From Bacteroidales bacterium (GTDB lineage Bacteria; Bacteroidota; Bacteroidia; Bacteroidales; Tenuifilaceae), in NCBI GenBank assembly GCA_013141385.1, contig JABFRB010000019.1:1-64000 (forward strand): a stretch of 64,000 nucleotides of DNA, given 5' to 3'. Made by a program: the position numbers and the translations under genes. The notes beneath the pieces were generated by a model, which was not told the DNA's origin, ran no database searches, and saw only the letters and a program-made list of their open reading frames with translations. Below, piece by piece: positions 1-64,000 of the stretch; position 1 is the first letter of the stretch; each line of letters starts with the position of its first letter.

Positions 1-96
1 ATTAACGCCATCCGCTGCAAGCTGGTCAACAGGGTATTTGCTGCGGTCAAGAGGCAGACACCCTTTGTAAAACTTTATGAACATAATTTTGATTAA
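1..96 (+). CDS. C-terminal end of a transposase, probably IS110 family (cut by window start)
   Basis: Frame 1 is open from the first base to a TAA at 94-96 and gives 31 residues, basic and containing NAIRCKLVNRVF followed by KRQTPFV. That composition resembles the extreme C terminus of IS110/IS1111-type transposases from memory, but the catalytic part lies outside the window, so the family is uncertain. The AT-rich stretch that follows could hold the end of the element. It may be a complete element or a remnant; only the upstream sequence can tell. Confidence 0.5.
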   Translation: MNAIRCKLVNRVFAAVKRQTPFVKLYEHNFD

Positions 97-169
97 AAAT
101 TTGTTTGTATCTTAGAATTCGATATAAGAAATATGGTAATGTATTCATTTACAGAGACATGTGATTATT

Positions 170-330
170 TAGTGCTATAATGGAAGGTTGGAACCGAGTT
201 TACGAGTTCGGCGAAGCCAATGATGGAACTGGAGCGAAGCGGAACTCGACGAAGTCAATAATGGATAACACAAGGTTTGATTCTTGCTTATATCTTCCAG
301 TATTCCATTATTCCTATTTTCCATTGTTTC
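170..330. repeat. Repeat-like intergenic sequence
   Basis: This non-coding stretch contains related short segments (CGAGTT, GGCGAAGCC, GAGCGAAGCGG, AACTCGACGAAGTC) and AATGGAA/TTCCATT pairs around 220-270 and 299-330. It is more GC-rich than its surroundings and looks like a degenerate intergenic repeat near the end of the transposase. Any open frame through it starts inside this repeat, so I placed the next gene's start further downstream. Confidence 0.3.
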
Positions 331-375
331 TTATATCGAACTGATGTTAAATCACAACCAATTAAACCAACTACC

Positions 376-1272
376 ATGCAAAAACAAATATTAATGGTAT
401 TTATGTTTTCTTCTTATTTTTGCTTTGCTCAAGAAAAACCAGTAATTGATAGTATGCAAGTTGAAACCAATAAATTAACTGAAAGAAAAATGAAAGTGTT
501 TAGGGTTGAAAACCTACAATCATACGTAAGATACTTTGATACCGGTTCGGGAACTAAGAATATTGTATTTCTTCATGGACTAGGCTCTTCCTCAATTGTC
601 GATTTTTCAGGCTTATTAACCGATAACCGTTTTAGTAAATATCGATTAATACTTATTGACTTATTAGGTTTTGGGATTAGCGACAAACCCTCAAATTATT
701 CATACGACTTATATCAACAAGCCGATATTGTCTCTAACCTGTTAGATGAACTAAAAATAGAAAAATACTCACTCGTTGGGCATAGTATGGGAGGTGTTAT
801 TTCTATAGCGTTAGCCCAGAAAGACAGCAAAAGAATTGAAGACTTAATACTCATGGAGCCCAATTTGGATCCTGGGATTGGTTCTGGTAGCAAGATTATT
901 GCATCTCAAGCTGAAGATACTTATGTAAATAGAGGGCATTATATTTATGCACAGAGTCTTAAATCATTTTGTGATCCCAAATCGAGTTTAGCAATATATT
1001 ATGGTACTTTTTTACTAAGCACACCTATTGCTATTCATAGAAGCGCTACAAAACTATTAGAAGGTACTAAACCAATCCAAAGAGAAGTGATTAAGGCGTT
1101 TACAAAAAACAAATACATTATTGTTGGGGAATTAAGTTTGGGTGAATATCCAAAACAGGAGCTTGAAAAATTAGGGCTTAAAATATCGATTATTTCTAAA
1201 GCTGGCCATGCGATGATGCATGATAATCCATTAGATTTTAAGAATAAATTGTATGAAATACTATCAAAGTAA
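376..1272 (+). CDS. Exported alpha/beta hydrolase
   Basis: This 298-residue protein has the alpha/beta-hydrolase plan: an oxyanion-hole HG at residues 67-68 (FLHGLGSS), a nucleophile elbow GHSMGG with Ser137, and a late histidine, His278 (KAGHAMMHDNP). The acid member of the triad is not certain by eye. I chose the ATG at 376 because it starts a signal peptide (MQKQ, hydrophobic core, then SYFCFAQE), whereas the longer frame begins in repeat-like DNA. The protein is probably a periplasmic or surface esterase, lipase or similar hydrolase. The substrate cannot be read from the sequence. It appears to be a single-gene unit, 154 bp ahead of the Rid gene. Confidence 0.8.
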   Translation: MQKQILMVFMFSSYFCFAQEKPVIDSMQVETNKLTERKMKVFRVENLQSYVRYFDTGSGTKNIVFLHGLGSSSIVDFSGLLTDNRFSKYRLILIDLLGFGISDKPSNYSYDLYQQADIVSNLLDELKIEKYSLVGHSMGGVISIALAQKDSKRIEDLILMEPNLDPGIGSGSKIIASQAEDTYVNRGHYIYAQSLKSFCDPKSSLAIYYGTFLLSTPIAIHRSATKLLEGTKPIQREVIKAFTKNKYIIVGELSLGEYPKQELEKLGLKISIISKAGHAMMHDNPLDFKNKLYEILSK

Positions 1273-1426
1273 AAAATCAAAATACAATACTTAGTAATGC
1301 TAACAACAAGTTACAAAATATGCATTTATGGTATTACGTTTTTCTGATCAATTACTAAACATGAATTTCGATTCGGCATACTAAAACACACACAAGCATT
1401 AAGAATACATCTTACAAACTTAAAAA

Positions 1427-1834
1427 ATGACTCAGAAAATTAAGCATATCAATCCCGATGGGCTTATGAAAAACCCTGCATTCTCACAAGTTATTACAAC
1501 ACAGGGAAATGGTAAAACAATTTATATTGGTGGGCAAAATTCTGTTAATGCAAACCGTGAGATTGTTGGTAAAGGCGATATTCAAGCACAAACAGCACAA
1601 ATAATGCAAAATATTCAGATTGCACTTTCCGATTGCAATGCTTCATTTGATAATATTATAAAACTCAACATCTATATTGTACAAGGACAAAATGCTTACA
1701 TGGCATTTCAAACATCTCAGGCATTTATGAAAAGTACTTCAAACCCACCTGTGATTACGGTGCTTTTTGTAGCGGGGCTAATGAATCCCGATTTTTTGAT
1801 AGAAATTGATGCAACCGCATTTATTTCCGAGTAA
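1427..1834 (+). CDS. Rid-family (YjgF/YER057c/UK114) protein lacking the RidA arginine
   Basis: The 135-residue length, the N-terminal INPDGLMKNPAFSQ segment, the central IYIGGQN strand and the C-terminal FLIEIDATAF strand are typical of the Rid superfamily, which forms trimers with inter-subunit pockets. In true RidA enamine/imine deaminases an arginine sits in the PAR motif before the last strands; here the matching segment reads PPVIT, so that arginine is absent. This points to one of the non-deaminase Rid subfamilies. An SRPBCC protein follows 37 bp later, so the two may be co-transcribed. The function is not known. Confidence 0.85.
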   Translation: MTQKIKHINPDGLMKNPAFSQVITTQGNGKTIYIGGQNSVNANREIVGKGDIQAQTAQIMQNIQIALSDCNASFDNIIKLNIYIVQGQNAYMAFQTSQAFMKSTSNPPVITVLFVAGLMNPDFLIEIDATAFISE

Positions 1835-1871
1835 TTTTGAACACTTGGGAACAGCAAAAACAAATCAGAAC

Positions 1872-2291
1872 ATGATAAAAAGTATCTCAACAATTAGTCT
1901 AAATGCCCCTGTAAATAAAATTTGGGATGCATTAACAAAGCCTGAACTAGTAAAACAATGGCAATATGGTAGCGACTTAATTACCGACTGGAAAGTGGGC
2001 AGTGGAATCAGATTCAGATCTGAATGGGAAGGTCAAATATTTGAGCAATGGGGTAAAATATTGGAGGTTACACCTTATAAATTAATTAGATATAGCCTTT
2101 TTGCTCCCCGTCCAGACCTTGAAGATATACCTGCAAATAATTTCGTAATGAATTACATTTTGACCGAAGAAAAAAATTCTATCCGCCTCGATATTGTACA
2201 AGAAGACAGTAGACCAGGAGCAGTTCAGGAAGCCCCTCAAGGAGAAGAAAATCCAGTAATGGGTGCTTTAAAGGCTTTAATTGAATCCTGA
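1872..2291 (+). CDS. SRPBCC / AHSA1-like ligand-binding protein
   Basis: This 139-residue protein begins with a short strand followed by APVNKIWDALTKPELVKQW, the usual start of the START/Bet v1-like AHSA1 fold, and continues with RFRSEWEGQIFEQWGKILEV and a C-terminal helix. Such proteins bind hydrophobic ligands or act in stress and toxin responses; no catalytic residues can be assigned. I chose the ATG at 1872 because the fold starts there, while the longer frame overlaps the end of the Rid gene. It lies 37 bp after the Rid gene on the same strand. Confidence 0.75.
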   Translation: MIKSISTISLNAPVNKIWDALTKPELVKQWQYGSDLITDWKVGSGIRFRSEWEGQIFEQWGKILEVTPYKLIRYSLFAPRPDLEDIPANNFVMNYILTEEKNSIRLDIVQEDSRPGAVQEAPQGEENPVMGALKALIES

Positions 2292-2334
2292 TGCTGAAAT
2301 AAATAATTTTATAGAACCAAGTCGCTATATCAGC

Positions 2335-2342
2335 TATCTTTG
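2335..2342 (+). promoter_or_regulatory. Bacteroidota -7 box (TATCTTTG)
   Basis: TATCTTTG matches the TAnnTTTG consensus exactly and ends 14 bases before the ATG of the 124-residue gene. No clear -33 TTTG is seen at the usual spacing. If used, the mRNA leader would be very short. Confidence 0.45.
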
Positions 2343-2356
2343 GAAAAACATTCGTT

Positions 2357-2731
2357 ATGGTTCACAACATATCAGGGAAATGGATTTTTAGCGAGGAGTT
2401 TGAATGTGGCTTGGATAATGGTTTTGCGTTCTTTATCCAGAATGAGAATAGCATAACTGGTTATCTTGAGTACGAGGAAAAGATTGAGGATGATGAGCCT
2501 TTTTTTGTCCATCAGGAGATTTCGGGAACGATACATGGAAACAAGATAAGTTTAAAGGGGCAAAAAGCCTTATCGCCTGATGGTTCTGTAATTATTGATT
2601 ATAACCTAGACACATTAGAGGGTACGCTAACCCACGAGGGCAAAATTGTAGGGCATAGCTTCGACAGCGAGGATATCTGCGGAGTTTTTGTTCTTGCCAG
2701 AGAAACAACGGGATCAGATAGCAAATCATAA
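2357..2731 (+). CDS. Small conserved-looking protein of unknown function
   Basis: This 124-residue protein has no signal peptide or membrane segment. It is acidic and strand-rich, with alternating segments such as ISGKWIFSEEF, SITGYLEYEE, EISGTIHGNKISLKG and EGTLTHEGKIVGHSF. The pattern suggests a small beta-barrel or lipocalin-like fold, as in many Bacteroidota DUFs. A promoter-like box precedes it and a hairpin terminator follows, so it looks like its own transcription unit. I do not recognise the family. Confidence 0.6.
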   Translation: MVHNISGKWIFSEEFECGLDNGFAFFIQNENSITGYLEYEEKIEDDEPFFVHQEISGTIHGNKISLKGQKALSPDGSVIIDYNLDTLEGTLTHEGKIVGHSFDSEDICGVFVLARETTGSDSKS

Positions 2732-2756
2732 TTCATACTTAATTATTTTGCAGGGC

Positions 2757-2787
2757 AAAGGCATAATTCGAAAGGGTTATGCCTTTT
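2757..2787 (+). terminator. Rho-independent terminator
   Basis: A perfect 10-bp stem (AAAGGCATAA / TTATGCCTTT) around a short loop is followed by T-rich sequence, 26 bases after the stop of the 124-residue gene. Confidence 0.75.
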
Positions 2788-3066
2788 ATATTTTAATTCA
2801 TTGTGTATCTAAATAATTCATTATGCCCTTAAATAAAATAATTTGTAATGGTTTGATGTTTAATGCTAAATACGATAATTTTATTCTTATAAACATTTGT
2901 ATCTTAGGGTAATAATTAACACCCCATTTTGAAGATTTAAACCCCTAAAAAAGAATAATCGCAAAATGCGATAATCTGAAATCTGGGTGTTATTTTGGCA
3001 TCAGTTATAATTCTAAATATCAATATTATAGCTGATTTCTAGTTATCAACTTAAATAATTTAGGGT
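2788..3066. other. Intergenic region with hairpin upstream of the large membrane protein
   Basis: No gene is seen here. It holds a small hairpin around 2960-2972 (TCGCA-AAA-TGCGA) nested between AATAATTAACACCC near 2910-2925 and GGGTGTTATT near 2984-2993, which are complementary, and a TTTGTATCTTAG box near 2895. These could form a leader structure for the downstream gene. The function is inferred only from position. Confidence 0.35.
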
Positions 3067-6000
3067 ATGAAGTTTACAAACCCTTTCCGTGGAGTATCTG
3101 GAATTGCGCTGGGCGTATTCTTGCTAATAATCCTATCGTTGAGCATCTATTTTTTTATCAGCATTTATAAAAATGAGCGTGCTCTCCAGCAACGAGGGTT
3201 TAATGTGCTTAACGAGTTAAGCAGGGCAATTAAGGAGCAGGATTTAACCCTACAAAGACTAGGGAAGAATTTAATCAGTAAGGAATCTGGGAAGAGAATT
3301 ATCAAAAAAAACGTTGATAAAATTAGAATCGACAAAATAATTAACTCTTATAAGGATAGTCTTGCCCTACGAAGCAATTTTTTCAGTCGTACCACTATTA
3401 GTTCCAATATCTCCGACAATTTATTATCATTTCCTATTACGAATTTACCCGATGTTGGGGGGAAAAAATATTTACAAATCTCATACTCCGCTTTTCTTAA
3501 TTCCCTGCTGAGAAAAGATCTTTTCTCCCAATATATCCTGATAAAACGGCAATCGGTAAAAAATGAAACACTGGTATTTAACACATTCCCATTTAATATT
3601 GAACTAACAGAATGCAGCGTTTACGAATCAATAAACAAATCTGCACCCAAACAATCGCTTGGAAGTATTCAAAGTAACGCCGATTCAATTAATAGCAAAT
3701 TTCCCGTTCTACAAGCGGGTACAGTTAGGCAAATAAGCATTCAAGGCGAAGAATATGAGATGTTTATTGTACCACTAACGTTCAATAATAAAGAGTACTA
3801 CCTTGGTGGCTTTATCGAAATTAAAACCTACCTCGGAATGAAGCGTGGGCTAGATTCAACAACAGTTTTTATCTTTATTCTTACGCTGGGTATTATACTC
3901 TTTAATTTTCCTCTGATAAAGATATTGTTGATGGGTCCTTTTGAAAGGCTTTCCCGATTCGGCTTATCTCTGGGAGGTATATCGTTTGTAGCAGGTGTAA
4001 TAATTGCTGTTATTTTAACTACGGATGCCTATATAATTTTCCAATCTAAAAATAATATACATAATAACCTAAAATCCTTAAGCAACTCTATTTCTGATTC
4101 TTTTTATAAAGAATCAGAGTCTCTGCTTGAGCAGATGAGTGCTTACGACAGCCTAATTACGCCAACTCAAGGGAGAACAGAAAAAGCTATTCTTTCAAAT
4201 AGTAAATCAAAATTCTTTCCCCAAAAAACACAAAATTTTAAAACATTTTTTTGGGTCGACTCAACCGATAATCAAATAATGCAGCTCTCCACGCGGGCTA
4301 GCGAGGGTTCACTATCGCTCCTATCGGATCGCGAATACGTTAAAAATTACAGCAAATGGTCGTGGGAGCATACCCATAAACATAACACATTGTGCTTGTA
4401 CAATGTGGAGCCTATATATTCCAATACAACAGGGGAATGGCTGCTGGCTTTTTCAACTGAATCAAAAAATTGGAATAAGAAAGCAAAACTTATGGCCATT
4501 ACATCGGAAATGTACTCTTTAAAAGATCCCATTATCCCCGATGGATATGAATATTGCTTAGTTGATGGCTCGGGAAAAGTCTGGTTTCATTCTAAAAATA
4601 CACTTTATATAAAAGAAGATTTTATTGATGCATGTAATCAGAATCAACGATTAGCAACGGCTATTCGTTCAGGTGTTGGCGATTTATTTAAGGCTAAAGT
4701 ACATGGAAAAACCTATTTCCTAAACGTTTCGGCACTTAAGAATACCCAACTTTACCTAGTAACAATGTGCGACCCCTTTGGAATTAAACTTATTACAGTA
4801 CAGGCTTGCGGTTTCGCCTTTATTGCCTTGATATCGGTTTTTATTTTTTTAGTACTGCTCTACATCTCTATTAAGGTTGTTGATTATAAAAGTAGTAAAC
4901 TAGCAGGTAAGAGTTACTTTCTTAGCTGGATAATACTAAATAAGCACAACGAAAGGAAATACAAGGGTCTTATAATCAGTAACATTTTCATAACCCTATG
5001 TTTAATAATATTTTCCTTGGGGAACATTTATCAAAATTTTACACCTATACATTCAGTTCTTATTTCTGCAATAATAATTGTATCCAGTTTCTTTTTTGCT
5101 TTTTATAATCTAAGGCAGAATAATGATACTGTTAAAAGAAATCTAAATAGGAAAATAATCTATTATTCATTGTTGATATTTACTTTGATGATTATAGATA
5201 TTCTTGGGTATTTTTTAAATGGAGTGGATATAAACTTCAGTATTATAATTTTAAGTCAACTGTTTTTAATTACAGTCTACCTAATGGTGTTCAACCACCT
5301 CGATTTTCTTTTAAAGTTTAACCCATTTAAAAAAATTCATCCCTACACTCCTTTTCTTTTTAGCTGGCTAGTTTTAGCCGCAATAATACCATCATTCCTT
5401 ATTGTTAAAAAAACATTTAAACATGAATACAGCAACTATGTTACAAACCAACAAATATCCATTGCGCAACAAATAAACGCACGAACCGAAAAAACATATA
5501 AATTCTACAACAAATCCTTGCTAGTTACCGACACATCAATTATTAATAAACGATTGCAACAAGGAAGGTACATTTCATTTTTCGAAAACACGTGCTGCAA
5601 AACTGATTCAAGGATAATTAAACCAGCTGAAAACTCTGATAAATCGCTAGAGTTGAACATAATTTTTCATTTATACTTCAACAAATTTTTAGGCGAACAA
5701 GATAATTTAGTTGTAAACCCACAAGTTATTCCAAGAGTGGAGAAAGGCACGTCCTCATTGAGTTTTAATGCTTTTAACAGTAACGATTCAAGAAAAAAGG
5801 AGGAGGCACGATTTATCATCACCTCAACGGCGAATTTTGCCAATTTTCATCCTCTAAAAAAGGAAGGATTTTCTTTAATCTCTTGGTTTTTAGCATTAGT
5901 TCTTATTATCACTATTTATTTCTTGCTTAGATACCTTTCCCGAAAACTTTTCCATTTCGATATTCAGGATTATAAGCCCTATAATTTCGATGATTGTCTT

Positions 6001-6990
6001 AAACTGCTCGATGAAAGCAAATTAAGTGCAACTATCGTAAATATTCACTTCGATGAGAGAGCGTATGCAAAATCTACAGCGGATAAATTTATCAATATTT
6101 CAAGTAGCCATATTAAGATTCCAGAATTAAAGGCCAATGAACCGCTCTTCGTTATTGGGTTCGACAGCAATCTAGTGTATTCAAATCTGTTTAAAGCAAA
6201 AATTAGCAGGTTAGAAATGCTGTTGGACATTAACCCTCCAATACGAGTTATTGTAATGCTTCACACCGATCCGCAATCGTTAATCGACGAATATGTTGGC
6301 TTTTGGAAAATTTCTGACGATGAAAATTATCACCAAATATTAATTCACAGTTTCGAAAAAGTATTTTCTCGTTTACCAGTTTTCCATTGTATGGTGTTTA
6401 CAGAGCCTAGACCAATGCCCCATTTTGGTGTTTATGAATCAACTGTTCAACAGGAATTGGGTTTTGAGTCGCATCTGATGAACCTTGAGTCAATTGTTTA
6501 CGAATATTATGATAAGGAACGTCAGAATTGTGGGGATTCCCTGATACTCAAAATTCAAGAATTGGCACAACCCTATTACACACTTCTTTGGAATAGGCTA
6601 AGTTTCAGTGAGCGGTTTGTTTTATTCGATTTAGCGCAAGATGGAGTTGTTAATGTGCAGAATGAAAAGATTCTTAAATCATTAATTGGAAAAGGGCTTA
6701 TAATTTGTGATAATGGGGTTACAATTACCAGCGAAGGGTTTAAGAATTTTATTCTAACAACCGCCGATAAAAAAGACCTGGAAGAGAGAATGAAAAAAAT
6801 TATTGTTCTGGGTAATTGGCATCGTTTCAAAGGGCCCTTAATCTTTGTTGCTGCAAGTATTTTTGTTTTTCTAATTGCTACACAGCTAAGCTTCCTATCG
6901 AATCTTACTACAATTTTAATTTCAGTAGGATCGCTTCTGGGCGTGTTCCTAAAATTCAGCGGTTTATTTGATACAACGGGAGGAAAATAA
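3067..6990 (+). CDS. Large multi-pass membrane protein, sensor-like, unknown function
   Basis: This is a 1307-residue protein. It has a transmembrane helix at about 14-31, an extracytoplasmic stretch to about 260, two helices (about 263-283 and 299-320), a second large external region (about 325-580) with Cache-like features (WVDSTDNQIM, YCLVDGSGKVWFHS), and a cluster of roughly six helices to about 805. A third external part (about 805-950) is followed by a helix near 960-980. The cytoplasmic region at about 985-1250 ends in a winged-helix-looking segment (LSFSERFVLFDLAQDGVV...LIGKGLIICDNGVTITSEG), and two helices close the chain. No histidine-kinase, GGDEF, methyl-accepting or Walker motif is visible. 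It is probably a signal-input protein with an unrecognised output module. The GldN-like gene follows 49 bp later and may share its transcript. Confidence 0.65.
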   Translation: MKFTNPFRGVSGIALGVFLLIILSLSIYFFISIYKNERALQQRGFNVLNELSRAIKEQDLTLQRLGKNLISKESGKRIIKKNVDKIRIDKIINSYKDSLALRSNFFSRTTISSNISDNLLSFPITNLPDVGGKKYLQISYSAFLNSLLRKDLFSQYILIKRQSVKNETLVFNTFPFNIELTECSVYESINKSAPKQSLGSIQSNADSINSKFPVLQAGTVRQISIQGEEYEMFIVPLTFNNKEYYLGGFIEIKTYLGMKRGLDSTTVFIFILTLGIILFNFPLIKILLMGPFERLSRFGLSLGGISFVAGVIIAVILTTDAYIIFQSKNNIHNNLKSLSNSISDSFYKESESLLEQMSAYDSLITPTQGRTEKAILSNSKSKFFPQKTQNFKTFFWVDSTDNQIMQLSTRASEGSLSLLSDREYVKNYSKWSWEHTHKHNTLCLYNVEPIYSNTTGEWLLAFSTESKNWNKKAKLMAITSEMYSLKDPIIPDGYEYCLVDGSGKVWFHSKNTLYIKEDFIDACNQNQRLATAIRSGVGDLFKAKVHGKTYFLNVSALKNTQLYLVTMCDPFGIKLITVQACGFAFIALISVFIFLVLLYISIKVVDYKSSKLAGKSYFLSWIILNKHNERKYKGLIISNIFITLCLIIFSLGNIYQNFTPIHSVLISAIIIVSSFFFAFYNLRQNNDTVKRNLNRKIIYYSLLIFTLMIIDILGYFLNGVDINFSIIILSQLFLITVYLMVFNHLDFLLKFNPFKKIHPYTPFLFSWLVLAAIIPSFLIVKKTFKHEYSNYVTNQQISIAQQINARTEKTYKFYNKSLLVTDTSIINKRLQQGRYISFFENTCCKTDSRIIKPAENSDKSLELNIIFHLYFNKFLGEQDNLVVNPQVIPRVEKGTSSLSFNAFNSNDSRKKEEARFIITSTANFANFHPLKKEGFSLISWFLALVLIITIYFLLRYLSRKLFHFDIQDYKPYNFDDCLKLLDESKLSATIVNIHFDERAYAKSTADKFINISSSHIKIPELKANEPLFVIGFDSNLVYSNLFKAKISRLEMLLDINPPIRVIVMLHTDPQSLIDEYVGFWKISDDENYHQILIHSFEKVFSRLPVFHCMVFTEPRPMPHFGVYESTVQQELGFESHLMNLESIVYEYYDKERQNCGDSLILKIQELAQPYYTLLWNRLSFSERFVLFDLAQDGVVNVQNEKILKSLIGKGLIICDNGVTITSEGFKNFILTTADKKDLEERMKKIIVLGNWHRFKGPLIFVAASIFVFLIATQLSFLSNLTTILISVGSLLGVFLKFSGLFDTTGGK

Positions 6991-7039
6991 AAAGCAAGCA
7001 TTGTTTGAATGTATTATAAAAAATTGTAACACATTGATT

Positions 7040-8197
7040 ATGAAAATAATAAAATTAAACATACTAATTGCCTGCATGGCCATTAGTAGCAATCTCTTCT
7101 CACAAATTTCAGGCTTTAGAAAGGACAACCTTCTTCTACCAGAAAAACTAATAATATCGGAACAGGTTGGGTTTGATTCTCTATATCTAGATTCAAAAGA
7201 TAGCGTTCAAAGGAATTTTCCTTCTATGCCGATATTTGACTTTAAGGCACTTATCGAAATACAAAAGGTAATCGTTGATAAGGTTTTATCTGGCAATTTT
7301 AAAGTATTTGATCCTTCTCAATCAGATGAGTTTTTCCCATTTAGCGCATTAGATCAAAATGAACCCTTAGCATTAACCGAAATCCAAAGTAACCTAGGGC
7401 AAAGAACCGATACGGTGAGGAAAATTAACGATGATAGTACTATTGATGTGATGGTATCTTACCATGAAATTGAGCCCAAAGAACTATCATCAATTAATTT
7501 TATTGAGGGATGGAGTTTAACTGCCAACCCTTTAAGTTTTCACAAGGAAGTTTATGCTTATGAACCTGTTAGAAGATATTTAGACGACTTTTCCGATTTC
7601 GATAAATTCCGTTACAGGAAAGTATTTAGGCTATACAACAATCCGAATTATAAGATTGATAAATCAAAACTTAAACTTGCCGCACAAGTTAAGTACGAGC
7701 ATCTATTTAATTTTGATGGGGCATATCGGAATGATATTTTTAGCGACTTGGTTGCAAAACGATTAAGTCAAAACGACCTAGATTTTCAACTTAGCCAGAT
7801 ATATAGCAATACAATATCACCCTTTTTTAATGGCTTTAACCAGTTCATTTTTATTAAAACCCTACTAGATAATGTATATTCAGGGAATGCAATTGCTTAC
7901 GATTATTATACTTCCGCTAAGTTAACATCCCAGGAGGCAAAAGGGAGAGTTATTGAACCAAAAATCCTAATAGCTACAAATCCTTTGAGTGGAGAGAATG
8001 AAGAGAGAGCTGTTGAGGTAGATTTAACTTCCGAGATAATTTCTGTAGTTTTTATTGAGGAGTGGTATTTTGATGTGGAAACCTTACAACTAGAAAAAAA
8101 GGTAGTTGGAATTGCACCAGTGCGATATTTTTACGATTGGGCAAACGGACAAGAGGTTCTTAAACGGCAGGTTCTTTTCACGATTAATTTGCCGTAA
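7040..8197 (+). CDS. GldN/PorN-like exported protein
   Basis: I placed the start at 7040 because it begins a signal peptide (MKIIKLN, hydrophobic core, SNLFSQ), giving 385 residues; the longer frame overlaps the preceding gene. The C-terminal part (SVVFIEEWYFDVETLQLEKK then VVGIAPVRYFYDW) closely resembles GldN/PorN, a periplasmic-ring component of the type IX secretion and gliding apparatus. The middle VYAYEPVRRYLDDF and KVFRLYN segment fits too. The chain seems to carry two related modules, one near residues 70-110 (VDKVLSGNFKVFD) and one near 270-305 (LDNVYSGNAIAYD). It sits apart from gldKLM, so it is more likely an accessory paralogue than the core subunit. Confidence 0.6.
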   Translation: MKIIKLNILIACMAISSNLFSQISGFRKDNLLLPEKLIISEQVGFDSLYLDSKDSVQRNFPSMPIFDFKALIEIQKVIVDKVLSGNFKVFDPSQSDEFFPFSALDQNEPLALTEIQSNLGQRTDTVRKINDDSTIDVMVSYHEIEPKELSSINFIEGWSLTANPLSFHKEVYAYEPVRRYLDDFSDFDKFRYRKVFRLYNNPNYKIDKSKLKLAAQVKYEHLFNFDGAYRNDIFSDLVAKRLSQNDLDFQLSQIYSNTISPFFNGFNQFIFIKTLLDNVYSGNAIAYDYYTSAKLTSQEAKGRVIEPKILIATNPLSGENEERAVEVDLTSEIISVVFIEEWYFDVETLQLEKKVVGIAPVRYFYDWANGQEVLKRQVLFTINLP

Positions 8198-8297
8198 AGA
8201 TCAATATAAGAAATTAATGACTACCTGCCTGATTGTCAAATAATTTCAAAAGATTACGGTACTCTGTACCTATTGTATTCTTATGGTCATGAAATGT

Positions 8298-8435
8298 CTA
8301 CAAATATTAAGGTGCTACGCACCCAAGGCTTGAATACATTTCTCATAGCAGCAGAGCCGCATAATATTTGTAGTCCAATTATACAATTCAAGAAAATAAG
8401 GTGCATCGCACCGCAATATTAAAATCTACATCAGC
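8298..8435. repeat. Palindromic intergenic repeat (MITE-like)
   Basis: Perfect 12-bp inverted repeats CTACAAATATTA (8298-8309) and TAATATTTGTAG (8362-8373) enclose a small hairpin GGTGC-TAC-GCACC. A second hairpin, GGTGC-ATC-GCACC, and a further AATATTAAAATCTAC follow to about 8432. The layout looks like one or two copies of a small non-coding repeat between converging genes. No open frame is supported here. Confidence 0.6.
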
Positions 8436-8469
8436 AAACAAATATCCTTTTTATTACATTGAGTTCAAT

Positions 8470-9336
8470 TTAAACAGGAAACCCCTTATCATCCAAATAC
8501 CCAAAACGAATCATCATTTCACGATGATCTTTACAAATACTATCAACTAGTTCAGGGGCTAGTTCTGATCTCCACGAACCGATTTCGCCCTTTCTAAAAA
8601 ATGAATCTGCCTTGGTGGGTTTTTCACTAAATCCGCTTTGGCTTTCCTGCTTTTGCATCTCCTTAATATCGCTAAAGCGAATAGCTTTTAGAATATCCTC
8701 ATCGGATGCAACCAAACCTAGAAAATTTACAGCCTTTTTAAATGTTTCAAATGTATTACCCTTCATATCCTCGTACCGAACAACAAGAATGGGAAGTCCA
8801 GATTCATCCACCCAACTATGAATATGATCGCTCCACGAGAGTAGGCATTGCCTAAACTGAAGGTGAAATCGATTTGGGTTACTGCTAAATGCAAAGGATT
8901 TATCGGATAGAATCTTAGCAATATCCTCGTGCGGTTTGCTAAGATGATTAGAAAAAGAGACAGCAACATCTAACGGGTTTCTAATAAAATAGATAACACA
9001 TCTTGTAATAGTATCCGAAAACATTGGTTCTCCAGACTTAGTGATTTGCCAAGCATCATGAACCTTTTGGTATTGTAATTCGTTTGATGTTCGGGATATA
9101 AATTCATAAACTTGGGGGCGAAGTAAATCGATCTCCTCGGATGTTAATTCGGACGATGAAAGACCTGTTGCCTCATCGAAAAGTTCACGACTACTAGCAA
9201 TGGGTGTTGTATATAAATTATTAATATCAGCAGGTTGATCGGTTTTATTCAATAGGTTAGTGAGGAAAACCCGAAACCACGTATTCCCTGATTTTGGGTA
9301 AGAAGCCAGCCACACTATTTTTTTTAAATCATCCAT
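8470..9336 (-). CDS. PAPS-dependent sulfotransferase domain protein
   Basis: This 288-residue protein starts with the 5'-phosphosulfate loop YPKSGNTW at residues 13-20. It has the 3'-phosphate-binding segment RNPLDVAVSFSNH at about 118-130 and ends with a FRKGEIGSWRSELAPE segment, the C-terminal loop that contacts PAPS. It should transfer sulfate from PAPS to a hydroxyl or amine; the acceptor is unknown. The length fits single-domain cytosolic-type sulfotransferases. It shares its strand with the HPr-kinase-like gene about 310 bp upstream, but a repeat lies between them, so co-transcription is doubtful. Confidence 0.85.
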   Translation of the reverse strand: MDDLKKIVWLASYPKSGNTWFRVFLTNLLNKTDQPADINNLYTTPIASSRELFDEATGLSSSELTSEEIDLLRPQVYEFISRTSNELQYQKVHDAWQITKSGEPMFSDTITRCVIYFIRNPLDVAVSFSNHLSKPHEDIAKILSDKSFAFSSNPNRFHLQFRQCLLSWSDHIHSWVDESGLPILVVRYEDMKGNTFETFKKAVNFLGLVASDEDILKAIRFSDIKEMQKQESQSGFSEKPTKADSFFRKGEIGSWRSELAPELVDSICKDHREMMIRFGYLDDKGFPV

Positions 9337-9646
9337 GCAAGAGATTATTGTAACTACTCCAGTTTATATTTGAGAAACTATTCTCTTTGAAAGTAAAAAT
9401 TACAAGTTATAGCAATCATTAAAACTTAATCTCGTTAAGCCCTGCTGGGTTCACGCAAAGTCGCAAAGCACGCCAAGGGAGCAAAAACTAAAGGTTTTTT
9501 CTCTTTGCATACAAACCGTAGGTTCAATTTGGTATACTCTAATCATAGTATTTCAATTGATTTTAACTGTGTTTCTCTTCCATCTTATCTTCTTTGCGTC
9601 TTAGCGACTTGGCGTGATATCTTTTTTATTACCAAATAGTTACAGA
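9337..9646. repeat. Intergenic region with imperfect terminal inverted repeats (about 9450-9617)
   Basis: A left arm at about 9450-9477 (TCACGCAAAGTCGCAAAGCA) and a right arm at about 9590-9616 (CTTAGCGACTTGGCGTGA) are imperfect inverted copies about 110 bases apart. No open frame is credible between them. Repeats of this CGCAAAG type are widespread in bacterial intergenic DNA and look like MITE or BIME elements. Confidence 0.55.
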
Positions 9647-10546
9647 TTATTTAATATTCTCAAGAATCAGATTTATCATCTCATCAAACATAAATTTTTT
9701 TGAAGGACGAATTAGTCGCAAAACATTAACATGCTTTGAAATTGTGGTTAAATATTTAAAATGATTCGCCTGCATCTCCTGTCCTGCTATAAAATTAAAT
9801 CGATATGTATGATATTTTAGCAGGTTGAACTTCTCAACACCTTTCAAAGATTCAACCTTGAGCTCCCCAAGATTACTAGGAACTATAATAAAGATATTTT
9901 TTAGAGGAAGCGGTTCTTCATGAAAGCACTTATCAATTGGAATATTATACTTCTCCACCTGCTTTCGAATTATGACATATTGCGATGATTCATCCCCAAG
10001 CTTGGATATTGAATCGGCCCAAAGTTTCATTTGAGGATATCCAGGAACAATAAAAGGTATCTCATTATTTATCAATGATATAACACTCACATCATCCGAA
10101 AGGATTGAATATCCTTTTTTGCTTAAGGCTGCTGCAATAGTTGATTTTCCGGCACCCGAATGACCGGAGAATATTACCCCTGAATTATTGATATTCACAG
10201 AACTACCATGAAATGGCAACAATCCCCTTTGGTGAATTAGCGCACCAAATGCTGAACCCAATAAGAATAGGCGAACATCGGCAAAATCCACATCGGGCAT
10301 CAACTCAATGGTTATTTGATTGCCTCCTGTTACATAGTAATTTGCAATTCGGTCAACCTTTAAAAGAAATTCATTGTGCTTGGTTAAAAATCGAACGCCT
10401 GTAAACAAAGGATTTTCTAATGTTTTGGGAGTCGTCCCCAACGAAATATTTATATCGGCTTTGCCTATAAATAAAGACAGTTCTGGTAGTTCAATTTCCG
10501 ATTGAATTGTTAGACCAAACGCTTTATATGTATGGGTGGTTGCCAA
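9647..10546 (-). CDS. HPr-kinase-like (serine kinase of HPr-like) protein
   Basis: This 299-residue protein has a strand-rich N-terminal half (YKAFGLTIQSEIELPEL) and a P-loop GHSGAGKST with Lys134, followed by ILSDDVSVI, which holds acidic residues placed as in HprK. It lacks the full HprK capping and C-terminal helix motifs, so it is unlikely to phosphorylate HPr itself. Relatives are common in lasso-peptide and other RiPP loci, where they modify a precursor or lipid-like substrate. The start is a TTG at 10546, chosen because the family begins with this YxAFGL segment. A sulfotransferase and a nucleotidyltransferase flank it. Confidence 0.75.
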   Translation of the reverse strand: MATTHTYKAFGLTIQSEIELPELSLFIGKADINISLGTTPKTLENPLFTGVRFLTKHNEFLLKVDRIANYYVTGGNQITIELMPDVDFADVRLFLLGSAFGALIHQRGLLPFHGSSVNINNSGVIFSGHSGAGKSTIAAALSKKGYSILSDDVSVISLINNEIPFIVPGYPQMKLWADSISKLGDESSQYVIIRKQVEKYNIPIDKCFHEEPLPLKNIFIIVPSNLGELKVESLKGVEKFNLLKYHTYRFNFIAGQEMQANHFKYLTTISKHVNVLRLIRPSKKFMFDEMINLILENIK

Positions 10547-10928
10547 AAAATATAAAATATTAGAAGCTATTCAAATCTTTACCGCTTGATTTTTAAAGAT
10601 TTTCAATGAATCAATGTGGGTTGGATTTCCCTCTTTTTTAAGGGGGAACACAAGGGGGTTAATTAGGAAAATCGCATTAGTACTGAATTTACCTCCCCGG
10701 CCCCTCCTTAAAAAAGGAGGGGATGCACTTCACCATACATTGCTCATGAAATGACATTTATAGTATAAACATATATTTTTTTTCCAAGACTTAAACAGTT
10801 TCTTAGAATTTATCGTCTGTTCAAGAACAAATGTAAGGAATCTTTTAATATGATTGGAGTTTTAGAATGAATGTGGATATGTGTATACCCCGATTTTTTT
10901 ACCTTTACCTCTTACTAACCACTTTGGT
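10547..10928. repeat. Divergent intergenic region with GC-rich hairpin repeat
   Basis: The space between the two divergent genes holds a repeat-like segment at about 10630-10725. A CCCCTCCTT/AAGGAGGGG hairpin lies at 10701-10722, and a partly complementary TTTTTTAAGGGGG segment sits near 10636. A TACCTTTA box at 10910-10917, one mismatch from TAnnTTTG, lies just ahead of the nucleotidyltransferase gene. No small gene is credible here. Confidence 0.55.
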
Positions 10929-12128
10929 ATGCACATAACTAACCGTTCACAACTAATTTCCTATTTAACGCCTGAGCAAAGGTTGCTGATATCGGTTTGT
11001 TCGGCAGAAGAAAGCATAGGCAGGGCGGAGGTTAGGGATTTGTTGGTAAAGCCTTTTAGCTGGGAACGATTGATTCTTCTTAGCGAACGACACAAGTTGC
11101 TCCCGATGCTTTTCAAGAATATTCGTGCAGAATCCGTGAATTTTCCCATTGAAACACCATCAATTCTTAAAGAAAAGTTTATAGTTCAAACCCAACACGT
11201 TCTAAAACTTGCATCAGAGGGAATTCGGATATCAAACATCTTAAATCGTGAGGGTATTCCGAGTATTCTACTTAAAGGGCCATTCCTATCACAGCAAATT
11301 TATAACAATGATGCTCTTAGACCCTCCCGTGATATTGATATTCTTATTCTCCCAGATAATATTGAAAGGGTTAATGAAATCCTTAGAAACGAAGGATATA
11401 GAAGGGTTTACCCAGATTTTGAACTTTCAAAAAAGCAAAAAATATTTTATCAGCACTATAAGAATCAATACGCCTACAGAAATCCTCACAATGGTTGTTT
11501 AATTGAGATTCACTGGCGGTTATTTTCACAAAAGATCCTCTTCCCTACCCCAACAGAGCAGGTATTTGCCGAAAGGCAGGAATTAAATATGGCGGGTAGT
11601 CCTATTCATGTGTTATCGAAAAAACATTGCTTTGAATATCTTTGTTTACACGGCTCATTACATCAGTGGTTTCGGCTTCTTTGGCTTCGCGATATTGCTC
11701 AACTCTTAAATGATAAGGAAAACCATCTTGATGAACTACTTATCAATGCAAAGAAAAATGGTAACGAAAGACCCGTTCAGCAAGCAATTATACTATCGAA
11801 TCTATTTTTTGGAAGTCCAGAACATTCAGCAATCACAAAGTCAAATAATCTGGTAAAAAGCATTACAAATTTTGCTGTAACTGCGGCTATTGGCAGTGAA
11901 CAAAAGACCCTTTCGCAAAAAATTACCCGCCTGCGAATTCCTTTCTATAAGATGAAATTAAAACGGAACATTAACTATAAACTAAGTTGCTGGTCGATTC
12001 TACATCCTAACTTTAACGATTGGAAAAGGGTAAAACTCCCCGATAGTTTATTCTTCTTGTATTTCTTGCTACGACCCTTTATTTGGTTTTATACTTTTTA
12101 TATTGTGAAGAAAAAGAGGGAAAGTTAA
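10929..12128 (+). CDS. PF14907-type nucleotidyltransferase-fold protein
   Basis: This 399-residue protein contains IPSILLKGPFLSQQIYNN followed by RPSRDIDILI, the acidic DxD (Asp135, Asp137) of the nucleotidyltransferase fold, and a third acidic residue in LIEIHWRLF at about 197. This is the pattern of the uncharacterised nucleotidyltransferase family often found in RiPP and capsule loci. I chose the ATG at 10929 because the fold starts soon after, and a promoter-like box at 10910 would be inside the longer frame. The C terminus is basic and hydrophobic (FLLRPFIWFYTFYIV), possibly membrane-associated. Its substrate is unknown. Confidence 0.75.
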   Translation: MHITNRSQLISYLTPEQRLLISVCSAEESIGRAEVRDLLVKPFSWERLILLSERHKLLPMLFKNIRAESVNFPIETPSILKEKFIVQTQHVLKLASEGIRISNILNREGIPSILLKGPFLSQQIYNNDALRPSRDIDILILPDNIERVNEILRNEGYRRVYPDFELSKKQKIFYQHYKNQYAYRNPHNGCLIEIHWRLFSQKILFPTPTEQVFAERQELNMAGSPIHVLSKKHCFEYLCLHGSLHQWFRLLWLRDIAQLLNDKENHLDELLINAKKNGNERPVQQAIILSNLFFGSPEHSAITKSNNLVKSITNFAVTAAIGSEQKTLSQKITRLRIPFYKMKLKRNINYKLSCWSILHPNFNDWKRVKLPDSLFFLYFLLRPFIWFYTFYIVKKKRES

Positions 12129-12291
12129 AACGTAATAGTTCAATTTTTGGAATCGTGTAATCATTTGAAAAAATTTGGTTTAGGGTTGGTTAAAATTATT
12201 GAATACTTTTAGAAAGTAAAAGCACAAACAAGTTATGCCTCATGCTAAAAAAAACACTCATAACCCCCCAAATTTGGTTAAATGATTTTTG

Positions 12292-12299
12292 TACTTTTG
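12292..12299 (+). promoter_or_regulatory. Bacteroidota -7 box (TACTTTTG) at the defence-like operon
   Basis: TACTTTTG fits TAnnTTTG exactly and ends 4 bases before the ATG at 12304, so the transcript would be leaderless or nearly so. A TTTG at 12273 is 15 bases upstream, closer than the usual 19 or so. It supports the start at 12304. Confidence 0.45.
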
Positions 12300-12303
12300 C
12301 CAT

Positions 12304-13200
12304 ATGAAAACAGAGGAAAAAACTCTAGTAAGGATATTTTTTGAAAATAAGATAAGACGGTCTGATGGAAATGCTTTTGAAGACTTATTTACTCAGGTTA
12401 TGAATTATGCTGAACCTGAATTTGAGCAGATCAAACCTTGGGGTAATATTGGAGATAGAAAAAATGATGGTTTCATTAGAAGCAAGGGTATATTCTATCA
12501 AGTATTTGCCCCTGAAGATATTAGTAAAAGTTATCCTGATGCTATCGTTAAATTAGAGAAGGATTTTGCAGGATTAGTTTCACAGTGGAATCCTGTAAAA
12601 GAATTTTATTTTGTTGTTAATGATAAGTATAAGGGTGTAAATGCTGACGCCAATCAAACAATTGCGAATATCGTAAAAGACAACTCATTAATTAAAGGTA
12701 AAATATTAACTGCTAAAGATTTAGAAAGAATCGTTTTTGAATTACCAGACGACCAAATACTTAAAATTGTAAGTTATCTACCTAATTTAGAACAAATAAC
12801 TAATTTGAATTTCTCAGTTTTAACTCAGGTTGTTGGATATATAATGAAACTTCCAGTTAATCCTATTTCCGGCCGAATTAAATTTCCAGATTGGGATGAA
12901 AAAATAATATTTAACAACATTAGCAAAGAAACAAAACAACATTTAGATACCGCATCCTTTAGTCTTGGTGCATTAAATGAATTTTTAGCAAATGAAAACT
13001 TTCTTGCTGAAGAGTTACAAAAAAAGCTTATAGGTCTTTATGAAGAATTAAAGCCAAGTTACAATGGCGATTCTTTATTTTGGGAAATAGTAAACAAATG
13101 TATGCCTAAGAATGAGCAAGCATTTCTTACACCTATTTTAGCAGTAATGGCTAAATATTTTGAAAGTTGTGATATTTTTGAAGAACCTTTAAAAGAATAG
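12304..13200 (+). CDS. ABC-3C-type system protein with restriction-endonuclease-like N-terminal domain
   Basis: This is a 298-residue protein. Its N-terminal region has GNAFEDLFTQVM, then GDRKNDGF with Asp55, then GIFYQVFAPED with Gln66, the spacing of a PD-(D/E)xK nuclease core. Here the usual E/QxK reads QVF, so the catalytic lysine is not in its standard place and activity is uncertain. The rest is helical. It is followed 3 bases after its stop by an 80-residue gene and then an SMC-like ATPase. Effector, middle component and ATPase together are the layout of ABC-three-component (ABC-3C) conflict systems. I infer that it is the effector. The ATG at 12304 is preferred over an upstream ATG that lies before the promoter box. 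Confidence 0.65.
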   Translation: MKTEEKTLVRIFFENKIRRSDGNAFEDLFTQVMNYAEPEFEQIKPWGNIGDRKNDGFIRSKGIFYQVFAPEDISKSYPDAIVKLEKDFAGLVSQWNPVKEFYFVVNDKYKGVNADANQTIANIVKDNSLIKGKILTAKDLERIVFELPDDQILKIVSYLPNLEQITNLNFSVLTQVVGYIMKLPVNPISGRIKFPDWDEKIIFNNISKETKQHLDTASFSLGALNEFLANENFLAEELQKKLIGLYEELKPSYNGDSLFWEIVNKCMPKNEQAFLTPILAVMAKYFESCDIFEEPLKE

Positions 13201-13203
13201 AAA

Positions 13204-13446
13204 ATGATAATGCCTTCTAAACATATTAATTTTTCTCAATCTCTGTTAGGGTTTGGAAGTTACCTGCTTTCGAAACTTGACAAGCCAATGAGTATAGATG
13301 ATATTTGGAAGATATATCAAGCAGATATATCAAAAGAGTATTACATTGCCAAGCATAGTTTTGACAATTTAATAATGACTTTTATTTTCCTTTATGGAAT
13401 AAATGCAATTGACCAGAAAAACGGATTAATATACAAATGCAATTAA
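13204..13446 (+). CDS. Small middle component of the ABC-3C-type system (MC6-like)
   Basis: This 80-residue soluble helical protein contains LLGFGSYLLSKLDKPMSIDD, then SFDNLIMTFIFLYGINAID and a short C-terminal strand (GLIYKCN). Size, helix pattern and position between a nuclease-like protein and a DUF2326-type ATPase match the MC6 type of ABC-3C middle component, thought to couple ATPase and effector. Either of two ATGs (13204 or 13210) could start it. Its stop overlaps the start of the ATPase by 10 bases, so the two are probably translationally coupled. Confidence 0.65.
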   Translation: MIMPSKHINFSQSLLGFGSYLLSKLDKPMSIDDIWKIYQADISKEYYIAKHSFDNLIMTFIFLYGINAIDQKNGLIYKCN

Positions 13447-15173
13447 TTTCATTAACCGCAAATAAGGAATCTTTTAGACCTGTCCATTTTAAAAATGAGG
13501 TTGGTTTGAATTTTATTGTTGCCATTCAAAAAAATCCAGAATCATCAGATAAAAAGGGAAATACAACAAATGGTGTTGGTAAATCATTAATTATAGCACT
13601 TGTGCATTTTTGCTTAGGTTCGAGTAAAAAAGATAGTTTCAAAAAAGAACTATCAGGTTGGTCATTTACACTTACATTTAAGATAGGAGGTAATATATTT
13701 AAATCAGAAAGAACAACAGATAAGCAAGATAAAATCGTTTTAAATGGTCAAGAAATTTCAGTTACAAAATTCAAGAATAAGTTTGAGGATTTGTTATTTG
13801 ATATTCCAGCAGAAACAAGTCAATTAAGCTATAGGTCATTGCTTCCATTTTTTATAAGACCTAGAAAAACTTCTTATAGCGATTACAATAATCCTAATGC
13901 GGTTAAAAAAGATTATCAGATTCAAATAACTAATGCTTTATTGTTAGGACTAGATGTTTTGTTAGTTGAAGAAAAATTTAAACTTCGTAAGGAAAAAGAA
14001 AGGATTAGAAATTTAGTTAAAGAACTGAATGAAGATGAGTTGCTTAAAGATTTTTTTAATCAAAAGAAAGACGCTACTCTTGAAGGGCAACAAGTAAAAG
14101 AGGATATTTTGAAACTTGAGAATGACCTAAAGGCTTTTAAAGTAGCCGATGACTATTACGATATTAACAAAGATGCTGATAAAACTAAGATTGATATTGA
14201 AAAGGCAAAGAATAAAATTACACTTCTTGAAAATCAAATTCTTAATATTGAAGAAAGCAGAAAGATTTCTCCAGATATTAAGAGAGAAAATATTGAAAAA
14301 ATCTACAAAGAGACATCTACTATTTTTAATCAAGAATCATTAAAAACGTTAGAAGATTTAGAAAAATTTTACGAACATTTATCGAGTAATAGAGAAAAGA
14401 GACTATTAGATAAAAAGAATGAGTTATTGCGTTCTTTAAACGATCTGCAAACAAATATTGATCAAAAAAAGATTGAACTAGATACAAAACTTAAGTATTT
14501 AGACACTCACCATGCTTTAGATATTGTATTAAAACTAAAAGATAAACTAGCGGATTTAAAAGCGAAAGAAGAAAATATTCAACGCTATGATACTTTAATT
14601 TCTAAATACCAAAAATCAAAGATTAAGACCGAGAAGGATTTTATTGCTTCTACTGAAAAAACCCAATATTATTTAGATGATGCAAAGGAAGTTATTAAGT
14701 CTACTACTGATTTTTTCAGAGAATTATCAAAAAGATTTTATCCTAATGCAACAGCAGGAATAACTGTTAAAAATAATGATGGTGACAATCAAATAAGGTA
14801 TCATATTGATGCAAAAATATCTGCAGATCGTTCCGATGGCATAGGCAATATAAAAATATTTTGTTACGACATAACTATTTTGCTAAAAGGTTTCGCACAT
14901 AGAGTAAATTGCATTTTCCATGATAGTAGATTATTAAGTGATACCGACCCCAGACAAATAGCAGAACTCTTTAAAATACTGAATGAATACATAAAAACAT
15001 CAGGCAAACAATATATTTTATCATTGAATCAGAACCAGTTAGATGAAGTAAAAAAATATCTTAAAGATGATGAGTATAAAACGATTATTCAACAAAATAT
15101 TTGTTTGGAATTAAAAGATGAACTACCAGAAGATAAACTTTTAGGCATTCAGGTTGACATGGATTACAATTAA
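13437..15173 (+). CDS. SMC/Rad50-like ABC ATPase of the DUF2326 type (ABC-3C ATPase)
   Basis: This 578-residue protein has a Walker A TNGVGKS at residues 44-50. Long, highly charged coiled-coil stretches run from about 175 to 420 and are split by a hinge-like break. The C-terminal Walker B region is VNCIFHDSRLLSDTDPRQ with Asp496, followed by a KQYILSLNQNQLDE segment. HDSRL in place of the usual DE, and the DPRQ that follows, are features of DUF2326 ATPases. Such proteins are the ATPase subunit of ABC-3C systems, which are thought to sense invading DNA or its products. The gene overlaps the middle component and closes the operon. The block is AT- and lysine-rich compared with its neighbours, in keeping with transfer. 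Confidence 0.8.
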   Translation: MQLISLTANKESFRPVHFKNEVGLNFIVAIQKNPESSDKKGNTTNGVGKSLIIALVHFCLGSSKKDSFKKELSGWSFTLTFKIGGNIFKSERTTDKQDKIVLNGQEISVTKFKNKFEDLLFDIPAETSQLSYRSLLPFFIRPRKTSYSDYNNPNAVKKDYQIQITNALLLGLDVLLVEEKFKLRKEKERIRNLVKELNEDELLKDFFNQKKDATLEGQQVKEDILKLENDLKAFKVADDYYDINKDADKTKIDIEKAKNKITLLENQILNIEESRKISPDIKRENIEKIYKETSTIFNQESLKTLEDLEKFYEHLSSNREKRLLDKKNELLRSLNDLQTNIDQKKIELDTKLKYLDTHHALDIVLKLKDKLADLKAKEENIQRYDTLISKYQKSKIKTEKDFIASTEKTQYYLDDAKEVIKSTTDFFRELSKRFYPNATAGITVKNNDGDNQIRYHIDAKISADRSDGIGNIKIFCYDITILLKGFAHRVNCIFHDSRLLSDTDPRQIAELFKILNEYIKTSGKQYILSLNQNQLDEVKKYLKDDEYKTIIQQNICLELKDELPEDKLLGIQVDMDYN

Positions 15174-15234
15174 AAAAACACGATCCAAAACTCCCACAAG
15201 TTTTCAAATTCAGCATTAAACTTCTCGTTGAACT

Positions 15235-15870
15235 TTAACCTTTAAACGAAAAACTATCCTGTTCTATCCGTTTAAACTTTAATCCCTTTTGCGATATTGC
15301 CTCAAGAACACGAGGGAGGGCATATCGAAGGTTTCGTTCTGCTTTTTTAGAATCGTGGAAAACAATTATTGCTCCAGGGTGAAGGTGGTTAACCACATTA
15401 TTTGTAACCCGCCGTGGTGAAACCCTCCGGCTATAATCCATGCTTAGTACATCCCACATAATTATTTTATACCGATCTCGCAAAATGCGAAATTGTGATG
15501 GTTTAATCCTACCGTAAGGGGGTCGATATAGTTTACTGTGAACAAACCCGTTTGCAAAATCAACATCCTGAACGTATTGCCCGGTTTCAGTTGCCCAACC
15601 CTTTAAGTGGCTATAGGAGTGGTTTCCGATAGTATGACCCTCGGCAACAACCCGTTCGTAGATTTCAGGGTTCAACTCTATATTCTTTCCCAGCATAAAA
15701 AAGGTTGCCTTGGCATCGTAACGCTTAAGCTGATCTAGAACCCACAAAGTAATTTCCTGAGTAGGACCATCATCAAAGGTTAAAAAAACACCATCAGGCT
15801 CATCTGGAAAACTCCAGATGAGTGATGGAAACAAGCGTGTCAAAAAGCGCGGGGGACTAAGATTTATCAT
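15235..15870 (-). CDS. Polysaccharide deacetylase (NodB-type)
   Basis: This 211-residue protein has the carbohydrate esterase 4 motifs in order: LTFDDGP with Asp33 and Asp34, HTIGNHSYSH with the metal histidines near 83 and 87, and YRPPYGR near 115. It should remove N- or O-acetyl groups from a cell-wall or surface polysaccharide with a divalent metal. No signal peptide is obvious; the N terminus (PPRFLTRLFPSLIW) may be membrane-associated. It follows the DUF2723 gene with one base between stop and start, so the two form an operon, which suggests a role in envelope glycan handling. Confidence 0.85.
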   Translation of the reverse strand: MINLSPPRFLTRLFPSLIWSFPDEPDGVFLTFDDGPTQEITLWVLDQLKRYDAKATFFMLGKNIELNPEIYERVVAEGHTIGNHSYSHLKGWATETGQYVQDVDFANGFVHSKLYRPPYGRIKPSQFRILRDRYKIIMWDVLSMDYSRRVSPRRVTNNVVNHLHPGAIIVFHDSKKAERNLRYALPRVLEAISQKGLKFKRIEQDSFSFKG

Positions 15871-15871
15871 A

Positions 15872-18800
15872 CTATGACCTATCTAACTTCGATGCAAAAG
15901 TGTTGAAAGCCTCTTCAATTTCTTTCTTATGACTTCCCTTCTCGTACTGATTAGCGAGTCTATATAACTCCTGTATAATTGCCATATTGAGTTGGATATC
16001 GTTATGAAGTCTACCTATTTGTTCTTTTGAAAGATCCAGGATAAATCTCATCTGATCAGCAGAACTTTTAAGCATAATTTTTGAATAAGCCATCCCTTTA
16101 TCAACCGCACCGGCTCTATAGTAACCCTCAACTAGCGATAAGGAGAGGTAGTTGAACGGAACATTACTTGGAGGGATAACCTCAATGCATCGATTTAAAA
16201 CGGTGATTGCGGAATCTTTTTTCCCCTCATCAACTAATGCGTTTGCAAGTCGAGCAAAAATGGTACGATAGTTAGAGATTATTCGTGAATTATTCTCATC
16301 GAGGTAAACCTTTGGATTGGCAATACTTCTAAAACGATATTTATTCATGATGTTATCGTACATCAACTTTGTATCCACTTTACCAAAATCATAATCAAGC
16401 CTGGGGGATTCTATAGGAACTATCCTATACATCATCCCTTCAAGCTGGAAATAGCCATCGAGGTTTTGGTACGAATCGTTTGAAACGGTTGACCCTATAT
16501 ATAATGGTCGCTCCCAATTATTTGTTGCCAAAAGATCTAGCATCACCAATCCCTCCATAATAACCACATTCTCTTTAATTTTCCAGATCATAGTATCAAC
16601 AATTTCCTTTGCTTTTTCAGGTCTTACCGTACCTGTTTTGATGACTTTATCTTTATCAACTGGAAGGAAAAGGGATTTAGAAGGAAAGTAACAAATCTTT
16701 TCGTTTTCGCCATAAGGTGATGGAACTTGTGAAATTTCATTATCGCTCAGAATAAATGAAATAGCCTGTCTAAGATCAACAGCACCTTTAATTCTATCGG
16801 CAACAAGCACAATTTGGCGTTTATTTGAAAAGTATTTATCGCGCGTCATACTTAAAGGAAGAGGATCTGAGGTGTACGCCTTCCTCTTCATCTGGTCTAT
16901 ATACCAATCGCCACGAAGATAATTAAGGTTTGATACCCGAACATCACGTCGAACCCCCTCAACCTCCTGATTGTACCAAAGAGGGAAGGTATCGTTATCA
17001 CCATATGTGAATAGTACAGCATTGGGAGCACAACCAATAAGCATATTGTAGCCAAAATCTACGGAAGTATATCTACCGGATCTATCATGATCGTCCCAGT
17101 TTTCTATCCCCATAGTTAATGGTGCAATCACGCATACAATACCACTACCAACTGCGGCCATGCGCTCATTAGCTACCTTCTTAAGTAATTCATACAAAGC
17201 CAATACACCTAAACCAATCCATATTGCAAAGGCATAAAAACTTCCTGCATAGGCGTAATCTCTCTCCCTCGGTTCAAAGGGTTTTTGGTTTAAGTAAACA
17301 ACTATTGCAATTCCTGTAAGAACAAAAAGAAGAGTGACTACCCAAAAATCTTTCTGATGTTTTCTATAATGGTAAATTAACCCTGCTATGCCTAATATTA
17401 ATGGAAGTAGATAGTATCTGTTTTTTGCTTTGTTTTGTTTGTAAACATCTGGGAGTTTATCCTGTGATCCAAGTCTAAGATTATCGATTACAGGTATTCC
17501 ACTAATCCAATTTCCTTTTAAAACATCACCATTTCCCTGAAAATCGTTTTGCCGACCAGCAAAATTCCACATAAAATACCGCCAGTACATGTGACCAAGC
17601 TGATAGCTAAAGAAAAAATGGATATTGTCCGTAAATTTTGGAACATATCTGGTCTCCTCTTTCCCTTCGTTATTTGTTATTTGAATTGGAATACCTCTAT
17701 AATTTGTCCACCTTTTATATGCGCTAACATGGTTTGGCTCATTGCTGAACATCCGAGGGAAAACTGTCATAAATCTTTCATCATAAATGTACTTTACCTT
17801 TTTACCAGTAATTACATATTTACCATCTTTGGGGGCATAAGAAGGTGCTCCCTCCTCACTACCAATTATAGGCGCATTAAAAGAATTACCATATAATAAT
17901 GGGCTATCGCCATACTGTTCACGATTTATGTAGTATAGTAGCGAAAACATATTATCAGGATTATTCTGATCCATTGGTGGTTTAACCGATGAACGAATAA
18001 CAGTTACAGCATAAGAGCAATAACCCATAAGCATTACTGTTATGCTTATAAGTATTGTATTTGCAATTATTTTCTGATTCTTATGTGTATAATAAATTCC
18101 ATAAATCAGCAGGCTTAATACTAATATTAGATAGAAAAAAACGCCTGAATTGAAAGGTAATCCAAATCCATTTACAAAAAGAAGTTCGATTTTTGAAGCA
18201 ATTACTACAAATCCTTTTATTATAATTACAAGTGATGCTAAAAGTAATAAGAACCCAACAAAAAGGGCTTTTATAACACCCCATTTAGTGACTTCATACT
18301 TTTTAAAATAGTATACCATTACAATTGCTGGAATTGCCAAAAGGTTTAGTAGGTGTACTCCAATTGATAAGCCCATTAAGTATGCAATAAGAATTATCCA
18401 GCGATTAGCAAACGGTTTATCGGCAACATTCTCCCATTTAAGAATTGCCCAAAACACTAATGCTGTAAATAGCGATGAGGATGCATAAACCTCCCCTTCT
18501 ACTGCTGAAAACCAAAAAGTATCGGAAAATGTATAAACAAGCGACCCTATTAATCCAGTAGCAATAATCAAAATAATATTTGAAGACGTGTAGGATTCAT
18601 CTTTAACAATAATTTTACGAGCAAGGTGAGTTATTGTCCAAAACAAGAACATTATAGTAAAAGCACTTGCTAAAGCCGACATTGCATTTGCAAAAACGGG
18701 TATTAACTCCTTACTTGGAGCAAACATTGTAAAGAATCGGATTATTAGCATAAAAATGGGGCTTCCGGGAGGATGTCCAACCTCAAGTCTATTACCGCTT

Positions 18801-18937
18801 GCAATAAATTCACCACAATCCCAAAAACTAGCGGTTGGCTCAATGGTTATAAGGTAAACAATGGCTGCTATTGCAAAAGCAAGCCAACCAAATAGGTTGT
18901 TGAATTTATTGAATGACTTATTATCAAATGTTTGCAT
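15872..18937 (-). CDS. DUF2723 multi-pass membrane protein (GT-C-like)
   Basis: This 1021-residue protein has about a dozen transmembrane helices in its first 600 residues. Near the N terminus is the family signature TASFWDCGEFIASGNRLEVG followed by HPPGSP, with acidic residues placed as in GT-C glycosyltransferases, and there is YGDNDTFPLWY in the C-terminal half. DUF2723 proteins are large conserved Bacteroidota membrane proteins related to TMEM260-type mannosyltransferases; the donor and acceptor here are unknown. The C-terminal 300 residues are soluble, helical and TPR-like. It is transcribed ahead of the deacetylase in one operon, with a promoter box 23 bases upstream. Confidence 0.8.
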   Translation of the reverse strand: MQTFDNKSFNKFNNLFGWLAFAIAAIVYLITIEPTASFWDCGEFIASGNRLEVGHPPGSPIFMLIIRFFTMFAPSKELIPVFANAMSALASAFTIMFLFWTITHLARKIIVKDESYTSSNIILIIATGLIGSLVYTFSDTFWFSAVEGEVYASSSLFTALVFWAILKWENVADKPFANRWIILIAYLMGLSIGVHLLNLLAIPAIVMVYYFKKYEVTKWGVIKALFVGFLLLLASLVIIIKGFVVIASKIELLFVNGFGLPFNSGVFFYLILVLSLLIYGIYYTHKNQKIIANTILISITVMLMGYCSYAVTVIRSSVKPPMDQNNPDNMFSLLYYINREQYGDSPLLYGNSFNAPIIGSEEGAPSYAPKDGKYVITGKKVKYIYDERFMTVFPRMFSNEPNHVSAYKRWTNYRGIPIQITNNEGKEETRYVPKFTDNIHFFFSYQLGHMYWRYFMWNFAGRQNDFQGNGDVLKGNWISGIPVIDNLRLGSQDKLPDVYKQNKAKNRYYLLPLILGIAGLIYHYRKHQKDFWVVTLLFVLTGIAIVVYLNQKPFEPRERDYAYAGSFYAFAIWIGLGVLALYELLKKVANERMAAVGSGIVCVIAPLTMGIENWDDHDRSGRYTSVDFGYNMLIGCAPNAVLFTYGDNDTFPLWYNQEVEGVRRDVRVSNLNYLRGDWYIDQMKRKAYTSDPLPLSMTRDKYFSNKRQIVLVADRIKGAVDLRQAISFILSDNEISQVPSPYGENEKICYFPSKSLFLPVDKDKVIKTGTVRPEKAKEIVDTMIWKIKENVVIMEGLVMLDLLATNNWERPLYIGSTVSNDSYQNLDGYFQLEGMMYRIVPIESPRLDYDFGKVDTKLMYDNIMNKYRFRSIANPKVYLDENNSRIISNYRTIFARLANALVDEGKKDSAITVLNRCIEVIPPSNVPFNYLSLSLVEGYYRAGAVDKGMAYSKIMLKSSADQMRFILDLSKEQIGRLHNDIQLNMAIIQELYRLANQYEKGSHKKEIEEAFNTFASKLDRS

Positions 18938-18959
18938 ATAAATGATTTTTTTAATGGTT

Positions 18960-18967
18960 CAAATGTA
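18960..18967 (-). promoter_or_regulatory. Bacteroidota -7 box (TACATTTG) for the DUF2723 operon
   Basis: On the minus strand TACATTTG matches TAnnTTTG exactly, 22 bases upstream of the ATG. No clear -33 TTG is seen at the expected distance. Confidence 0.45.
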
Positions 18968-19069
18968 TGATTTTTTTAGATGTAATTTTTTGTTGAGATG
19001 TTCGTGATTTTCATTAAATCAATCTAATTTATTTAAAAAAAGTTAATTTTATCCCAAATCTTAAAACAA

Positions 19070-20176
19070 ATGAAGAAACTAAGCATACTGATTATTCTTA
19101 CAATACTTGCGATATTATCAAATGCACAAGAATTATGGGTTAAATACAATGCTCATCAATCTTTGGATAAGGGTGATACAAGTGTTTTTATTTTAAATCC
19201 TTATTCATCAGCCTTTTTTGATGATAAAGAATTTGTTAGCAACACCAAAAAAGGTTATACATACCCAGGATTCTTTATTCAACCTAAAATTGTATTTCAA
19301 CCCAATAAAAAGGTTAGATTTTCAGCCGGTATCCACACTCTCTATTTTGCTGGTGCTGATAGTACTGAAAAGTTTGTGCCTGTCCTTTCTCTCGAAGTCA
19401 AACTGTTGGATAATGTAGAGATGATACTTGGAACTATTCATTCCAAACAGGCGCATTACCTACCTGAGCCTCTTTTTAAACCTGAAAGATTACTAATTTC
19501 CCAACCAGAAACGGGGCTTCAATTTCTTACAAATACCGAAAAATTTAAAGGTGATTCATGGACAAACTGGGAACGATATATTAAACAAGGAAGTCCGTTT
19601 CAAGAGGTGTTCACCATGGGTTTTTCTGGAATATTTAAACCAAGTACCTTTAAAACAAATACAGGCTTAATACTAAATTTCGCAGGTTTTGGGGTTCATA
19701 ATGGAGGCCAGATAGATAGCTCGAATTTAGATGTTACAACAATGATTAATCTTGCGGCAGGGTTCTCCTATAGTTTCCCTATTGGCACAAAAAAAACATC
19801 TTTGGGTTTCGAAACAATGGGGTTTCTTTCAAGCGATAAATCGCCAAATCCATCAAGCAAATATTTAAACGGAAAGGCTATTTACCCCAAACTATTTATT
19901 GAAAGTCCAAATCTAAGAGGAGAAATTGGTTACTGGTATGCCTCACAGTTTGTTAATCCGCGAGGTGAAGAATTGTTTGGCTCCTACTCTTTTGTAAAAC
20001 CTGAATTTGATTCTAAAATTCGGAATCTCTATACTGCAAAGATTATCTATTCAGTTGAAGTGGCCAAGGGCTTTACTTTAGGCGGTAGATTTGAAACATA
20101 CTATGATACAAAATCATCCATCCTAGATTGGGCTTTTACATTCCGAATGGTATACGATGGGTTATTCAATCTTTAA
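19070..20176 (+). CDS. Outer-membrane beta-barrel-like protein, unknown function
   Basis: This 368-residue protein starts with a clear signal peptide (MKKLSILIILTILAILSNAQ). The rest is rich in alternating aromatic and polar strands (RFSAGIHTLYFAG, NLRGEIGYWYASQFV, AKIIYSVEVAKGFTLGGRFE) and ends in a strand with an aromatic residue near the C terminus (DWAFTFRMVYDGLFNL). This is typical of an outer-membrane barrel or porin-like protein. No known family is recognised. It is divergent from the DUF2723 operon and is followed by a repeat rather than an obvious partner. Confidence 0.6.
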   Translation: MKKLSILIILTILAILSNAQELWVKYNAHQSLDKGDTSVFILNPYSSAFFDDKEFVSNTKKGYTYPGFFIQPKIVFQPNKKVRFSAGIHTLYFAGADSTEKFVPVLSLEVKLLDNVEMILGTIHSKQAHYLPEPLFKPERLLISQPETGLQFLTNTEKFKGDSWTNWERYIKQGSPFQEVFTMGFSGIFKPSTFKTNTGLILNFAGFGVHNGGQIDSSNLDVTTMINLAAGFSYSFPIGTKKTSLGFETMGFLSSDKSPNPSSKYLNGKAIYPKLFIESPNLRGEIGYWYASQFVNPRGEELFGSYSFVKPEFDSKIRNLYTAKIIYSVEVAKGFTLGGRFETYYDTKSSILDWAFTFRMVYDGLFNL

Positions 20177-20273
20177 ATATTAATAATCAAAAAGGATGGC
20201 TAAATACCATCCTTTCTATATTCTCTTCAGTTTTAACTTCAATATATACCTAAAAACAATAAACTTTCCCCCA

Positions 20274-20345
20274 ACATTCCTGCGAAAGCAGGAATCCAGT
20301 TTTCAGCTTATTATAGATTCCGAGACTTCGCCCGGAATGACAAAG
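20274..20345. repeat. Intergenic palindromic repeat (ATTCCTGC-type)
   Basis: Two hairpins lie side by side: ATTCCTGC-GAAA-GCAGGAAT at about 20276-20295, and ATTCCG...CGGAAT at about 20318-20339 with the familiar GACTTCGCCCGGAATGAC segment. Sequences of this kind are dispersed intergenic repeats in many bacteria. It lies between two converging genes and could act as a two-way terminator. Confidence 0.6.
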
Positions 20346-20389
20346 GATTGTGTTTTGCTTATAGGTATTACAGCGGGCATAATAAAGTA

Positions 20390-21637
20390 TTATTGCTTTA
20401 CTGTCGAAATGCCACAATACATCTGAACCATTTTCTCAGCAGGTTTATAACCAAGTGCCAAAGATTTTTTGAAATCCTCACAGGCTCCTTTTTCATCCTT
20501 GGTATTCATCCTTGATACACCGCGATTATAATATGCTTCGGCATATTTTGGATCTTTTGAAATAATAAAATCATAATCTTCTAGGGCTCCTTTGTGATCT
20601 TCAAGAATTGCTTTTGAAACTGCTCGGTTGTAGTATGCCTGAGCAAAATTTTTATCAATTTCCACCACTCTCGTGAAATCAACTACAGAGCCTTTGTAAT
20701 CCTGTTTCAATGCTTTTGCTATACCACGACCATAATATGCTTTAAGGAAGTTGCTGTTGATATCAATTGCTTTATTAAACTCTTTGATGGCATTTGTAAA
20801 ATCACTCTTTTTAAGAAAAGCTCCACCTTTTACACTATAAGCCTCACTATACTTACCATCAATCTTAATGGCTTTGTTCAAATACTCAATAGCCTCATCT
20901 AATTTATTTTGATTTGACATTGATTGCCCAAGATAAAAGAAGATCTCTTTATCATTTTTTTCCTTTTCTGATGCAAGAAGTAAATCCTTCTCTGCACCTA
21001 CATAATCTTGTATGTTGAATTTAAAAATTCCTCTTTTCTTGTACGCATCAGCATTGGCATTTGAGCCTTCAATCATCTTATCGTAATCGCTAATTGCACC
21101 CATAAAATCATTTAGGTGTGAACGTGATTCACCTCGGCTATAGAATGCTTCAATATTCGAACCATCGAGTTCAATACTCCGATTGTAGTCTTTAACCGCT
21201 TCATCGAATTGTCCTTGGCTTGCTTTTAGAAGTCCTCTATTGTAAAATGCTTTAGCATTCGAATCATCAAGTTCAATAGCTTTATTAATATCAGCCAAAG
21301 ATCTGTCAAACTCCTTTAACTTCCGATATGATACCCCACGGTTCAAGTAATACTCTGAAACGGTGGAATTCATTTCAATAGCTTTGCTAAAATCAATAAT
21401 AGCCTCAGAGTCTTTTGTGAGGCCTGATTTTGCAAGACCCCTGCTATTAAAATAGATGGGTTTATTCTTTAGCCATATTGCTTTATCAATTTTTGCTATT
21501 GCCTCCGAATAAAGTGATGAATCCAATAATAATTTACCTTTTAAGTAAGCATTTTCGGCAAACTTTGGACGCAGTAGTTGAAGAACTAATAGAACTAATA
21601 CAACTACTGAAATGCTAATAATGGTAATTTTCTTCAT
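20390..21637 (-). CDS. TPR-repeat protein with N-terminal membrane anchor
   Basis: This 415-residue protein has one hydrophobic N-terminal segment (ITIISISVVVLVLLVLQLL) and then about eleven tandem 34-residue TPR motifs, recognisable by repeated AYYNRG..., A..DY...I and LDPKYAEAYYNRG-like segments. The protein is likely anchored in the inner membrane or exported, and it acts as a scaffold for protein contacts. No enzyme domain is present. It is a single gene with an AAGGA element just before its ATG, and it is divergent from the permease. Confidence 0.85.
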   Translation of the reverse strand: MKKITIISISVVVLVLLVLQLLRPKFAENAYLKGKLLLDSSLYSEAIAKIDKAIWLKNKPIYFNSRGLAKSGLTKDSEAIIDFSKAIEMNSTVSEYYLNRGVSYRKLKEFDRSLADINKAIELDDSNAKAFYNRGLLKASQGQFDEAVKDYNRSIELDGSNIEAFYSRGESRSHLNDFMGAISDYDKMIEGSNANADAYKKRGIFKFNIQDYVGAEKDLLLASEKEKNDKEIFFYLGQSMSNQNKLDEAIEYLNKAIKIDGKYSEAYSVKGGAFLKKSDFTNAIKEFNKAIDINSNFLKAYYGRGIAKALKQDYKGSVVDFTRVVEIDKNFAQAYYNRAVSKAILEDHKGALEDYDFIISKDPKYAEAYYNRGVSRMNTKDEKGACEDFKKSLALGYKPAEKMVQMYCGISTVKQ

Positions 21638-21947
21638 ATTCCTTATTTTTCAGTTCGTTTCGTAATTACTAATTTACAAAATTGGTGTAAATAGATTAAA
21701 TAAACAGCATTTCGACGATTAAAGTTACATTTTTAGCTAAGAAAAAACAATGTTTGAAAAAGTTATTGTCTATTTTAAACGGAACGGATCTTAATATATC
21801 GTATTCAAAATAACATATAAGACCCTTTAAATCGACAAGCAATTTAGTATTGAACGATTTATTATTTGTTTTCCTATAAAATAATTATAACCTTTAAAAC
21901 CTTATTTTAAAAAATAGATTGTGCATTCAAATTAACCTCACCCTAAC
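21638..21947. other. Divergent intergenic region
   Basis: This AT-rich spacer lies between the TPR gene and the permease gene. I see no credible gene, RNA structure or strong promoter consensus in it; it presumably contains both promoters. Confidence 0.5.
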
Positions 21948-23471
21948 ATGAAAACACGATTATTTCAAACAAAACCTATTCAACAACTTCTTTCCGAATC
22001 CGAAGATAAAGAACATGGGTTTAAAAAAACCTTGGGGCCACTTAACTTAACAACTTTGGGCATTGGTGCTATTATTGGTGCTGGTATTTTTGTATTAACA
22101 GGACAGGCAGCCGCAAACTATGCCGGACCTGCTATTGTGTTATCATTCATAATATCTGGCCTAGCATGTGCTTTTGCAGGTTTATGTTACGCCGAGTTTG
22201 CATCAATGATTCCTATCTCTGGAAGTGCCTATACCTATGCATATTCAACAATGGGCGAGTTTTTAGCATGGATAATTGGATGGGATTTAATTATTGAATA
22301 TTTGTTTGCTGCGTCAACAGTAGCAGTAGGTTGGTCGGGTTATGTGGTGAGTTTACTAAATGATATTGGAATACATATTGCGCCGCAATTTGCTGCATCT
22401 CCGGGAACACAACTAATACAAGTTCCGGGAATGGGTTGGCAAGCAACCTCAAGTCAGCTAGTTACCTATCTTGCAAATCATAATATTGATGTAAATACCT
22501 TACCACATGTTGTTGGAGTACTAAATATCCCAGCAATGATTATTATTGGCTTACTCACTGCCCTACTTGTTATCGGAATAAAAGAATCAGCAAACTTTAA
22601 CAATATTATGGTAATTGTTAAGGTATGTGTTATTTTACTTTTCATTGGTGTTGGTATTGCATTTATAAAATTAGAAAATTGGCATGATTTTATTCCCAAG
22701 AACACAGGAAAATGGGGCGAGTTTGGCATAAGCGGGATATTTAGGGGTGCAGCAGTAATCTTTTTTGCCTATATTGGTTTTGATGCTGTTTCTACAGCAG
22801 CACAAGAGGCTAAAAATCCTCAGAGAGATATGCCAAGAGGTATTCTTGGTTCGCTAACCATCTCAACCTTTTTATATATCGCTGTAGCACTTGTACTAAC
22901 AGGAGTTGTAAGTTATACACTTTTAAATGTTCCAGATCCAGTTGCTGTTGGAGTTAATGCAATGGGAAGTAGCATGGCATGGTTGAAACCAATTGTGAAA
23001 ATTGCTGCAATTGCCGGATTAACTTCAGTAATTCTAGTTATGCTTTTGGGACAACCAAGAATTTTTTACGCAATGTCTAAGGACGGGTTACTTCCTCCGG
23101 TATTCTCGAAAGTACACCCAAAATTCAAGACTCCTTATATTAGTTCTTTAATTACGGGAGCATTCGCTATGGTATTAGCGGGCGTGTTGCCAATTAGTCT
23201 TTTAGGTGAACTTGTGTCTATTGGAACACTACTCGCATTTGCAATTGTTTGCGTTGGGATTATTGTACTCCGTAAAACCAGACCTGAACTTCCACGTCCA
23301 TTTAGAACACCTTGGGTACCATTCCTACCCGCATTGGGAGCTATAATATGCCTTGTACAAATGTTTTCGTTACCTTTAGATACTTGGTTACGATTAATAG
23401 GTTGGTTTGCAATAGGTATGATTATTTATTTCACTTACGGAATTAAGAAAAGTAAACTGTTAAAAAAATAA
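21948..23471 (+). CDS. APC-family amino acid permease
   Basis: This 507-residue protein has about 12 transmembrane helices. The first carries the APC signature TLGIGAIIGAGIFVLTG, whose broken helix binds the amino-acid backbone. A conserved FFAYIGFDAVSTAAQEAKNP segment (helix 6 region) and RIFYAMSKDGLLPP follow, as in YfnA/CAT-type cationic or branched amino-acid transporters. It probably imports an amino acid with protons or by exchange. It has its own hairpin terminator and no visible regulator next to it. The exact substrate cannot be read from the sequence. Confidence 0.88.
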   Translation: MKTRLFQTKPIQQLLSESEDKEHGFKKTLGPLNLTTLGIGAIIGAGIFVLTGQAAANYAGPAIVLSFIISGLACAFAGLCYAEFASMIPISGSAYTYAYSTMGEFLAWIIGWDLIIEYLFAASTVAVGWSGYVVSLLNDIGIHIAPQFAASPGTQLIQVPGMGWQATSSQLVTYLANHNIDVNTLPHVVGVLNIPAMIIIGLLTALLVIGIKESANFNNIMVIVKVCVILLFIGVGIAFIKLENWHDFIPKNTGKWGEFGISGIFRGAAVIFFAYIGFDAVSTAAQEAKNPQRDMPRGILGSLTISTFLYIAVALVLTGVVSYTLLNVPDPVAVGVNAMGSSMAWLKPIVKIAAIAGLTSVILVMLLGQPRIFYAMSKDGLLPPVFSKVHPKFKTPYISSLITGAFAMVLAGVLPISLLGELVSIGTLLAFAIVCVGIIVLRKTRPELPRPFRTPWVPFLPALGAIICLVQMFSLPLDTWLRLIGWFAIGMIIYFTYGIKKSKLLKK

Positions 23472-23504
23472 CACTAGGATGATATTTATCAGATTTTGAT
23501 AGGA

Positions 23505-23533
23505 AAAAAATCCCTTATTTTAAGGGATTTTTT
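23505..23533 (+). terminator. Rho-independent terminator after the permease gene
   Basis: AAATCCCTTA and TAAGGGATTT form a perfect stem with a short T-rich loop, followed by a T run. It separates the permease from the hdr-flx operon. Confidence 0.8.
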
Positions 23534-23639
23534 ATGACGAATAAAGTGAGGTTCTATTTCATGTTTTTCAGCATAGAAAAAAGAAAATACTAAGACAGAA
23601 TGTTCTTTATACTTGTACCCTTAATTATATTCCATTACT

Positions 23640-24215
23640 ATGTCAAGTGGAGCACATCATCATGAAGTAGATAACTCTTTAGCGGGTAAAGTTCGGCACA
23701 ATACCCAAGTGCATGCCCAAAGATGTTATCAATGCGGAAAATGTAGCGCAGGTTGTCCCCTATCAGCCGATATGGATTACCCGCCCAGTTTGGTCCTCAG
23801 AATGCTACAAACAGGCGATCCTGTTTTTGAGGATAAAATCCTCAGATCGTACACCATATGGGTATGTCTCAGCTGTGAGATGTGCATACAGCGCTGCCCA
23901 ATGGAGGTTGATATCCCTGTAATGATGGACTACCTCCGTCAGGAATCTATTCGTCAGAAAAAGGTTAATCCAAAAGCAAAAAATATAGTTTCATTCCATA
24001 AATCATTCCTCGATTCAATAAAATATACTGGAAGGTTATTCGAATTTGGATTAGTGGTTGATTATAAGATGAGATCATGGAAGATGTTCCAAGATATTAC
24101 CTTGATGCCCGGAATGATTTCGAGAGGAAAACTTCATTTTATTCCTGAACGGATTAAAGGGATCAAAAACATTTCGAATATTTTCACAAAGGTTAGCAAG
24201 GAGGATAAAAAATGA
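23640..24215 (+). CDS. hdrC: HdrC-like iron-sulfur subunit
   Basis: This 191-residue protein carries two [4Fe-4S] motifs, Cys29/32/35/39 (CYQCGKCSAGCP) and Cys76/79/82/86 (CLSCEMCIQRCP), spaced as in heterodisulfide reductase subunit C, with a helical C-terminal part. HdrC passes electrons between HdrA and the HdrB active site. There is no membrane segment, so it is the soluble HdrC type rather than HdrE-linked. The stop overlaps the hdrB start by 4 bases (ATGA). A weak TATACTTG promoter-like box lies at 23608-23615. Confidence 0.9.
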   Translation: MSSGAHHHEVDNSLAGKVRHNTQVHAQRCYQCGKCSAGCPLSADMDYPPSLVLRMLQTGDPVFEDKILRSYTIWVCLSCEMCIQRCPMEVDIPVMMDYLRQESIRQKKVNPKAKNIVSFHKSFLDSIKYTGRLFEFGLVVDYKMRSWKMFQDITLMPGMISRGKLHFIPERIKGIKNISNIFTKVSKEDKK

Positions 24216-25117
24216 AGATAGGACTATATCCAGGTTGCTCGCTGAATGGTTCAGCTAGAGATTATAACGAGTCAGTTTTTGCACTTGCCAAAGCATTTGA
24301 TATTGAATTTGAACAAGTTCCCGATTGGAACTGCTGCGGTGCAACTGCTGCTCACAATATGAACAAGGAACTTTCCTTGGCTCTTCCTGCTCGTATCCTT
24401 GCCGCTGCAGAAAAACATGGACTTGCTGATGTTGTAGTTCCTTGCGCTGCATGCTATAGTCGTTTGGCAGTTACTCAGCACGAACTACTTCATGACCCTG
24501 TTCTAAGAAATCGTGTAAGCGAAATTATTGGAATGGAGTTCAAGGGTACAACCAATATAATGAACGTAATTCAGTTTGTCGATAAGTTTATTGTTGATAA
24601 ACTTGAACCCAAGATCAAAAAGAAATTCAACTATAATGTTGCCTGCTATTATGGTTGCTTGATGGTTCGTCCAGCAAAGATTTTAAAGTACGATCGTCCC
24701 GAAGATCCACAATCGATGGATAATGTGATGCGGAAGATCGGTGCAAATGCATTGGATTGGGGCTATAAGGTTGAGTGTTGTGGTGCTGGTCTATCTGTTT
24801 CAAAAACCGATATGGTTGCAAAGTTATCTGGAAAGATCATTGAGGATGCCACATATCGTGGTGCAGAAGCAATTATCGTTGCTTGCCCAATGTGCCATTC
24901 AAATCTCGATATGCGCCGTCCAAGCATCAATAAGTTTTGGAATAATAAATTCACAGTTCCTGTTATCTATATGACTCAGGCAATTGGATTAGCTGTTGGG
25001 TTAACTCCAAAGGAAATTGGATTGAAGCGTCATTTTGTGGCTATAAATCTTCCTGAGAAGAAGGAGGAGCCGGTTGTTGAGAAAAAGGTTAAGACGAAAG
25101 AAGTTGAGAGTGCATAG
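24212..25117 (+). CDS. hdrB: HdrB-like subunit with two CCG domains
   Basis: This 301-residue protein has two CCG (DUF224) domains. The first has Cys9, Cys41-Cys42 and Cys78/Cys81 (CCGATAAHN, CAACYSR); the second repeats the pattern (CYYGC, ECCGAGLS, CPMCHSN). In methanogen HdrB these cysteines hold two non-cubane [4Fe-4S] clusters that reduce the CoM-S-S-CoB disulfide. All cluster cysteines appear to be kept, so a disulfide or similar two-electron acceptor is likely. The natural partner in this organism is unknown. The C terminus carries a short lysine/glutamate-rich tail. A repeat-bounded insertion follows directly. Confidence 0.9.
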   Translation: MKIGLYPGCSLNGSARDYNESVFALAKAFDIEFEQVPDWNCCGATAAHNMNKELSLALPARILAAAEKHGLADVVVPCAACYSRLAVTQHELLHDPVLRNRVSEIIGMEFKGTTNIMNVIQFVDKFIVDKLEPKIKKKFNYNVACYYGCLMVRPAKILKYDRPEDPQSMDNVMRKIGANALDWGYKVECCGAGLSVSKTDMVAKLSGKIIEDATYRGAEAIIVACPMCHSNLDMRRPSINKFWNNKFTVPVIYMTQAIGLAVGLTPKEIGLKRHFVAINLPEKKEEPVVEKKVKTKEVESA

Positions 25118-25130
25118 CATAAGTACTTAA

Positions 25131-25206
25131 AGTGAACTAAAGTACTTCGAGTGCCTAGAGTTGAAAGACTCTTCTAACTTTAGGCACTCCAAGTACTCTA
25201 GGCACT
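25131..25206 (+). repeat. Left hairpin repeat of the S23 element
   Basis: AGTACTTCGAGTGCCTAGAG on the left pairs with its inverted copy (AACTTTAGGCACTCCAAGTA) across a loop of about 13 bases (GAAAGACTCTTCT). The stem is about 31 bp with a few mismatches and one 1-base bulge. Confidence 0.7.
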
Positions 25207-25221
25207 GTAAATTTGAAAGAT

Positions 25222-25587
25222 ATGGATAACAAAGAGTTTAGCAAACAACTTGAGGAAAGAACCAAAAGGTTTGCTATCGAAATTATCAAACTTTCATCTT
25301 TACTACCCGAAACGCCTGAGGGTAAAGTAATCAAATACCAGATTACTAAATCGGGAACAAGTGTGGGAGCTAATTATAGGGAAGCAAATCGTTCAAGGAG
25401 TAAGGCAGATTTTAAGAATAAAATTAAAATAAGTGAAAGCGAAGCAAGTGAAACAGTTTATTGGTTAGAAATTATTGAACGTTTAAATTGGATTGATAAT
25501 AAAAAAACTCAATCAATGCTAACAGAAGCCAATGAACTACTTGCGATTTTCACTTCAATTGGAAGTAAGTTAAAAACAAGTACTTAG
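25222..25587 (+). CDS. Four-helix-bundle (S23 ribosomal / IVS) protein
   Basis: This 121-residue all-helical protein carries the family signature: RTKRFAIEIIKLSSLLPE near the start, then TKSGTSVGANYREANRSRSK and SEASETVYWLEIIERLNWI. These proteins are encoded in 23S rRNA intervening sequences and as free-standing genes; relatives include the Avd accessory protein of diversity-generating retroelements. They bind nucleic acid, but their role is not settled. I chose the ATG at 25222 over a TTG nine bases upstream. No reverse transcriptase is nearby, so a retroelement role is unlikely here. Confidence 0.88.
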   Translation: MDNKEFSKQLEERTKRFAIEIIKLSSLLPETPEGKVIKYQITKSGTSVGANYREANRSRSKADFKNKIKISESEASETVYWLEIIERLNWIDNKKTQSMLTEANELLAIFTSIGSKLKTST

Positions 25588-25670
25588 AGTGCCTAAAGTA
25601 CTTCAAGTGCCTAGAGTTAAAGACTCTTCTAACTTAAGGCACTCCAAGTACTCGAAGTACTCAAGGCACT
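25578..25670 (+). repeat. Right hairpin repeat of the S23 element
   Basis: This copy is nearly identical to the left one over about 60 bases from 25597 (shared CTAGAGTT, AGACTCTTCTAACTT and GGCACTCCAAGTACT). It is self-complementary and slightly longer because one AGTACTTCGA unit is duplicated. The two copies can each fold alone or pair with one another across the gene. Confidence 0.7.
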
Positions 25671-25704
25671 TAAAAATAGTAAGAAACATAATAATTCATA
25701 TAAA

Positions 25705-27708
25705 ATGGCTCGAATAGGAGTTTTTATTTGTCACTGCGGCGAAAACATTAGCGCAACAGTTGATGTAGTAAAAGTTGCTGAGGAAATCAGCAAACTTAAG
25801 GGCGTTGCTCATAGTGTCGAGTATAAATATATGTGTTCCGACCCAGGACAAAACTTAGTTATTGAGGCAATAAAGGAGAAGAAACTTACAGGAGTTGTGG
25901 TTGCTGCGTGTTCACCACGTATGCACGAACCAACTTTCCGTAAAGCTTGTGAGAATGCTGGCCTTAACCCTTTCCTCTGCGAAATGGCTAACCTTAGGGA
26001 GCATTGTTCTTGGGTTCATGAAAGAAATGATACTACCACTGAAAAAGCTATTGATATTGTAAGAACATTGGTGGCAAAGGTTCAGAAGAATGCCGCACTT
26101 CAACCAATCAAGGTTCCTGTTACCAAAAAGGCATTAGTGATTGGAGGTGGAGTCGCAGGTATTCAGGCTGCACTTGATATTGCAAACTGTGGTCATAAAG
26201 TTATTTTGGTTGAACGCTCACCCTCTATTGGTGGTCACATGGCTCAGCTATCGGAGACTTTCCCAACTCTCGATTGCTCGCAATGTATCTTAACTCCAAG
26301 AATGGTTGAGGTTGCTCAGCACCCAAATATCACTCTATATACATACGCTGAAGTTGAAGGTCTAGAAGGGTTTATAGGTAACTTCAAGGTGAAAATTCGT
26401 AAAAAATCAAAGAGCCTCGATGAGAAACTTTGTACTGGTTGCGGGTTGTGTACAACAAAATGTCCTAAAAAGAAAATTCCAAGCGAGTTTGAACAAAACT
26501 TAGGGTTTCGTCCAGCAATATACGTTCCATTCCCTCAAGCAGTACCCAATAAACCGGTTATAGACAAAGTAAACTGTACCTATTATAATACAGGTAAGTG
26601 CAAAGTTTGCGAAATTGTTTGCCCTACAAAGGCAATCCGTTTCGACCAACCTGATGAAATAATCGAGGAATCAATTGGAGCAATTGTACTTGCAACTGGT
26701 TTTGAGGTTAAGCGTTCCGATTTCTTCCCAGAATACGGACATGGTAAATATAAAGATGTGATCGATGGTCTTCAATTTGAAAGATTAGCATCAGCATCTG
26801 GCCCAACACAAGGTGTTATTCGACGTCCATCGGATGGACAAATTCCAAAACGCATAGCATTTATAGCATGTGCTGGTTCTCGTGACCCTGCAAAGGGAAT
26901 AGAGTACTGCTCAAGAATCTGCTGTATGTACACCGCAAAACATGCAATGCTTTACAAACACAAGGTTCACGAGGGTGATGCTTACGTATACTATATGGAT
27001 ATTAGGGCAGCAGGTAAGAACTACGAAGAGTTTGTTCGCCGTGCCATTGAAGAAGACCATGTACATTATGTAAGAAGTCGCGTATCGACAATTATTGAGC
27101 GTAACGGAAAATATATATTAAAGGTAGCTGATACTCTTCTTGGTGCTCAACCTCAAGAGGTAGAGTTCGATATGGTAGTGCTTGCAACAGCAGGTATTGC
27201 TAGTCCAGGTGCAGAAAACTTAGCTCAAACCTTACATGTATCTTACGATCAACATAAGTTCTTTGCTGAGGCACATCCAAAACTTCGTCCTGTGGAGACA
27301 AACACCGCAGGTATTTTCTTAGCAGGTGCTTGCCAAACAACAAGGGATATTCCCGATTCAGTTTCAATGGCATCGGGTGCAGCAGTAAAAGTTGCTGGAT
27401 TGTTCTCACAAACAGAATTAACCCGTGATCCATTAATTGCTCAGGTTAACAGATTAGGCCCACCACTCTATTCAACCTGTGTTGGCTGCTTTATGTGTCA
27501 ACCAGTTTGCCCATACCAAGCAATCGAGCGAGAAGAGATTAAATCGAGAGATGGTAAAGTAATAAAGGTGCTTGCTAAAATAAACGAGGGATTATGTCAA
27601 GGTTGTGGAACTTGTATTGCACTTTGTCGCTCCAAATCTATCGACATTCATGGCTACACCAATCAGCAAGTTTACTCAGAGGTAGTGGCATTATTTAACG
27701 AGTTTTAG
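25705..27708 (+). CDS. hdrA: HdrA-like flavin/iron-sulfur subunit
   Basis: This 667-residue protein has an N-terminal CHC-containing domain (VFICHCGENI). A FAD-binding Rossmann motif, VIGGGVAGIQAALDIA, starts near residue 148, and the CSQCILTPRM cluster loop follows. Ferredoxin-like clusters lie mid-chain (CTGCGLCTTKCPKK, CKVCEIVCPTKAI) and at the C terminus (CVGCFMCQPVCPYQ, CQGCGTCIALC). HdrA holds the FAD where electrons bifurcate: one pair is split between ferredoxin and the HdrB disulfide site. The length matches single-copy HdrA. It is separated from hdrB by the S23 element but continues directly into flxD. Confidence 0.92.
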   Translation: MARIGVFICHCGENISATVDVVKVAEEISKLKGVAHSVEYKYMCSDPGQNLVIEAIKEKKLTGVVVAACSPRMHEPTFRKACENAGLNPFLCEMANLREHCSWVHERNDTTTEKAIDIVRTLVAKVQKNAALQPIKVPVTKKALVIGGGVAGIQAALDIANCGHKVILVERSPSIGGHMAQLSETFPTLDCSQCILTPRMVEVAQHPNITLYTYAEVEGLEGFIGNFKVKIRKKSKSLDEKLCTGCGLCTTKCPKKKIPSEFEQNLGFRPAIYVPFPQAVPNKPVIDKVNCTYYNTGKCKVCEIVCPTKAIRFDQPDEIIEESIGAIVLATGFEVKRSDFFPEYGHGKYKDVIDGLQFERLASASGPTQGVIRRPSDGQIPKRIAFIACAGSRDPAKGIEYCSRICCMYTAKHAMLYKHKVHEGDAYVYYMDIRAAGKNYEEFVRRAIEEDHVHYVRSRVSTIIERNGKYILKVADTLLGAQPQEVEFDMVVLATAGIASPGAENLAQTLHVSYDQHKFFAEAHPKLRPVETNTAGIFLAGACQTTRDIPDSVSMASGAAVKVAGLFSQTELTRDPLIAQVNRLGPPLYSTCVGCFMCQPVCPYQAIEREEIKSRDGKVIKVLAKINEGLCQGCGTCIALCRSKSIDIHGYTNQQVYSEVVALFNEF

Positions 27709-27736
27709 TAGAAAATATTCAAAATACCATATACAA

Positions 27737-28180
27737 ATGTCTGAATTTGAACCTAAAATAGTTGCTTTCGTATGCAACTGGTGTACATACGCCGGAGCCG
27801 ATTTAACGGGGACAAGCCGCATCAAGTATGCAGCCAACGTTAAGATTATTCGCTTCCCTTGTACAGGTAGAATCGACTTTATGCTTTTGATGAAAGCCTT
27901 TCAGAATGGTGCCGATGGGATTATCGTTTCAGGTTGTCACCCCAACGATTGTCACTATTCCAGTGGAAATTTCCACGCAAAACGCCGCTGGATGGCATTC
28001 CGCGAGTTGCTCGATTATATGGGTGTTGATATTGAGCGAATCACTTTCTCTTGGGTATCGGCTGCCGAGGGTGCACGTTGGGCTGAGATTGTAAATACTA
28101 CTACCGAAAAACTCCGTAAACTCGGACCCTATACAAATTATCAGAATCTTGTTAAATCTGGTATAGAAGAAGAACTATAA
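27737..28180 (+). CDS. flxD: MvhD/FlxD-like [2Fe-2S] electron-transfer protein
   Basis: This 147-residue protein carries the MvhD cysteines: CNWCTYAGAD near the start, FPCTGRID in the middle, and SGCHPNDCHY. MvhD/FlxD proteins hold a [2Fe-2S] cluster and carry electrons from the input module into HdrA. The gene is 28 bases after hdrA, and its stop overlaps the next ATG (TAATG), as expected for tight subunit stoichiometry. The order hdrA-flxD-flxC-flxB-flxA argues for an NADH-linked Flx module rather than a hydrogenase. Confidence 0.88.
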   Translation: MSEFEPKIVAFVCNWCTYAGADLTGTSRIKYAANVKIIRFPCTGRIDFMLLMKAFQNGADGIIVSGCHPNDCHYSSGNFHAKRRWMAFRELLDYMGVDIERITFSWVSAAEGARWAEIVNTTTEKLRKLGPYTNYQNLVKSGIEEEL

Positions 28181-28983
28181 TGGAAAGTATAAGAAAAAGA
28201 GCCAAGGAGTTGCTAGATAGCAAACAGGTTCAAGTAATCATAGGTTACGAAAACGGAACCTCAAATAAAGTTAGAGCATCATTTATTAAAGATTCTGCTC
28301 AGGTCGATAAACTCATTTACGATGAGCGTTGCACCCAAAACCTAGCGGTATATCTTGTTAAGCATGAGGTAAAACATCTTGGAAAGATGGGTATTGTTGC
28401 TACCATCCCAGTGATGAGAACAATCAATATGCTCATTTCCGAAGAACAGGTTAAGGCTGAAAATATTGTGGTTCTAGGCATAGGTGAGGATGGTAAACTC
28501 CTCGATTTTCCCGACCTAACCGTAATGGAAACTTATCTTCAAAAAGCGAATACCGCATTTTCGGCTAAGGATAAGGAGGCGATTGAGAAGTTAAAGAAGA
28601 TGACTACTCAAGAGAAGTTTGACTACTGGACAAATGCTCTTGAAACCTGCTTCAAATGCTATGCATGTCGTTCGGCTTGCCCTCTTTGCTACTGTACACG
28701 TTGTGCTGTTGAATGCAATCAACCTCAATGGATTCCAGTACAGGCAAGTAAAAATGGAAACTATGAATGGCACATGCTAAGAGCAATGCACCTTTCGGGA
28801 CGTTGTGTAAGTTGTGGTGACTGCGGAAGAGCCTGTCCATTGGATATTCCAGTTCATCTGCTTACCATGCATATGGCTGAAGAATCAAAGAGATTATTTG
28901 GGGTTGACTCAGGTCTTTCGATGAAGATGGAGTCAGTTCTATCAAATTACAAACTTGATGATAAAGACAATTTTATTCTCTAA
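28180..28983 (+). CDS. flxC: FlxC-like iron-sulfur protein
   Basis: In this 267-residue protein the first 130 residues form an alpha/beta domain without cysteine clusters. The C-terminal half has CFKCYACRSACPLCYCTRC and CVSCGDCGRACPLDIP, which can hold at least two [4Fe-4S] clusters. Length, motifs and position between flxD and flxB fit FlxC of the flavin oxidoreductase-heterodisulfide reductase complex described in Desulfovibrio. It should relay electrons within the input module. Overlap with flxD suggests coupled translation. The exact subunit letter is by analogy. Confidence 0.7.
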   Translation: MESIRKRAKELLDSKQVQVIIGYENGTSNKVRASFIKDSAQVDKLIYDERCTQNLAVYLVKHEVKHLGKMGIVATIPVMRTINMLISEEQVKAENIVVLGIGEDGKLLDFPDLTVMETYLQKANTAFSAKDKEAIEKLKKMTTQEKFDYWTNALETCFKCYACRSACPLCYCTRCAVECNQPQWIPVQASKNGNYEWHMLRAMHLSGRCVSCGDCGRACPLDIPVHLLTMHMAEESKRLFGVDSGLSMKMESVLSNYKLDDKDNFIL

Positions 28984-28986
28984 GAT

Positions 28987-30003
28987 ATGGAACTTGAAAG
29001 GAAACTAATCAAAAAGGCATCGCTTGAAAAACTTTACCAAAAGCTTCAGGCGAATGGCAATAAAATATTCGCTCCAATTATCAAAGATGGTAAAACAGAA
29101 TTTCACTATAACCCATCATATACCGAGGTTACCTATGATCATATTCAAACAACCCAATCGTTAAAAAATACCGTATTTCCTAAGATAGAGAATCTTGTAC
29201 GTTTCACAACCGATAGGAATGGTACTGAGGTTACTGAGGTAGATCTAGCAAAAGTTCCAAGCCTTGTCCTTTGGGGTGCTCACCCTTGTGATGCTGCTGG
29301 CTTTAACGCCTTGAAGTCGATATTCATGTGGGATTATAAAGATGAGTACTTTAATACCAGAATGAATAAGATGGCGGTTATTAGCCTTAGCTGCTATAAA
29401 TGTGACGATAACTGTTTTTGTACCTCTGTTGGACTAAATCCAGGCGCAACAAACGGAAGCGATATACTGCTCACCAAACTTAGCACTGGCGATTATCTTG
29501 CCGAGATTATCACCAAAAAGGGCAAAGAGATTGTAAATGCTGCCGCAGATCTATTTGAGGCTGCTCCTGCAGAATCAAAAGATGGAAACCTTGCTCAGGT
29601 TAAGCAACAATTCTCACACGAAAAGGTAACCAAAAACCTTGCTGGCACTTTCGAACACCCATTCTGGGTTGAAAATTCGCTCCGCTGCATTGGTTGCGGT
29701 GCTTGTGCGTTTGTATGCCCTGCTTGTGCTTGTTTCGATATTCAAGATGAAACCAAGGGTAAAACTGGTAAACGACTAAGATGTTGGGATTCATGCGGTT
29801 TTGGACTATTTACAATCCATACATCAGGTCATAACCCACGCGAGGTTCAGAGTCAGCGTTGGAGACAGAGGATTATGCATAAATTCTCATATATGCCTGA
29901 ACGTAACGAATCGCTTGGTTGCATTGGTTGCGGCCGCTGTTCACGTGCTTGCCCTGTGGATATGAATATCCTTGAGCAGCTGGTTAAATTGGAGAATATT
30001 TAA
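28987..30003 (+). CDS. flxB: FlxB-like iron-sulfur protein (AsrA/hydrogenase beta-like)
   Basis: This 338-residue protein has the AsrA/HydB-type segment GAHPCDAAGFNALKSIF and the SLSCYKCDDNCFCTSVG cysteine group. Two ferredoxin-like clusters (CIGCGACAFVCPACACF and CIGCGRCSRACPVDM) lie near the C terminus. Related subunits pair with an FAD/NAD(P)-binding partner and pass electrons from NAD(P)H into the complex. It starts 3 bases after flxC. It could also be named a sulfite reductase A-like protein, but no sulfite reductase catalytic subunit is near. Confidence 0.75.
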   Translation: MELERKLIKKASLEKLYQKLQANGNKIFAPIIKDGKTEFHYNPSYTEVTYDHIQTTQSLKNTVFPKIENLVRFTTDRNGTEVTEVDLAKVPSLVLWGAHPCDAAGFNALKSIFMWDYKDEYFNTRMNKMAVISLSCYKCDDNCFCTSVGLNPGATNGSDILLTKLSTGDYLAEIITKKGKEIVNAAADLFEAAPAESKDGNLAQVKQQFSHEKVTKNLAGTFEHPFWVENSLRCIGCGACAFVCPACACFDIQDETKGKTGKRLRCWDSCGFGLFTIHTSGHNPREVQSQRWRQRIMHKFSYMPERNESLGCIGCGRCSRACPVDMNILEQLVKLENI

Positions 30004-30088
30004 TTTGAAAATGGTCAGAATTGGTGAGCATTTCCTTTTCAAAATAAAGTTTTAAATAGAAAGACAAACATTCAAAATTATTCGAGAT

Positions 30089-30925
30089 ATGTGTCAAAAT
30101 ATCTATAAACCCTACTTAATGGAGGTCGAGAAGATTACCGAAGAAGCACCTGAGGTAAAAACTTTTCGATTAAAATTCAAGAACCCTGAGGATGCTGAAA
30201 AGTTCGAGTTTAAGGCTGGGCAGTTTGGTGAGTACTCGGTGATGGGCGAAGGCGAATCAACCTTTTGTATCGCATCAGCACCTACCCGCAAGGGGTATAT
30301 CGAATGTACATTCCGCAAGGCAGGTAGAGTAACTGGCGCATTGGCAAATCTCGAAGAGGGCGAAACCATTGGTTTCCGTGGTCCTTATGGCAATATCTTC
30401 CCAATTGATGAGTGGAAAGGCAAAAACCTACTCTACATCGCTGGTGGTATTGCACTTCCCCCTATGCGTTGCGTGATTTGGAATACACTCGATTTAAGAG
30501 AAAACTATAAAGATATTACAATTATATACGGTGCAAGAACGGTAAACGACCTAGTTTATAAGCACGAGTTAAAGGAATGGGGGGAGCGTCCCGATGTGAA
30601 GTTGGTAACTACCGTTGACCCAGGGGGTGAAACTCCAAATTGGAAGGGCGAAGTTGGATTTGTTCCAACTGTTCTCGAAAAGGTTGCCCCATCGAGCAAA
30701 GATACCATTGCTATTGTTTGTGGCCCTCCAATTATGATCAAATACACGTTCCCTGTTCTCGAAAAGTTAGGTTTTACTGAAGATACTATCTTTACAACGC
30801 TTGAAAACAGGATGAAGTGCGGGTTTGGGAAATGCGGTCGTTGCAATGTTGGTAAGTACTTTGTTTGTAAGGATGGACCAGTTTTTACCTATAAACAGCT
30901 AAAGGAATTACCTGATGAGTATTAG
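30089..30925 (+). CDS. flxA: FlxA-like FAD/NAD(P)-binding oxidoreductase
   Basis: This 278-residue protein of the ferredoxin reductase / AsrB type has an FAD-binding segment (STFCIASAPTRKG), an NAD(P) fold beginning LLYIAGGIALPPMR, and a C-terminal [2Fe-2S] cysteine group MKCGFGKCGRCNVGKYFVC. This is the subunit expected to oxidise NADH and feed FlxB. It ends the operon after an 85-base gap. NADH rather than NADPH is inferred from the Flx family; the nucleotide preference cannot be read with certainty. Confidence 0.8.
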   Translation: MCQNIYKPYLMEVEKITEEAPEVKTFRLKFKNPEDAEKFEFKAGQFGEYSVMGEGESTFCIASAPTRKGYIECTFRKAGRVTGALANLEEGETIGFRGPYGNIFPIDEWKGKNLLYIAGGIALPPMRCVIWNTLDLRENYKDITIIYGARTVNDLVYKHELKEWGERPDVKLVTTVDPGGETPNWKGEVGFVPTVLEKVAPSSKDTIAIVCGPPIMIKYTFPVLEKLGFTEDTIFTTLENRMKCGFGKCGRCNVGKYFVCKDGPVFTYKQLKELPDEY

Positions 30926-31071
30926 AATACTCCAATGCTTCAAATAGCAGAGTTCTTTAAAATGTTTTTATTGCTTTTTTAACTGTTTATCAACTAACAG
31001 TATATTGTAAAAGTTGACATATATCATCGAGGCGGCTGTTTTAAAATCGATGTGTTATTAATGCTAAATTC

Positions 31072-31079
31072 TACATTTG
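31072..31079 (+). promoter_or_regulatory. Bacteroidota -7 box (TACATTTG) for the nuo operon
   Basis: TACATTTG matches TAnnTTTG exactly and lies 20 bases before the nuoA ATG. The 174-base gap to flxA holds no clear terminator, so nuo may be read both from here and from the flx operon. Confidence 0.5.
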
Positions 31080-31099
31080 CGAATCGTAAAATATAGCCT

Positions 31100-31450
31100 A
31101 TGAGCGGCGAATTCTTAATTCTGTTTTTTATTGTAGCGGTTGTACTGGTTGGTGGTGCGATAATTTTTTCAAATTATGTTGCCCCAACTTCAGAGAACCC
31201 ACAAAAGCACGATCCATATGAGTGCGGTATCCCAACAAAAGGGTTAACATGGTTGCAGTTTAACGTAGGTTACTACCTGTTTGCCATTATCTTTCTAGTG
31301 TTCGACGTTGAAATCGTTTTTGTGTTTCCTTGGTCGGTTGTTATGAAAGATCTTGGGATGACCGCTTTTATTGAGATCGTGATATTCTTCTTTGTACTTG
31401 TCCTAGGCCTACTATACGCCTGGAAGAAAAAGGCTTTGATATGGGAGTAA
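31100..31450 (+). CDS. nuoA: NADH-quinone oxidoreductase subunit A
   Basis: This 116-residue protein has three transmembrane helices and the conserved [13 protein letters not shown] loop after helix 1, followed by [14 protein letters not shown] in helix 2. NuoA belongs to the membrane arm near the quinone channel. It starts the nuo operon and overlaps nuoB by 10 bases. The length and motifs are normal. Confidence 0.95.
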
Positions 31451-31983
31451 AAATTAAATCGATGAAGTACGAAGATTTTGAGGATAACGAAACCCTCGAA
31501 CTCTTCAAACAATCAGGCGGCAACATCCTTTTCACAACAATCGATAATATAGTTAATTGGGGACGAAGCAATAGCATCTGGCCATTGACCTTCGCAACCA
31601 GCTGTTGTGGTATTGAAATGATGGCCACTGGTGCTGCACGTCATGACTTTGCCCGTTTCGGCATAGAGGTTTATCGTGCTAGCCCTCGTCAAGCAGACGT
31701 AATTGTTGTTGCAGGAACAATCGTACCAAAGATGGCTCCTGTGCTAAAACGTTTGTACGACCAGATGCCTGATCCAAAGTATGTTATTGCAATGGGAGCA
31801 TGCGCAGTTTCTGGCGGACCATTTGTTAATTCATACTCCATTGTTAAAGGTGTTGATAAGATTATACCTGTGGATGTTTATGTTCCAGGATGTCCCCCAA
31901 GACCTGAAGCATTGCTTTATGGTGTTATGCAGCTCCAGCGCAAGATCAAGACTGAGAGTATGTTTTTAAAAAAAGATAAATAA
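31441..31983 (+). CDS. nuoB: NADH-quinone oxidoreductase subunit B
   Basis: This 180-residue subunit of the peripheral arm holds cluster N2. The ligands are visible as TSCCGIEMM (two adjacent Cys), MGACAVSGG and [12 protein letters not shown], all intact. N2 donates electrons to quinone. The first ATG overlaps nuoA; an internal ATG at 31462 is possible. Because NuoB is complete while NuoEFG are missing, the complex should still reduce quinone, but from another donor. Confidence 0.95.
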
Positions 31984-32001
31984 CGATTTCAGCCTGAACT
32001 T

Positions 32002-32451
32002 ATGACTAACCAGGAATTGAAAGATAGTATACTAAAGATAGAGCCTACAGCCGTTCTTGATGAGGGGAAACAATGCCTCAATCTTACGGTTGCCGCTGAC
32101 AAATGGTATAGCCTTGCTCAGCAGCTAAAAGGGAATAAGGAGTTGGCTTTTGACTATCTGTTTAACCTAACGGGTGTTGACTATGGCGATACCCTTGGAG
32201 TAGTTTATCATCTTGAATCAACAATGTTTCATCATGTAATCGTTGTTAAGGTTTCGGCTGATAAGCAGAATCCCCAAATCCCAACCATTTGTGATATTTG
32301 GAGAACCGCTGAATTCCACGAGAGAGAAGCATTCGATTTTCTTGGAATACAGTTTACTAACCATCCCGATTTGAGAAGAATTTTCCTTGATGAGGAGTGG
32401 AAAGGTTATCCGTTACGGAAGGACTACGACCCTTCAGTAAATACTATTTGA
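32002..32451 (+). CDS. nuoC: NADH-quinone oxidoreductase subunit C
   Basis: This 149-residue protein has the conserved C-terminal segment EFHEREAFDFLGIQFTNHPDLRRIF followed by WKGYPLRKDYD. NuoC is a structural subunit next to NuoB and NuoD. Here it is a separate gene and not fused to nuoD, as it is in several related Bacteroidota. It lies 10 bases before nuoD. Confidence 0.93.
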   Translation: MTNQELKDSILKIEPTAVLDEGKQCLNLTVAADKWYSLAQQLKGNKELAFDYLFNLTGVDYGDTLGVVYHLESTMFHHVIVVKVSADKQNPQIPTICDIWRTAEFHEREAFDFLGIQFTNHPDLRRIFLDEEWKGYPLRKDYDPSVNTI

Positions 32452-32461
32452 TCATAGGACT

Positions 32462-33583
32462 ATGGCTGAAGAGATTATTATTCCAGAGGCAGACAATCAG
32501 GAGATTTCCATTAACATGGGACCTCAACACCCATCTACTCACGGTGTGTTACGTCTTGTCCTTTCGCTAAAAGGCGAAATGGTTCAAAAAGTTGAACCAC
32601 ATTGCGGTTACATCCATCGTGGTATGGAGAAGATGACCGAAACAATGACCTACCAACAGATCATACATCTTACCGATAGGCTCGATTACCTTTCTGCTCA
32701 CATGAATAATGCAGCAGTTTGCCTCGCAGTTGAAAAAGCACTTGACATTGAGGTACCCGAAAGAGTAAAGGTTATCCGCACAATTATGGATGAATTAGCC
32801 AGAATCGCTTCACATCAACTTTGGTGGTGTTCATTCGGTATGGATCTTGGTGGTTTAACATGTTTCTTCTATGGACTTCGCGACCGCGAAAAAATTCTTG
32901 ATATTTTTGAGGAGACCACTGGTAGCCGATTAATACAGAGTTACAATTGTCCTGGTGGTTTAATGGCTGATCTCGATCCAAATTTCCAAAAGAAGGTTAA
33001 AGATTTTATAAAATACTTCAGAAAAATCCTTCCTGAGTATGATGAGTTGCTTTCAGGCAACATCATTATGATGGAAAGAGCTAAAGGTGTTGGAGTAATG
33101 AGCAAGGAACAAGCTATCTCTTTTGGTATGACAGGTCCATCTGGTAGAGGAAGCGGTTTCTCATGCGACGTTCGCAAGCATCACCCTTACCATGCCTACG
33201 ACAGGGTTAAATTTAACGAGGTTTTACGTACTGAAGGCGATACTTACGCTCGTTATATGGTCCGTTTGGACGAGATGCGTGAATCGATGAATATAATCGA
33301 ACAACTAATCGATAATATTCCTACTGGTGACGTCGCTGTTAAGATGAAGCCGATTATCAAACTTCCTGAAGGAGAGTACTATCAAAGAGTTGAATCTGCA
33401 CGTGGCGAGTTTGGTGTTTACATTATAAGCAAAGGCGAAAAAAATCCATATAGGATGAAATTTCGTTCACCAAACTTCTGTAATCTTTCGGCACTTGATA
33501 CCTTGGCCAGAGGTCAAAAGATTGCAGACTTAGTGGCTATTGGTGGCTCACTCGATTACATTATTCCTGATATTGACAGATAG
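32462..33583 (+). CDS. nuoD: NADH-quinone oxidoreductase subunit D
   Basis: This 373-residue protein begins with the quinone-site segment INMGPQHPSTHGVLRL and later has PHCGYIHRGMEK. It is related to NiFe hydrogenase large subunits but lacks their metal-binding cysteines. NuoD forms the quinone pocket with NuoB. The C terminus ends with IGGSLDYIIPDIDR, as in the family. No abnormality is seen. Confidence 0.95.
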   Translation: MAEEIIIPEADNQEISINMGPQHPSTHGVLRLVLSLKGEMVQKVEPHCGYIHRGMEKMTETMTYQQIIHLTDRLDYLSAHMNNAAVCLAVEKALDIEVPERVKVIRTIMDELARIASHQLWWCSFGMDLGGLTCFFYGLRDREKILDIFEETTGSRLIQSYNCPGGLMADLDPNFQKKVKDFIKYFRKILPEYDELLSGNIIMMERAKGVGVMSKEQAISFGMTGPSGRGSGFSCDVRKHHPYHAYDRVKFNEVLRTEGDTYARYMVRLDEMRESMNIIEQLIDNIPTGDVAVKMKPIIKLPEGEYYQRVESARGEFGVYIISKGEKNPYRMKFRSPNFCNLSALDTLARGQKIADLVAIGGSLDYIIPDIDR

Positions 33584-33607
33584 TAAAACGAATGAATACG
33601 ATACGAT

Positions 33608-34708
33608 ATGTCATTTACTTTTGATTTCTACGACTTTACAAGCTTTACCCAGTGGGTCGATGTTACATTGCGCGGAGCGTGCTCCCCGTTTTGGGCTGTC
33701 CTTTGGGAAATGGTTATTGTAGGAGTTTTATTCCTGGCATTCTATGCAGTTGTCGGGTTATATCTGGTTTATGCCGAACGTAAAATTTGTGCATTTATCC
33801 AGAACCGTGTTGGTCCCAATAGGGTAGGCCCCTATGGTTTTTTCCAAACCATTGCCGACCTAATTAAACTCCTTATGAAGGAGATTATCTCCATCCGCGA
33901 AGCCGACAAATTACTCTTTAACCTAGCACCATTTATTGTAATCATCACTTCATTCTTAGCACTTGCAGCTATTCCTTTTGCAAAAGGGCTACACCCAATC
34001 GACCTAAACATTGGAGTCTTTTATGTGATGGCCATTTCGTCGATGGGGGTTGTTGGTATTCTGCTTGCAGGATGGTCGAGTAACAGTAAGTACTCGCTAC
34101 TTGGTGCAATGCGTAGTGGTGCGCAGATTATCAGCTACGAACTTTCGGTTGGTATGTCGCTTATTGCGATTTGCGTGCTTGCAGGCAGTATGCAACTTTC
34201 AACCATTGTAGAAGGACAGAGAGACCTTTGGTTCATTTTTAAAGGACATATTCCTGCTATTACCGCATTCATAGTCTATATGATTGCTGCTACCGCAGAG
34301 ACAAACCGTGGTCCTTTCGACTTGGCTGAGGCTGAATCAGAGTTAGCAGCAGGTTTCCACACTGAGTACTCAGGGATTAAGTTTGCATTCTTCTTCCTTG
34401 CAGAGTACATGAACATGTTTATTGTTGCATCGTTAGCCGCTACCATTTTCTGGGGTGGTTGGATGCCTCTACATATACCAGGTCTCGAAAGCTTTAACCA
34501 TGTAATGGATTTTATACCTCCTGTTCTATGGTATGTTGGAAAAACCGTTGTAATCATCCTCATTATGATGTGGTTCAAGTGGACTTTCCCACGCTTACGT
34601 ATCGACCAGCTATTGAACCTTGAGTGGAAGTTTCTGCTTCCAATCAGCTTGGTTAACATTCTAATAATGGCATTTATTGTCTTAATGGGTTGGCAGATTG
34701 GATTATGA
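33608..34708 (+). CDS. nuoH: NADH-quinone oxidoreductase subunit H
   Basis: This 366-residue protein has about eight transmembrane helices, the signature [20 protein letters not shown] after the first long helix, and the acidic [20 protein letters not shown] loop. NuoH connects the quinone site to the ion-pumping arm. The TGA stop overlaps the nuoI ATG. The short amphipathic N-terminal extension (about 25 residues) is longer than in many relatives. Confidence 0.95.
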
Positions 34709-35184
34709 GAGAAATATTTAACTACTTCAAAACTATATTCTTCGCCCTTAAGTCCCTTTGGACTGGGATGAAGGTAACTAGTGCTTATTTTTTTAAGCCT
34801 TGGAAAATTGTAACCCAACAGTATCCTGAGAATCGTAAAAAACTGAAAATGTATGAGCGAACCAAGGGTGAATTGGTTATGCCTCATAACGAAAAGAACG
34901 AGCATCAGTGTACCGCTTGCGGAATTTGCCAGATCAATTGCCCTAACGGAACAATTGAGGTAAAATCTGTTACCATCGAAACACCCGATGGAAAGAAGAA
35001 AAAAGTACTCGACAAGTATATCTACAACCTTGGAATGTGTACTTTCTGTGGACTATGCGTAAAAGTTTGTCCATCGGATGCAATTGTATTTTCGAACAAG
35101 TTCGAACATGCTGTTTTCAACAAGGAAAAACTTGTGAAAACTCTAAATAAAGAAGGTTCAACCTTAAAGAAAGGGGCTGAATAA
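34705..35184 (+). CDS. nuoI: NADH-quinone oxidoreductase subunit I
   Basis: This 159-residue protein carries two ferredoxin motifs, [16 protein letters not shown] and [16 protein letters not shown], which bind clusters N6a and N6b. I chose the ATG at 34705, which forms an ATGA overlap with nuoH; an upstream ATG would overlap more. In an enzyme without NuoEFG, NuoI is the most likely docking point for reduced ferredoxin or a ferredoxin-like partner such as the Flx-Hdr product. Confidence 0.93.
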
Positions 35185-35705
35185 TGGAAATTACCGTACA
35201 TCAAATCATGTTTGCCCTGTTTTCGGCTATCATATTGGTTTTTTCAGTTTTAACTGTAACCACCCGAAGAATCCTAAGAGCAGCTACTTTTCTTCTCTTA
35301 GTACTTGTTTCAACTGCAGGGCTCTACTTTATGCTCAACTACCAGTTTATGGCTGGGGTTCAGCTTACCCTATATGCAGGGGGTATTGTAGTTCTAATCA
35401 TCTTTTCAATTTTGCTTACCAGCCATATCAGCCAAAAGTTTGAAACTGTAGGTTGGAGAAAAGCATACTTCTCAGCACTTGCATCTATTGCCGGGGCAAT
35501 TCTTTGTATCACAACAATCCTTCAGCACAAGTTTCAGGCAACAACCGAAGCGGCTAAAGAGATCGATATGAAACTAATTGGGAACAGCTTGCTAAGCACC
35601 GACAGAGATGGTTACGTTCTTCCTTTTGAGGTAATCAGTGTGCTGTTGCTTGCCGCAATGATTGGAGCGATTGTAGTTGCTAAACGTAAGAAAACAAAAG
35701 AATAA
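35184..35705 (+). CDS. nuoJ: NADH-quinone oxidoreductase subunit J
   Basis: This 173-residue protein has five hydrophobic helices, including the segment FMAGVQLTLYAGGIVVLIIF with the pi-bulge-forming YAGG. It is part of the membrane arm's proton path. The start overlaps the nuoI stop (TAATGG) and the gene is 3 bases from nuoK. Confidence 0.93.
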   Translation: MEITVHQIMFALFSAIILVFSVLTVTTRRILRAATFLLLVLVSTAGLYFMLNYQFMAGVQLTLYAGGIVVLIIFSILLTSHISQKFETVGWRKAYFSALASIAGAILCITTILQHKFQATTEAAKEIDMKLIGNSLLSTDRDGYVLPFEVISVLLLAAMIGAIVVAKRKKTKE

Positions 35706-35708
35706 GAT

Positions 35709-36029
35709 ATGTTAAACGCAGGTATCCCAATGGAAGCCTTCTTAGTTGTAAGCACCCTGATGTTTTTTGCAGGTGTTTATGGCTTCCTTACACGCCGCAA
35801 CCTGATAACTATTCTAATGTCGGTTGAGCTAATCCTGAACTCGGTGAATATCAACTTTTTGGTATTTAACCGCTTCCTATTTCCCGATAAACTTCAGGGT
35901 CATTTCTTCTCGCTATTTATAATAGCTATCGCCGCAGCCGAGGCTGCTGTTGCAATTGCAATTATTATTAATATTTACAGGCACTTCAACACTATCAATG
36001 TTGAAAATGTCGATAAGATGAAATATTAA
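35709..36029 (+). CDS. nuoK: NADH-quinone oxidoreductase subunit K
   Basis: This 106-residue protein has three transmembrane helices with the conserved acidic residues in LMSVELILNSVNINFL and AIAAAEAAVAIAI. The glutamates take part in proton relay. It is related to MrpC. The size and sequence are typical. Confidence 0.94.
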   Translation: MLNAGIPMEAFLVVSTLMFFAGVYGFLTRRNLITILMSVELILNSVNINFLVFNRFLFPDKLQGHFFSLFIIAIAAAEAAVAIAIIINIYRHFNTINVENVDKMKY

Positions 36030-36056
36030 AATCTGTCATCCCCAAATCCTTAGACT

Positions 36057-37979
36057 ATGTCAGGTTTTTCGTACACAATATTAATTCCGATAATTCCCTT
36101 GTTAATGTTCCTATTTTTAGGGCTAACAGGACACAAGATGAAACCCGCTATTGCTGGTATTATCGGTACAACAGGTTTATTCATTTCGACCTTGCTTTCG
36201 TATATTACCGCTTACCAGTATTTCTTGGTATCGGGCAAGGTGGATGGTGTATACCAAAAAATTATAGCTTTCAACACGGTTTGGCTTCAGCTAACCGATA
36301 AGCTACATATCGATTTGGGTGTGCTACTCGACCCAATTTCGGTGATGATGCTTGTGGTTATTACCACCGTTTCGTTGATGGTACACATCTACAGCAATGG
36401 CTACATGAAGGGGGAGCGCGGATTTCAGCGATTCTTTGCATTCCTCGGACTGTTTAGCTTCTCGATGCTAGGATTGGTTTTAGCAACCAATATTTTCCAG
36501 ATGTATATTTTCTGGGAATTGGTAGGCGTCTCCTCGTTCTTGCTAATCAGCTTTTATTACGATAAACCTAGTGCTGTTGCTGCTGGTAAAAAGGCATTTA
36601 TTGTTACCCGTTTCGCCGACCTTGGCTTTTTGATTGGTATTTTAATCCTATCATACTTTACCGAAACATTCGATTTTGTAACTCTTACAACCCCTGGTTG
36701 TCCTGCAATTGTTCAAGCAGCAGGTATAACTTTTATGGGATTTTCAGTAGTTACTCTTGCATTAGTACTAATATTTATGGGTGGTGCTGGTAAATCGGCA
36801 ATGTTCCCATTACATATTTGGCTACCCGATGCGATGGAGGGTCCAACCCCAGTTTCAGCGTTGATTCATGCTGCAACCATGGTTGTTGCAGGTGTATACT
36901 TGGTAGCACGGTTGTTCCCAATCTTCGCTTTAACATCACCCGATGCATTAACGGTTGTTGCTTACGTTGGAGGATTTACCTCGCTATTTGCAGCGGTGAT
37001 TGCTTGTACCCAAAATGATATCAAGCGAGTTCTTGCATATTCAACCATGTCGCAAATTGGTTATATGATGCTTGCTCTTGGTGTTTCGGGCTATGGTGGC
37101 CACGATGGTCTTGGTTTTATGGCATCGAACTTCCACCTGTTCACACACGCTATGTTCAAGGCCTTACTATTCCTTGGTGCTGGTGCAATAATACATGCTG
37201 TACATAGCAATGTTATGACTGAGATGGGTGGTTTGAGAAAGTATCTACCAATTACACACATTACATTCTTAATTGCTTGTTTAACTATTGCTGGAGTTCC
37301 ATTCCTATCAGCTTTCTTTAGCAAGGATGAGATTCTAACTGCAGCATATCATCACGATAAAGTTTTATTCTTTGTTGAGTATGCAGTTGCTGGGTTAACA
37401 GCATTCTATATGTTCCGTTTGTATTTCAACGTATTCTGGGGAGAGGATAGGCATTATCATCATACTCCACACGAAGCGCCGCTGGTTATGACAATACCAT
37501 TGATGTTTTTGGCAATTGCATCAATATTTGCTGGATATATCCCTTTTAGTCAACTTGTAACCTCTGATGGTGCTGCATTTGAAGCGCATCTTGAAATGCC
37601 AATTGCTGCAGCCTCTGTGTTTATTGGATTAGTTGGGATTTTTGTTGCAATGTACATGTATATGAAACCTAAGGGTGCTCCTGAAAAGATGGCGGCAACT
37701 TTTAGTCATCTATATAAATGGTCGTACAACAAGTTCTATATGGATGAGGTTTACCTTTTCGTTACAAAGAGGATAATTTTTGCCTACATCTCAGGACCAG
37801 TTGCTTGGTTCGATAGACATGTTGTTGATGCTACCATGAACGGATTTGCTTGGGCATCGAACTATGCATCATTTCATATCAGAGATTTACAATCAGGACA
37901 ATTGCAGAAATACGCATTTGTGTTTATTTCGAGTGTGCTGATATTGGTTCTTTCGTTCGTATATCTTTTCATGAACTAG
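36057..37979 (+). CDS. nuoL: NADH-quinone oxidoreductase subunit L
   Basis: This 640-residue antiporter-like subunit has the conserved FWELVGVSSFLLISFYYDK, GKSAMFPLHIWLPDAMEGPT and STMSQIGYMMLALG segments, and a long C-terminal amphipathic helix region with a final helix. It is the distal ion-pumping subunit. Key glutamate (WELVG) and lysine (GKSA) residues are present, so pumping is expected. Confidence 0.95.
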   Translation: MSGFSYTILIPIIPLLMFLFLGLTGHKMKPAIAGIIGTTGLFISTLLSYITAYQYFLVSGKVDGVYQKIIAFNTVWLQLTDKLHIDLGVLLDPISVMMLVVITTVSLMVHIYSNGYMKGERGFQRFFAFLGLFSFSMLGLVLATNIFQMYIFWELVGVSSFLLISFYYDKPSAVAAGKKAFIVTRFADLGFLIGILILSYFTETFDFVTLTTPGCPAIVQAAGITFMGFSVVTLALVLIFMGGAGKSAMFPLHIWLPDAMEGPTPVSALIHAATMVVAGVYLVARLFPIFALTSPDALTVVAYVGGFTSLFAAVIACTQNDIKRVLAYSTMSQIGYMMLALGVSGYGGHDGLGFMASNFHLFTHAMFKALLFLGAGAIIHAVHSNVMTEMGGLRKYLPITHITFLIACLTIAGVPFLSAFFSKDEILTAAYHHDKVLFFVEYAVAGLTAFYMFRLYFNVFWGEDRHYHHTPHEAPLVMTIPLMFLAIASIFAGYIPFSQLVTSDGAAFEAHLEMPIAAASVFIGLVGIFVAMYMYMKPKGAPEKMAATFSHLYKWSYNKFYMDEVYLFVTKRIIFAYISGPVAWFDRHVVDATMNGFAWASNYASFHIRDLQSGQLQKYAFVFISSVLILVLSFVYLFMN

Positions 37980-38034
37980 AAAGAAAATTTACAAGATAGA
38001 CTGAATACGAAATTAATGATTTAACAGCATAACC

Positions 38035-39540
38035 ATGGATGTACTATCATTACTGGTAATAATACCGACGATTACGATTATCGGGATATTGTTTACAAAG
38101 GAGAAGAAGCAAGCTCGCCTTGTATCCGCAATCGGTACAGGAATACAGCTAGTCCTTGCAGGGATTCTTGTTTGGATGTATTTAGCTGAGCGTTCAGGCG
38201 GAAATACTGCTCAAATGCTTTTCACTCAGGATTACATGTGGTATCCAAACCTTAATATTCATTACGCAATTGGTGTTGATGGTATTTCGGTAGCCATGAT
38301 AGCCTTAACTGCAATAGTTCTTTTTGCTGGGGTATTCGCATCATGGGAGGTTGAGTTCCTAAACCGTGAGTTCTTTATTTCGCTCATCCTGCTTTCGTCA
38401 GGGGTGTTTGGATTCTTTATCTCACTCGATCTATTTACCATGTTCCTGTTCTACGAACTTGCGGTTATCCCGATGTACCTGCTAATTGGTATTTGGGGTA
38501 CAGGTCCAAAGGAGTATTCAGCAATGAAACTTACTCTAATGCTTATGGGAGGTTCAGCATTGCTGCTTGTAGGTCTTCTAGGTATTTACATGAATTCAGC
38601 ACCTGCAGGTCAACCATTAACATTTAACCTAATTGAAATTGCTAAAGTTACCATATCAATTGAGGCTCAACGCCTATTCTTCCCATTAACATTTGTTGGT
38701 TTTGGTGTTCTTGGAGCTTTATTCCCTCTACATACTTGGTCACCTGATGGTCACGCTTCAGCGCCTACCGCAGTATCTATGTTACATGCTGGTGTGCTTA
38801 TGAAACTTGGAGGTTACGGATGTTTCAGAGTAGCAATGTATTTAATGCCCGAAGCAGCTCATGAAATGGCTTGGATATTCATTATCCTGACTACCATTAG
38901 CGTTGTTTACGGTGCATACGGTGCAATCGTTCAGAAAGACCTTAAGTATATCAACGCTTACTCGTCAGTTAGTCACTGCGGACTAGTAATTTTCGCTCTA
39001 TTAATGATGAACAAAACCGCAATGGACGGCGCAATCCTTCAAATGATATCTCACGGTTTGATGACAGCACTCTTCTTCGCATTAATTGGGATGATTTACG
39101 GACGTACTCATACTCGTAACATCTACGAAATGGGTGGTTTGATGAGAATCATTCCTTTCCTATCAGTTGTTTATGTTATTGCGGGTCTTGCATCACTTGG
39201 TCTTCCAGGCCTTAGCGGTTTCGTTGCTGAGATGACCGTATTTGTTGGTGCTTTCCAACATGCAGATATGTTCCACAGAGTTGCAACAATAGTTGTAACC
39301 ACATCAATTGTAGTTACAGCAGTATATATATTAAGAGTTGTTGGAATCTTGCTTCTCGGCCCAATTAGGAATGAAGAGTATAATCATTTTAAAGATGCTA
39401 CATGGTTTGAGAAACTTTCGACCGTTACACTTTTACTAATGATTGCAGCAATTGGTCTTGCACCACTTTGGCTTTCGAACATGATTCAACATAGCCTTGT
39501 TCCAATTATTCAAAAATTAGCTATTGCACCAGGGATTTAA
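38035..39540 (+). CDS. nuoM: NADH-quinone oxidoreductase subunit M
   Basis: This 501-residue antiporter-like subunit has the proton-channel segments FLFYELAVIPMYLLIGIWG, FPLHTWSPDGHASAPTAVSM and NAYSSVSHCGLVI. The essential glutamate in FYELAVIP is kept. It is 55 bases downstream of nuoL and 20 bases upstream of nuoN. Confidence 0.95.
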   Translation: MDVLSLLVIIPTITIIGILFTKEKKQARLVSAIGTGIQLVLAGILVWMYLAERSGGNTAQMLFTQDYMWYPNLNIHYAIGVDGISVAMIALTAIVLFAGVFASWEVEFLNREFFISLILLSSGVFGFFISLDLFTMFLFYELAVIPMYLLIGIWGTGPKEYSAMKLTLMLMGGSALLLVGLLGIYMNSAPAGQPLTFNLIEIAKVTISIEAQRLFFPLTFVGFGVLGALFPLHTWSPDGHASAPTAVSMLHAGVLMKLGGYGCFRVAMYLMPEAAHEMAWIFIILTTISVVYGAYGAIVQKDLKYINAYSSVSHCGLVIFALLMMNKTAMDGAILQMISHGLMTALFFALIGMIYGRTHTRNIYEMGGLMRIIPFLSVVYVIAGLASLGLPGLSGFVAEMTVFVGAFQHADMFHRVATIVVTTSIVVTAVYILRVVGILLLGPIRNEEYNHFKDATWFEKLSTVTLLLMIAAIGLAPLWLSNMIQHSLVPIIQKLAIAPGI

Positions 39541-39560
39541 TGGTTTAATCTATTGATACT

Positions 39561-40982
39561 ATGAATTTAAATAGTTTTCTTTTAATGCGCCACGAGATTG
39601 TACTAATTGCAGTTGCGCTTATTATACTGATAGCCGAGATATTCACATCGGATCAGAATAAAGGACGTATCCGTGGATTGGCAGTAATCCTGTTTGCGAT
39701 AAACACCATTATAGGGTTTTTACCTGCAGAAACTGGATCGTTATTCGGAGGAATGTATACCACAATTCCCCTTCATATAGTTGTAAAAAACATTTTGAAC
39801 ATTGGAACGCTAATTATCCTGATTCAGTCGAATACTTGGCTTAAAACAGAGGAAAATAGCGATAAATTTCCTGAGTTTTACCTTCTACTGATTTCAACAT
39901 TAGTTGGTATGTTCTATATGATCTCAGCAGGTGATTTCTTGATGTTCTATCTTGGCCTCGAATTAGCAACTATTCCCTTAGCTGCATTAGTGGCTTACGA
40001 TCGTTACAGAAACAACTCTGCTGAGGGCGGTATTAAATTAATCTTATCATCGGCATTCTCTTCAGGTATTATGCTTTACGGTATTTCGATGATATATGGT
40101 ATGTACGGTAGCATTTACTTCGATATGCTGAATCCAGCTATGGCCATGAATAGCCTAACAGTTCTAGCATTTATCTTCTTCTTTGCTGGTATGGCTTTCA
40201 AGATTTCATTAGTTCCTTTCCATCTATGGGCAGCTGATGTTTACGAGGGTGCACCAGTGAACATTACTTCATACCTATCAGTTATTTCGAAAGGTGCAGC
40301 AGTATTTATTCTTACAATAATCCTATTCAAGGTATTCCCAACCATTTCGGATTTGTGGCAAAAGGTTGTTTGGGTGATAGCCGTTATGACTATGACCATT
40401 GGTAACCTTTTTGCAATTCGTCAACAGAACTTAAAACGATTCATAGCATTCTCGAGTATATCACAGGCTGGTTTCTTCCTATTAGGTGTAATTGGCGGAA
40501 ACGAGATGGGTATGACAGCAATCGTTTACTATATGTTAGTTTACATCTTCTCAAACCTTGGCGTTTTTGGTGTTATCGCCGCAATTTCGAACCAATCGGG
40601 TAAAGAGAATATGGATGATTACAATGGATTATATCATACCAACCCAATGCTTAGCTTAACAATGATGTTGGCGTTATTCTCATTGGCAGGTATTCCACCT
40701 GTTGCTGGGTTCTTCGGAAAGTTCTTCCTATTCACCGCAGCAGCGCAGAAAGGTTTTTATATTCTTGTACTAATTGCAACTATAAACACAATTATATCCT
40801 TGTACTACTATCTACTTGTTGTAAAAGCAATGTTCATCAACAAGAGTGAAACTCCTATCCCTTACTTTAAGAGCGATTTTATGACCAAACTTGGTCTCGG
40901 TCTTTGTATTGCAGGTCTTATAATTACTGGTTTTGCAAGTGGAGTTTGGGAGATGATAGCAAAGATTAGCTTTGGAATGTAA
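39561..40982 (+). CDS. nuoN: NADH-quinone oxidoreductase subunit N
   Basis: This 473-residue antiporter-like subunit has the segments LGLELATIPLAALVAYDRY, SLVPFHLWAADVYEGAPVN and FIAFSSISQAGFFLLG. It is the last gene of the nuo operon and is followed by a terminator. With it the set is A, B, C, D, H, I, J, K, L, M, N; no E, F or G is present in the window. Confidence 0.95.
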   Translation: MNLNSFLLMRHEIVLIAVALIILIAEIFTSDQNKGRIRGLAVILFAINTIIGFLPAETGSLFGGMYTTIPLHIVVKNILNIGTLIILIQSNTWLKTEENSDKFPEFYLLLISTLVGMFYMISAGDFLMFYLGLELATIPLAALVAYDRYRNNSAEGGIKLILSSAFSSGIMLYGISMIYGMYGSIYFDMLNPAMAMNSLTVLAFIFFFAGMAFKISLVPFHLWAADVYEGAPVNITSYLSVISKGAAVFILTIILFKVFPTISDLWQKVVWVIAVMTMTIGNLFAIRQQNLKRFIAFSSISQAGFFLLGVIGGNEMGMTAIVYYMLVYIFSNLGVFGVIAAISNQSGKENMDDYNGLYHTNPMLSLTMMLALFSLAGIPPVAGFFGKFFLFTAAAQKGFYILVLIATINTIISLYYYLLVVKAMFINKSETPIPYFKSDFMTKLGLGLCIAGLIITGFASGVWEMIAKISFGM

Positions 40983-41016
40983 TGCTAATTTGAAAATTAA
41001 GTTAGCGAAGATATAG

Positions 41017-41047
41017 AGCACGGTTCGAAAGGATCGTGCTTTTTTTA
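41017..41047 (+). terminator. Rho-independent terminator after nuoN
   Basis: AGCACG and CGTGCT pair around a loop (GTTCGAAAGGAT) and are followed by seven T residues. Confidence 0.8.
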
Positions 41048-41279
41048 ATATTACCAACAATTGTTGATATACAAAATACATAAATGGATTTTGCAGTCTT
41101 TACAAAATTGTTGCACCTTTGTATTTAACCATTTAGTAATTTTTTAAATATTTGCGATTGAATATATTTTTTGCTTAGTTTTAATGCGTAAAAAAAGTTT
41201 AATGCTAAATTATATTCTTCCTTTTAGGGATAAATTTGATTTAATGGGTCTTTCATTAATACTTAATTAAATTGCTATT

Positions 41280-42173
41280 ATGAAAAATTTACTTTTAACA
41301 ATTCCTTTTGTTTTATTTGGAACTATTGGTTTCTCGCAATCAATTCCTGTAGATAGCCTATATCTTGGACAAACCCTACCGGGAAATACACCAAAGGTTT
41401 TTAAATTGGAGGTAACCAAAGGGCTTGTCGCAGCAGAAAGAATTACCATCTCCTCTGATAATAAAGAGATCTACTATGGAGAACTTAATACTTGGCCTCC
41501 TACAAATCTGAGGATAAAATGTTACAAATATTTAGACAATAAATGGCAAGGTCCATTTGTTGCATTTGAAGGATTTATTGCACCATCACTATCCGAAAAT
41601 GATAGTATTATGTACATGCAAAAAAATATAAACAATAACAAAGTAGCTTGTACCTTTTATTCATTAAGAAAAAACAATGGTTGGACAGAGCCGAAAAGGC
41701 TTCTTTCTTCTAACCTTGTAACTCATTATTTTCAGAAAACTAGTTTAAATAATTACTATACAGCCTCTGTTTTACCCGGCTCTCCAGATAGCAATAGCGA
41801 TTTATGCAAATTTGTTATAAATAAATCTGATACAACCATTCAAAGTTTAGGACTGCCAATAAATACATCAGCAACAGAGAATGATTTCTACATTGCTCGT
41901 AATGAATCATATATTATCTTTTGTCGATTTAACGAAGGCGCATCAAGCGATCTCTACATTAGTTATAAGAAGACCAGTGGTGATTGGACTTTACCTATAA
42001 ATCTTGGAGTAGAAGTCAACACACCCAATCCTAATTGGGAGTGTTGCCCCTTTGTAACGAAGGATAATAAGTATCTTTTTTTTATGCGAGGGGGTAATGA
42101 CATGTCTTCGTATTTTATCTATTGGGTATCAATCGATAAACTTCTCGAAAGTTTAAAGAATACTAATAATTAG
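41280..42173 (+). CDS. Exported PD40/TolB-like beta-propeller protein
   Basis: This 297-residue protein starts with a signal peptide (MKNLLLTIPFVLFGTIGFSQ). The mature part has repeats of the PD40 type, seen in ITISSDNKEIYYGEL, APSLSENDSIMYMQ, IARNESYIIFCRFNE and VTKDNKYLFFMRGG, each a strand pair with a Dxx(Y/I) turn. Such proteins are usually periplasmic or surface-bound and act in recognition rather than catalysis. No lipobox is seen. A CACCTTTG box near 41112 could be the promoter, giving a leader of about 160 bases. Confidence 0.7.
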   Translation: MKNLLLTIPFVLFGTIGFSQSIPVDSLYLGQTLPGNTPKVFKLEVTKGLVAAERITISSDNKEIYYGELNTWPPTNLRIKCYKYLDNKWQGPFVAFEGFIAPSLSENDSIMYMQKNINNNKVACTFYSLRKNNGWTEPKRLLSSNLVTHYFQKTSLNNYYTASVLPGSPDSNSDLCKFVINKSDTTIQSLGLPINTSATENDFYIARNESYIIFCRFNEGASSDLYISYKKTSGDWTLPINLGVEVNTPNPNWECCPFVTKDNKYLFFMRGGNDMSSYFIYWVSIDKLLESLKNTNN

Positions 42174-42213
42174 ATTTCAGTCTGATAGGACAGACATTCT
42201 ATAAAGTCTTAAT

Positions 42214-42250
42214 TAAGCCCACAGAACACTATTGTTTTGTGGGCTTGTTT
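42214..42250 (+). terminator. Rho-independent terminator after the PD40-like gene
   Basis: AAGCCCACA pairs with TGTGGGCTT around a loop and is followed by T-rich sequence. Confidence 0.7.
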
Positions 42251-42387
42251 GGTTCAAAAATGAGTTTTGCTCATAATTTGTTTATTGCCATCTTATTATG
42301 CAGATGGTAATTGTTTTTTTGTTGATTATTTGTTGAATAATCCTATTTTAGCAATATGGCTAATTACACATTTCAACACTTCTGCAT

Positions 42388-44823
42388 ATGAATATTCAAG
42401 CCTTTTTCAAAGAGAAACTTTCTAAGTATATCCCATCTATTAAATGGCTTTCGGAGTATTCACTTTCAGTTTTTGGTGCTGATGCAGTAGCGGGTATCAC
42501 TTTGGCGGCTTATGCAATACCTGTATCGTTGGCTTATGCTACGCTTGCTGGGTTGCCTCCTCAGTATGGCGTTTATGGTTATCTGATTGGTGGGCTATTC
42601 TACGCAATGCTGGGTACTGGGCGGCATTTGGCCATTGGGCCAACCTCAGCAATCTCAATGCTAATAGGTGTAACGCTTGCCAATCTTTCGGGCGGCGATG
42701 TTCAGCGCTGGGTTGATTTGGCATCCCTTTCTGCAATGATATTTGCAGCAATTAGTATCCTTGCATACCTGTTTCGGTTAAGTAGTATTATCAACTTTAT
42801 AAGCGAAACAGTTCTTGTTGGATTTAAGGCTGGAGCAGCCATTACCATCGGTCTAACGCAGCTTCCTAAACTATTTGGAGTTACCAGCGGAGGTGAGAGT
42901 TTCTTTAGTCGTTTAGGAAACCTTGTAACCCAATTGCCAGAAACAAATGCTACTGTTCTAATTTTTGGTCTAGTTGCTATTTTTTTACTTTTTTTTGGTG
43001 ATAAACTTTTACCCGGAAAACCAGTTGCAATTATCGTAGTTGCCTTATCTGTTCTTGCTATAACATTTACCCCACTTGGCACAATGGATTTCAAAACTGT
43101 AGGTATTATACCCAGTGGCTTACCTAAGCTAACTCTTCCAATATTCAACATAACAGATATAGGCAGCATTATTCCTCTTGCATTTGCCTGCTTCCTTCTG
43201 GCCTATATCGAAAGTGTATCTGCAGCAAAAGCACTTGCCCAGAAGAATGGCTATGATATCGACCCACGGCAGGAATTGCTTGCCCTTGGTGTTGCTAACC
43301 TTGCTAACTCATTAGGTCAGGGATACCCTGTAAGTGGGGGCTTATCTCAATCGGCAGTAAATGAAAAGGCTGGTGCCAAAACCCCTATTGCGCTTGTTGT
43401 TGCATCAGTGAGTATTGCTGTGTGTCTTCTTTTCCTTACAGGTATGCTCAAAAATCTTCCTACCGTAATATTGGCGGCAATTGTTCTTATTGCTATTAAG
43501 GGCTTGGTAGATATCAAGGAAATGAAGCGATTATTTAAGATTAACCGTTTCGATTTTGCTATTGCAATGACTGCACTTGTTAGCGTAATTGTGTTTGGAA
43601 TCTTGCAAGGTGTGCTAATTGCCGCACTTTTCTCCCTAATTTTAATTATTCGAAATGTATCAGCCCCCCATGTTGCATTTCTTGGGCGTATTCCAGGTAC
43701 AAATAGGTATACTGATTTCAAGAGACATCCTGATAATGAGCTTATACCTGGTGTTCTCCTTTTTCGGGTGGAATCTACTTTGGTATATTTCAATGTTTCG
43801 AACGTATACCAAACCGTTTGGGCTAAGATTTTGGAGATGCAGCCTGAACTAAAAACAGTAATCTTCGATTTGAGTACTTCGGCCACAATTGACTCAAGCG
43901 GGGCTCGATTAATCAAGCGCCTGCATGAGAATTTGGAGGCTAAAGGTATAAAGTTTAAGGTGGCTGAAGCACATTCTGAAGTTCGTGATATTCTAAGGGT
44001 TGAGGAGGTTGAACACTTGCTCGGCCATGTCAGCAGACGTGATACACTTCATGATATAGTTGTAACTGCAATTGGTGAGGGAGAACCTGATATTCTGCAA
44101 ACACCCACTAAACTCAAAAGGCTTCAACCAGAAAAAATAATTTCACATATCATTTTAGGTAATAATTACTTCAAAGAAACCCATCCTAAAGAGTATTTCG
44201 AAAGGTTTAAATTTAAGCAAAAACCATATATTACCTTGGTGACCTGCTCTGATTCACGTGTGCCTCTTGCAGCACTTATGCCCGATACTTCAAATAAAGT
44301 CTTTTCGATACATAATATTGGCAACCAGATTTTATCCACAGAGGGATCAGTTGATTTTGGTATTTACCACTTGAAAACCCCTCTTTTGCTTTTTCTAGGT
44401 CACTCCGATTGTGGGGCGATAAAAGCCTACCTACATGGTTTCGAAGAGGAGTCGTATGGCATTAAGCACGAATTGGACTTTTTACAACCTATTATTAAAG
44501 AATACTCAACTGTAAAAGATTTTGAAAAACTACATGCACATGTAATTGAAAAAAACCTCGATTACCAAGTTAACATAGCATATAAAAAGTATAAAGATCT
44601 TGTATTGGCGGGTAAGTTAACAATCATGGCTGGATTTTATGATTTTAAAGGTGAATTTGGAAAAGGCATGGGTAATATCATAATCGTAAATGTAAACAAG
44701 CAAAAGGGCATAGACGAAATGCGTAGTATGGAAATATTCACGTACTTATCAACTGCTCAAAAGAATTTACACATAGGGAGATTGCCAAATGGATTGTCAG
44801 ATTCGGCAAAAGAGAAGGAGTAG
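42388..44823 (+). CDS. SulP anion transporter fused to STAS and beta-carbonic anhydrase domains
   Basis: This 811-residue fusion protein starts with a SulP membrane domain (about 20-420, with YAIPVSLAYATLAGLPPQYG and GRHLAIGPTSA). A cytoplasmic STAS domain follows (about 440-555, with DLSTSATIDSSGARLI), then a beta-carbonic anhydrase (about 590-790). The zinc residues Cys620 and Asp622-Arg624 (CSDSR), His672 and Cys675 (GHSDCGAIKA) are all present, so the enzyme should be active. The likely role is bicarbonate handling: the enzyme interconverts CO2 and HCO3- next to the transporter. SulP-carbonic anhydrase fusions are known in other bacteria. The transported anion could instead be sulfate. 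Confidence 0.9.
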   Translation: MNIQAFFKEKLSKYIPSIKWLSEYSLSVFGADAVAGITLAAYAIPVSLAYATLAGLPPQYGVYGYLIGGLFYAMLGTGRHLAIGPTSAISMLIGVTLANLSGGDVQRWVDLASLSAMIFAAISILAYLFRLSSIINFISETVLVGFKAGAAITIGLTQLPKLFGVTSGGESFFSRLGNLVTQLPETNATVLIFGLVAIFLLFFGDKLLPGKPVAIIVVALSVLAITFTPLGTMDFKTVGIIPSGLPKLTLPIFNITDIGSIIPLAFACFLLAYIESVSAAKALAQKNGYDIDPRQELLALGVANLANSLGQGYPVSGGLSQSAVNEKAGAKTPIALVVASVSIAVCLLFLTGMLKNLPTVILAAIVLIAIKGLVDIKEMKRLFKINRFDFAIAMTALVSVIVFGILQGVLIAALFSLILIIRNVSAPHVAFLGRIPGTNRYTDFKRHPDNELIPGVLLFRVESTLVYFNVSNVYQTVWAKILEMQPELKTVIFDLSTSATIDSSGARLIKRLHENLEAKGIKFKVAEAHSEVRDILRVEEVEHLLGHVSRRDTLHDIVVTAIGEGEPDILQTPTKLKRLQPEKIISHIILGNNYFKETHPKEYFERFKFKQKPYITLVTCSDSRVPLAALMPDTSNKVFSIHNIGNQILSTEGSVDFGIYHLKTPLLLFLGHSDCGAIKAYLHGFEEESYGIKHELDFLQPIIKEYSTVKDFEKLHAHVIEKNLDYQVNIAYKKYKDLVLAGKLTIMAGFYDFKGEFGKGMGNIIIVNVNKQKGIDEMRSMEIFTYLSTAQKNLHIGRLPNGLSDSAKEKE

Positions 44824-44990
44824 TCAGTATTATTAATCTTTCGTTAGGCCTTAACCTAAGTGATAATCTTTCATTAAATGTACAAAGTAGATTAATTACT
44901 GGTAGAATAAAAAATTTTGAAGTTAATGCGCAAAAACTGACGCTAGACGAACTAAATAATCCAATACAATCATGGTATGGTTGGTTCTAA
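44823..44990 (+). pseudogene. Possible remnant of an outer-membrane barrel gene (C-terminal end)
   Basis: A frame different from the SulP gene is open from before its stop through TAA at 44988-44990. It encodes strands such as INLSLGLNLSDNLSLNVQSR and ends in SWYGWF, a pattern of the last strands of an outer-membrane barrel with terminal Phe. There is no start codon of its own in a sensible place. It may be a gene fragment left after a deletion, or chance. Confidence 0.25.
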
Positions 44991-45461
44991 ATTCTGTTTT
45001 TAGTCAACCTCTCAATAAATATATTTTTGTCAAGAAACCCAACAGGACAGACCTTTACGACTGCTCTAAAGGCTTAATTTAAACAAAATATCCCATTTTT
45101 TGCACTTGATAAAATATGTATTGGAAAATCGACTTTTAAGAACCTTCAAAGAATTTTATTTTGTTTAACTAATATGGGTTACAAATATATATCTATCATA
45201 AAAAACGTCTCTATTCTTTAAATTTAAAAATAAGAGTTAACACAATTTGATCAAATTATAGAAATATCACGGATATCCCTTCTTAAATTTAGAATTAATT
45301 ATTTCTCCACAATTTGCTTTATCTAAGATTCAACGCCTAATCTCTTTTTCATTTTACGAACATTAATAATACGTAATATTGATAAATAGTTACATAAATA
45401 TTCATTTACTTTTTAATTATTATATTGCAACAATATTACACAAACCAAAAATCTAATGTAT
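44991..45461. other. AT-rich intergenic region upstream of the subtilase gene
   Basis: No gene is visible. The stretch is very AT-rich and contains the short segment AGGACAGACCTTTACGAC near 45050, similar to AGGACAGACATTCTATAA near 42187. I see no clear promoter consensus or RNA fold. Confidence 0.4.
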
Positions 45462-46961
45462 ATGAAAAAAAAACTATTATTTACGTGTTTACTAATCGTT
45501 ATATTGGCAAGTTGTACAAAAGACAATCTACCAACAAGCGAAGATAAAGTTCCAACACAAAAACAACCACTAACGGGTGAGCAAATTAATCAAGTAATAG
45601 ATAAATTTATTACCGAAACTGGTAGTTTCGATTGGAAAAAAGTTGATAATCACACTGTTTGGAGTGCCGCATTGTTAAGTAACAGTATAGTAACTATTGG
45701 ATACGGTTCAACTCCTTTTGAAACTAAGAGAAGTTCAGAATTAATTGATCTTAAAAATCGTCTGGTGAGCTTAACACTTGAAGAAGAAAAAGTTACTAAC
45801 CCAAACCTTAAAGGTCAAAATATTGTATTGAATGATGATGCAATACTAAATAATTTCGATATAAAAATCACCAGTTTCGAATCTATTGAGCGTTTGCGAA
45901 AAATGCCAGGTGTTAGGTATATTGAGCCTGCAGGATACAATTATCTTGCTTATAAAGGCATGATTAAAAGTGATTCAGGTTGTACCACTTCAGCAGATGC
46001 CGTTAATTCAGCTGATTATAGAACAGTTGCCCCCAATTGCCTAGTTTCTTGGGTTTATGACAAACACAATATTCCATCAGCTTGGTCGTATAGCACAGGT
46101 GCTGGAGTTGGTGTGGGTCTTATCGATACAGGTCTATCTGCTTATCAAAATATGCTTGGCGCTAATTTTAACGATGGTTATTCAAGTGGTCGTACTCTAA
46201 CCAAATATGGTGTTTATATTGACTCTATTTGGCCTTGGGTTACTAAGACTGATGGTGTTGACGATAAATGTGGACATGGTACATCAATGGGAGGTAACAT
46301 TGCTAGCCCACGTAACGATAATTATATGCCTGTTGGTGTAGCATATAACTGCAATCTAGTTGCTTACAGAGCAACCCATGATGTTGTTCTGGAAGGCTAC
46401 CAAGAGCAAAAAGGTGTTGCCAGAGCTCTAACGGAACTTGGTAATAATTCAAGCGTTAAAATTATTTCAATGTCAATTGGTCATATTTTCTCTGTTGGAA
46501 GCATCTCCGATGGTATTAAATATGCTTATTCAAAAGGAAAATTGATTTTTGCAGCAGGAGGAACATCAACAGAATGGACTAATTTTGTAGGCGTTATTTT
46601 CCCAGCAAGTATGGCTGAATGTGTTGCCGTTACAGGTATTACCGATGGTTCAGGTTATACTGAATGTGCTGTTTGTCACAAAGGCAGTAAAATTGATTTT
46701 ACAGTAGTTATGCAACGAGCAGGTGATTCTAATCGTACTTCGGTTGTTGGAGGTTACTATGCAAATACAATTGATTATGTTGGTGGTTCATCCGTTGCAA
46801 CCTCAACCACAGCTGGTATTGCGGCTTTAGTTTGGGCTCGTTATCCAAGTTGGACACGTACTCAGGTGCTAAATAGACTTATTCAATCCGCACAATTATA
46901 TCCTAACCGCAATGCAGATTTTGGGTATGGATCAATTGATGCATTAAAAGCAGTACTATAG
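45462..46961 (+). CDS. Subtilisin-like (S8) serine protease, lipoprotein
   Basis: This 499-residue protein begins MKKKLLFTCLLIVILASC, a lipoprotein signal with a cysteine after LAS. A propeptide-like region follows to about 185. The S8 catalytic triad is Asp222 (GLIDTG), His272 (CGHGTSMGG) and Ser444 (GGSSVATS). The usual proline after the serine motif is replaced by Thr-Thr. I start it at the second methionine, 45462, because it begins the signal. It should be anchored to a membrane and degrade or mature proteins outside the cytoplasm. It is a single gene with its own terminator. Confidence 0.88.
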   Translation: MKKKLLFTCLLIVILASCTKDNLPTSEDKVPTQKQPLTGEQINQVIDKFITETGSFDWKKVDNHTVWSAALLSNSIVTIGYGSTPFETKRSSELIDLKNRLVSLTLEEEKVTNPNLKGQNIVLNDDAILNNFDIKITSFESIERLRKMPGVRYIEPAGYNYLAYKGMIKSDSGCTTSADAVNSADYRTVAPNCLVSWVYDKHNIPSAWSYSTGAGVGVGLIDTGLSAYQNMLGANFNDGYSSGRTLTKYGVYIDSIWPWVTKTDGVDDKCGHGTSMGGNIASPRNDNYMPVGVAYNCNLVAYRATHDVVLEGYQEQKGVARALTELGNNSSVKIISMSIGHIFSVGSISDGIKYAYSKGKLIFAAGGTSTEWTNFVGVIFPASMAECVAVTGITDGSGYTECAVCHKGSKIDFTVVMQRAGDSNRTSVVGGYYANTIDYVGGSSVATSTTAGIAALVWARYPSWTRTQVLNRLIQSAQLYPNRNADFGYGSIDALKAVL

Positions 46962-46984
46962 TGATATAGCAAAATATCTTATTA

Positions 46985-47016
46985 AAAGGGGCAATCTAAA
47001 AAGATTGCCCCTTTTT
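46985..47016 (+). terminator. Rho-independent terminator after the subtilase gene
   Basis: A long stem (AAAGGGGCAATCT / AGATTGCCCCTTT) with a short A-rich loop is followed by T residues. Confidence 0.85.
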
Positions 47017-47183
47017 AATGTCATTAGTTTAAATAATAAAAGCAACTAGTAAGAAAAGGTTTTACTTGAACCTCAGCAAACTTTGCAATTAATTTTAAAT
47101 AGTTGCATTTTGATGGTTATTATTTAATTTTATTGGGGGGAAATAGAGTTTTTGTTTTGTGTAAAATTTAGCATAAACACCAA

Positions 47184-47213
47184 TTTGCGAGTAAGTTAGT
47201 CGTTTTATATTTG
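47184..47213 (+). promoter_or_regulatory. Bacteroidota promoter (TTTG-N18-TATATTTG)
   Basis: TTTG at 47184-47187 and TATATTTG at 47206-47213 fit both elements of the Bacteroidota housekeeping promoter with 18 bases between. It lies 65 bases ahead of the DUF1801 gene and is the best promoter match found in the window. Confidence 0.6.
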
Positions 47214-47278
47214 TTAGATTAAACGAAATTATGAAAAAGGGAAAGGGATCTTATTAATCAATTTAAAGTTTTAATGCT

Positions 47279-47653
47279 TTGAAAAACGAGATAGACATTT
47301 ACATTAGCGGTTTTCCAAAGGAAGTTCAAATCCTTTTGGAACAGGTTCGCACTACCATAAGACAAATTGCACCTGATGCTGAGGAAACTATTAAATATGC
47401 CATTCCAACCTTTGTTTTAAATGGAAACTTGGTTCATTTTGCTGCATTTAAAAATCATATTGGTTTTTATCCTGTTCCCAGTGGAATTGAGGCATTCAAA
47501 AAAGAACTTTCAATATATAAACAGGGAAAAGGCTCCGTTCAATTTCCTCTAGACCAACCTATACCGGTTGAATTAATTGCTAAAATCGTTAAATTTAGAG
47601 TGGCAGAGAATCAAAGAAAAGTAAACTTGAAAACTTCTAAAAAGAAGCATTAA
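47279..47653 (+). CDS. DUF1801 (YdhG-type) protein
   Basis: This 124-residue protein has the DUF1801 pattern: PKEVQILLEQVRTTIRQIAPDAEETIKYAIPTF..., LVHFAAFKNHIGFYPVPSGI and SVQFPLDQPIPVELI. The structure is known, but the function is not. The start is a TTG at 47279, since the only nearby ATG (47273) is followed at once by a stop. A promoter lies upstream. The 73-residue YdeI-like gene follows 27 bases later, and such pairs are common. Confidence 0.8.
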   Translation: MKNEIDIYISGFPKEVQILLEQVRTTIRQIAPDAEETIKYAIPTFVLNGNLVHFAAFKNHIGFYPVPSGIEAFKKELSIYKQGKGSVQFPLDQPIPVELIAKIVKFRVAENQRKVNLKTSKKKH

Positions 47654-47680
47654 TAACACTTATCGTTTTTAACATACAAT

Positions 47681-47902
47681 ATGCTATCAAAAGGAGAATA
47701 TGTTGAAGGAGTACCCTCAGAACTTCAAGGATTACTAGATGAAGACCAGCAGGCTAAAATCTTTTTTGAATCGCTTGCCAAATCATACAAAAAAGGATAC
47801 TGCGATTGGGTTGGATCTGCAAAACAAGAGGAAACAAGAAAGATCCGTGCAGAAAAAGCCCTTAAGATGCTACAAAATGGTCAAAAAACACTACAGACAT
47901 AA
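47681..47902 (+). CDS. Short YdeI/OmpD-associated-type protein
   Basis: This 73-residue protein matches the C-terminal helical part of the YdeI family (PSELQGLLDEDQQAKIFFESLA, then YCDWVGSAKQEETRKIRAEKALKMLQ). Family members are usually around 190 residues with an N-terminal DUF1801-like half; here the two halves are on adjacent genes (the DUF1801 gene just before). This could be a split or natural two-gene form. The role is unknown. Confidence 0.7.
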   Translation: MLSKGEYVEGVPSELQGLLDEDQQAKIFFESLAKSYKKGYCDWVGSAKQEETRKIRAEKALKMLQNGQKTLQT

Positions 47903-48092
47903 AGAACACACGACCGATCACATAATTCGCTTTGCTTTGCCACCCTCTATTCGCTCTAGTATGCGTTATAATTTGGACGAAGATTTCAAAATCTATATTC
48001 AAGATCCAAGAAACTGTTAAGGTAGGTTGCTCTTCTTTAGACAACTCCTTGGATATCACCTATTCTACAATATAAAGAAATGTTTGGACGTT

Positions 48093-48584
48093 TTACTTTT
48101 CGGGATAGTTCTTTGGATCTAACGCTTTAAAATTCCATCCTTTTAGGAAAGTAAACACCTTTTTAGGATCGTAAACCTTATCCAACTCAAGTAACCCGGA
48201 GTCTTGAGTGTGAAGAAGATTACCTTTCCCATCAAGGATAATAAAAACGGGGAATCCAAATCGTTGGGGATTCTGATAGGATTTAAGCACATCCAGATTC
48301 TTATTTTCCTTGCTGTAGTTTAATAGGATGTAAACGTAATCAGCCTTTATTAATGAATCTATTTTAGCATCGGTGGTTGCCATTTTATGGAATTTAATGC
48401 ACCATGAGCACCAGTTGCCTCCAACCTGAACAAGCACATGTTTGCTTTCAGCTTTTGCCTTTGAAATGGCAACCTTAATATCTGCTTTTGCATCGGCATT
48501 GGGGTTGTAAACATTTGACTTTTCTTGTGAAAAAACGGTCACAACAGCAAACACTAAAAGGATGGTAAATAGCGATTTTTTCAT
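48093..48584 (-). CDS. Exported thioredoxin-like protein
   Basis: This 163-residue protein has a signal peptide (MKKSLFTILLVFAVVTVFSQ) and a thioredoxin fold with the active-site motif WCSWC (Cys59 and Cys62). FPVFIILDGKGNLLHTQD contains the cis-proline loop typical of DUF255/thioredoxin_7-type periplasmic reductases. It probably acts on disulfides in the periplasm. It is a single gene, separated from the transporter gene by a terminator. Confidence 0.88.
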   Translation of the reverse strand: MKKSLFTILLVFAVVTVFSQEKSNVYNPNADAKADIKVAISKAKAESKHVLVQVGGNWCSWCIKFHKMATTDAKIDSLIKADYVYILLNYSKENKNLDVLKSYQNPQRFGFPVFIILDGKGNLLHTQDSGLLELDKVYDPKKVFTFLKGWNFKALDPKNYPEK

Positions 48585-48669
48585 TTGTTTATGATTTTAA
48601 TAGTTGTTAATAATATCTCCTTGTGTTTCCTCAAATCCAAATAGTAAGCAAAGTTGAAACATCCTTAAA

Positions 48670-48714
48670 TAAAAAAGGAATGTTTCGCTCTCAATTCAAG
48701 AGGAAACATTCCTT
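48670..48714 (-). terminator. Rho-independent terminator after the acetate transporter gene
   Basis: On the minus strand AGGAATGTTTC and GAAACATTCCT form a stem (48676-48686 with 48703-48713) followed by a T run. It ends the minus-strand block that starts with the acyl-CoA synthetase. Confidence 0.8.
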
Positions 48715-48738
48715 TAGATATATTAATTAATTCAGAGT

Positions 48739-49296
48739 TTAATACGGTAGTACTTTTTTCCCTAGAGTTTCTTCTAAAACTTCTGCCATTGCAAGATAAA
48801 TGGCTGATGCACCGCATAGAATTCCTTCGTAACCAGCAACTATACCTATACCTGCAGAACCAGTCCAATCACGGATTGCGAGCAAGAAGAATAAAATCCA
48901 AAGTGTAAGAAATACGAATTGAAGTGTTTTATTTTTATTAAAAGTTCCAATCCACATAAAGAAAGAGTAAACACCCCAGATAAATAAAAACCATCCCATA
49001 AAACCTTCTTCTGTTTTAGTTCCTTTTGCTATTCCAAGGTCTGGGAAAATCCAAATCGCAACAAGGATAATCCAGAAAAACCCGTAGGAAATAAATGCAG
49101 TCATTCCAAAAGTATTACCCTTTTTGAACTCAAGAGTACCCGCTATTACTTGTGCAATACCACCAATGAATATTCCCATAGCAAGTAGCATTGCACTTAC
49201 GGGAAAAAATCCAGCATTATGAATATTTAAAAGAACTGTAGTCATCCCGAAACCCAACAAACCCAGTGGGGCAGGATTGGCCAATTTGTTTTCCAT
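48739..49296 (-). CDS. GPR1/FUN34/YaaH-type acetate/succinate transporter
   Basis: This 185-residue protein has six transmembrane helices and the family signature NPAPLGL at residues 7-13. These channels or transporters (SatP family) move acetate or succinate across the inner membrane. It lies downstream of a KBL-like enzyme, an acyl carrier protein and an acyl-CoA synthetase of the AcsA type on the same strand, which suggests acetate handling. Uptake or export cannot be decided. Confidence 0.88.
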   Translation of the reverse strand: MENKLANPAPLGLLGFGMTTVLLNIHNAGFFPVSAMLLAMGIFIGGIAQVIAGTLEFKKGNTFGMTAFISYGFFWIILVAIWIFPDLGIAKGTKTEEGFMGWFLFIWGVYSFFMWIGTFNKNKTLQFVFLTLWILFFLLAIRDWTGSAGIGIVAGYEGILCGASAIYLAMAEVLEETLGKKVLPY

Positions 49297-49402
49297 TGAA
49301 AAATGTATTAGTTAATTTTGATTTTTAGAATGCGTTATCTTTAAGTCGCAAAGAAAATAAATATTCTTGGTTTCTTGCGGTAACTGTATCCAAAAGACAT
49401 TA

Positions 49403-50650
49403 CTACATACCGTATCTATCAATAATTTCCTGTTTTGTTTTACCTAAAATTTCATACTTTTTACCAACCTTTTTGAATGCATCCAAAGCCTTTTCTAAAT
49501 GATGTATTTCATGACCAGCAGATATCTGAGTTCGAATTCTGGCTTGCCCTTGCGGAACAACAGGAAAAAAGAATCCAATAGCATAAATACCCTCTTCAAA
49601 TAGATCCTTTGAGACATTCTGAGCAAGCTGTGCATTAAAAAGCATTACTGGAACAATAGGAGTATCACCGTCTTTAATAATAAGTCCCGCATCAAGCAAG
49701 CCCTTACGCCAAAACACAGTATTTTTCTCAAGTTTATCGCGCCGATCCGTTGAAGCAGATAAAATCTCAAGAACCTTGATTACGCCAGCAACAATTGGAG
49801 GTGCTATTGTGTTTGAGAAGAGATAAGGACGCGCTTTTTGACGACACATTTCAATCAATTCTTTACGACCAGAAACACAACCGCCAGATGCGCCTCCCAG
49901 CCCCTTACCAAATGTGGTTGTAATAATATCAATCTTACCCATTACTCCGTATTTCTCATGTGTTCCACGACCAGTTTTGCCTATAAATCCGCTTGAATGC
50001 GAATCATCAACAAAAAGTAAAGCATCATATTTTTCACACAAAGCAACCATTTCATCAAGTTTTGCTGTATCGCCATCCATTGAGAAAACACCATCAGTGA
50101 TAACAACTTTTAATCGCTTATCGTTATGCAACTGAAGTTTTTCTTCAAGATGCGCCATATCGGAATGCTTATAGGTATCGTGCAATGCACTGGCTAAGCG
50201 AATTCCATCTATAATTGAAGCGTGTACTAGTCTATCGGAGATCATTACATCATCCTTGGTCAGAATTGCTTCAAATACACCGGCATTAGCATCCATACAT
50301 GATGGAAAAAGGATAGTGTCCTCCGTTCCTAGAAACTCAGTCACCATATTTTCCAACTTTCTATGAATATCCTGCGTTCCGCAAATAAAACGTACTGATG
50401 ACATGCCATAACCATGCGAATCGAGTCCAGCATGCGCTGCCTTAATTACATCGGGATGGCTAGACATGCCCAAGTAGTTATTAGCACAAATATTAATAGC
50501 CTTTTTTAATGAAGCACCAGATGGAAATTCAACCTCAATATCTGCTGATTGTGCAGAGTGGATAAATCTCTCTTGTTTGAAGAGACCAGCATCCTTAATA
50601 CCTTTAAGGACATCATTATATATCCCTCTGGTTTTATCTGTATATGCCAT
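49403..50650 (-). CDS. KBL-like alpha-oxoamine synthase next to an acyl carrier protein
   Basis: This 415-residue PLP enzyme has the schiff-base lysine Lys249 (TTFGKGLGGASGG), CANNYLGMSSHP near the N terminus, and VDDSHSSGFIGK. The family (KBL, AONS, serine palmitoyltransferase) joins an amino acid to an acyl thioester. A second, near-canonical kbl lies at 56925-58121. In this copy the substrate-side segment differs (LASALHDTYKHSDM versus [14 protein letters not shown]), and a dedicated acyl carrier protein gene precedes it by 9 bases. A strong AAGGAG element precedes the ATG. It may use an acyl-ACP or acetyl-ACP rather than acetyl-CoA. Confidence 0.8.
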   Translation of the reverse strand: MAYTDKTRGIYNDVLKGIKDAGLFKQERFIHSAQSADIEVEFPSGASLKKAINICANNYLGMSSHPDVIKAAHAGLDSHGYGMSSVRFICGTQDIHRKLENMVTEFLGTEDTILFPSCMDANAGVFEAILTKDDVMISDRLVHASIIDGIRLASALHDTYKHSDMAHLEEKLQLHNDKRLKVVITDGVFSMDGDTAKLDEMVALCEKYDALLFVDDSHSSGFIGKTGRGTHEKYGVMGKIDIITTTFGKGLGGASGGCVSGRKELIEMCRQKARPYLFSNTIAPPIVAGVIKVLEILSASTDRRDKLEKNTVFWRKGLLDAGLIIKDGDTPIVPVMLFNAQLAQNVSKDLFEEGIYAIGFFFPVVPQGQARIRTQISAGHEIHHLEKALDAFKKVGKKYEILGKTKQEIIDRYGM

Positions 50651-50659
50651 AATTTCTCC

Positions 50660-50902
50660 TTATTTAATAAATTCGTTAACTAGTTTAACAATTTTATTTA
50701 CTGTATCAAACGCTTCGGGAGTTGCCTTATCATCCGGAATAGATATTTTATACTTATTCTCTAAGAAACGTTTAAGAGATACCATTGAAAATGAGTCAAC
50801 AATACCACCAGAGATTAAAGGGGTATCATAACCAATCTCAGTATCATCTTCAACATACTCTTTTACAACATATTCCCGAATTATTGCTTTCATTTCTTCC
50901 AT
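50660..50902 (-). CDS. Dedicated acyl carrier protein
   Basis: This 80-residue acidic helical protein has the phosphopantetheine site IVDSFSM, Ser37 being the attachment residue (usually DSL). It is not the housekeeping acpP, since that gene normally sits with fab genes. It has an AGGAG element before its ATG and is followed by the KBL-like gene. ACP next to an alpha-oxoamine synthase is also seen in serine palmitoyltransferase and sulfonolipid loci. The acyl group carried is unknown. Confidence 0.88.
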   Translation of the reverse strand: MEEMKAIIREYVVKEYVEDDTEIGYDTPLISGGIVDSFSMVSLKRFLENKYKISIPDDKATPEAFDTVNKIVKLVNEFIK

Positions 50903-51037
50903 AACTTTATTCTCCTATTATTTTAGTTAATTGTTTGTGCATTTTGGCTGTATTGCAGTAATGCTGTGCATTGGTTTATCGGTTTTCTATTACTCCAACC
51001 TTTTAACCAAAAAGAACTTCTTGTCTTTTGTGAAATC

Positions 51038-51057
51038 CCTGCCTATCGGCAGGCAGG
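51038..51057. repeat. Short palindromic repeat (CCTGCC-TATC-GGCAGG)
   Basis: CCTGCC and GGCAGG pair around TATC, with a further AGG after. It lies between the acyl-CoA synthetase and ACP genes in the 184-base gap on the minus strand. This type of hairpin is common in intergenic DNA and could attenuate reading into the ACP gene. Confidence 0.45.
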
Positions 51058-51086
51058 TTTTGTATTCTTAGCGATTAAGTTTTTCT

Positions 51087-52790
51087 TTAATCGTTTTCGA
51101 GAGTTGATGTGTCGCCAATCTCTTCGCCCCATTCCTTTGCATGAAGGATTCGACGCATAATCTTACCGCTTCTAGTCTTAGGAAGCGATTCAACAAATTC
51201 AATCTCCTGGGGCATCGCAAGCGGTGATAATTTTTTCCGAACATAATTCATAATCTCCAAATCGAGATCTTTGCTTGCAACAAAACCAGGTTTAAGCGTT
51301 ACAAAAGCCTTTACAACCTCCATATTAACAAAATCCGGCTTCGAAACCACTGCTGATTCAGCAACAGAGGGGTGTTCAAGTAATGCGGATTCAACCTCAA
51401 ATGGGCTAACGAGATGGCCTCCTGTGTTTATAACATCATCATCGCGACCTACAAACCAGAAATAGCCTTCGTTATCGATACTTGACCGATCTCCGGGTAG
51501 ATACCATCCGTTTTTAAATTTTTTATTGTAAGTCTCTTCATTGTTCCAATAGGCACGCATCATTGCAGGCCAACCCGGTTTTATGGCTATTAAACCTATC
51601 TTTCCGCTACCTTCAAGTGGTTCATAAGTATCGGGATCAACTACGGTTGCAATTATTCCAGGAAAAGGTTTCCCCATTGAGCCGGGTTTAATTTTCATTT
51701 CAGGAAAATTGGTTATCATCATTGACCCTGTTTCTGTTTGCCAATATGTATCGAGGAATGCTTTACCAAAAACTTTTTCCGACCAGATAACAGCCTCAGA
51801 GTTTAGTGGTTCCCCAACACTTGCTAGATGGCGTAAACACGATAAATCAAATTTCTTGATTATTTCATCACCAGCCTTCATTAATGAACGGATTGCTGTT
51901 GGAGCAGAATACCACATAGTAATTCTATGCTTCTCGATAAACTTATACCACGTCTCAGCAGAGAATCCTGAATCGAGTATACATTGGGTTACCCCATTAC
52001 TAAATGCACCAATTATTCCATAAGATGTTCCTGTAACCCACCCTGGATCGGCAGTACACCAGTAAATATCATTTTCCTGTAAATCGAGTACCCATTTAGC
52101 GGTAAGATATTGTGAAATTAAGGAGTAATGAACGTGTTTAACTCCCTTTGGTTGTCCTGTTGTACCTGATGTGTAGTGAAGAACTGAGGGTGATTCGGCC
52201 TTCGTGGGATGAATTTCAAATTTCTCAACCTTTGGTGTATTCTCAAGATCAAATGACAATTCCTTTGGACCAAGTTGCTTACTAGAATCATGATCTACAA
52301 TGATAATATACTCCAAAAATGGCATCTTATCAATAATCTTTCGAATTTTTGGAGCATGTTTTTTTTGGGTGATAATTACTCTGGTTTGAGCATTCTCAAG
52401 TCGAATAAAGAGAGATTCATCACCAAATGCGGAAAATAGGGGTTGTGCAATAGCACCTATTTTAAGAATACCTAAAAATCCAAGATAAAGTTCTGGGATT
52501 TTATCCATAAAAAGGCAAACACGATCTTCTGGCTTGATTCCAATATCACGTAAGTATTGACCAATAGTATTAGAGGAAAGTCGAATGTCATTATAAGTAT
52601 ACTTTTTTTCAACACCCCCCATTCCCTCCCAGATAAGGGCTAGTTTATCAGCTTTTCCCATCTGGCAGATACGATCAGTGCAATACCACCCAATGTTTAT
52701 GGTATTTCCCGGCTTATAATCTAATTCTTTTTCGGAAATACTCCAGTCGAAGGTTTTTACTCTGGAATCATAAGATCCAATGTGCGACAT
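51087..52790 (-). CDS. Acetyl/acyl-CoA synthetase (AMP-forming, AcsA type)
   Basis: This 567-residue AMP-binding enzyme has the P-loop-like YTSGTTGQPKG, the YWQTETGSMM motif, YLPGDRS and the C-terminal lysine in PKTRSGKIMRRIL that performs adenylation. It is near to AcsA of Bacillus in length. The start at 52790 (MSHIGSYDS) fits the family; the longer frame adds 29 unrelated residues. It activates acetate or a short-chain acid to the acyl-CoA and leads the block with the ACP, the KBL-like enzyme and an acetate transporter. The residues that select the chain length are not certain. Confidence 0.88.
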   Translation of the reverse strand: MSHIGSYDSRVKTFDWSISEKELDYKPGNTINIGWYCTDRICQMGKADKLALIWEGMGGVEKKYTYNDIRLSSNTIGQYLRDIGIKPEDRVCLFMDKIPELYLGFLGILKIGAIAQPLFSAFGDESLFIRLENAQTRVIITQKKHAPKIRKIIDKMPFLEYIIIVDHDSSKQLGPKELSFDLENTPKVEKFEIHPTKAESPSVLHYTSGTTGQPKGVKHVHYSLISQYLTAKWVLDLQENDIYWCTADPGWVTGTSYGIIGAFSNGVTQCILDSGFSAETWYKFIEKHRITMWYSAPTAIRSLMKAGDEIIKKFDLSCLRHLASVGEPLNSEAVIWSEKVFGKAFLDTYWQTETGSMMITNFPEMKIKPGSMGKPFPGIIATVVDPDTYEPLEGSGKIGLIAIKPGWPAMMRAYWNNEETYNKKFKNGWYLPGDRSSIDNEGYFWFVGRDDDVINTGGHLVSPFEVESALLEHPSVAESAVVSKPDFVNMEVVKAFVTLKPGFVASKDLDLEIMNYVRKKLSPLAMPQEIEFVESLPKTRSGKIMRRILHAKEWGEEIGDTSTLEND

Positions 52791-52929
52791 AGTTTTTTGT
52801 ATTAGAATGTTATAATTTAATAAAGGCAATTGCAATAAAAACCTGTCTATTTCAATTTTCATTCCCTTATCGGCCATCTACATATCAACAACTGCGAAAT
52901 CCTATGCCGCTTTTCAAATCGCTCGGTTT

Positions 52930-52960
52930 CAAATATAGATAGATTGCTAATACAAAACAA
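52930..52960 (-). promoter_or_regulatory. Bacteroidota promoter for the acyl-CoA synthetase block
   Basis: On the minus strand TATATTTG (52930-52937) matches TAnnTTTG, with TTG about 20 bases upstream (52958-52960). The mRNA leader would be about 130 bases. Confidence 0.5.
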
Positions 52961-52993
52961 TAGAAGAATTTGGGTTTGATAGAAATTTGCAAT

Positions 52994-53028
52994 AAAAAAA
53001 CCTGCGAAAAATTCGCAGGTTTTTTTTA
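52994..53028 (-). terminator. Rho-independent terminator after the M6 protease gene
   Basis: AAAAAACCTGCGAA and TTCGCAGG followed by T run form a perfect stem with a 3-base loop. Because A and T tracts flank both sides it could work in either direction. Confidence 0.85.
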
Positions 53029-53045
53029 ATAAATAAGCTTTATAA

Positions 53046-56000
53046 TTATTGCTTAACAACTCTCATTGTATGACGCTTAATGCCATCATTTACAACTAAA
53101 ATATACACTCCATTTTGGAATTCAGAAAGATCAACCTCATTGGAAGAGCTATTCGAAATATTTGGTTTCGAGTAAATCTTAGCTCCAGTAATTGAGTAAA
53201 CATCAATTGATCTAATACTTCCTTCACTCTTTATGGTTACTATCCCGGTTGTAGGATTTGGGTAAGCACTAATCATTCCAGATATAGTCTCAACATTCTG
53301 CTCAATCAACTGAGGTGCAGCAACTCCAGAGAATGTTAATCTAATGTTAGGACGGTAACTTGTAACAGTTGCAGTACCTGTTGGGGCTGTGTTATCAGCC
53401 CTTATATACATGTGTTTGCTTGTTGCAGTGGTGTAACGACAAGCTGGACCTGTACTTGTACCTGCACCGGTTCCGGTGTAGTTAGTCTCAACAAGAACCA
53501 GTACATTGTTTGCGGTATAGTTAAATGATGTGGCTAGACTGAATGCCTTCCATGCATTAGCAGTTGTTCCAGCCATAGTACCGTTATAAACTAATGTAGC
53601 ACCTGAAATTGCTGTTGCCCATGTTGAAGCAGCAATGGTAGTGGCGGTTGTGGTCTTAATGTAAATCTTAACGGGAACGCTGTATGTTAAACTTATTGTT
53701 GGGTACCACTCAACCATATTGATTGTTCCTGTTCTACCTATCTCAGCAGCAGTGTAGAGTGATGCGCTCCTCTCGTAGCCATAGTAGCAGCTAAGTGGGT
53801 ATCCTTGAGTTGCAGTACCGGTACCAATTATTACAGTTGTTCCTGTACCTAATGTTGTGAAAGAAACCTGTGAGCCGTAAGCTGTTCCGTTGGCATTAAT
53901 TGCATAAGCCCTTACATAGTAAAGAGTACTTGCTGTAAGTCCTGTCATGGTTGAAGTGTATGTTCCTGTTCCTGATCCAGTTACAACTTTGCTGTTTGCA
54001 GTTGTTGGATTTGCAGTTATTGCATAGCAAATGCCTCTTTCAGTAACGGTTGCACCACCATCGGCAGTTACATTACCACCACTTACCGCAGAACTTGACG
54101 TTATGCTTGAAGCAGCAGTTGTTGTAACGGTTGGGGTTGTTGAACCACCACCACTAGTAATTGAAATGTTATCGATATACCAGTAGTCAATCTGGTATAG
54201 GTCACCATCAGCAACAAGAGCAAAATAGGTATTGTTTGAATTCAGGTTGGTTGTTACAGTTACGTTAACAGTAGTAGCAGCAATGTTTGTAGCCGATGTA
54301 GCAACAGACCAGCTGGTATTTGTCCAGGTTGATTTATCATTTGAGGTTTGTAGACGTAAAGTAACACCAGCAGCATAAGCATCAAGCATGTGTTTGAAGG
54401 AGAATGTTACTTGGCTAACCCCAACGGTGTTAACAGGAGCAGTGATGATTCTGGTTGTGCCTGGGTTAATTTGTTGGTATGTACATTTTAGCTCATAGGC
54501 AGCACCACCAGCAGTTGCAGTATTCGACATGCTCCAACGCTCGGTAATACCCGTTCCAGTATTTTGGGTTGTCCATTGGCTTGGTAGGGTTGAGGCTGCA
54601 AAATTCTCAGTAACTGGTAGCGTTAATGAAGTTGGATTTGCTGAGGTCGTAAAAGTCATATTGAGACCATAGGTTGTACCAACAGAGTTAACAGCAACTA
54701 CTCTATAATTATAGGTTGTATTTGCGGTTAAACCAGTTAAAGCGGCAGTAATACTTGTTGGTGTTGCACCAGTTAAAGTATTTGGATTACCGTTAATTGT
54801 AGAACCATAACTCGTTGTTAAACCATACTGGAAGGTAATAGTTGTTGTAGCGTTATTTGCTGTAACAGTACCGTTCAAAGTAGCAGTTGTGTTTGAAACA
54901 GCAGAAGCGGCAACTGTAGTAGCTGTTGGAGCAGCAGGAGTAACGGAACCACCCATGAAATCAAAAGTGATGGTTTTTGTTGTAGTATTTTCAACAATAT
55001 TGGTTATTGGTTTTGCAGTAGCAGCACCAGCCCATGATTTCATCCAAGGAGTAGTTGCATCCGTAAATGAAGTTTTTGCACCTGAACCTGGGAATGGACA
55101 ACCAGCTCCATTAATTGTACCATAAGTAGCTGCTGTTGAACCAGGATTGGTTGTAGCATTTGCACAAACAGGGTACATTTTTTGAGGATACGTTGCATTT
55201 ATAGCTGTTGTACCAACACTTGCATGAACATGGTATATAATTAGACCATGACCTGGTATGTTAGCATCAAAACCAACTAGCTGGCGGTTCTCCATAATCC
55301 AATATTCATTGGTTGTAGCAGAATTAATTTGGTAGAAACTTTGATTAACCTCTGCATGTGTTACAGTAACTACTTGTGCTGAGCTTAGAACTGTTGCGGT
55401 AGCCCAACCATAAACCTTAACTTTGGTGTAAGCGTTATGTTGCGCTGGGGTAATCCCGTTATTATTCCATGAACCAGAAGCCATCATATCCCATTTTCCA
55501 GTACCATCAAATTGACCACCAGTAGCATAATCAGTGTCATAATAATCTGGTGAACCTAGTACATGTCCAAATTCATGGCAAATTACGCCAATGGCAGTTA
55601 ATGTTGTTCCTGAACTACCACTTAATTCAGGTGAACAAGAGTATTTGCTAATGGATTTTCCATCTTTTGTAACTGGAGAAGCAAGACTCCAAGCATGTGA
55701 CCATATAGTATTAGCAGGTGCACCGGCCTCTTCACCGTAACCAGCGAATATAATATAAACACCATCAACCGTTCCATCGCCATCATTATCAAAATCGGCA
55801 AAGTTAACCGAGGCATCAGCTGCATTTATGGCCTCAGATACTAAGGCTCTTGGATTAACATCGTAACCGGAAGCATCATTTGCTCCATAATAAGCCATGT
55901 TATTTGCAGCAGTATAAGGACCAGCAACGGTAACGGTTAAATTAAATTGGTTATAAGAACTTTCATTATAAAAATCCTTAACACTACCTGTTGCTCCACC

Positions 56001-56522
56001 AGTAGTATACCCAACCTGATTGAATAGATTGTTAAATTCTGTTTGTGTTTTCGTAAATGCCTTATCGGTATATCCCATAAGGATACAAATCAATTTTCTT
56101 GCACCAGTTGTCGGGAATACTTTTTGGCTTTCAGCAGATTTTATTTCAAAGATGCTTTTCATCAATGAAACTTGGCTTTTGCTGTAAAATAAGCCTTTTT
56201 GTGCTTTTGCTAAAAAGTTTAACTCATCAGCTTTTCTGGAAGAAATGTCGCTAACGGCAATACCTGAAAGGTTAAGATCTCCGCTTGCATTTAACATTGC
56301 ATACTCAAAAACGCCTTTACTATTACGTAAAACGGTGTAACCATCGAGGGTTTGAGCCCATTTTACTTTTTCGTCACCTTTAAGAATAACGGTGATGGTT
56401 GTTCCATCAGGTTGTTTTACTTGGACTGGGTAGGGATATGCCGACACAGCCAGAGCCTGATTTGTCATTAGTCCTGCAAATAGCATACAGAACATAAAAA
56501 CAACTTGTAAAGTTTTCTTCAT
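53046..56522 (-). CDS. Type IX-secreted M6 family metalloprotease with FN3 domains
   Basis: This 1158-residue protein has a signal peptide, then a propeptide-like stretch, then an M6 (immune inhibitor A-like) catalytic domain with zinc site HEFGHVLGSPD (His316, Glu317, His320, Asp326). Two or more fibronectin type III-like Thr/Ala-rich modules (TATTVAASAVSNTTATLNG, TTAASSITSSSAVSGG) follow, with a carbohydrate- or protein-binding-like module between them. The C-terminal 75 residues (ISAYPNPTTGIVTI, then GVYILVVNDGIKRHTMRVVK) are the type IX sorting domain. The protein is secreted to the surface or medium and digests proteins. It is a single gene with a terminator. Confidence 0.92.
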   Translation of the reverse strand: MKKTLQVVFMFCMLFAGLMTNQALAVSAYPYPVQVKQPDGTTITVILKGDEKVKWAQTLDGYTVLRNSKGVFEYAMLNASGDLNLSGIAVSDISSRKADELNFLAKAQKGLFYSKSQVSLMKSIFEIKSAESQKVFPTTGARKLICILMGYTDKAFTKTQTEFNNLFNQVGYTTGGATGSVKDFYNESSYNQFNLTVTVAGPYTAANNMAYYGANDASGYDVNPRALVSEAINAADASVNFADFDNDGDGTVDGVYIIFAGYGEEAGAPANTIWSHAWSLASPVTKDGKSISKYSCSPELSGSSGTTLTAIGVICHEFGHVLGSPDYYDTDYATGGQFDGTGKWDMMASGSWNNNGITPAQHNAYTKVKVYGWATATVLSSAQVVTVTHAEVNQSFYQINSATTNEYWIMENRQLVGFDANIPGHGLIIYHVHASVGTTAINATYPQKMYPVCANATTNPGSTAATYGTINGAGCPFPGSGAKTSFTDATTPWMKSWAGAATAKPITNIVENTTTKTITFDFMGGSVTPAAPTATTVAASAVSNTTATLNGTVTANNATTTITFQYGLTTSYGSTINGNPNTLTGATPTSITAALTGLTANTTYNYRVVAVNSVGTTYGLNMTFTTSANPTSLTLPVTENFAASTLPSQWTTQNTGTGITERWSMSNTATAGGAAYELKCTYQQINPGTTRIITAPVNTVGVSQVTFSFKHMLDAYAAGVTLRLQTSNDKSTWTNTSWSVATSATNIAATTVNVTVTTNLNSNNTYFALVADGDLYQIDYWYIDNISITSGGGSTTPTVTTTAASSITSSSAVSGGNVTADGGATVTERGICYAITANPTTANSKVVTGSGTGTYTSTMTGLTASTLYYVRAYAINANGTAYGSQVSFTTLGTGTTVIIGTGTATQGYPLSCYYGYERSASLYTAAEIGRTGTINMVEWYPTISLTYSVPVKIYIKTTTATTIAASTWATAISGATLVYNGTMAGTTANAWKAFSLATSFNYTANNVLVLVETNYTGTGAGTSTGPACRYTTATSKHMYIRADNTAPTGTATVTSYRPNIRLTFSGVAAPQLIEQNVETISGMISAYPNPTTGIVTIKSEGSIRSIDVYSITGAKIYSKPNISNSSSNEVDLSEFQNGVYILVVNDGIKRHTMRVVKQ

Positions 56523-56871
56523 AACATTAATTAGGTTAGGTTAATACATTAATTCAATTGTGCTCAAAATAAATATCTTTATTCACACAAATACATATGT
56601 GGGCAATATATGACTTAACAGAAATTATGTCAACATAAAACTTGAATATTTATGCTAATCACAATAGTGTTTGACCAATCTAATTCTATAATATGTGCGT
56701 TTTGTTGGTTTTGTAATATGGGTTTAAACAAAATTAAGATTTAATCTATATTATTGTTTATATGTGCTATTATAATTCTTCTTTTTATGTATTTATAATA
56801 TATATTGCTTTTATGTCCTCCTTTTTGTCGTATTTTAATCATATTTAGATGTTATTTGACTTAACAGAAAT
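56523..56871. other. Long AT-rich intergenic region with a 15-base direct repeat
   Basis: There is no gene in this region. TGACTTAACAGAAAT occurs at 56611-56625 and again at 56857-56871, the second directly before the kbl terminator. The rest is strongly AT-rich. It would contain the upstream control region of the M6 protease gene. Confidence 0.5.
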
Positions 56872-56906
56872 AAAAAACCCTTGCTTTTTAGGGCAAGGGT
56901 TTTTTA
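56872..56906 (-). terminator. Rho-independent terminator after kbl
   Basis: AAAAACCCTTGC and GCAAGGGTTTTT form a 12-bp stem with flanking A and T tracts, so it ends kbl on the minus strand. Confidence 0.85.
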
Positions 56907-56924
56907 TTTTTACCTCTTTAATTA

Positions 56925-58121
56925 TCAAATTGCACCTAGTTTCTTCCCAACCTTTGCGAACTTTTCAACAGCAAATTCAACCTGCTCTTTACTATGAGCG
57001 GCACTAATTTGAACTCTAATTCTGGATTTTCCTTTCGGAACAACAGGGTAATAGAACCCTATAACATATATACCCTCTTCGAGTAAAGCATTTGCAAACT
57101 CCTGTGAAAGTTTAGCGTCATTAGGAAGATGCCCGAATAAAACAGGAACAATTGAATGAACTCCAGGTACAATTCTAAAACCAGCGTCTGTCATTCCTTT
57201 CCTAAATATTTGGGTGTTCTCAAAGAGTTTATCTCGTAGCTCTGTGGTTTCTGACAGCATATTTAAAACCTCAAGGGTTGCACCAGCAATTGAAGGAGCC
57301 AAGGAATTAGAAAATAGATATGGCCGGGAACGTTGACGCAGCATCTCAACAATTTCTTTACGACCCGAGATACAACCTCCTGATGCACCTCCAAGTGCTT
57401 TCCCAAATGTAGTAGAAATTATATCAACACGTCCAATCGCATTGCAATACTCATGAGTACCTCGACCTGTTTTACCAATAAATCCAGTGGCATGTGAATC
57501 ATCAACCATTACAAGCGCATCGTACTTATCTGCTAAATCGCATATTTTATCGATTTGTGCAATAGTTCCATCCATGGAAAAAACACCATCGGTAACAATC
57601 AGTTTATACCTTGATTCACAAGCATCCTGAAGAACTTCTTCAAGATCGGCCATATCATTATTCTTATACTTAAAGCGTTTTGCTTTACAAAGTCTAACGC
57701 CATCGATTATTGATGCGTGATTAAGCTCATCGGAAATAATCGCATCCTGTTCCCCAATAATTGGTTCAAATATGCCCCCATTTGCATCAAAAGCAGATGA
57801 GTAAAGAATAGTATCCTCTGTACCCAAAAAAGCACTTAACTTATTTTCAAGATCCTTATGAATTTTTTGAGTTCCACAAATGAATCGTACCGAAGACATT
57901 CCAAATCCATACTCCATAAATGCCTTATTTGCAGCATCAATTACTCGTGGATGAGATGATAATCCAAGGTAGTTATTTGCACAAAAGTTAAGTACTTTCT
58001 TTCCATTTGCGATTATGTCAACCCTCTGAGGGGTTGTAATAATTCGTTCCGTTTTATAAAGCCCCTCATTATGAATGGATTCAATCTGCTGCTTTAAATC
58101 CTCTTTTATTTTCCCGTACAT
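56925..58121 (-). CDS. kbl: Glycine C-acetyltransferase (2-amino-3-ketobutyrate CoA ligase)
   Basis: This is a 398-residue PLP enzyme, the same length as E. coli KBL, with which it shares most landmarks: [55 protein letters not shown] and Lys241 in [11 protein letters not shown]. It interconverts 2-amino-3-oxobutyrate plus CoA and glycine plus acetyl-CoA in threonine breakdown. No threonine dehydrogenase gene is next to it. I chose the ATG at 58121 because of the family length and a promoter box 39 bases upstream. Confidence 0.93.
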
Positions 58122-58159
58122 AACTATATTATTATTTGAGATGTTTTTAAAAAATTTTT

Positions 58160-58167
58160 CAAATGTA
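58160..58167 (-). promoter_or_regulatory. Bacteroidota -7 box (TACATTTG) for kbl
   Basis: On the minus strand TACATTTG matches TAnnTTTG exactly, with a TTTG 23 bases upstream, slightly longer than usual. Confidence 0.5.
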
Positions 58168-58316
58168 GAATATTTTCTACTTATAAATTTCAAACCTGCT
58201 AATAAGCAGGTATTTTGAGAAGACATGCGTTTTTTGTAAAAACACCCAGTGTTCGTAAATTTAACTATTTAACGGTCAATGAAAAAAAACTACACCACAA
58301 TTCGTGCGAAGATGCT

Positions 58317-58345
58317 TGTTTTTTTAAATTCATTCGCTATATTCG
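58317..58345 (+). promoter_or_regulatory. Promoter-like TTG-N18-TATATTCG
   Basis: TTG at 58317-58319 and TATATTCG at 58338-58345 (one mismatch from TAnnTTTG) lie 40 bases ahead of the 245-residue gene. Confidence 0.35.
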
Positions 58346-58385
58346 CACGTTATCAACAGCTATCTAACAACCAAATTCGACCAAA

Positions 58386-59123
58386 ATGCCTTACAGACGC
58401 TTACCAAACACTGACATTGCCAGAATAAAGGCTCTAACCGTAGCCTACAAGAAAGCAAAGGAGCTTCCTCCTTTTAAGCTTGCATTCTCCCAAAGCACAT
58501 TTGCCAAAATAGAACTCTTCATTAACTCGTTTGAAAAAGCGATGATTAATTATAAAGCAGCATATAATAATCAGGTTGAAAAAAATAAGGATTACGTTGC
58601 TTTAATGAAAAAAGCAAAAATTTACCTTTCTCACTTCATTCAGGTAGTTAATATGGCTATTTCAAGAGGAGAACAGCCTGAAAAAATAAGATCCTTATAT
58701 GGAATGGACGTAGATGAACAAAAAATTCCATCATTGAATACCGAAAAAGATCTTGTGGATTGGGGCAAGAAAATTATTGAAGGCGAAGCAAAACGCATAC
58801 TTAATAATCAACAACCTATTACAAATCCTACAATTGCTGTCGTTAAGGTCAGATATGAAAATTTTGTAGATTCTTACAATCATCAAAAAATCTTACAACA
58901 AAATACTCAGCGTATGCTGAACGAACTTGATGCGCTCCGTACAAGGGCTGATGAGATTATCCTAAGCATTTGGAACGAGGTTGAAGCATCATTTAAAGAT
59001 TTACCCGATGATTTAAAAAGAGAGAAATGTACCGAATACGGCGTAGTTTACGTTTATCGTAAAAATGAGTTAAAAGGATTACAATTACTCGAGCGAAGTT
59101 TATTCGATTTTGCGGATCATTAG
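58386..59123 (+). CDS. Helical cytoplasmic protein of unknown function
   Basis: This 245-residue protein is almost all alpha-helical, with basic coiled-coil-like segments (FINSFEKAMINYKAAYNNQVEK, then NTQRMLNELDALRTRADEIILSIWNEVEA). There is no signal peptide or membrane segment. The last part ends with YGVVYVYRKNELKGLQLLE. It resembles conserved Bacteroidota hypotheticals, but I cannot name a family. Its 3' end overlaps the convergent CPBP protease gene by 24 bases. Confidence 0.6.
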   Translation: MPYRRLPNTDIARIKALTVAYKKAKELPPFKLAFSQSTFAKIELFINSFEKAMINYKAAYNNQVEKNKDYVALMKKAKIYLSHFIQVVNMAISRGEQPEKIRSLYGMDVDEQKIPSLNTEKDLVDWGKKIIEGEAKRILNNQQPITNPTIAVVKVRYENFVDSYNHQKILQQNTQRMLNELDALRTRADEIILSIWNEVEASFKDLPDDLKREKCTEYGVVYVYRKNELKGLQLLERSLFDFADH

Positions 59124-60002
59124 TCCTTCGCTTTTTATTTTCACCAGAAGTGCTAAAACGGATATTATACTTATAATACCCAATGGCCACAAAACCGTTA
59201 ATCCACCAACATTTTCTGCCTCAGCAGGAAGATTTCCTTTGTAAATCAGTGTGTATCCAATAATTGCAATAGAATTATTAATAAAGTGGGCAATTATTGG
59301 TAACCATAATGATCCAGACCAGACTAAAAGGTAGCTGAAAAGCACTCCAAGCGCAAATCGAGGTATAAAGCCTTGAAACTGGAGATGCATTGCACTAAAG
59401 AGTGTTGCGGAAATAATAATTCCCCAAAAAGTCTTACCAGTAAGTTCCGCAAAGACTTTTTGTAAAATTCCTCTAAAAATCAACTCTTCACCAAGAGCTG
59501 GAAGTACAGCAATCATAAAAATATTTACAAGAACTCCTCCAAAACTATTCACTTGCATAAACGCTTTTGTTAGCATTTGTGCCTTTTCCTCCATACCATT
59601 CATCCATTCTGGAAGATTAATTTGTTCGTTTAGCGATGCCAGAAGATTTATTGCAGGGAAGGCAAATAGTACTGTAAGAGCGGTAAGAAAACCTAAATTG
59701 ATATTTATCTTTTTAAAACCCAGATAATTTTTAGGATCTGAAGAAAAATAAATAGCCAATAAAAATCCGGGTGCGATAAATAGACCTATCGCCTGACATA
59801 TCTGTAGGATTTTCAAAGAAACTATTGATTCATGTATTGCTGGATTCGGATTTGAAAGATAGGTCATTGAGGCAGAACCATATATAACAAAAACAATCAA
59901 TATACCTATAAACATAAACAATAGCATACCTGTAAGGCAAAACATTAAGGTTAGCATTATTTTCATCGAGGGTGTTGATTCTCTGAAATATGTAGATATC
60001 AT
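59100..60002 (-). CDS. CPBP family intramembrane metalloprotease
   Basis: This 300-residue protein has about seven transmembrane helices and the CPBP/ABI motifs: GEELIFRG (Glu172, Glu173, Arg177), FSAMHLQF and AHFINNS. Related enzymes cleave membrane proteins or prenylated substrates. Its first helix is preceded by a short basic stretch. It converges on the helical protein gene and its stop lies inside that gene. The S23-type hairpin repeat lies just upstream of its start. Confidence 0.88.
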   Translation of the reverse strand: MISTYFRESTPSMKIMLTLMFCLTGMLLFMFIGILIVFVIYGSASMTYLSNPNPAIHESIVSLKILQICQAIGLFIAPGFLLAIYFSSDPKNYLGFKKININLGFLTALTVLFAFPAINLLASLNEQINLPEWMNGMEEKAQMLTKAFMQVNSFGGVLVNIFMIAVLPALGEELIFRGILQKVFAELTGKTFWGIIISATLFSAMHLQFQGFIPRFALGVLFSYLLVWSGSLWLPIIAHFINNSIAIIGYTLIYKGNLPAEAENVGGLTVLWPLGIISIISVLALLVKIKSEGLMIRKIE

Positions 60003-60016
60003 AAGAGATTTTTAAA

Positions 60017-60099
60017 ATGAACTAAAATAATTCGAGAATCTAAAGTTGAAAACTATACTAACTTTAAATACTCTAGGCACTCGAAGTACTCTGGACACT
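60017..60099. repeat. Solo copy of the S23-element hairpin repeat
   Basis: TCTAAAGTT at the left and AACTTTAAATACTCTAGGCA at the right pair across a 12-base loop, with ACTCGAAGTACTCT continuing the right arm. The right arm shares CTAGGCACT, GAAGTACTC and related units with the copies at 25131-25206 and 25578-25670; the left arm is more decayed. No four-helix gene is attached, so it is a solo or remnant copy between divergent genes. Confidence 0.6.
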
Positions 60100-60152
60100 A
60101 ATATAATTCGCAAATATACTCAAAGGGTTTAGATAGGTTTCAGAAGAGTATG

Positions 60153-60160
60153 TATTTTTG
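60153..60160 (+). promoter_or_regulatory. Bacteroidota -7 box (TATTTTTG) for dus
   Basis: TATTTTTG fits TAnnTTTG exactly, 23 bases before the start codon. An AAGGAG element at 60176-60181 follows and decides the TTG start at 60184. Confidence 0.5.
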
Positions 60161-60183
60161 TGTGCTAAAAAACCCAAGGAGAA

Positions 60184-61203
60184 TTGAAAATAGGAAGTGT
60201 TGATTTAGGCAATTTGCCGCTTTTTCTGGCACCAATGGAGGATGTCACTGATCCTTCGTTCCGATTTATGTGCAAAAAATTTGGTGCAGATATTATGTAC
60301 ACGGAGTTTATAAACGCCGATGGGCTAATTCGTGATGCACGAACAAGTGTTGCTAAGCTAAATATCTTTGATTATGAGCGTCCAATTGGAATTCAACTTT
60401 ACGGGCATGAGATTGATAGCATGGTTGAGGCAACACGAGTTGCAACTACTGCAAAACCTGATGTTATAGATATTAACTTTGGTTGTCCTGTTAAAAAAAT
60501 TGCTAATCGCGGCGCAGGTTCAGGTATGATGCGAGATGTTCCTAAGATGGTTGAAATGACCCGCCAGGTTGTAAATGCAACAAATATTCCTGTAACCGTT
60601 AAAACCCGCTTAGGCTGGGACGATAGCAGTAAAAATATTTTAGAGATAGCCGAAAGGTTGCAAGATGTGGGCATTACAGCGTTAACAATTCATGGACGAA
60701 CTCGTGCTCAACTTTACAAAGGAGAGGCTGACTGGACTCTGATTGGGGCGGTTAAAAGCAACCCAAGAATGGCAATACCAATTATTGGCAATGGTGATAT
60801 TGATAGCCCCGAGAAGGCAAAACTCGCTTTTGATACTTTTGGTGTTGATGGAATAATGATTGGACGAGCAACCTATGGAAGGCCTTGGATATTCAAAGAG
60901 ATTAAGCACTATCTTGAGACTGGTGAAAAACTGAAACCATTCTCAATTCCTGAAAAAGTTGAACTCGCTAAATTTCATTTATCAAAATCACTGGAAACAA
61001 AAGGCGATAAAACAGGCATCCTTGAACTTCGACGACATCTTACATGCTATTTTAAGGGATTGCCTCACTTTAAGGAGCTGCGTCTTAAACTGGTAACATC
61101 AATGGATCCGCTTGAAATTATATCACTACTTGATCAAATTGAAGAAAAATATGCGGAATTTACGCCTGACGAAACAGTTAATCCCTCTCCTTGGGCTTTT
61201 TAA
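60184..61203 (+). CDS. dusB: tRNA-dihydrouridine synthase (DusB type)
   Basis: This 339-residue FMN enzyme has LFLAPMEDVTDPSFR near the start, the catalytic Cys101 in DINFGCPVKK, TVKTRLGWDD, ALTIHGRTRAQLYKG and IGNGDI...GIMIGRATYGRPW for flavin phosphate binding, as in DusB. It reduces uridines in tRNA D-loops with NADPH. The start is TTG, chosen because AAGGAG sits 2 bases upstream and no ATG is near. It has its own promoter box. The precise position it modifies is by analogy. Confidence 0.9.
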   Translation: MKIGSVDLGNLPLFLAPMEDVTDPSFRFMCKKFGADIMYTEFINADGLIRDARTSVAKLNIFDYERPIGIQLYGHEIDSMVEATRVATTAKPDVIDINFGCPVKKIANRGAGSGMMRDVPKMVEMTRQVVNATNIPVTVKTRLGWDDSSKNILEIAERLQDVGITALTIHGRTRAQLYKGEADWTLIGAVKSNPRMAIPIIGNGDIDSPEKAKLAFDTFGVDGIMIGRATYGRPWIFKEIKHYLETGEKLKPFSIPEKVELAKFHLSKSLETKGDKTGILELRRHLTCYFKGLPHFKELRLKLVTSMDPLEIISLLDQIEEKYAEFTPDETVNPSPWAF

Positions 61204-61214
61204 TTTAATATAAA

Positions 61215-61937
61215 CTAAAAAACCATACACAACCCTGCATTACCCCCTAATCCATTAACATAAGGGTAAACTGCAATTTTTTTACTTTTAAACGGTTTCC
61301 AATTTCCGAGAGGGTTAACGTACCAAACTAATTGTGTAGAAATCATTCCAACTCCTGCTCCTACAAGAACATCGGAAAGCCAATGTCTATTATTCGTTAT
61401 TCTTAATATTCCTGTTGCAGTGGAGAAGCCATAGCCTGAAAGGGCTAATAACCTGTTTGAGTCCTTATATTCAAGGTATAATGCGGTAGCTCCAGTAAAG
61501 GACTGTCCTGTATGACCAGATGGAAAGGAAAAGGGTGATCCGTTCGGTCGTGTAATTTTGGTTGTCTTTTTAAGACTTTGAACAATTATAGCGGTTAAGA
61601 TCTCTGAAATCGCTAAATTTTTCGTTTGTTGAAAAACTTCGTTTTTGGTTTTTGATGAGTAAATATCTGCAATATATAATTGTGCAATTGGAACATACTG
61701 AATATAATCATCAATTTTTGTATTGGTTTGAATTTTTGAACTTTGTACTTTCTGCTGAAAGTATTCTCTAAAATTTGTCTCCTTAATAACTATTCCCGTA
61801 ATACCTAGTGATACAGGTATAATCATCGATTTTGCGAAACCGTATTTGGGTACAAAATCCTTTTTCACAGAATCAATCTGAGCAAAAAGAGTTGTTTGAA
61901 TAAGTACAAGAAGACAACTGGTAAGTTTTACCATCAA
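61215..61937 (-). CDS. PAP2-family phosphatase
   Basis: This 240-residue protein has an N-terminal hydrophobic or signal segment and the three PAP2 motifs: KITRP, FPSGHTGQS, and R(x5)HxxxD as RITNNRHWLSD. All catalytic residues are present. It probably removes phosphate from a lipid phosphate such as undecaprenyl diphosphate or phosphatidic acid on the outside of the inner membrane. It converges on dusB and lies 83 bases after the terC-like gene on the same strand. Confidence 0.88.
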   Translation of the reverse strand: MMVKLTSCLLVLIQTTLFAQIDSVKKDFVPKYGFAKSMIIPVSLGITGIVIKETNFREYFQQKVQSSKIQTNTKIDDYIQYVPIAQLYIADIYSSKTKNEVFQQTKNLAISEILTAIIVQSLKKTTKITRPNGSPFSFPSGHTGQSFTGATALYLEYKDSNRLLALSGYGFSTATGILRITNNRHWLSDVLVGAGVGMISTQLVWYVNPLGNWKPFKSKKIAVYPYVNGLGGNAGLCMVF

Positions 61938-62020
61938 TGAACTTTGTTAAAATATTGTAATGAAAGATAATATCATTTTAATAAAAACAGTAGTCTCCTT
62001 AATAACAGTATTTAAGATTA

Positions 62021-62743
62021 CTAATTTTCCTCAGCCAATTTACGCCGAGCACGCATTTTCATATTAATTATCTCAACAACAACAGAGAAAAATAGCGCAA
62101 AGTAAATATAACCCTTCGGTATCTCGTAGTGAAAAGCCTCTAGGGTTAGCATAAAACCAATAAGTATAAGAAATGATAGTGCAAGAACCTGTAAAGTTGG
62201 ATGTCGGTTAATAAAGTTGCTAATAAATCCTGAGAAATAGATCATTACAATCATTGATATTACAACAGCTCCAATCATTATAGGAAGCTGATTTGAAAGG
62301 CCAATTGCTGTAAGGATAGAATCAAATGAGAAAATAATATCAAGCAAGACAATTTGAAGAATCACATAAAAGAATGAAGTTGCTTTTCCATTCTTTGTAA
62401 TATGCTCTTCTCCTTCAATCTTATCGTGCATTTCAGTAATACTTTTGGCAATTAAGAAAATGCCACCAAGAAGCAAAATCAAATCGCGAATTGAAAAACT
62501 AAAACTCCCAATTGTAAACAATGGATTGGTGAGTCGAATAATGTAAATGATAAACGATAAAAGGATAATTCTAAATAAAAGGGCAAACAGCAATCCAATA
62601 GTTCTAGTTTTTTTCCGGTCTTGCAGTGGAAGCTTATTGGTAACAATAGAGATGAAGATGATATTATCGATACCCAGCACAATCTCTAGTAGAGTGAGGG
62701 TAAACAATGAAACATATGTTTCGGGTTGAAAAAGAAAATCCAT
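62021..62743 (-). CDS. TerC/YgdQ-family membrane protein
   Basis: This 240-residue protein has seven transmembrane helices. LEIVLGIDNIIFISIV in helix 1 and DIIFSFDSILTAIGLSNQ carry the conserved acidic residues of the TerC family, which take part in metal (manganese) export or insertion of metal into exported proteins. The C terminus is basic (KMRARRKLAEEN). It is probably in the inner membrane. The metal is inferred from the family. Confidence 0.88.
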   Translation of the reverse strand: MDFLFQPETYVSLFTLTLLEIVLGIDNIIFISIVTNKLPLQDRKKTRTIGLLFALLFRIILLSFIIYIIRLTNPLFTIGSFSFSIRDLILLLGGIFLIAKSITEMHDKIEGEEHITKNGKATSFFYVILQIVLLDIIFSFDSILTAIGLSNQLPIMIGAVVISMIVMIYFSGFISNFINRHPTLQVLALSFLILIGFMLTLEAFHYEIPKGYIYFALFFSVVVEIINMKMRARRKLAEEN

Positions 62744-63007
62744 ACTTAAAAGATTATTTTATTTATAAATGATTTGCAGATAAAGAGCCACAAAAGTAGC
62801 AAATTGTATAATGCTGCAATAACTTTTTGATGACATCTCACAACGATTAAACTATTTTTATAATTCTTTATCAAACAACTATATAAAAACATTTGTTTTA
62901 ATCTTCTTTTGCATTCAGAAGTTAACATTACTGTTTAAAATCATTTAGTTGTATTATTTTTACCGAATAAAATCAACAGAAAAAAGCTATAAATCATAGA
63001 ATATTTT

Positions 63008-63775
63008 ATGCAAAAAAAGATTATTTACTGTAATTGTGGAGGAGAGATTGTAAGTCTAGAAATTAAAGAATCAATATCAAATTTTCTTTATAAAGAAAAC
63101 GTTGATGCTATTCATCTTTCCGATTTGTGCAATTTGTGCGTTTCTGAAAAGCAAGATGTTAAAAAAATCTTTTCCTCTCAATACCCAACGCTTGTGGTTG
63201 CTTGTCACCCAAGAGCAGTTAGAAAGTTATTGGAATTTGCAGGGGTTGAAAGTAATCTTGAAAACCTATCATTCCTCAACCTACGAGAAACAACGAAGGA
63301 GGAAATCTTATCAACCCTAAAATCTAACTGCAATGATGAACCTTCTTTGCAAAAAGAACATTTGGGTGAGATTGAATGGCCATCATGGTATCCTGTGATC
63401 GATTACAACCGCTGCACGGCTTGTGGTCAATGTGCCGATTTTTGCCTATTTGGAGTTTATGAGAAAACAGACAGTAAGGTTAAAGTAGTTAACCCAAAGT
63501 CTTGCAAGAACAATTGCCCTGCATGTGCTCGTATCTGCCCGCATACTGCGATTATCTTTCCAAAATACAAACAGGGAGGTGCAATTAGCGGTTCCGATTC
63601 TATTGATGAAATCGCAGAGCAGCAACGTTTGCAGCAGGATATAAAATCGATTGCTGGTAACGATATTTATAAAGTACTCCAAGAACGAAAAGCAAAGCGA
63701 CAATCGATAATTAAAAATGAGGCGATAAAAAAAGCGCTTGAGGAGAGGGATAGAGCGAAAGAAAATGAAAAATGA
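63008..63775 (+). CDS. Ferredoxin-type protein with HdrA-like N-terminal domain
   Basis: This 255-residue protein has an N-terminal domain of about 110 residues that resembles the first domain of HdrA in this window: [11 protein letters not shown] compares with VFICHCGENI, and [19 protein letters not shown] with VVAACSPRMHEPTFRK. Two [4Fe-4S] motifs follow ([11 protein letters not shown] and [13 protein letters not shown]), then a charged C-terminal tail. It probably carries electrons to a partner protein. The stop codon lies inside a GAAAAAT repeat. The next gene starts 84 bases later and may be the partner. Confidence 0.8.
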
Positions 63776-63808
63776 AAAATGAAAAATGAAAAATGAAAAA
63801 TGAAAAAT
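63767..63808. repeat. Tandem heptamer (GAAAAAT)6
   Basis: Six perfect GAAAAAT units start within the last codons of the ferredoxin gene and run past its stop; imperfect units flank them on each side. A change in copy number by one shifts the reading frame. The repeat also puts an ATG in every unit. Confidence 0.75.
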
Positions 63809-63858
63809 GAAATACATCAATTTTTCACTTTTCTCTTATCAATTATCACTTTAAAGAG

Positions 63859-64000
63859 ATGTCAATAACAAGAAATATACTGCGTACCGATTCCAAATGC
63901 TTACGGAAATTCTTTTTCACCTTTGGGTGGAAAGGCTTAATGGGGTTCAGCAAGTTCCAAAAACGGAAGAAAAGAGGTGAGATGTTCCCTGCTTTTCAAT
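63859..64000 (+). CDS. Partial gene at window end, possibly radical SAM
   Basis: The ATG at 63859 opens a frame that reaches the window edge (47 residues seen): MSITRNILRTDSKC followed by a basic FQKRKKRGEMFPAF segment. From memory this resembles the N terminus of some radical-SAM proteins with a CxxxCxxC motif a little further on, but that motif is outside the window. The ferredoxin just upstream would suit an electron donor for such an enzyme. The call is weak. Confidence 0.45.
   Translation, partial: MSITRNILRTDSKCLRKFFFTFGWKGLMGFSKFQKRKKRGEMFPAFQ

Follow-up and report, generated by a model that had tools for sequence, protein, structure and literature searches.

Recurrent gene linkage between hdr-flx and the headless complex I operon in Bacteroidota

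Introduction

Complex I of 11 subunits, called headless, is found in Bacteroidota, Desulfitobacterium and Desulfovibrio gigas, and Flx-Hdr was reportedly described by Ramos et al. in 2015 as an NADH dehydrogenase/heterodisulfide reductase. In the window (the whole 64,000-nucleotide stretch of Bacteroidales DNA analyzed here), genes for the second enzyme are directly followed by genes for the first, which raises the question of whether the two exchange electrons. According to the available parts of the literature, ferredoxin is the presumed donor of headless Nuo (PMC4287179, PMC11238625), its direct donor is still a question, and efforts to find a donor protein common to these complexes did not succeed (PMC11238625). 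One redox enzyme repeatedly linked to headless complex I in Bacteroidota would therefore be a named donor candidate.

Results

Gene content of the block. Positions 23640 to 40982 of the forward strand carry hdrC, hdrB, hdrA, flxD, flxC, flxB, flxA and nuoA, B, C, D, H, I, J, K, L, M and N. Gene calls and family matches bear out the content and order given in the initial annotation, including the absence of nuoE, nuoF and nuoG between nuoD and nuoH. The features are as follows.

23640..24215, +, hdrC: 191 aa, two 4Fe-4S motifs; NCBIfam TIGR03290, E 2e-16 (below cut-off); Pfam Fer4 families
24212..25117, +, hdrB: 301 aa, CCG domains; PF02754, E 4e-23, two stretches; TIGR03288, E 6e-48 (below cut-off)
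25213..25587, +, extra gene, four-helix protein of the 23S rRNA-intervening-sequence type: 124 aa; TIGR02436, E 1.5e-26; PF05635, E 1.7e-21
25705..27708, +, hdrA: 667 aa, FAD, several 4Fe-4S; NF040770, E 8e-228 (below cut-off); full-length match to 5odc_A, 671 bits
27737..28180, +, flxD/mvhD: PF02662, E 6.5e-51
28180..28983, +, flxC: 267 aa, cysteine-rich; 4Fe-4S Pfam matches; alignment with relatives
28987..30003, +, flxB: 338 aa, HydB/AsrA-like, PF17179; solved relative 9nez_B, E 9e-42
30089..30925, +, flxA: 278 aa, PyrK/HydG-like; FAD/NAD and [2Fe-2S] domains (PF00175, PF00970, PF10418)
31100..31450, +, nuoA: NCBIfam NF005839, E 1e-28 (below cut-off); PF00507 over cut-off
31441..31983, +, nuoB: NF011391 over cut-off; N2 cluster cysteines present
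32002..32451, +, nuoC: TIGR01961 over cut-off
32462..33583, +, nuoD, unfused to nuoC: NF004739 over cut-off; best solved relative cyanobacterial NdhH, 6hum_H, E 2e-93
33608..34708, +, nuoH: NF004741 over cut-off
34690..35184, +, nuoI: two 4Fe-4S motifs, TTG start as listed; TIGR01971, E 3e-25 (below cut-off)
35184..35705, +, nuoJ: NF005168, E 3e-27 (below cut-off)
35709..36029, +, nuoK: NF004320 over cut-off
36057..37979, +, nuoL: NF005141 and TIGR01974 over cut-off; TM7 GK motif present
38035..39540, +, nuoM: TIGR01972 over cut-off; Leu226 in place of the TM7 lysine
39561..40982, +, nuoN: TIGR01770 over cut-off, E 5e-113
41015..41042, +, intrinsic-terminator-like site just 3' of nuoN: 12-bp stem, T-run

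All seven FlxABCD-HdrABC subunits are thus encoded in one cluster, and the headless set of 11 (nuoA to nuoD and nuoH to nuoN) is complete; a 14-subunit complex I would have nuoEFG within its operon, and this operon has none. HdrA, HdrB, HdrC, NuoI and NuoJ score below the NCBIfam curated cut-offs, as would be expected for a distant subfamily. The cluster cysteines of NuoB and NuoI, which the initial annotation had taken to be kept, are indeed present when the translations are read by eye, for NuoI also in an alignment. FlxC shares 41 to 58% identity and invariant cysteines with 16 aligned relatives. The two CCG domains of HdrB, seen as two PF02754 stretches, retain their cluster cysteines: in an alignment of 61 sequences, C9, C41, C42, C78, C81, C149, C189, C190, C225 and C228 are conserved without exception, and C145 is present in 60.

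The gene between hdrB and hdrA (25213-25587), which the initial annotation had missed, is flanked on both sides by complementary repeats, with a long RNA stem predicted. The 174-bp gap between flxA and nuoA holds no terminator-like site. The site at 41015-41042 has the longest stem among 14 terminator-like matches, a number not enriched over the shuffle mean of 14.8; scans for a Bacteroidota promoter pattern (4 matches, 5.5 expected) and for sigma-70-type promoters (48 matches, 49.9 expected) likewise gave no excess.

NuoM. In alignments that extended beyond Bacteroidota to solved cyanobacterial and chloroplast complexes, NuoM has Leu226 at the position of the TM7 lysine and keeps the other three key charges (TM5 Glu, TM8 Lys and TM12 Glu). 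All 22 headless NuoM sequences that could be read (that of L224 could not) have leucine or phenylalanine in place of this lysine. Because the loss is common to all Bacteroidota headless complexes tested, it was not taken as excluding membership in the 11-subunit type. The literature searched contained no report of it.

Other redox genes of the genome. The initial annotation had proposed that Flx-Hdr stands in for absent NuoEFG, a proposal that is not supported: contig C16 of this genome carries another nuo operon, which reads A-B-CD-E-F-G-H-I-J-K-L-M as far as the fetched sequence extends and whose NuoE, NuoF and NuoG all exceed their curated cut-offs in the family search. Such a finding is what the initial annotation itself had named as a refutation, and an organism devoid of NuoEFG is thereby ruled out. 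Nor is the headless complex the peculiarity that it had seemed, since it is ordinary in Bacteroidota, for which nuoABCDHIJKLMN without EFG is stated in the available part of PMC6560451. Rnf and Nqr had no match in a search of the genome, and three [FeFe]-hydrogenase loci of the NADH-dependent type were found.

Two nuoA genes are present in 15 of the 22 genomes with FlxC in the order-level set, and NuoD of the 14-subunit type, assigned by score and length, is present in 12 of 17 linked genomes, five of which were read out with EFG.

A two-cysteine protein of the DsrC type has been proposed as acceptor in sulfate reducers, a proposal about the acceptor and not a criterion of membership. The only DsrC-family protein in this genome has a single, penultimate C-terminal cysteine, which rules out a two-cysteine DsrC as the obvious acceptor for HdrB.

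Linkage across relatives. The association of hdr-flx with nuo is real and recurrent. Among 80 named FlxC loci, an 11-subunit nuo is adjacent in 15, a 14-subunit nuo in 1 and neither in 32 (at least 1.5 kb readable on each side and no nuo within 3 kb), while 32 were not judgeable. The 15 comprise 11 divergent loci, with 202 to 509 bp between nuoA and hdrC, 2 co-directional and 2 interleaved (hdrCBA-nuo-flxDCBA). The co-directional arrangement is that of the window, L055/L083, L060/L104 and the congeners G235 and G236; L083 carries the label Marinifilum. The interleaved order hdrCBA-nuoA..N-flxDCBA is seen in L056 and, split over two contigs, in G196, where hdrCBA-nuoABCD lies at one contig end (L194) and nuoH..N-flxDCBA at another contig start (L053). 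L080 and L082 were coded as interleaved by the gene orders seen; EFG-like matches at the far end of L082 are reversed and were not counted as nuo. In L107, hdr-flx adjoins a 14-subunit nuo. L114 and L115 have a reversed nuoN at a distance of some kilobases, and only in L114 was it followed to an operon of 14 subunits.

Linked loci fall in three separate parts of a tree of 87 rows (2 of 89 were dropped for too little sequence). Eight loci of the order-level set were added to it and labeled "unlinked" or "undetermined" by hand; the labels of L114 ("unlinked") and L115 ("undetermined") were changed to convergent orientation relative to a 14-subunit nuo.

In the order-level set, FlxC was sought among 69 MvhD-positive genomes; 37 matched, and the 22 with at least 230 bits were taken as strong, two matches at 94 to 117 bits and 13 weaker ones being left out of the counts. 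NuoD of the 11-subunit type is present in 21 of these 22 genomes versus 55 of the 176 others (Fisher p 4e-9, without correction for ancestry), so that FlxC almost implies an 11-subunit nuo. Linkage was seen in 5 of the 22. If the genes were placed at random in a 4-Mb genome, the chance of this would be about 2e-10; with 3 of 20 lineages as the count, where 20 is a rough guess, it would be about 4e-6. As to whether the two stay together in relatives, which the initial annotation had asked to be checked, the linkage extends far beyond this strain and takes three gene orders, and an adjacency unique to this strain is ruled out by the linked relatives and congeners. Judged by eye, 13 headless nuo loci without adjacent hdr-flx had no common redox partner among the genes immediately upstream. 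A plasmid search with FlxC gave one distant match.

Congeners. In G234, a congener that is 98% complete, hdr-flx is missing although a headless nuo occupies the same position, and there is no 14-subunit NuoD. G236, of the same genus, has linked hdr-flx and nuo and no 14-subunit NuoD. Given the Nuo of G234, which has no Flx-Hdr beside it, electrons must be able to enter this complex from other donors. G235 and G236 versus G234 provide natural genomes with and without the pair within one genus.

Discussion

We give about an even chance to the reading that the block forms an electron-transfer module, its genes inherited together and probably co-transcribed, in which Flx-Hdr and the 11-subunit Nuo are joined via the ferredoxin pool. 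FlxA would take electrons from NADH and pass them through FlxB, FlxC and FlxD to the flavin of HdrA, which would bifurcate them, one branch leading to ferredoxin and the other via HdrC and HdrB to a disulfide. The 11-subunit Nuo would couple proton pumping to electron transfer between ferredoxin and menaquinone; it would meet Flx-Hdr through the ferredoxin pool and not as a fixed complex. Where a genome also has a 14-subunit NADH:quinone complex, the module would operate alongside it as a separate system. We count in favor of this module the linkage in three arrangements and three tree parts, the co-occurrence (21/22 versus 55/176), the HdrB cysteines, the lack of an Rnf or Nqr match in the genome and that of a common upstream partner in the 13 unlinked headless loci. 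Against it we count the 32 of 80 loci without linkage, the mere 5 of 22 order-set FlxC genomes seen linked, G234, the 14-subunit neighbor in L107, the reversed nuoN near L114 and L115 and the single-cysteine DsrC-family protein.

It is possible, if unlikely, that the same enzymes run in reverse, with reduced ferredoxin derived from pyruvate oxidation feeding Nuo and with Flx-Hdr confurcating electrons from ferredoxin and a dithiol to NADH, or with Nuo making reduced ferredoxin from proton motive force and menaquinol. Gene order is silent on direction, the genome has other NADH sinks in the nuo operon with EFG and the three hydrogenase loci, and an Hdr-associated ferredoxin:NADH oxidoreductase has been postulated for reverse electron transport in syntrophs (PMC5736913, in the part available).

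That the operons are adjacent through co-regulation as anaerobic redox genes, with no particular exchange of electrons between them, we regard as unlikely. The many unlinked FlxC loci, the retention of nuo without hdr-flx in G234, the 14-subunit linkage of L107 and the 11 divergent loci, which could reflect one shared control region, would all fit such an explanation, but a common anaerobic control would not by itself readily account for the interleaved hdrCBA-nuo-flxDCBA order or for linkage in three separate clades.

We think it improbable that Flx-Hdr is the electron-input module of headless complex I in the strong sense of a bifurcating NADH-ferredoxin-menaquinone machine, encoded in some lineages as one operon with nuo inside hdr-flx and working with a pump that has lost its NuoM TM7 lysine. 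Docking of Flx-Hdr on Nuo in the NuoEFG position, as one bifurcating quinone-reducing supercomplex, is very doubtful: the interleaved operon resembles that of one complex and G236 has the pair without a 14-subunit NuoD, but G234 has Nuo without Flx-Hdr, gene orders vary and flx also adjoins a 14-subunit nuo. Obligate Flx-Nuo contact would sit poorly with the variation in gene order, with the divergent arrangement and with G234, and G234 and the second nuoA in 15 of 22 FlxC genomes speak against a fixed complex.

Returning to the ferredoxin-joined module, hdr-flx and headless nuo probably work together, perhaps via ferredoxin, and this complex I also occurs without Flx-Hdr. Headless 11-subunit nuo in Bacteroidota and Flx-Hdr were each known already; their gene linkage is apparently new as far as the literature was searched, the available portions of which held no report of hdr-flx beside nuo in Bacteroidota.

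Among known systems, the archaeal headless Fpo is an 11-subunit relative of complex I for which Hdr proteins and ferredoxin are the presumed partners; it differs from the system described here in being archaeal, of HdrD type and linked to methanophenazine or heterodisulfide. Known 11-subunit headless complexes have the same nuoABCDHIJKLMN, whereas here the genes are linked directly to a candidate electron-input enzyme and, in a comparison that took in the solved cyanobacterial and chloroplast complexes, the NuoM TM7 lysine is absent. FlxABCD-HdrABC (Hdr-Flox) of Desulfovibrio and other anaerobes has the same seven kinds of subunit, and its HdrA, HdrB and FlxA domains and cluster cysteines are found here too. 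In Desulfovibrio, according to the available part of PMC4287179, hdr-flx lies between alcohol dehydrogenase genes, whereas here it adjoins nuo. The DsrC-family protein of the present genome carries a lone cysteine at its C-terminal end. In Endoriftia, korABCD is placed between hdrA and hdrBC of an Hdr-Flx cluster (PMC11636981, in the part available); there, likewise, a ferredoxin-linked enzyme lies inside the hdr-flx cluster, but the partner is 2-oxoglutarate:ferredoxin oxidoreductase and not a quinone-reducing pump.

Gene order of the hdr-flx-nuo block

The window lies on contig C19 of a 5.55-Mb genome (53 contigs, 99% complete). Its named relatives, several of them contigs shared with the order-level set described below, point to Bacteroidota. 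Gene calls and family matches bore out the proposed succession of hdr-flx and nuo genes at 23640-40982, which reads hdrC-hdrB-(IVP)-hdrA-flxD-flxC-flxB-flxA-nuoA-B-C-D-H-I-J-K-L-M-N. The gene between hdrB and hdrA (25213-25587), absent from the initial annotation, encodes a four-helix protein of the 23S rRNA-intervening-sequence type (IVP). Intergenic gaps in the block are below 100 bp, save those between flxA and nuoA (174 bp) and between the IVP gene and hdrA (117 bp). A scan for terminator-like sites placed the one with the longest stem 33 bp past nuoN and none in the flxA-nuoA gap; since the number observed, 14, is at the level of shuffled sequence (14.8), this is weak evidence that the block may be one transcription unit.

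The IVP-type gene has AGTGCCTA/AGTACTC repeats on either side in the window (25118-25704) and in L214, L215, L216, and L217, and a long RNA stem is predicted from those in the window. The gene sits between hdrB and hdrA in the window's genome and its congener G235 and between nuoC and nuoD in the congeners G236, G234, and G233; the element seems to have moved inside the operon. Four-helix/IVP-type genes also lie inside further redox clusters, between flxB and flxA at L108 (blastp) and at L012 9782-10156 (TIGR02436); sequence comparison found no match between the L012 DNA and the window element.

Other redox genes of the genome

The premise that the genome lacks nuoEFG fails. A second nuo operon on contig C16 (nuoA-B-CD-E-F-G-H-I-J-K-L-M, read as far as the retrieved sequence extends) carries all three, with NuoE, NuoF, and NuoG above curated cutoffs. 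Six NuoF-type matches occur in the genome, the nuoF of this operon being one. Three are in [FeFe]-hydrogenase loci (L008, L009, and L011), whose hydrogenase proteins all exceed the group A cutoff (TIGR02512), L008 and L009 lying above and L011 slightly under that for NADH-dependent group A6; of the remaining two, one adjoins a formate-dehydrogenase-like/NAD(P)-binding fusion (L007), and the other is part of a NuoE-NuoF fusion (L012). A genome-wide search gave no match to Rnf or Nqr. A third 49-kDa-type subunit, on contig C18, has no CxxC pair and so looks like part of a hydrogenase-related complex without NiFe ligands.

The genome holds one DsrC-family protein, with a single C-terminal cysteine. 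At L019 7205-9315, a DsrC/TusE-like gene with one cysteine is flanked by genes for a type III sulfide:quinone reductase (above the NF049943 cutoff) and a DsrE2-like protein (under cutoff).

Linkage of hdr-flx and nuo in relatives

An MvhD-type protein was encoded by 69 of 198 genomes drawn at the order level; the FlxC search was confined to those 69, the others being assumed FlxC negative, and gave strong matches in 22. NuoD of the 11-subunit type (lacking NuoEFG, or "headless"; defined at 420 bits) occurred in 76 of the 198, namely, 21 of 22 FlxC genomes versus 55 of 176 others (Fisher P = 4e-9, uncorrected for kinship). Fifteen of the 22 FlxC genomes have two nuoA genes.

The proposed association of hdr-flx with nuo recurred in some order-level relatives, congeners, and named loci. 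Flanking sequence was retrieved from 20 of the 22 genomes with strong FlxC matches (all but the window's own and G047), and hdr-flx lies beside nuo in G129, G069, G094, and, across two contigs, G196; with the window included, 5 of 22 are linked, the others being unlinked or undetermined. Among the best 80 of 583 confirmed named FlxC stretches, an 11-subunit nuo operon is linked divergently at 11, codirectionally at 2, and interleaved (hdrCBA-nuo-flxDCBA) at 2, and a 14-subunit operon adjoins hdr-flx at 1 (L107); 32 have no nuo within 3 kb, each with at least 1.5 kb readable on either side, and 32 were not classifiable. In a quick-method tree of joined Hdr/Flx proteins (87 rows; 23 of 84 inner branches open), linked rows fall in three separate places: a clade of divergent loci, that of the window, and one uniting the interleaved pair with L083 and L104. 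A dihydroorotate-dehydrogenase-like gene recurs bordering hdr-flx and nuo operons (L055 7129-8163, L076-L079, L081, and L021 3317-4351; above the NF005741 cutoff in L055 and L021) and is not in L075 or L080.

Within the genus (five genomes), FlxC adjoins nuo in the window's genome, G235, and G236, and nuo is present with no FlxC match in G234 (98% complete) and G233 (67%). G234 keeps two of the window's upstream neighbor genes, the hdr-flx block being missing. The 14-subunit NuoD, present in the window's genome and G235, had no match in G236 (97% complete). Thus, there can be a headless complex with no Flx-Hdr and a linked pair with no NuoEFG. The family's other 22 genomes yielded no FlxC, and only G231 among them yielded an 11-subunit-type NuoD.

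Judged on its score and length, a 14-subunit-type NuoD is present in 12 of the 17 linked genomes, and EFG was read out in the window's genome, G069, G094, G196, and G208. G199 and G206 have instead a small Mbx-like nuoH-nuoB-nuoC-nuoD-nuoL cluster, headed in G199 (L185, G199:C119) by an FlxA-like gene (48% identity). G129 and G201 have one NuoD match each; G203 has a headless one, an Ehr-like one, and otherwise fragments only.

Possible role and comparison with known complex I

Flx-Hdr requires a high-potential acceptor. With an NADH-type complex I often present as well, the indirect NADH:quinone route suggested in the initial annotation would replace it poorly. It makes more sense that the pair would serve a ferredoxin-centered balance among NADH, menaquinone, and a thiol pool. 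Headless complex I in Bacteroidetes is already in print (available sections of PMC6560451), and its electron donor has been posed as an open question (available sections of PMC11238625); the portions of the literature searched held no published report of the hdr-flx/nuo linkage.

The headless NuoM was aligned at 23 loci, linked and unlinked, of which L224 was unreadable at the site of the TM7 lysine of solved NuoM/NdhD chains. The window NuoM (38035-39540) has Leu there, and the lysine is absent from all 22 readable headless Bacteroidota proteins (window, L053, L055, L056, L104, L188, L193, L196, L197, L201, L214, L216-L223, and L225-L227; Leu in 21, Phe in 1), which are not 22 independent cases, since some loci come from congeners. 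All 22 retain the TM5 Glu; the TM8 Lys and the TM12 Glu are likewise retained wherever covered. In the nine extra loci L219-L227, gene order places none of nuoE, nuoF, and nuoG next to nuo; the headless operons of L221, L223, and L226 have several unrelated-looking genes between nuoH and nuoI. The TM7 Lys is kept in four of four NuoM proteins from EFG-carrying operons. It is described as a key residue and the partner of the TM5 Glu (available sections of PMC10212512), and its absence could alter the proton/electron ratio.
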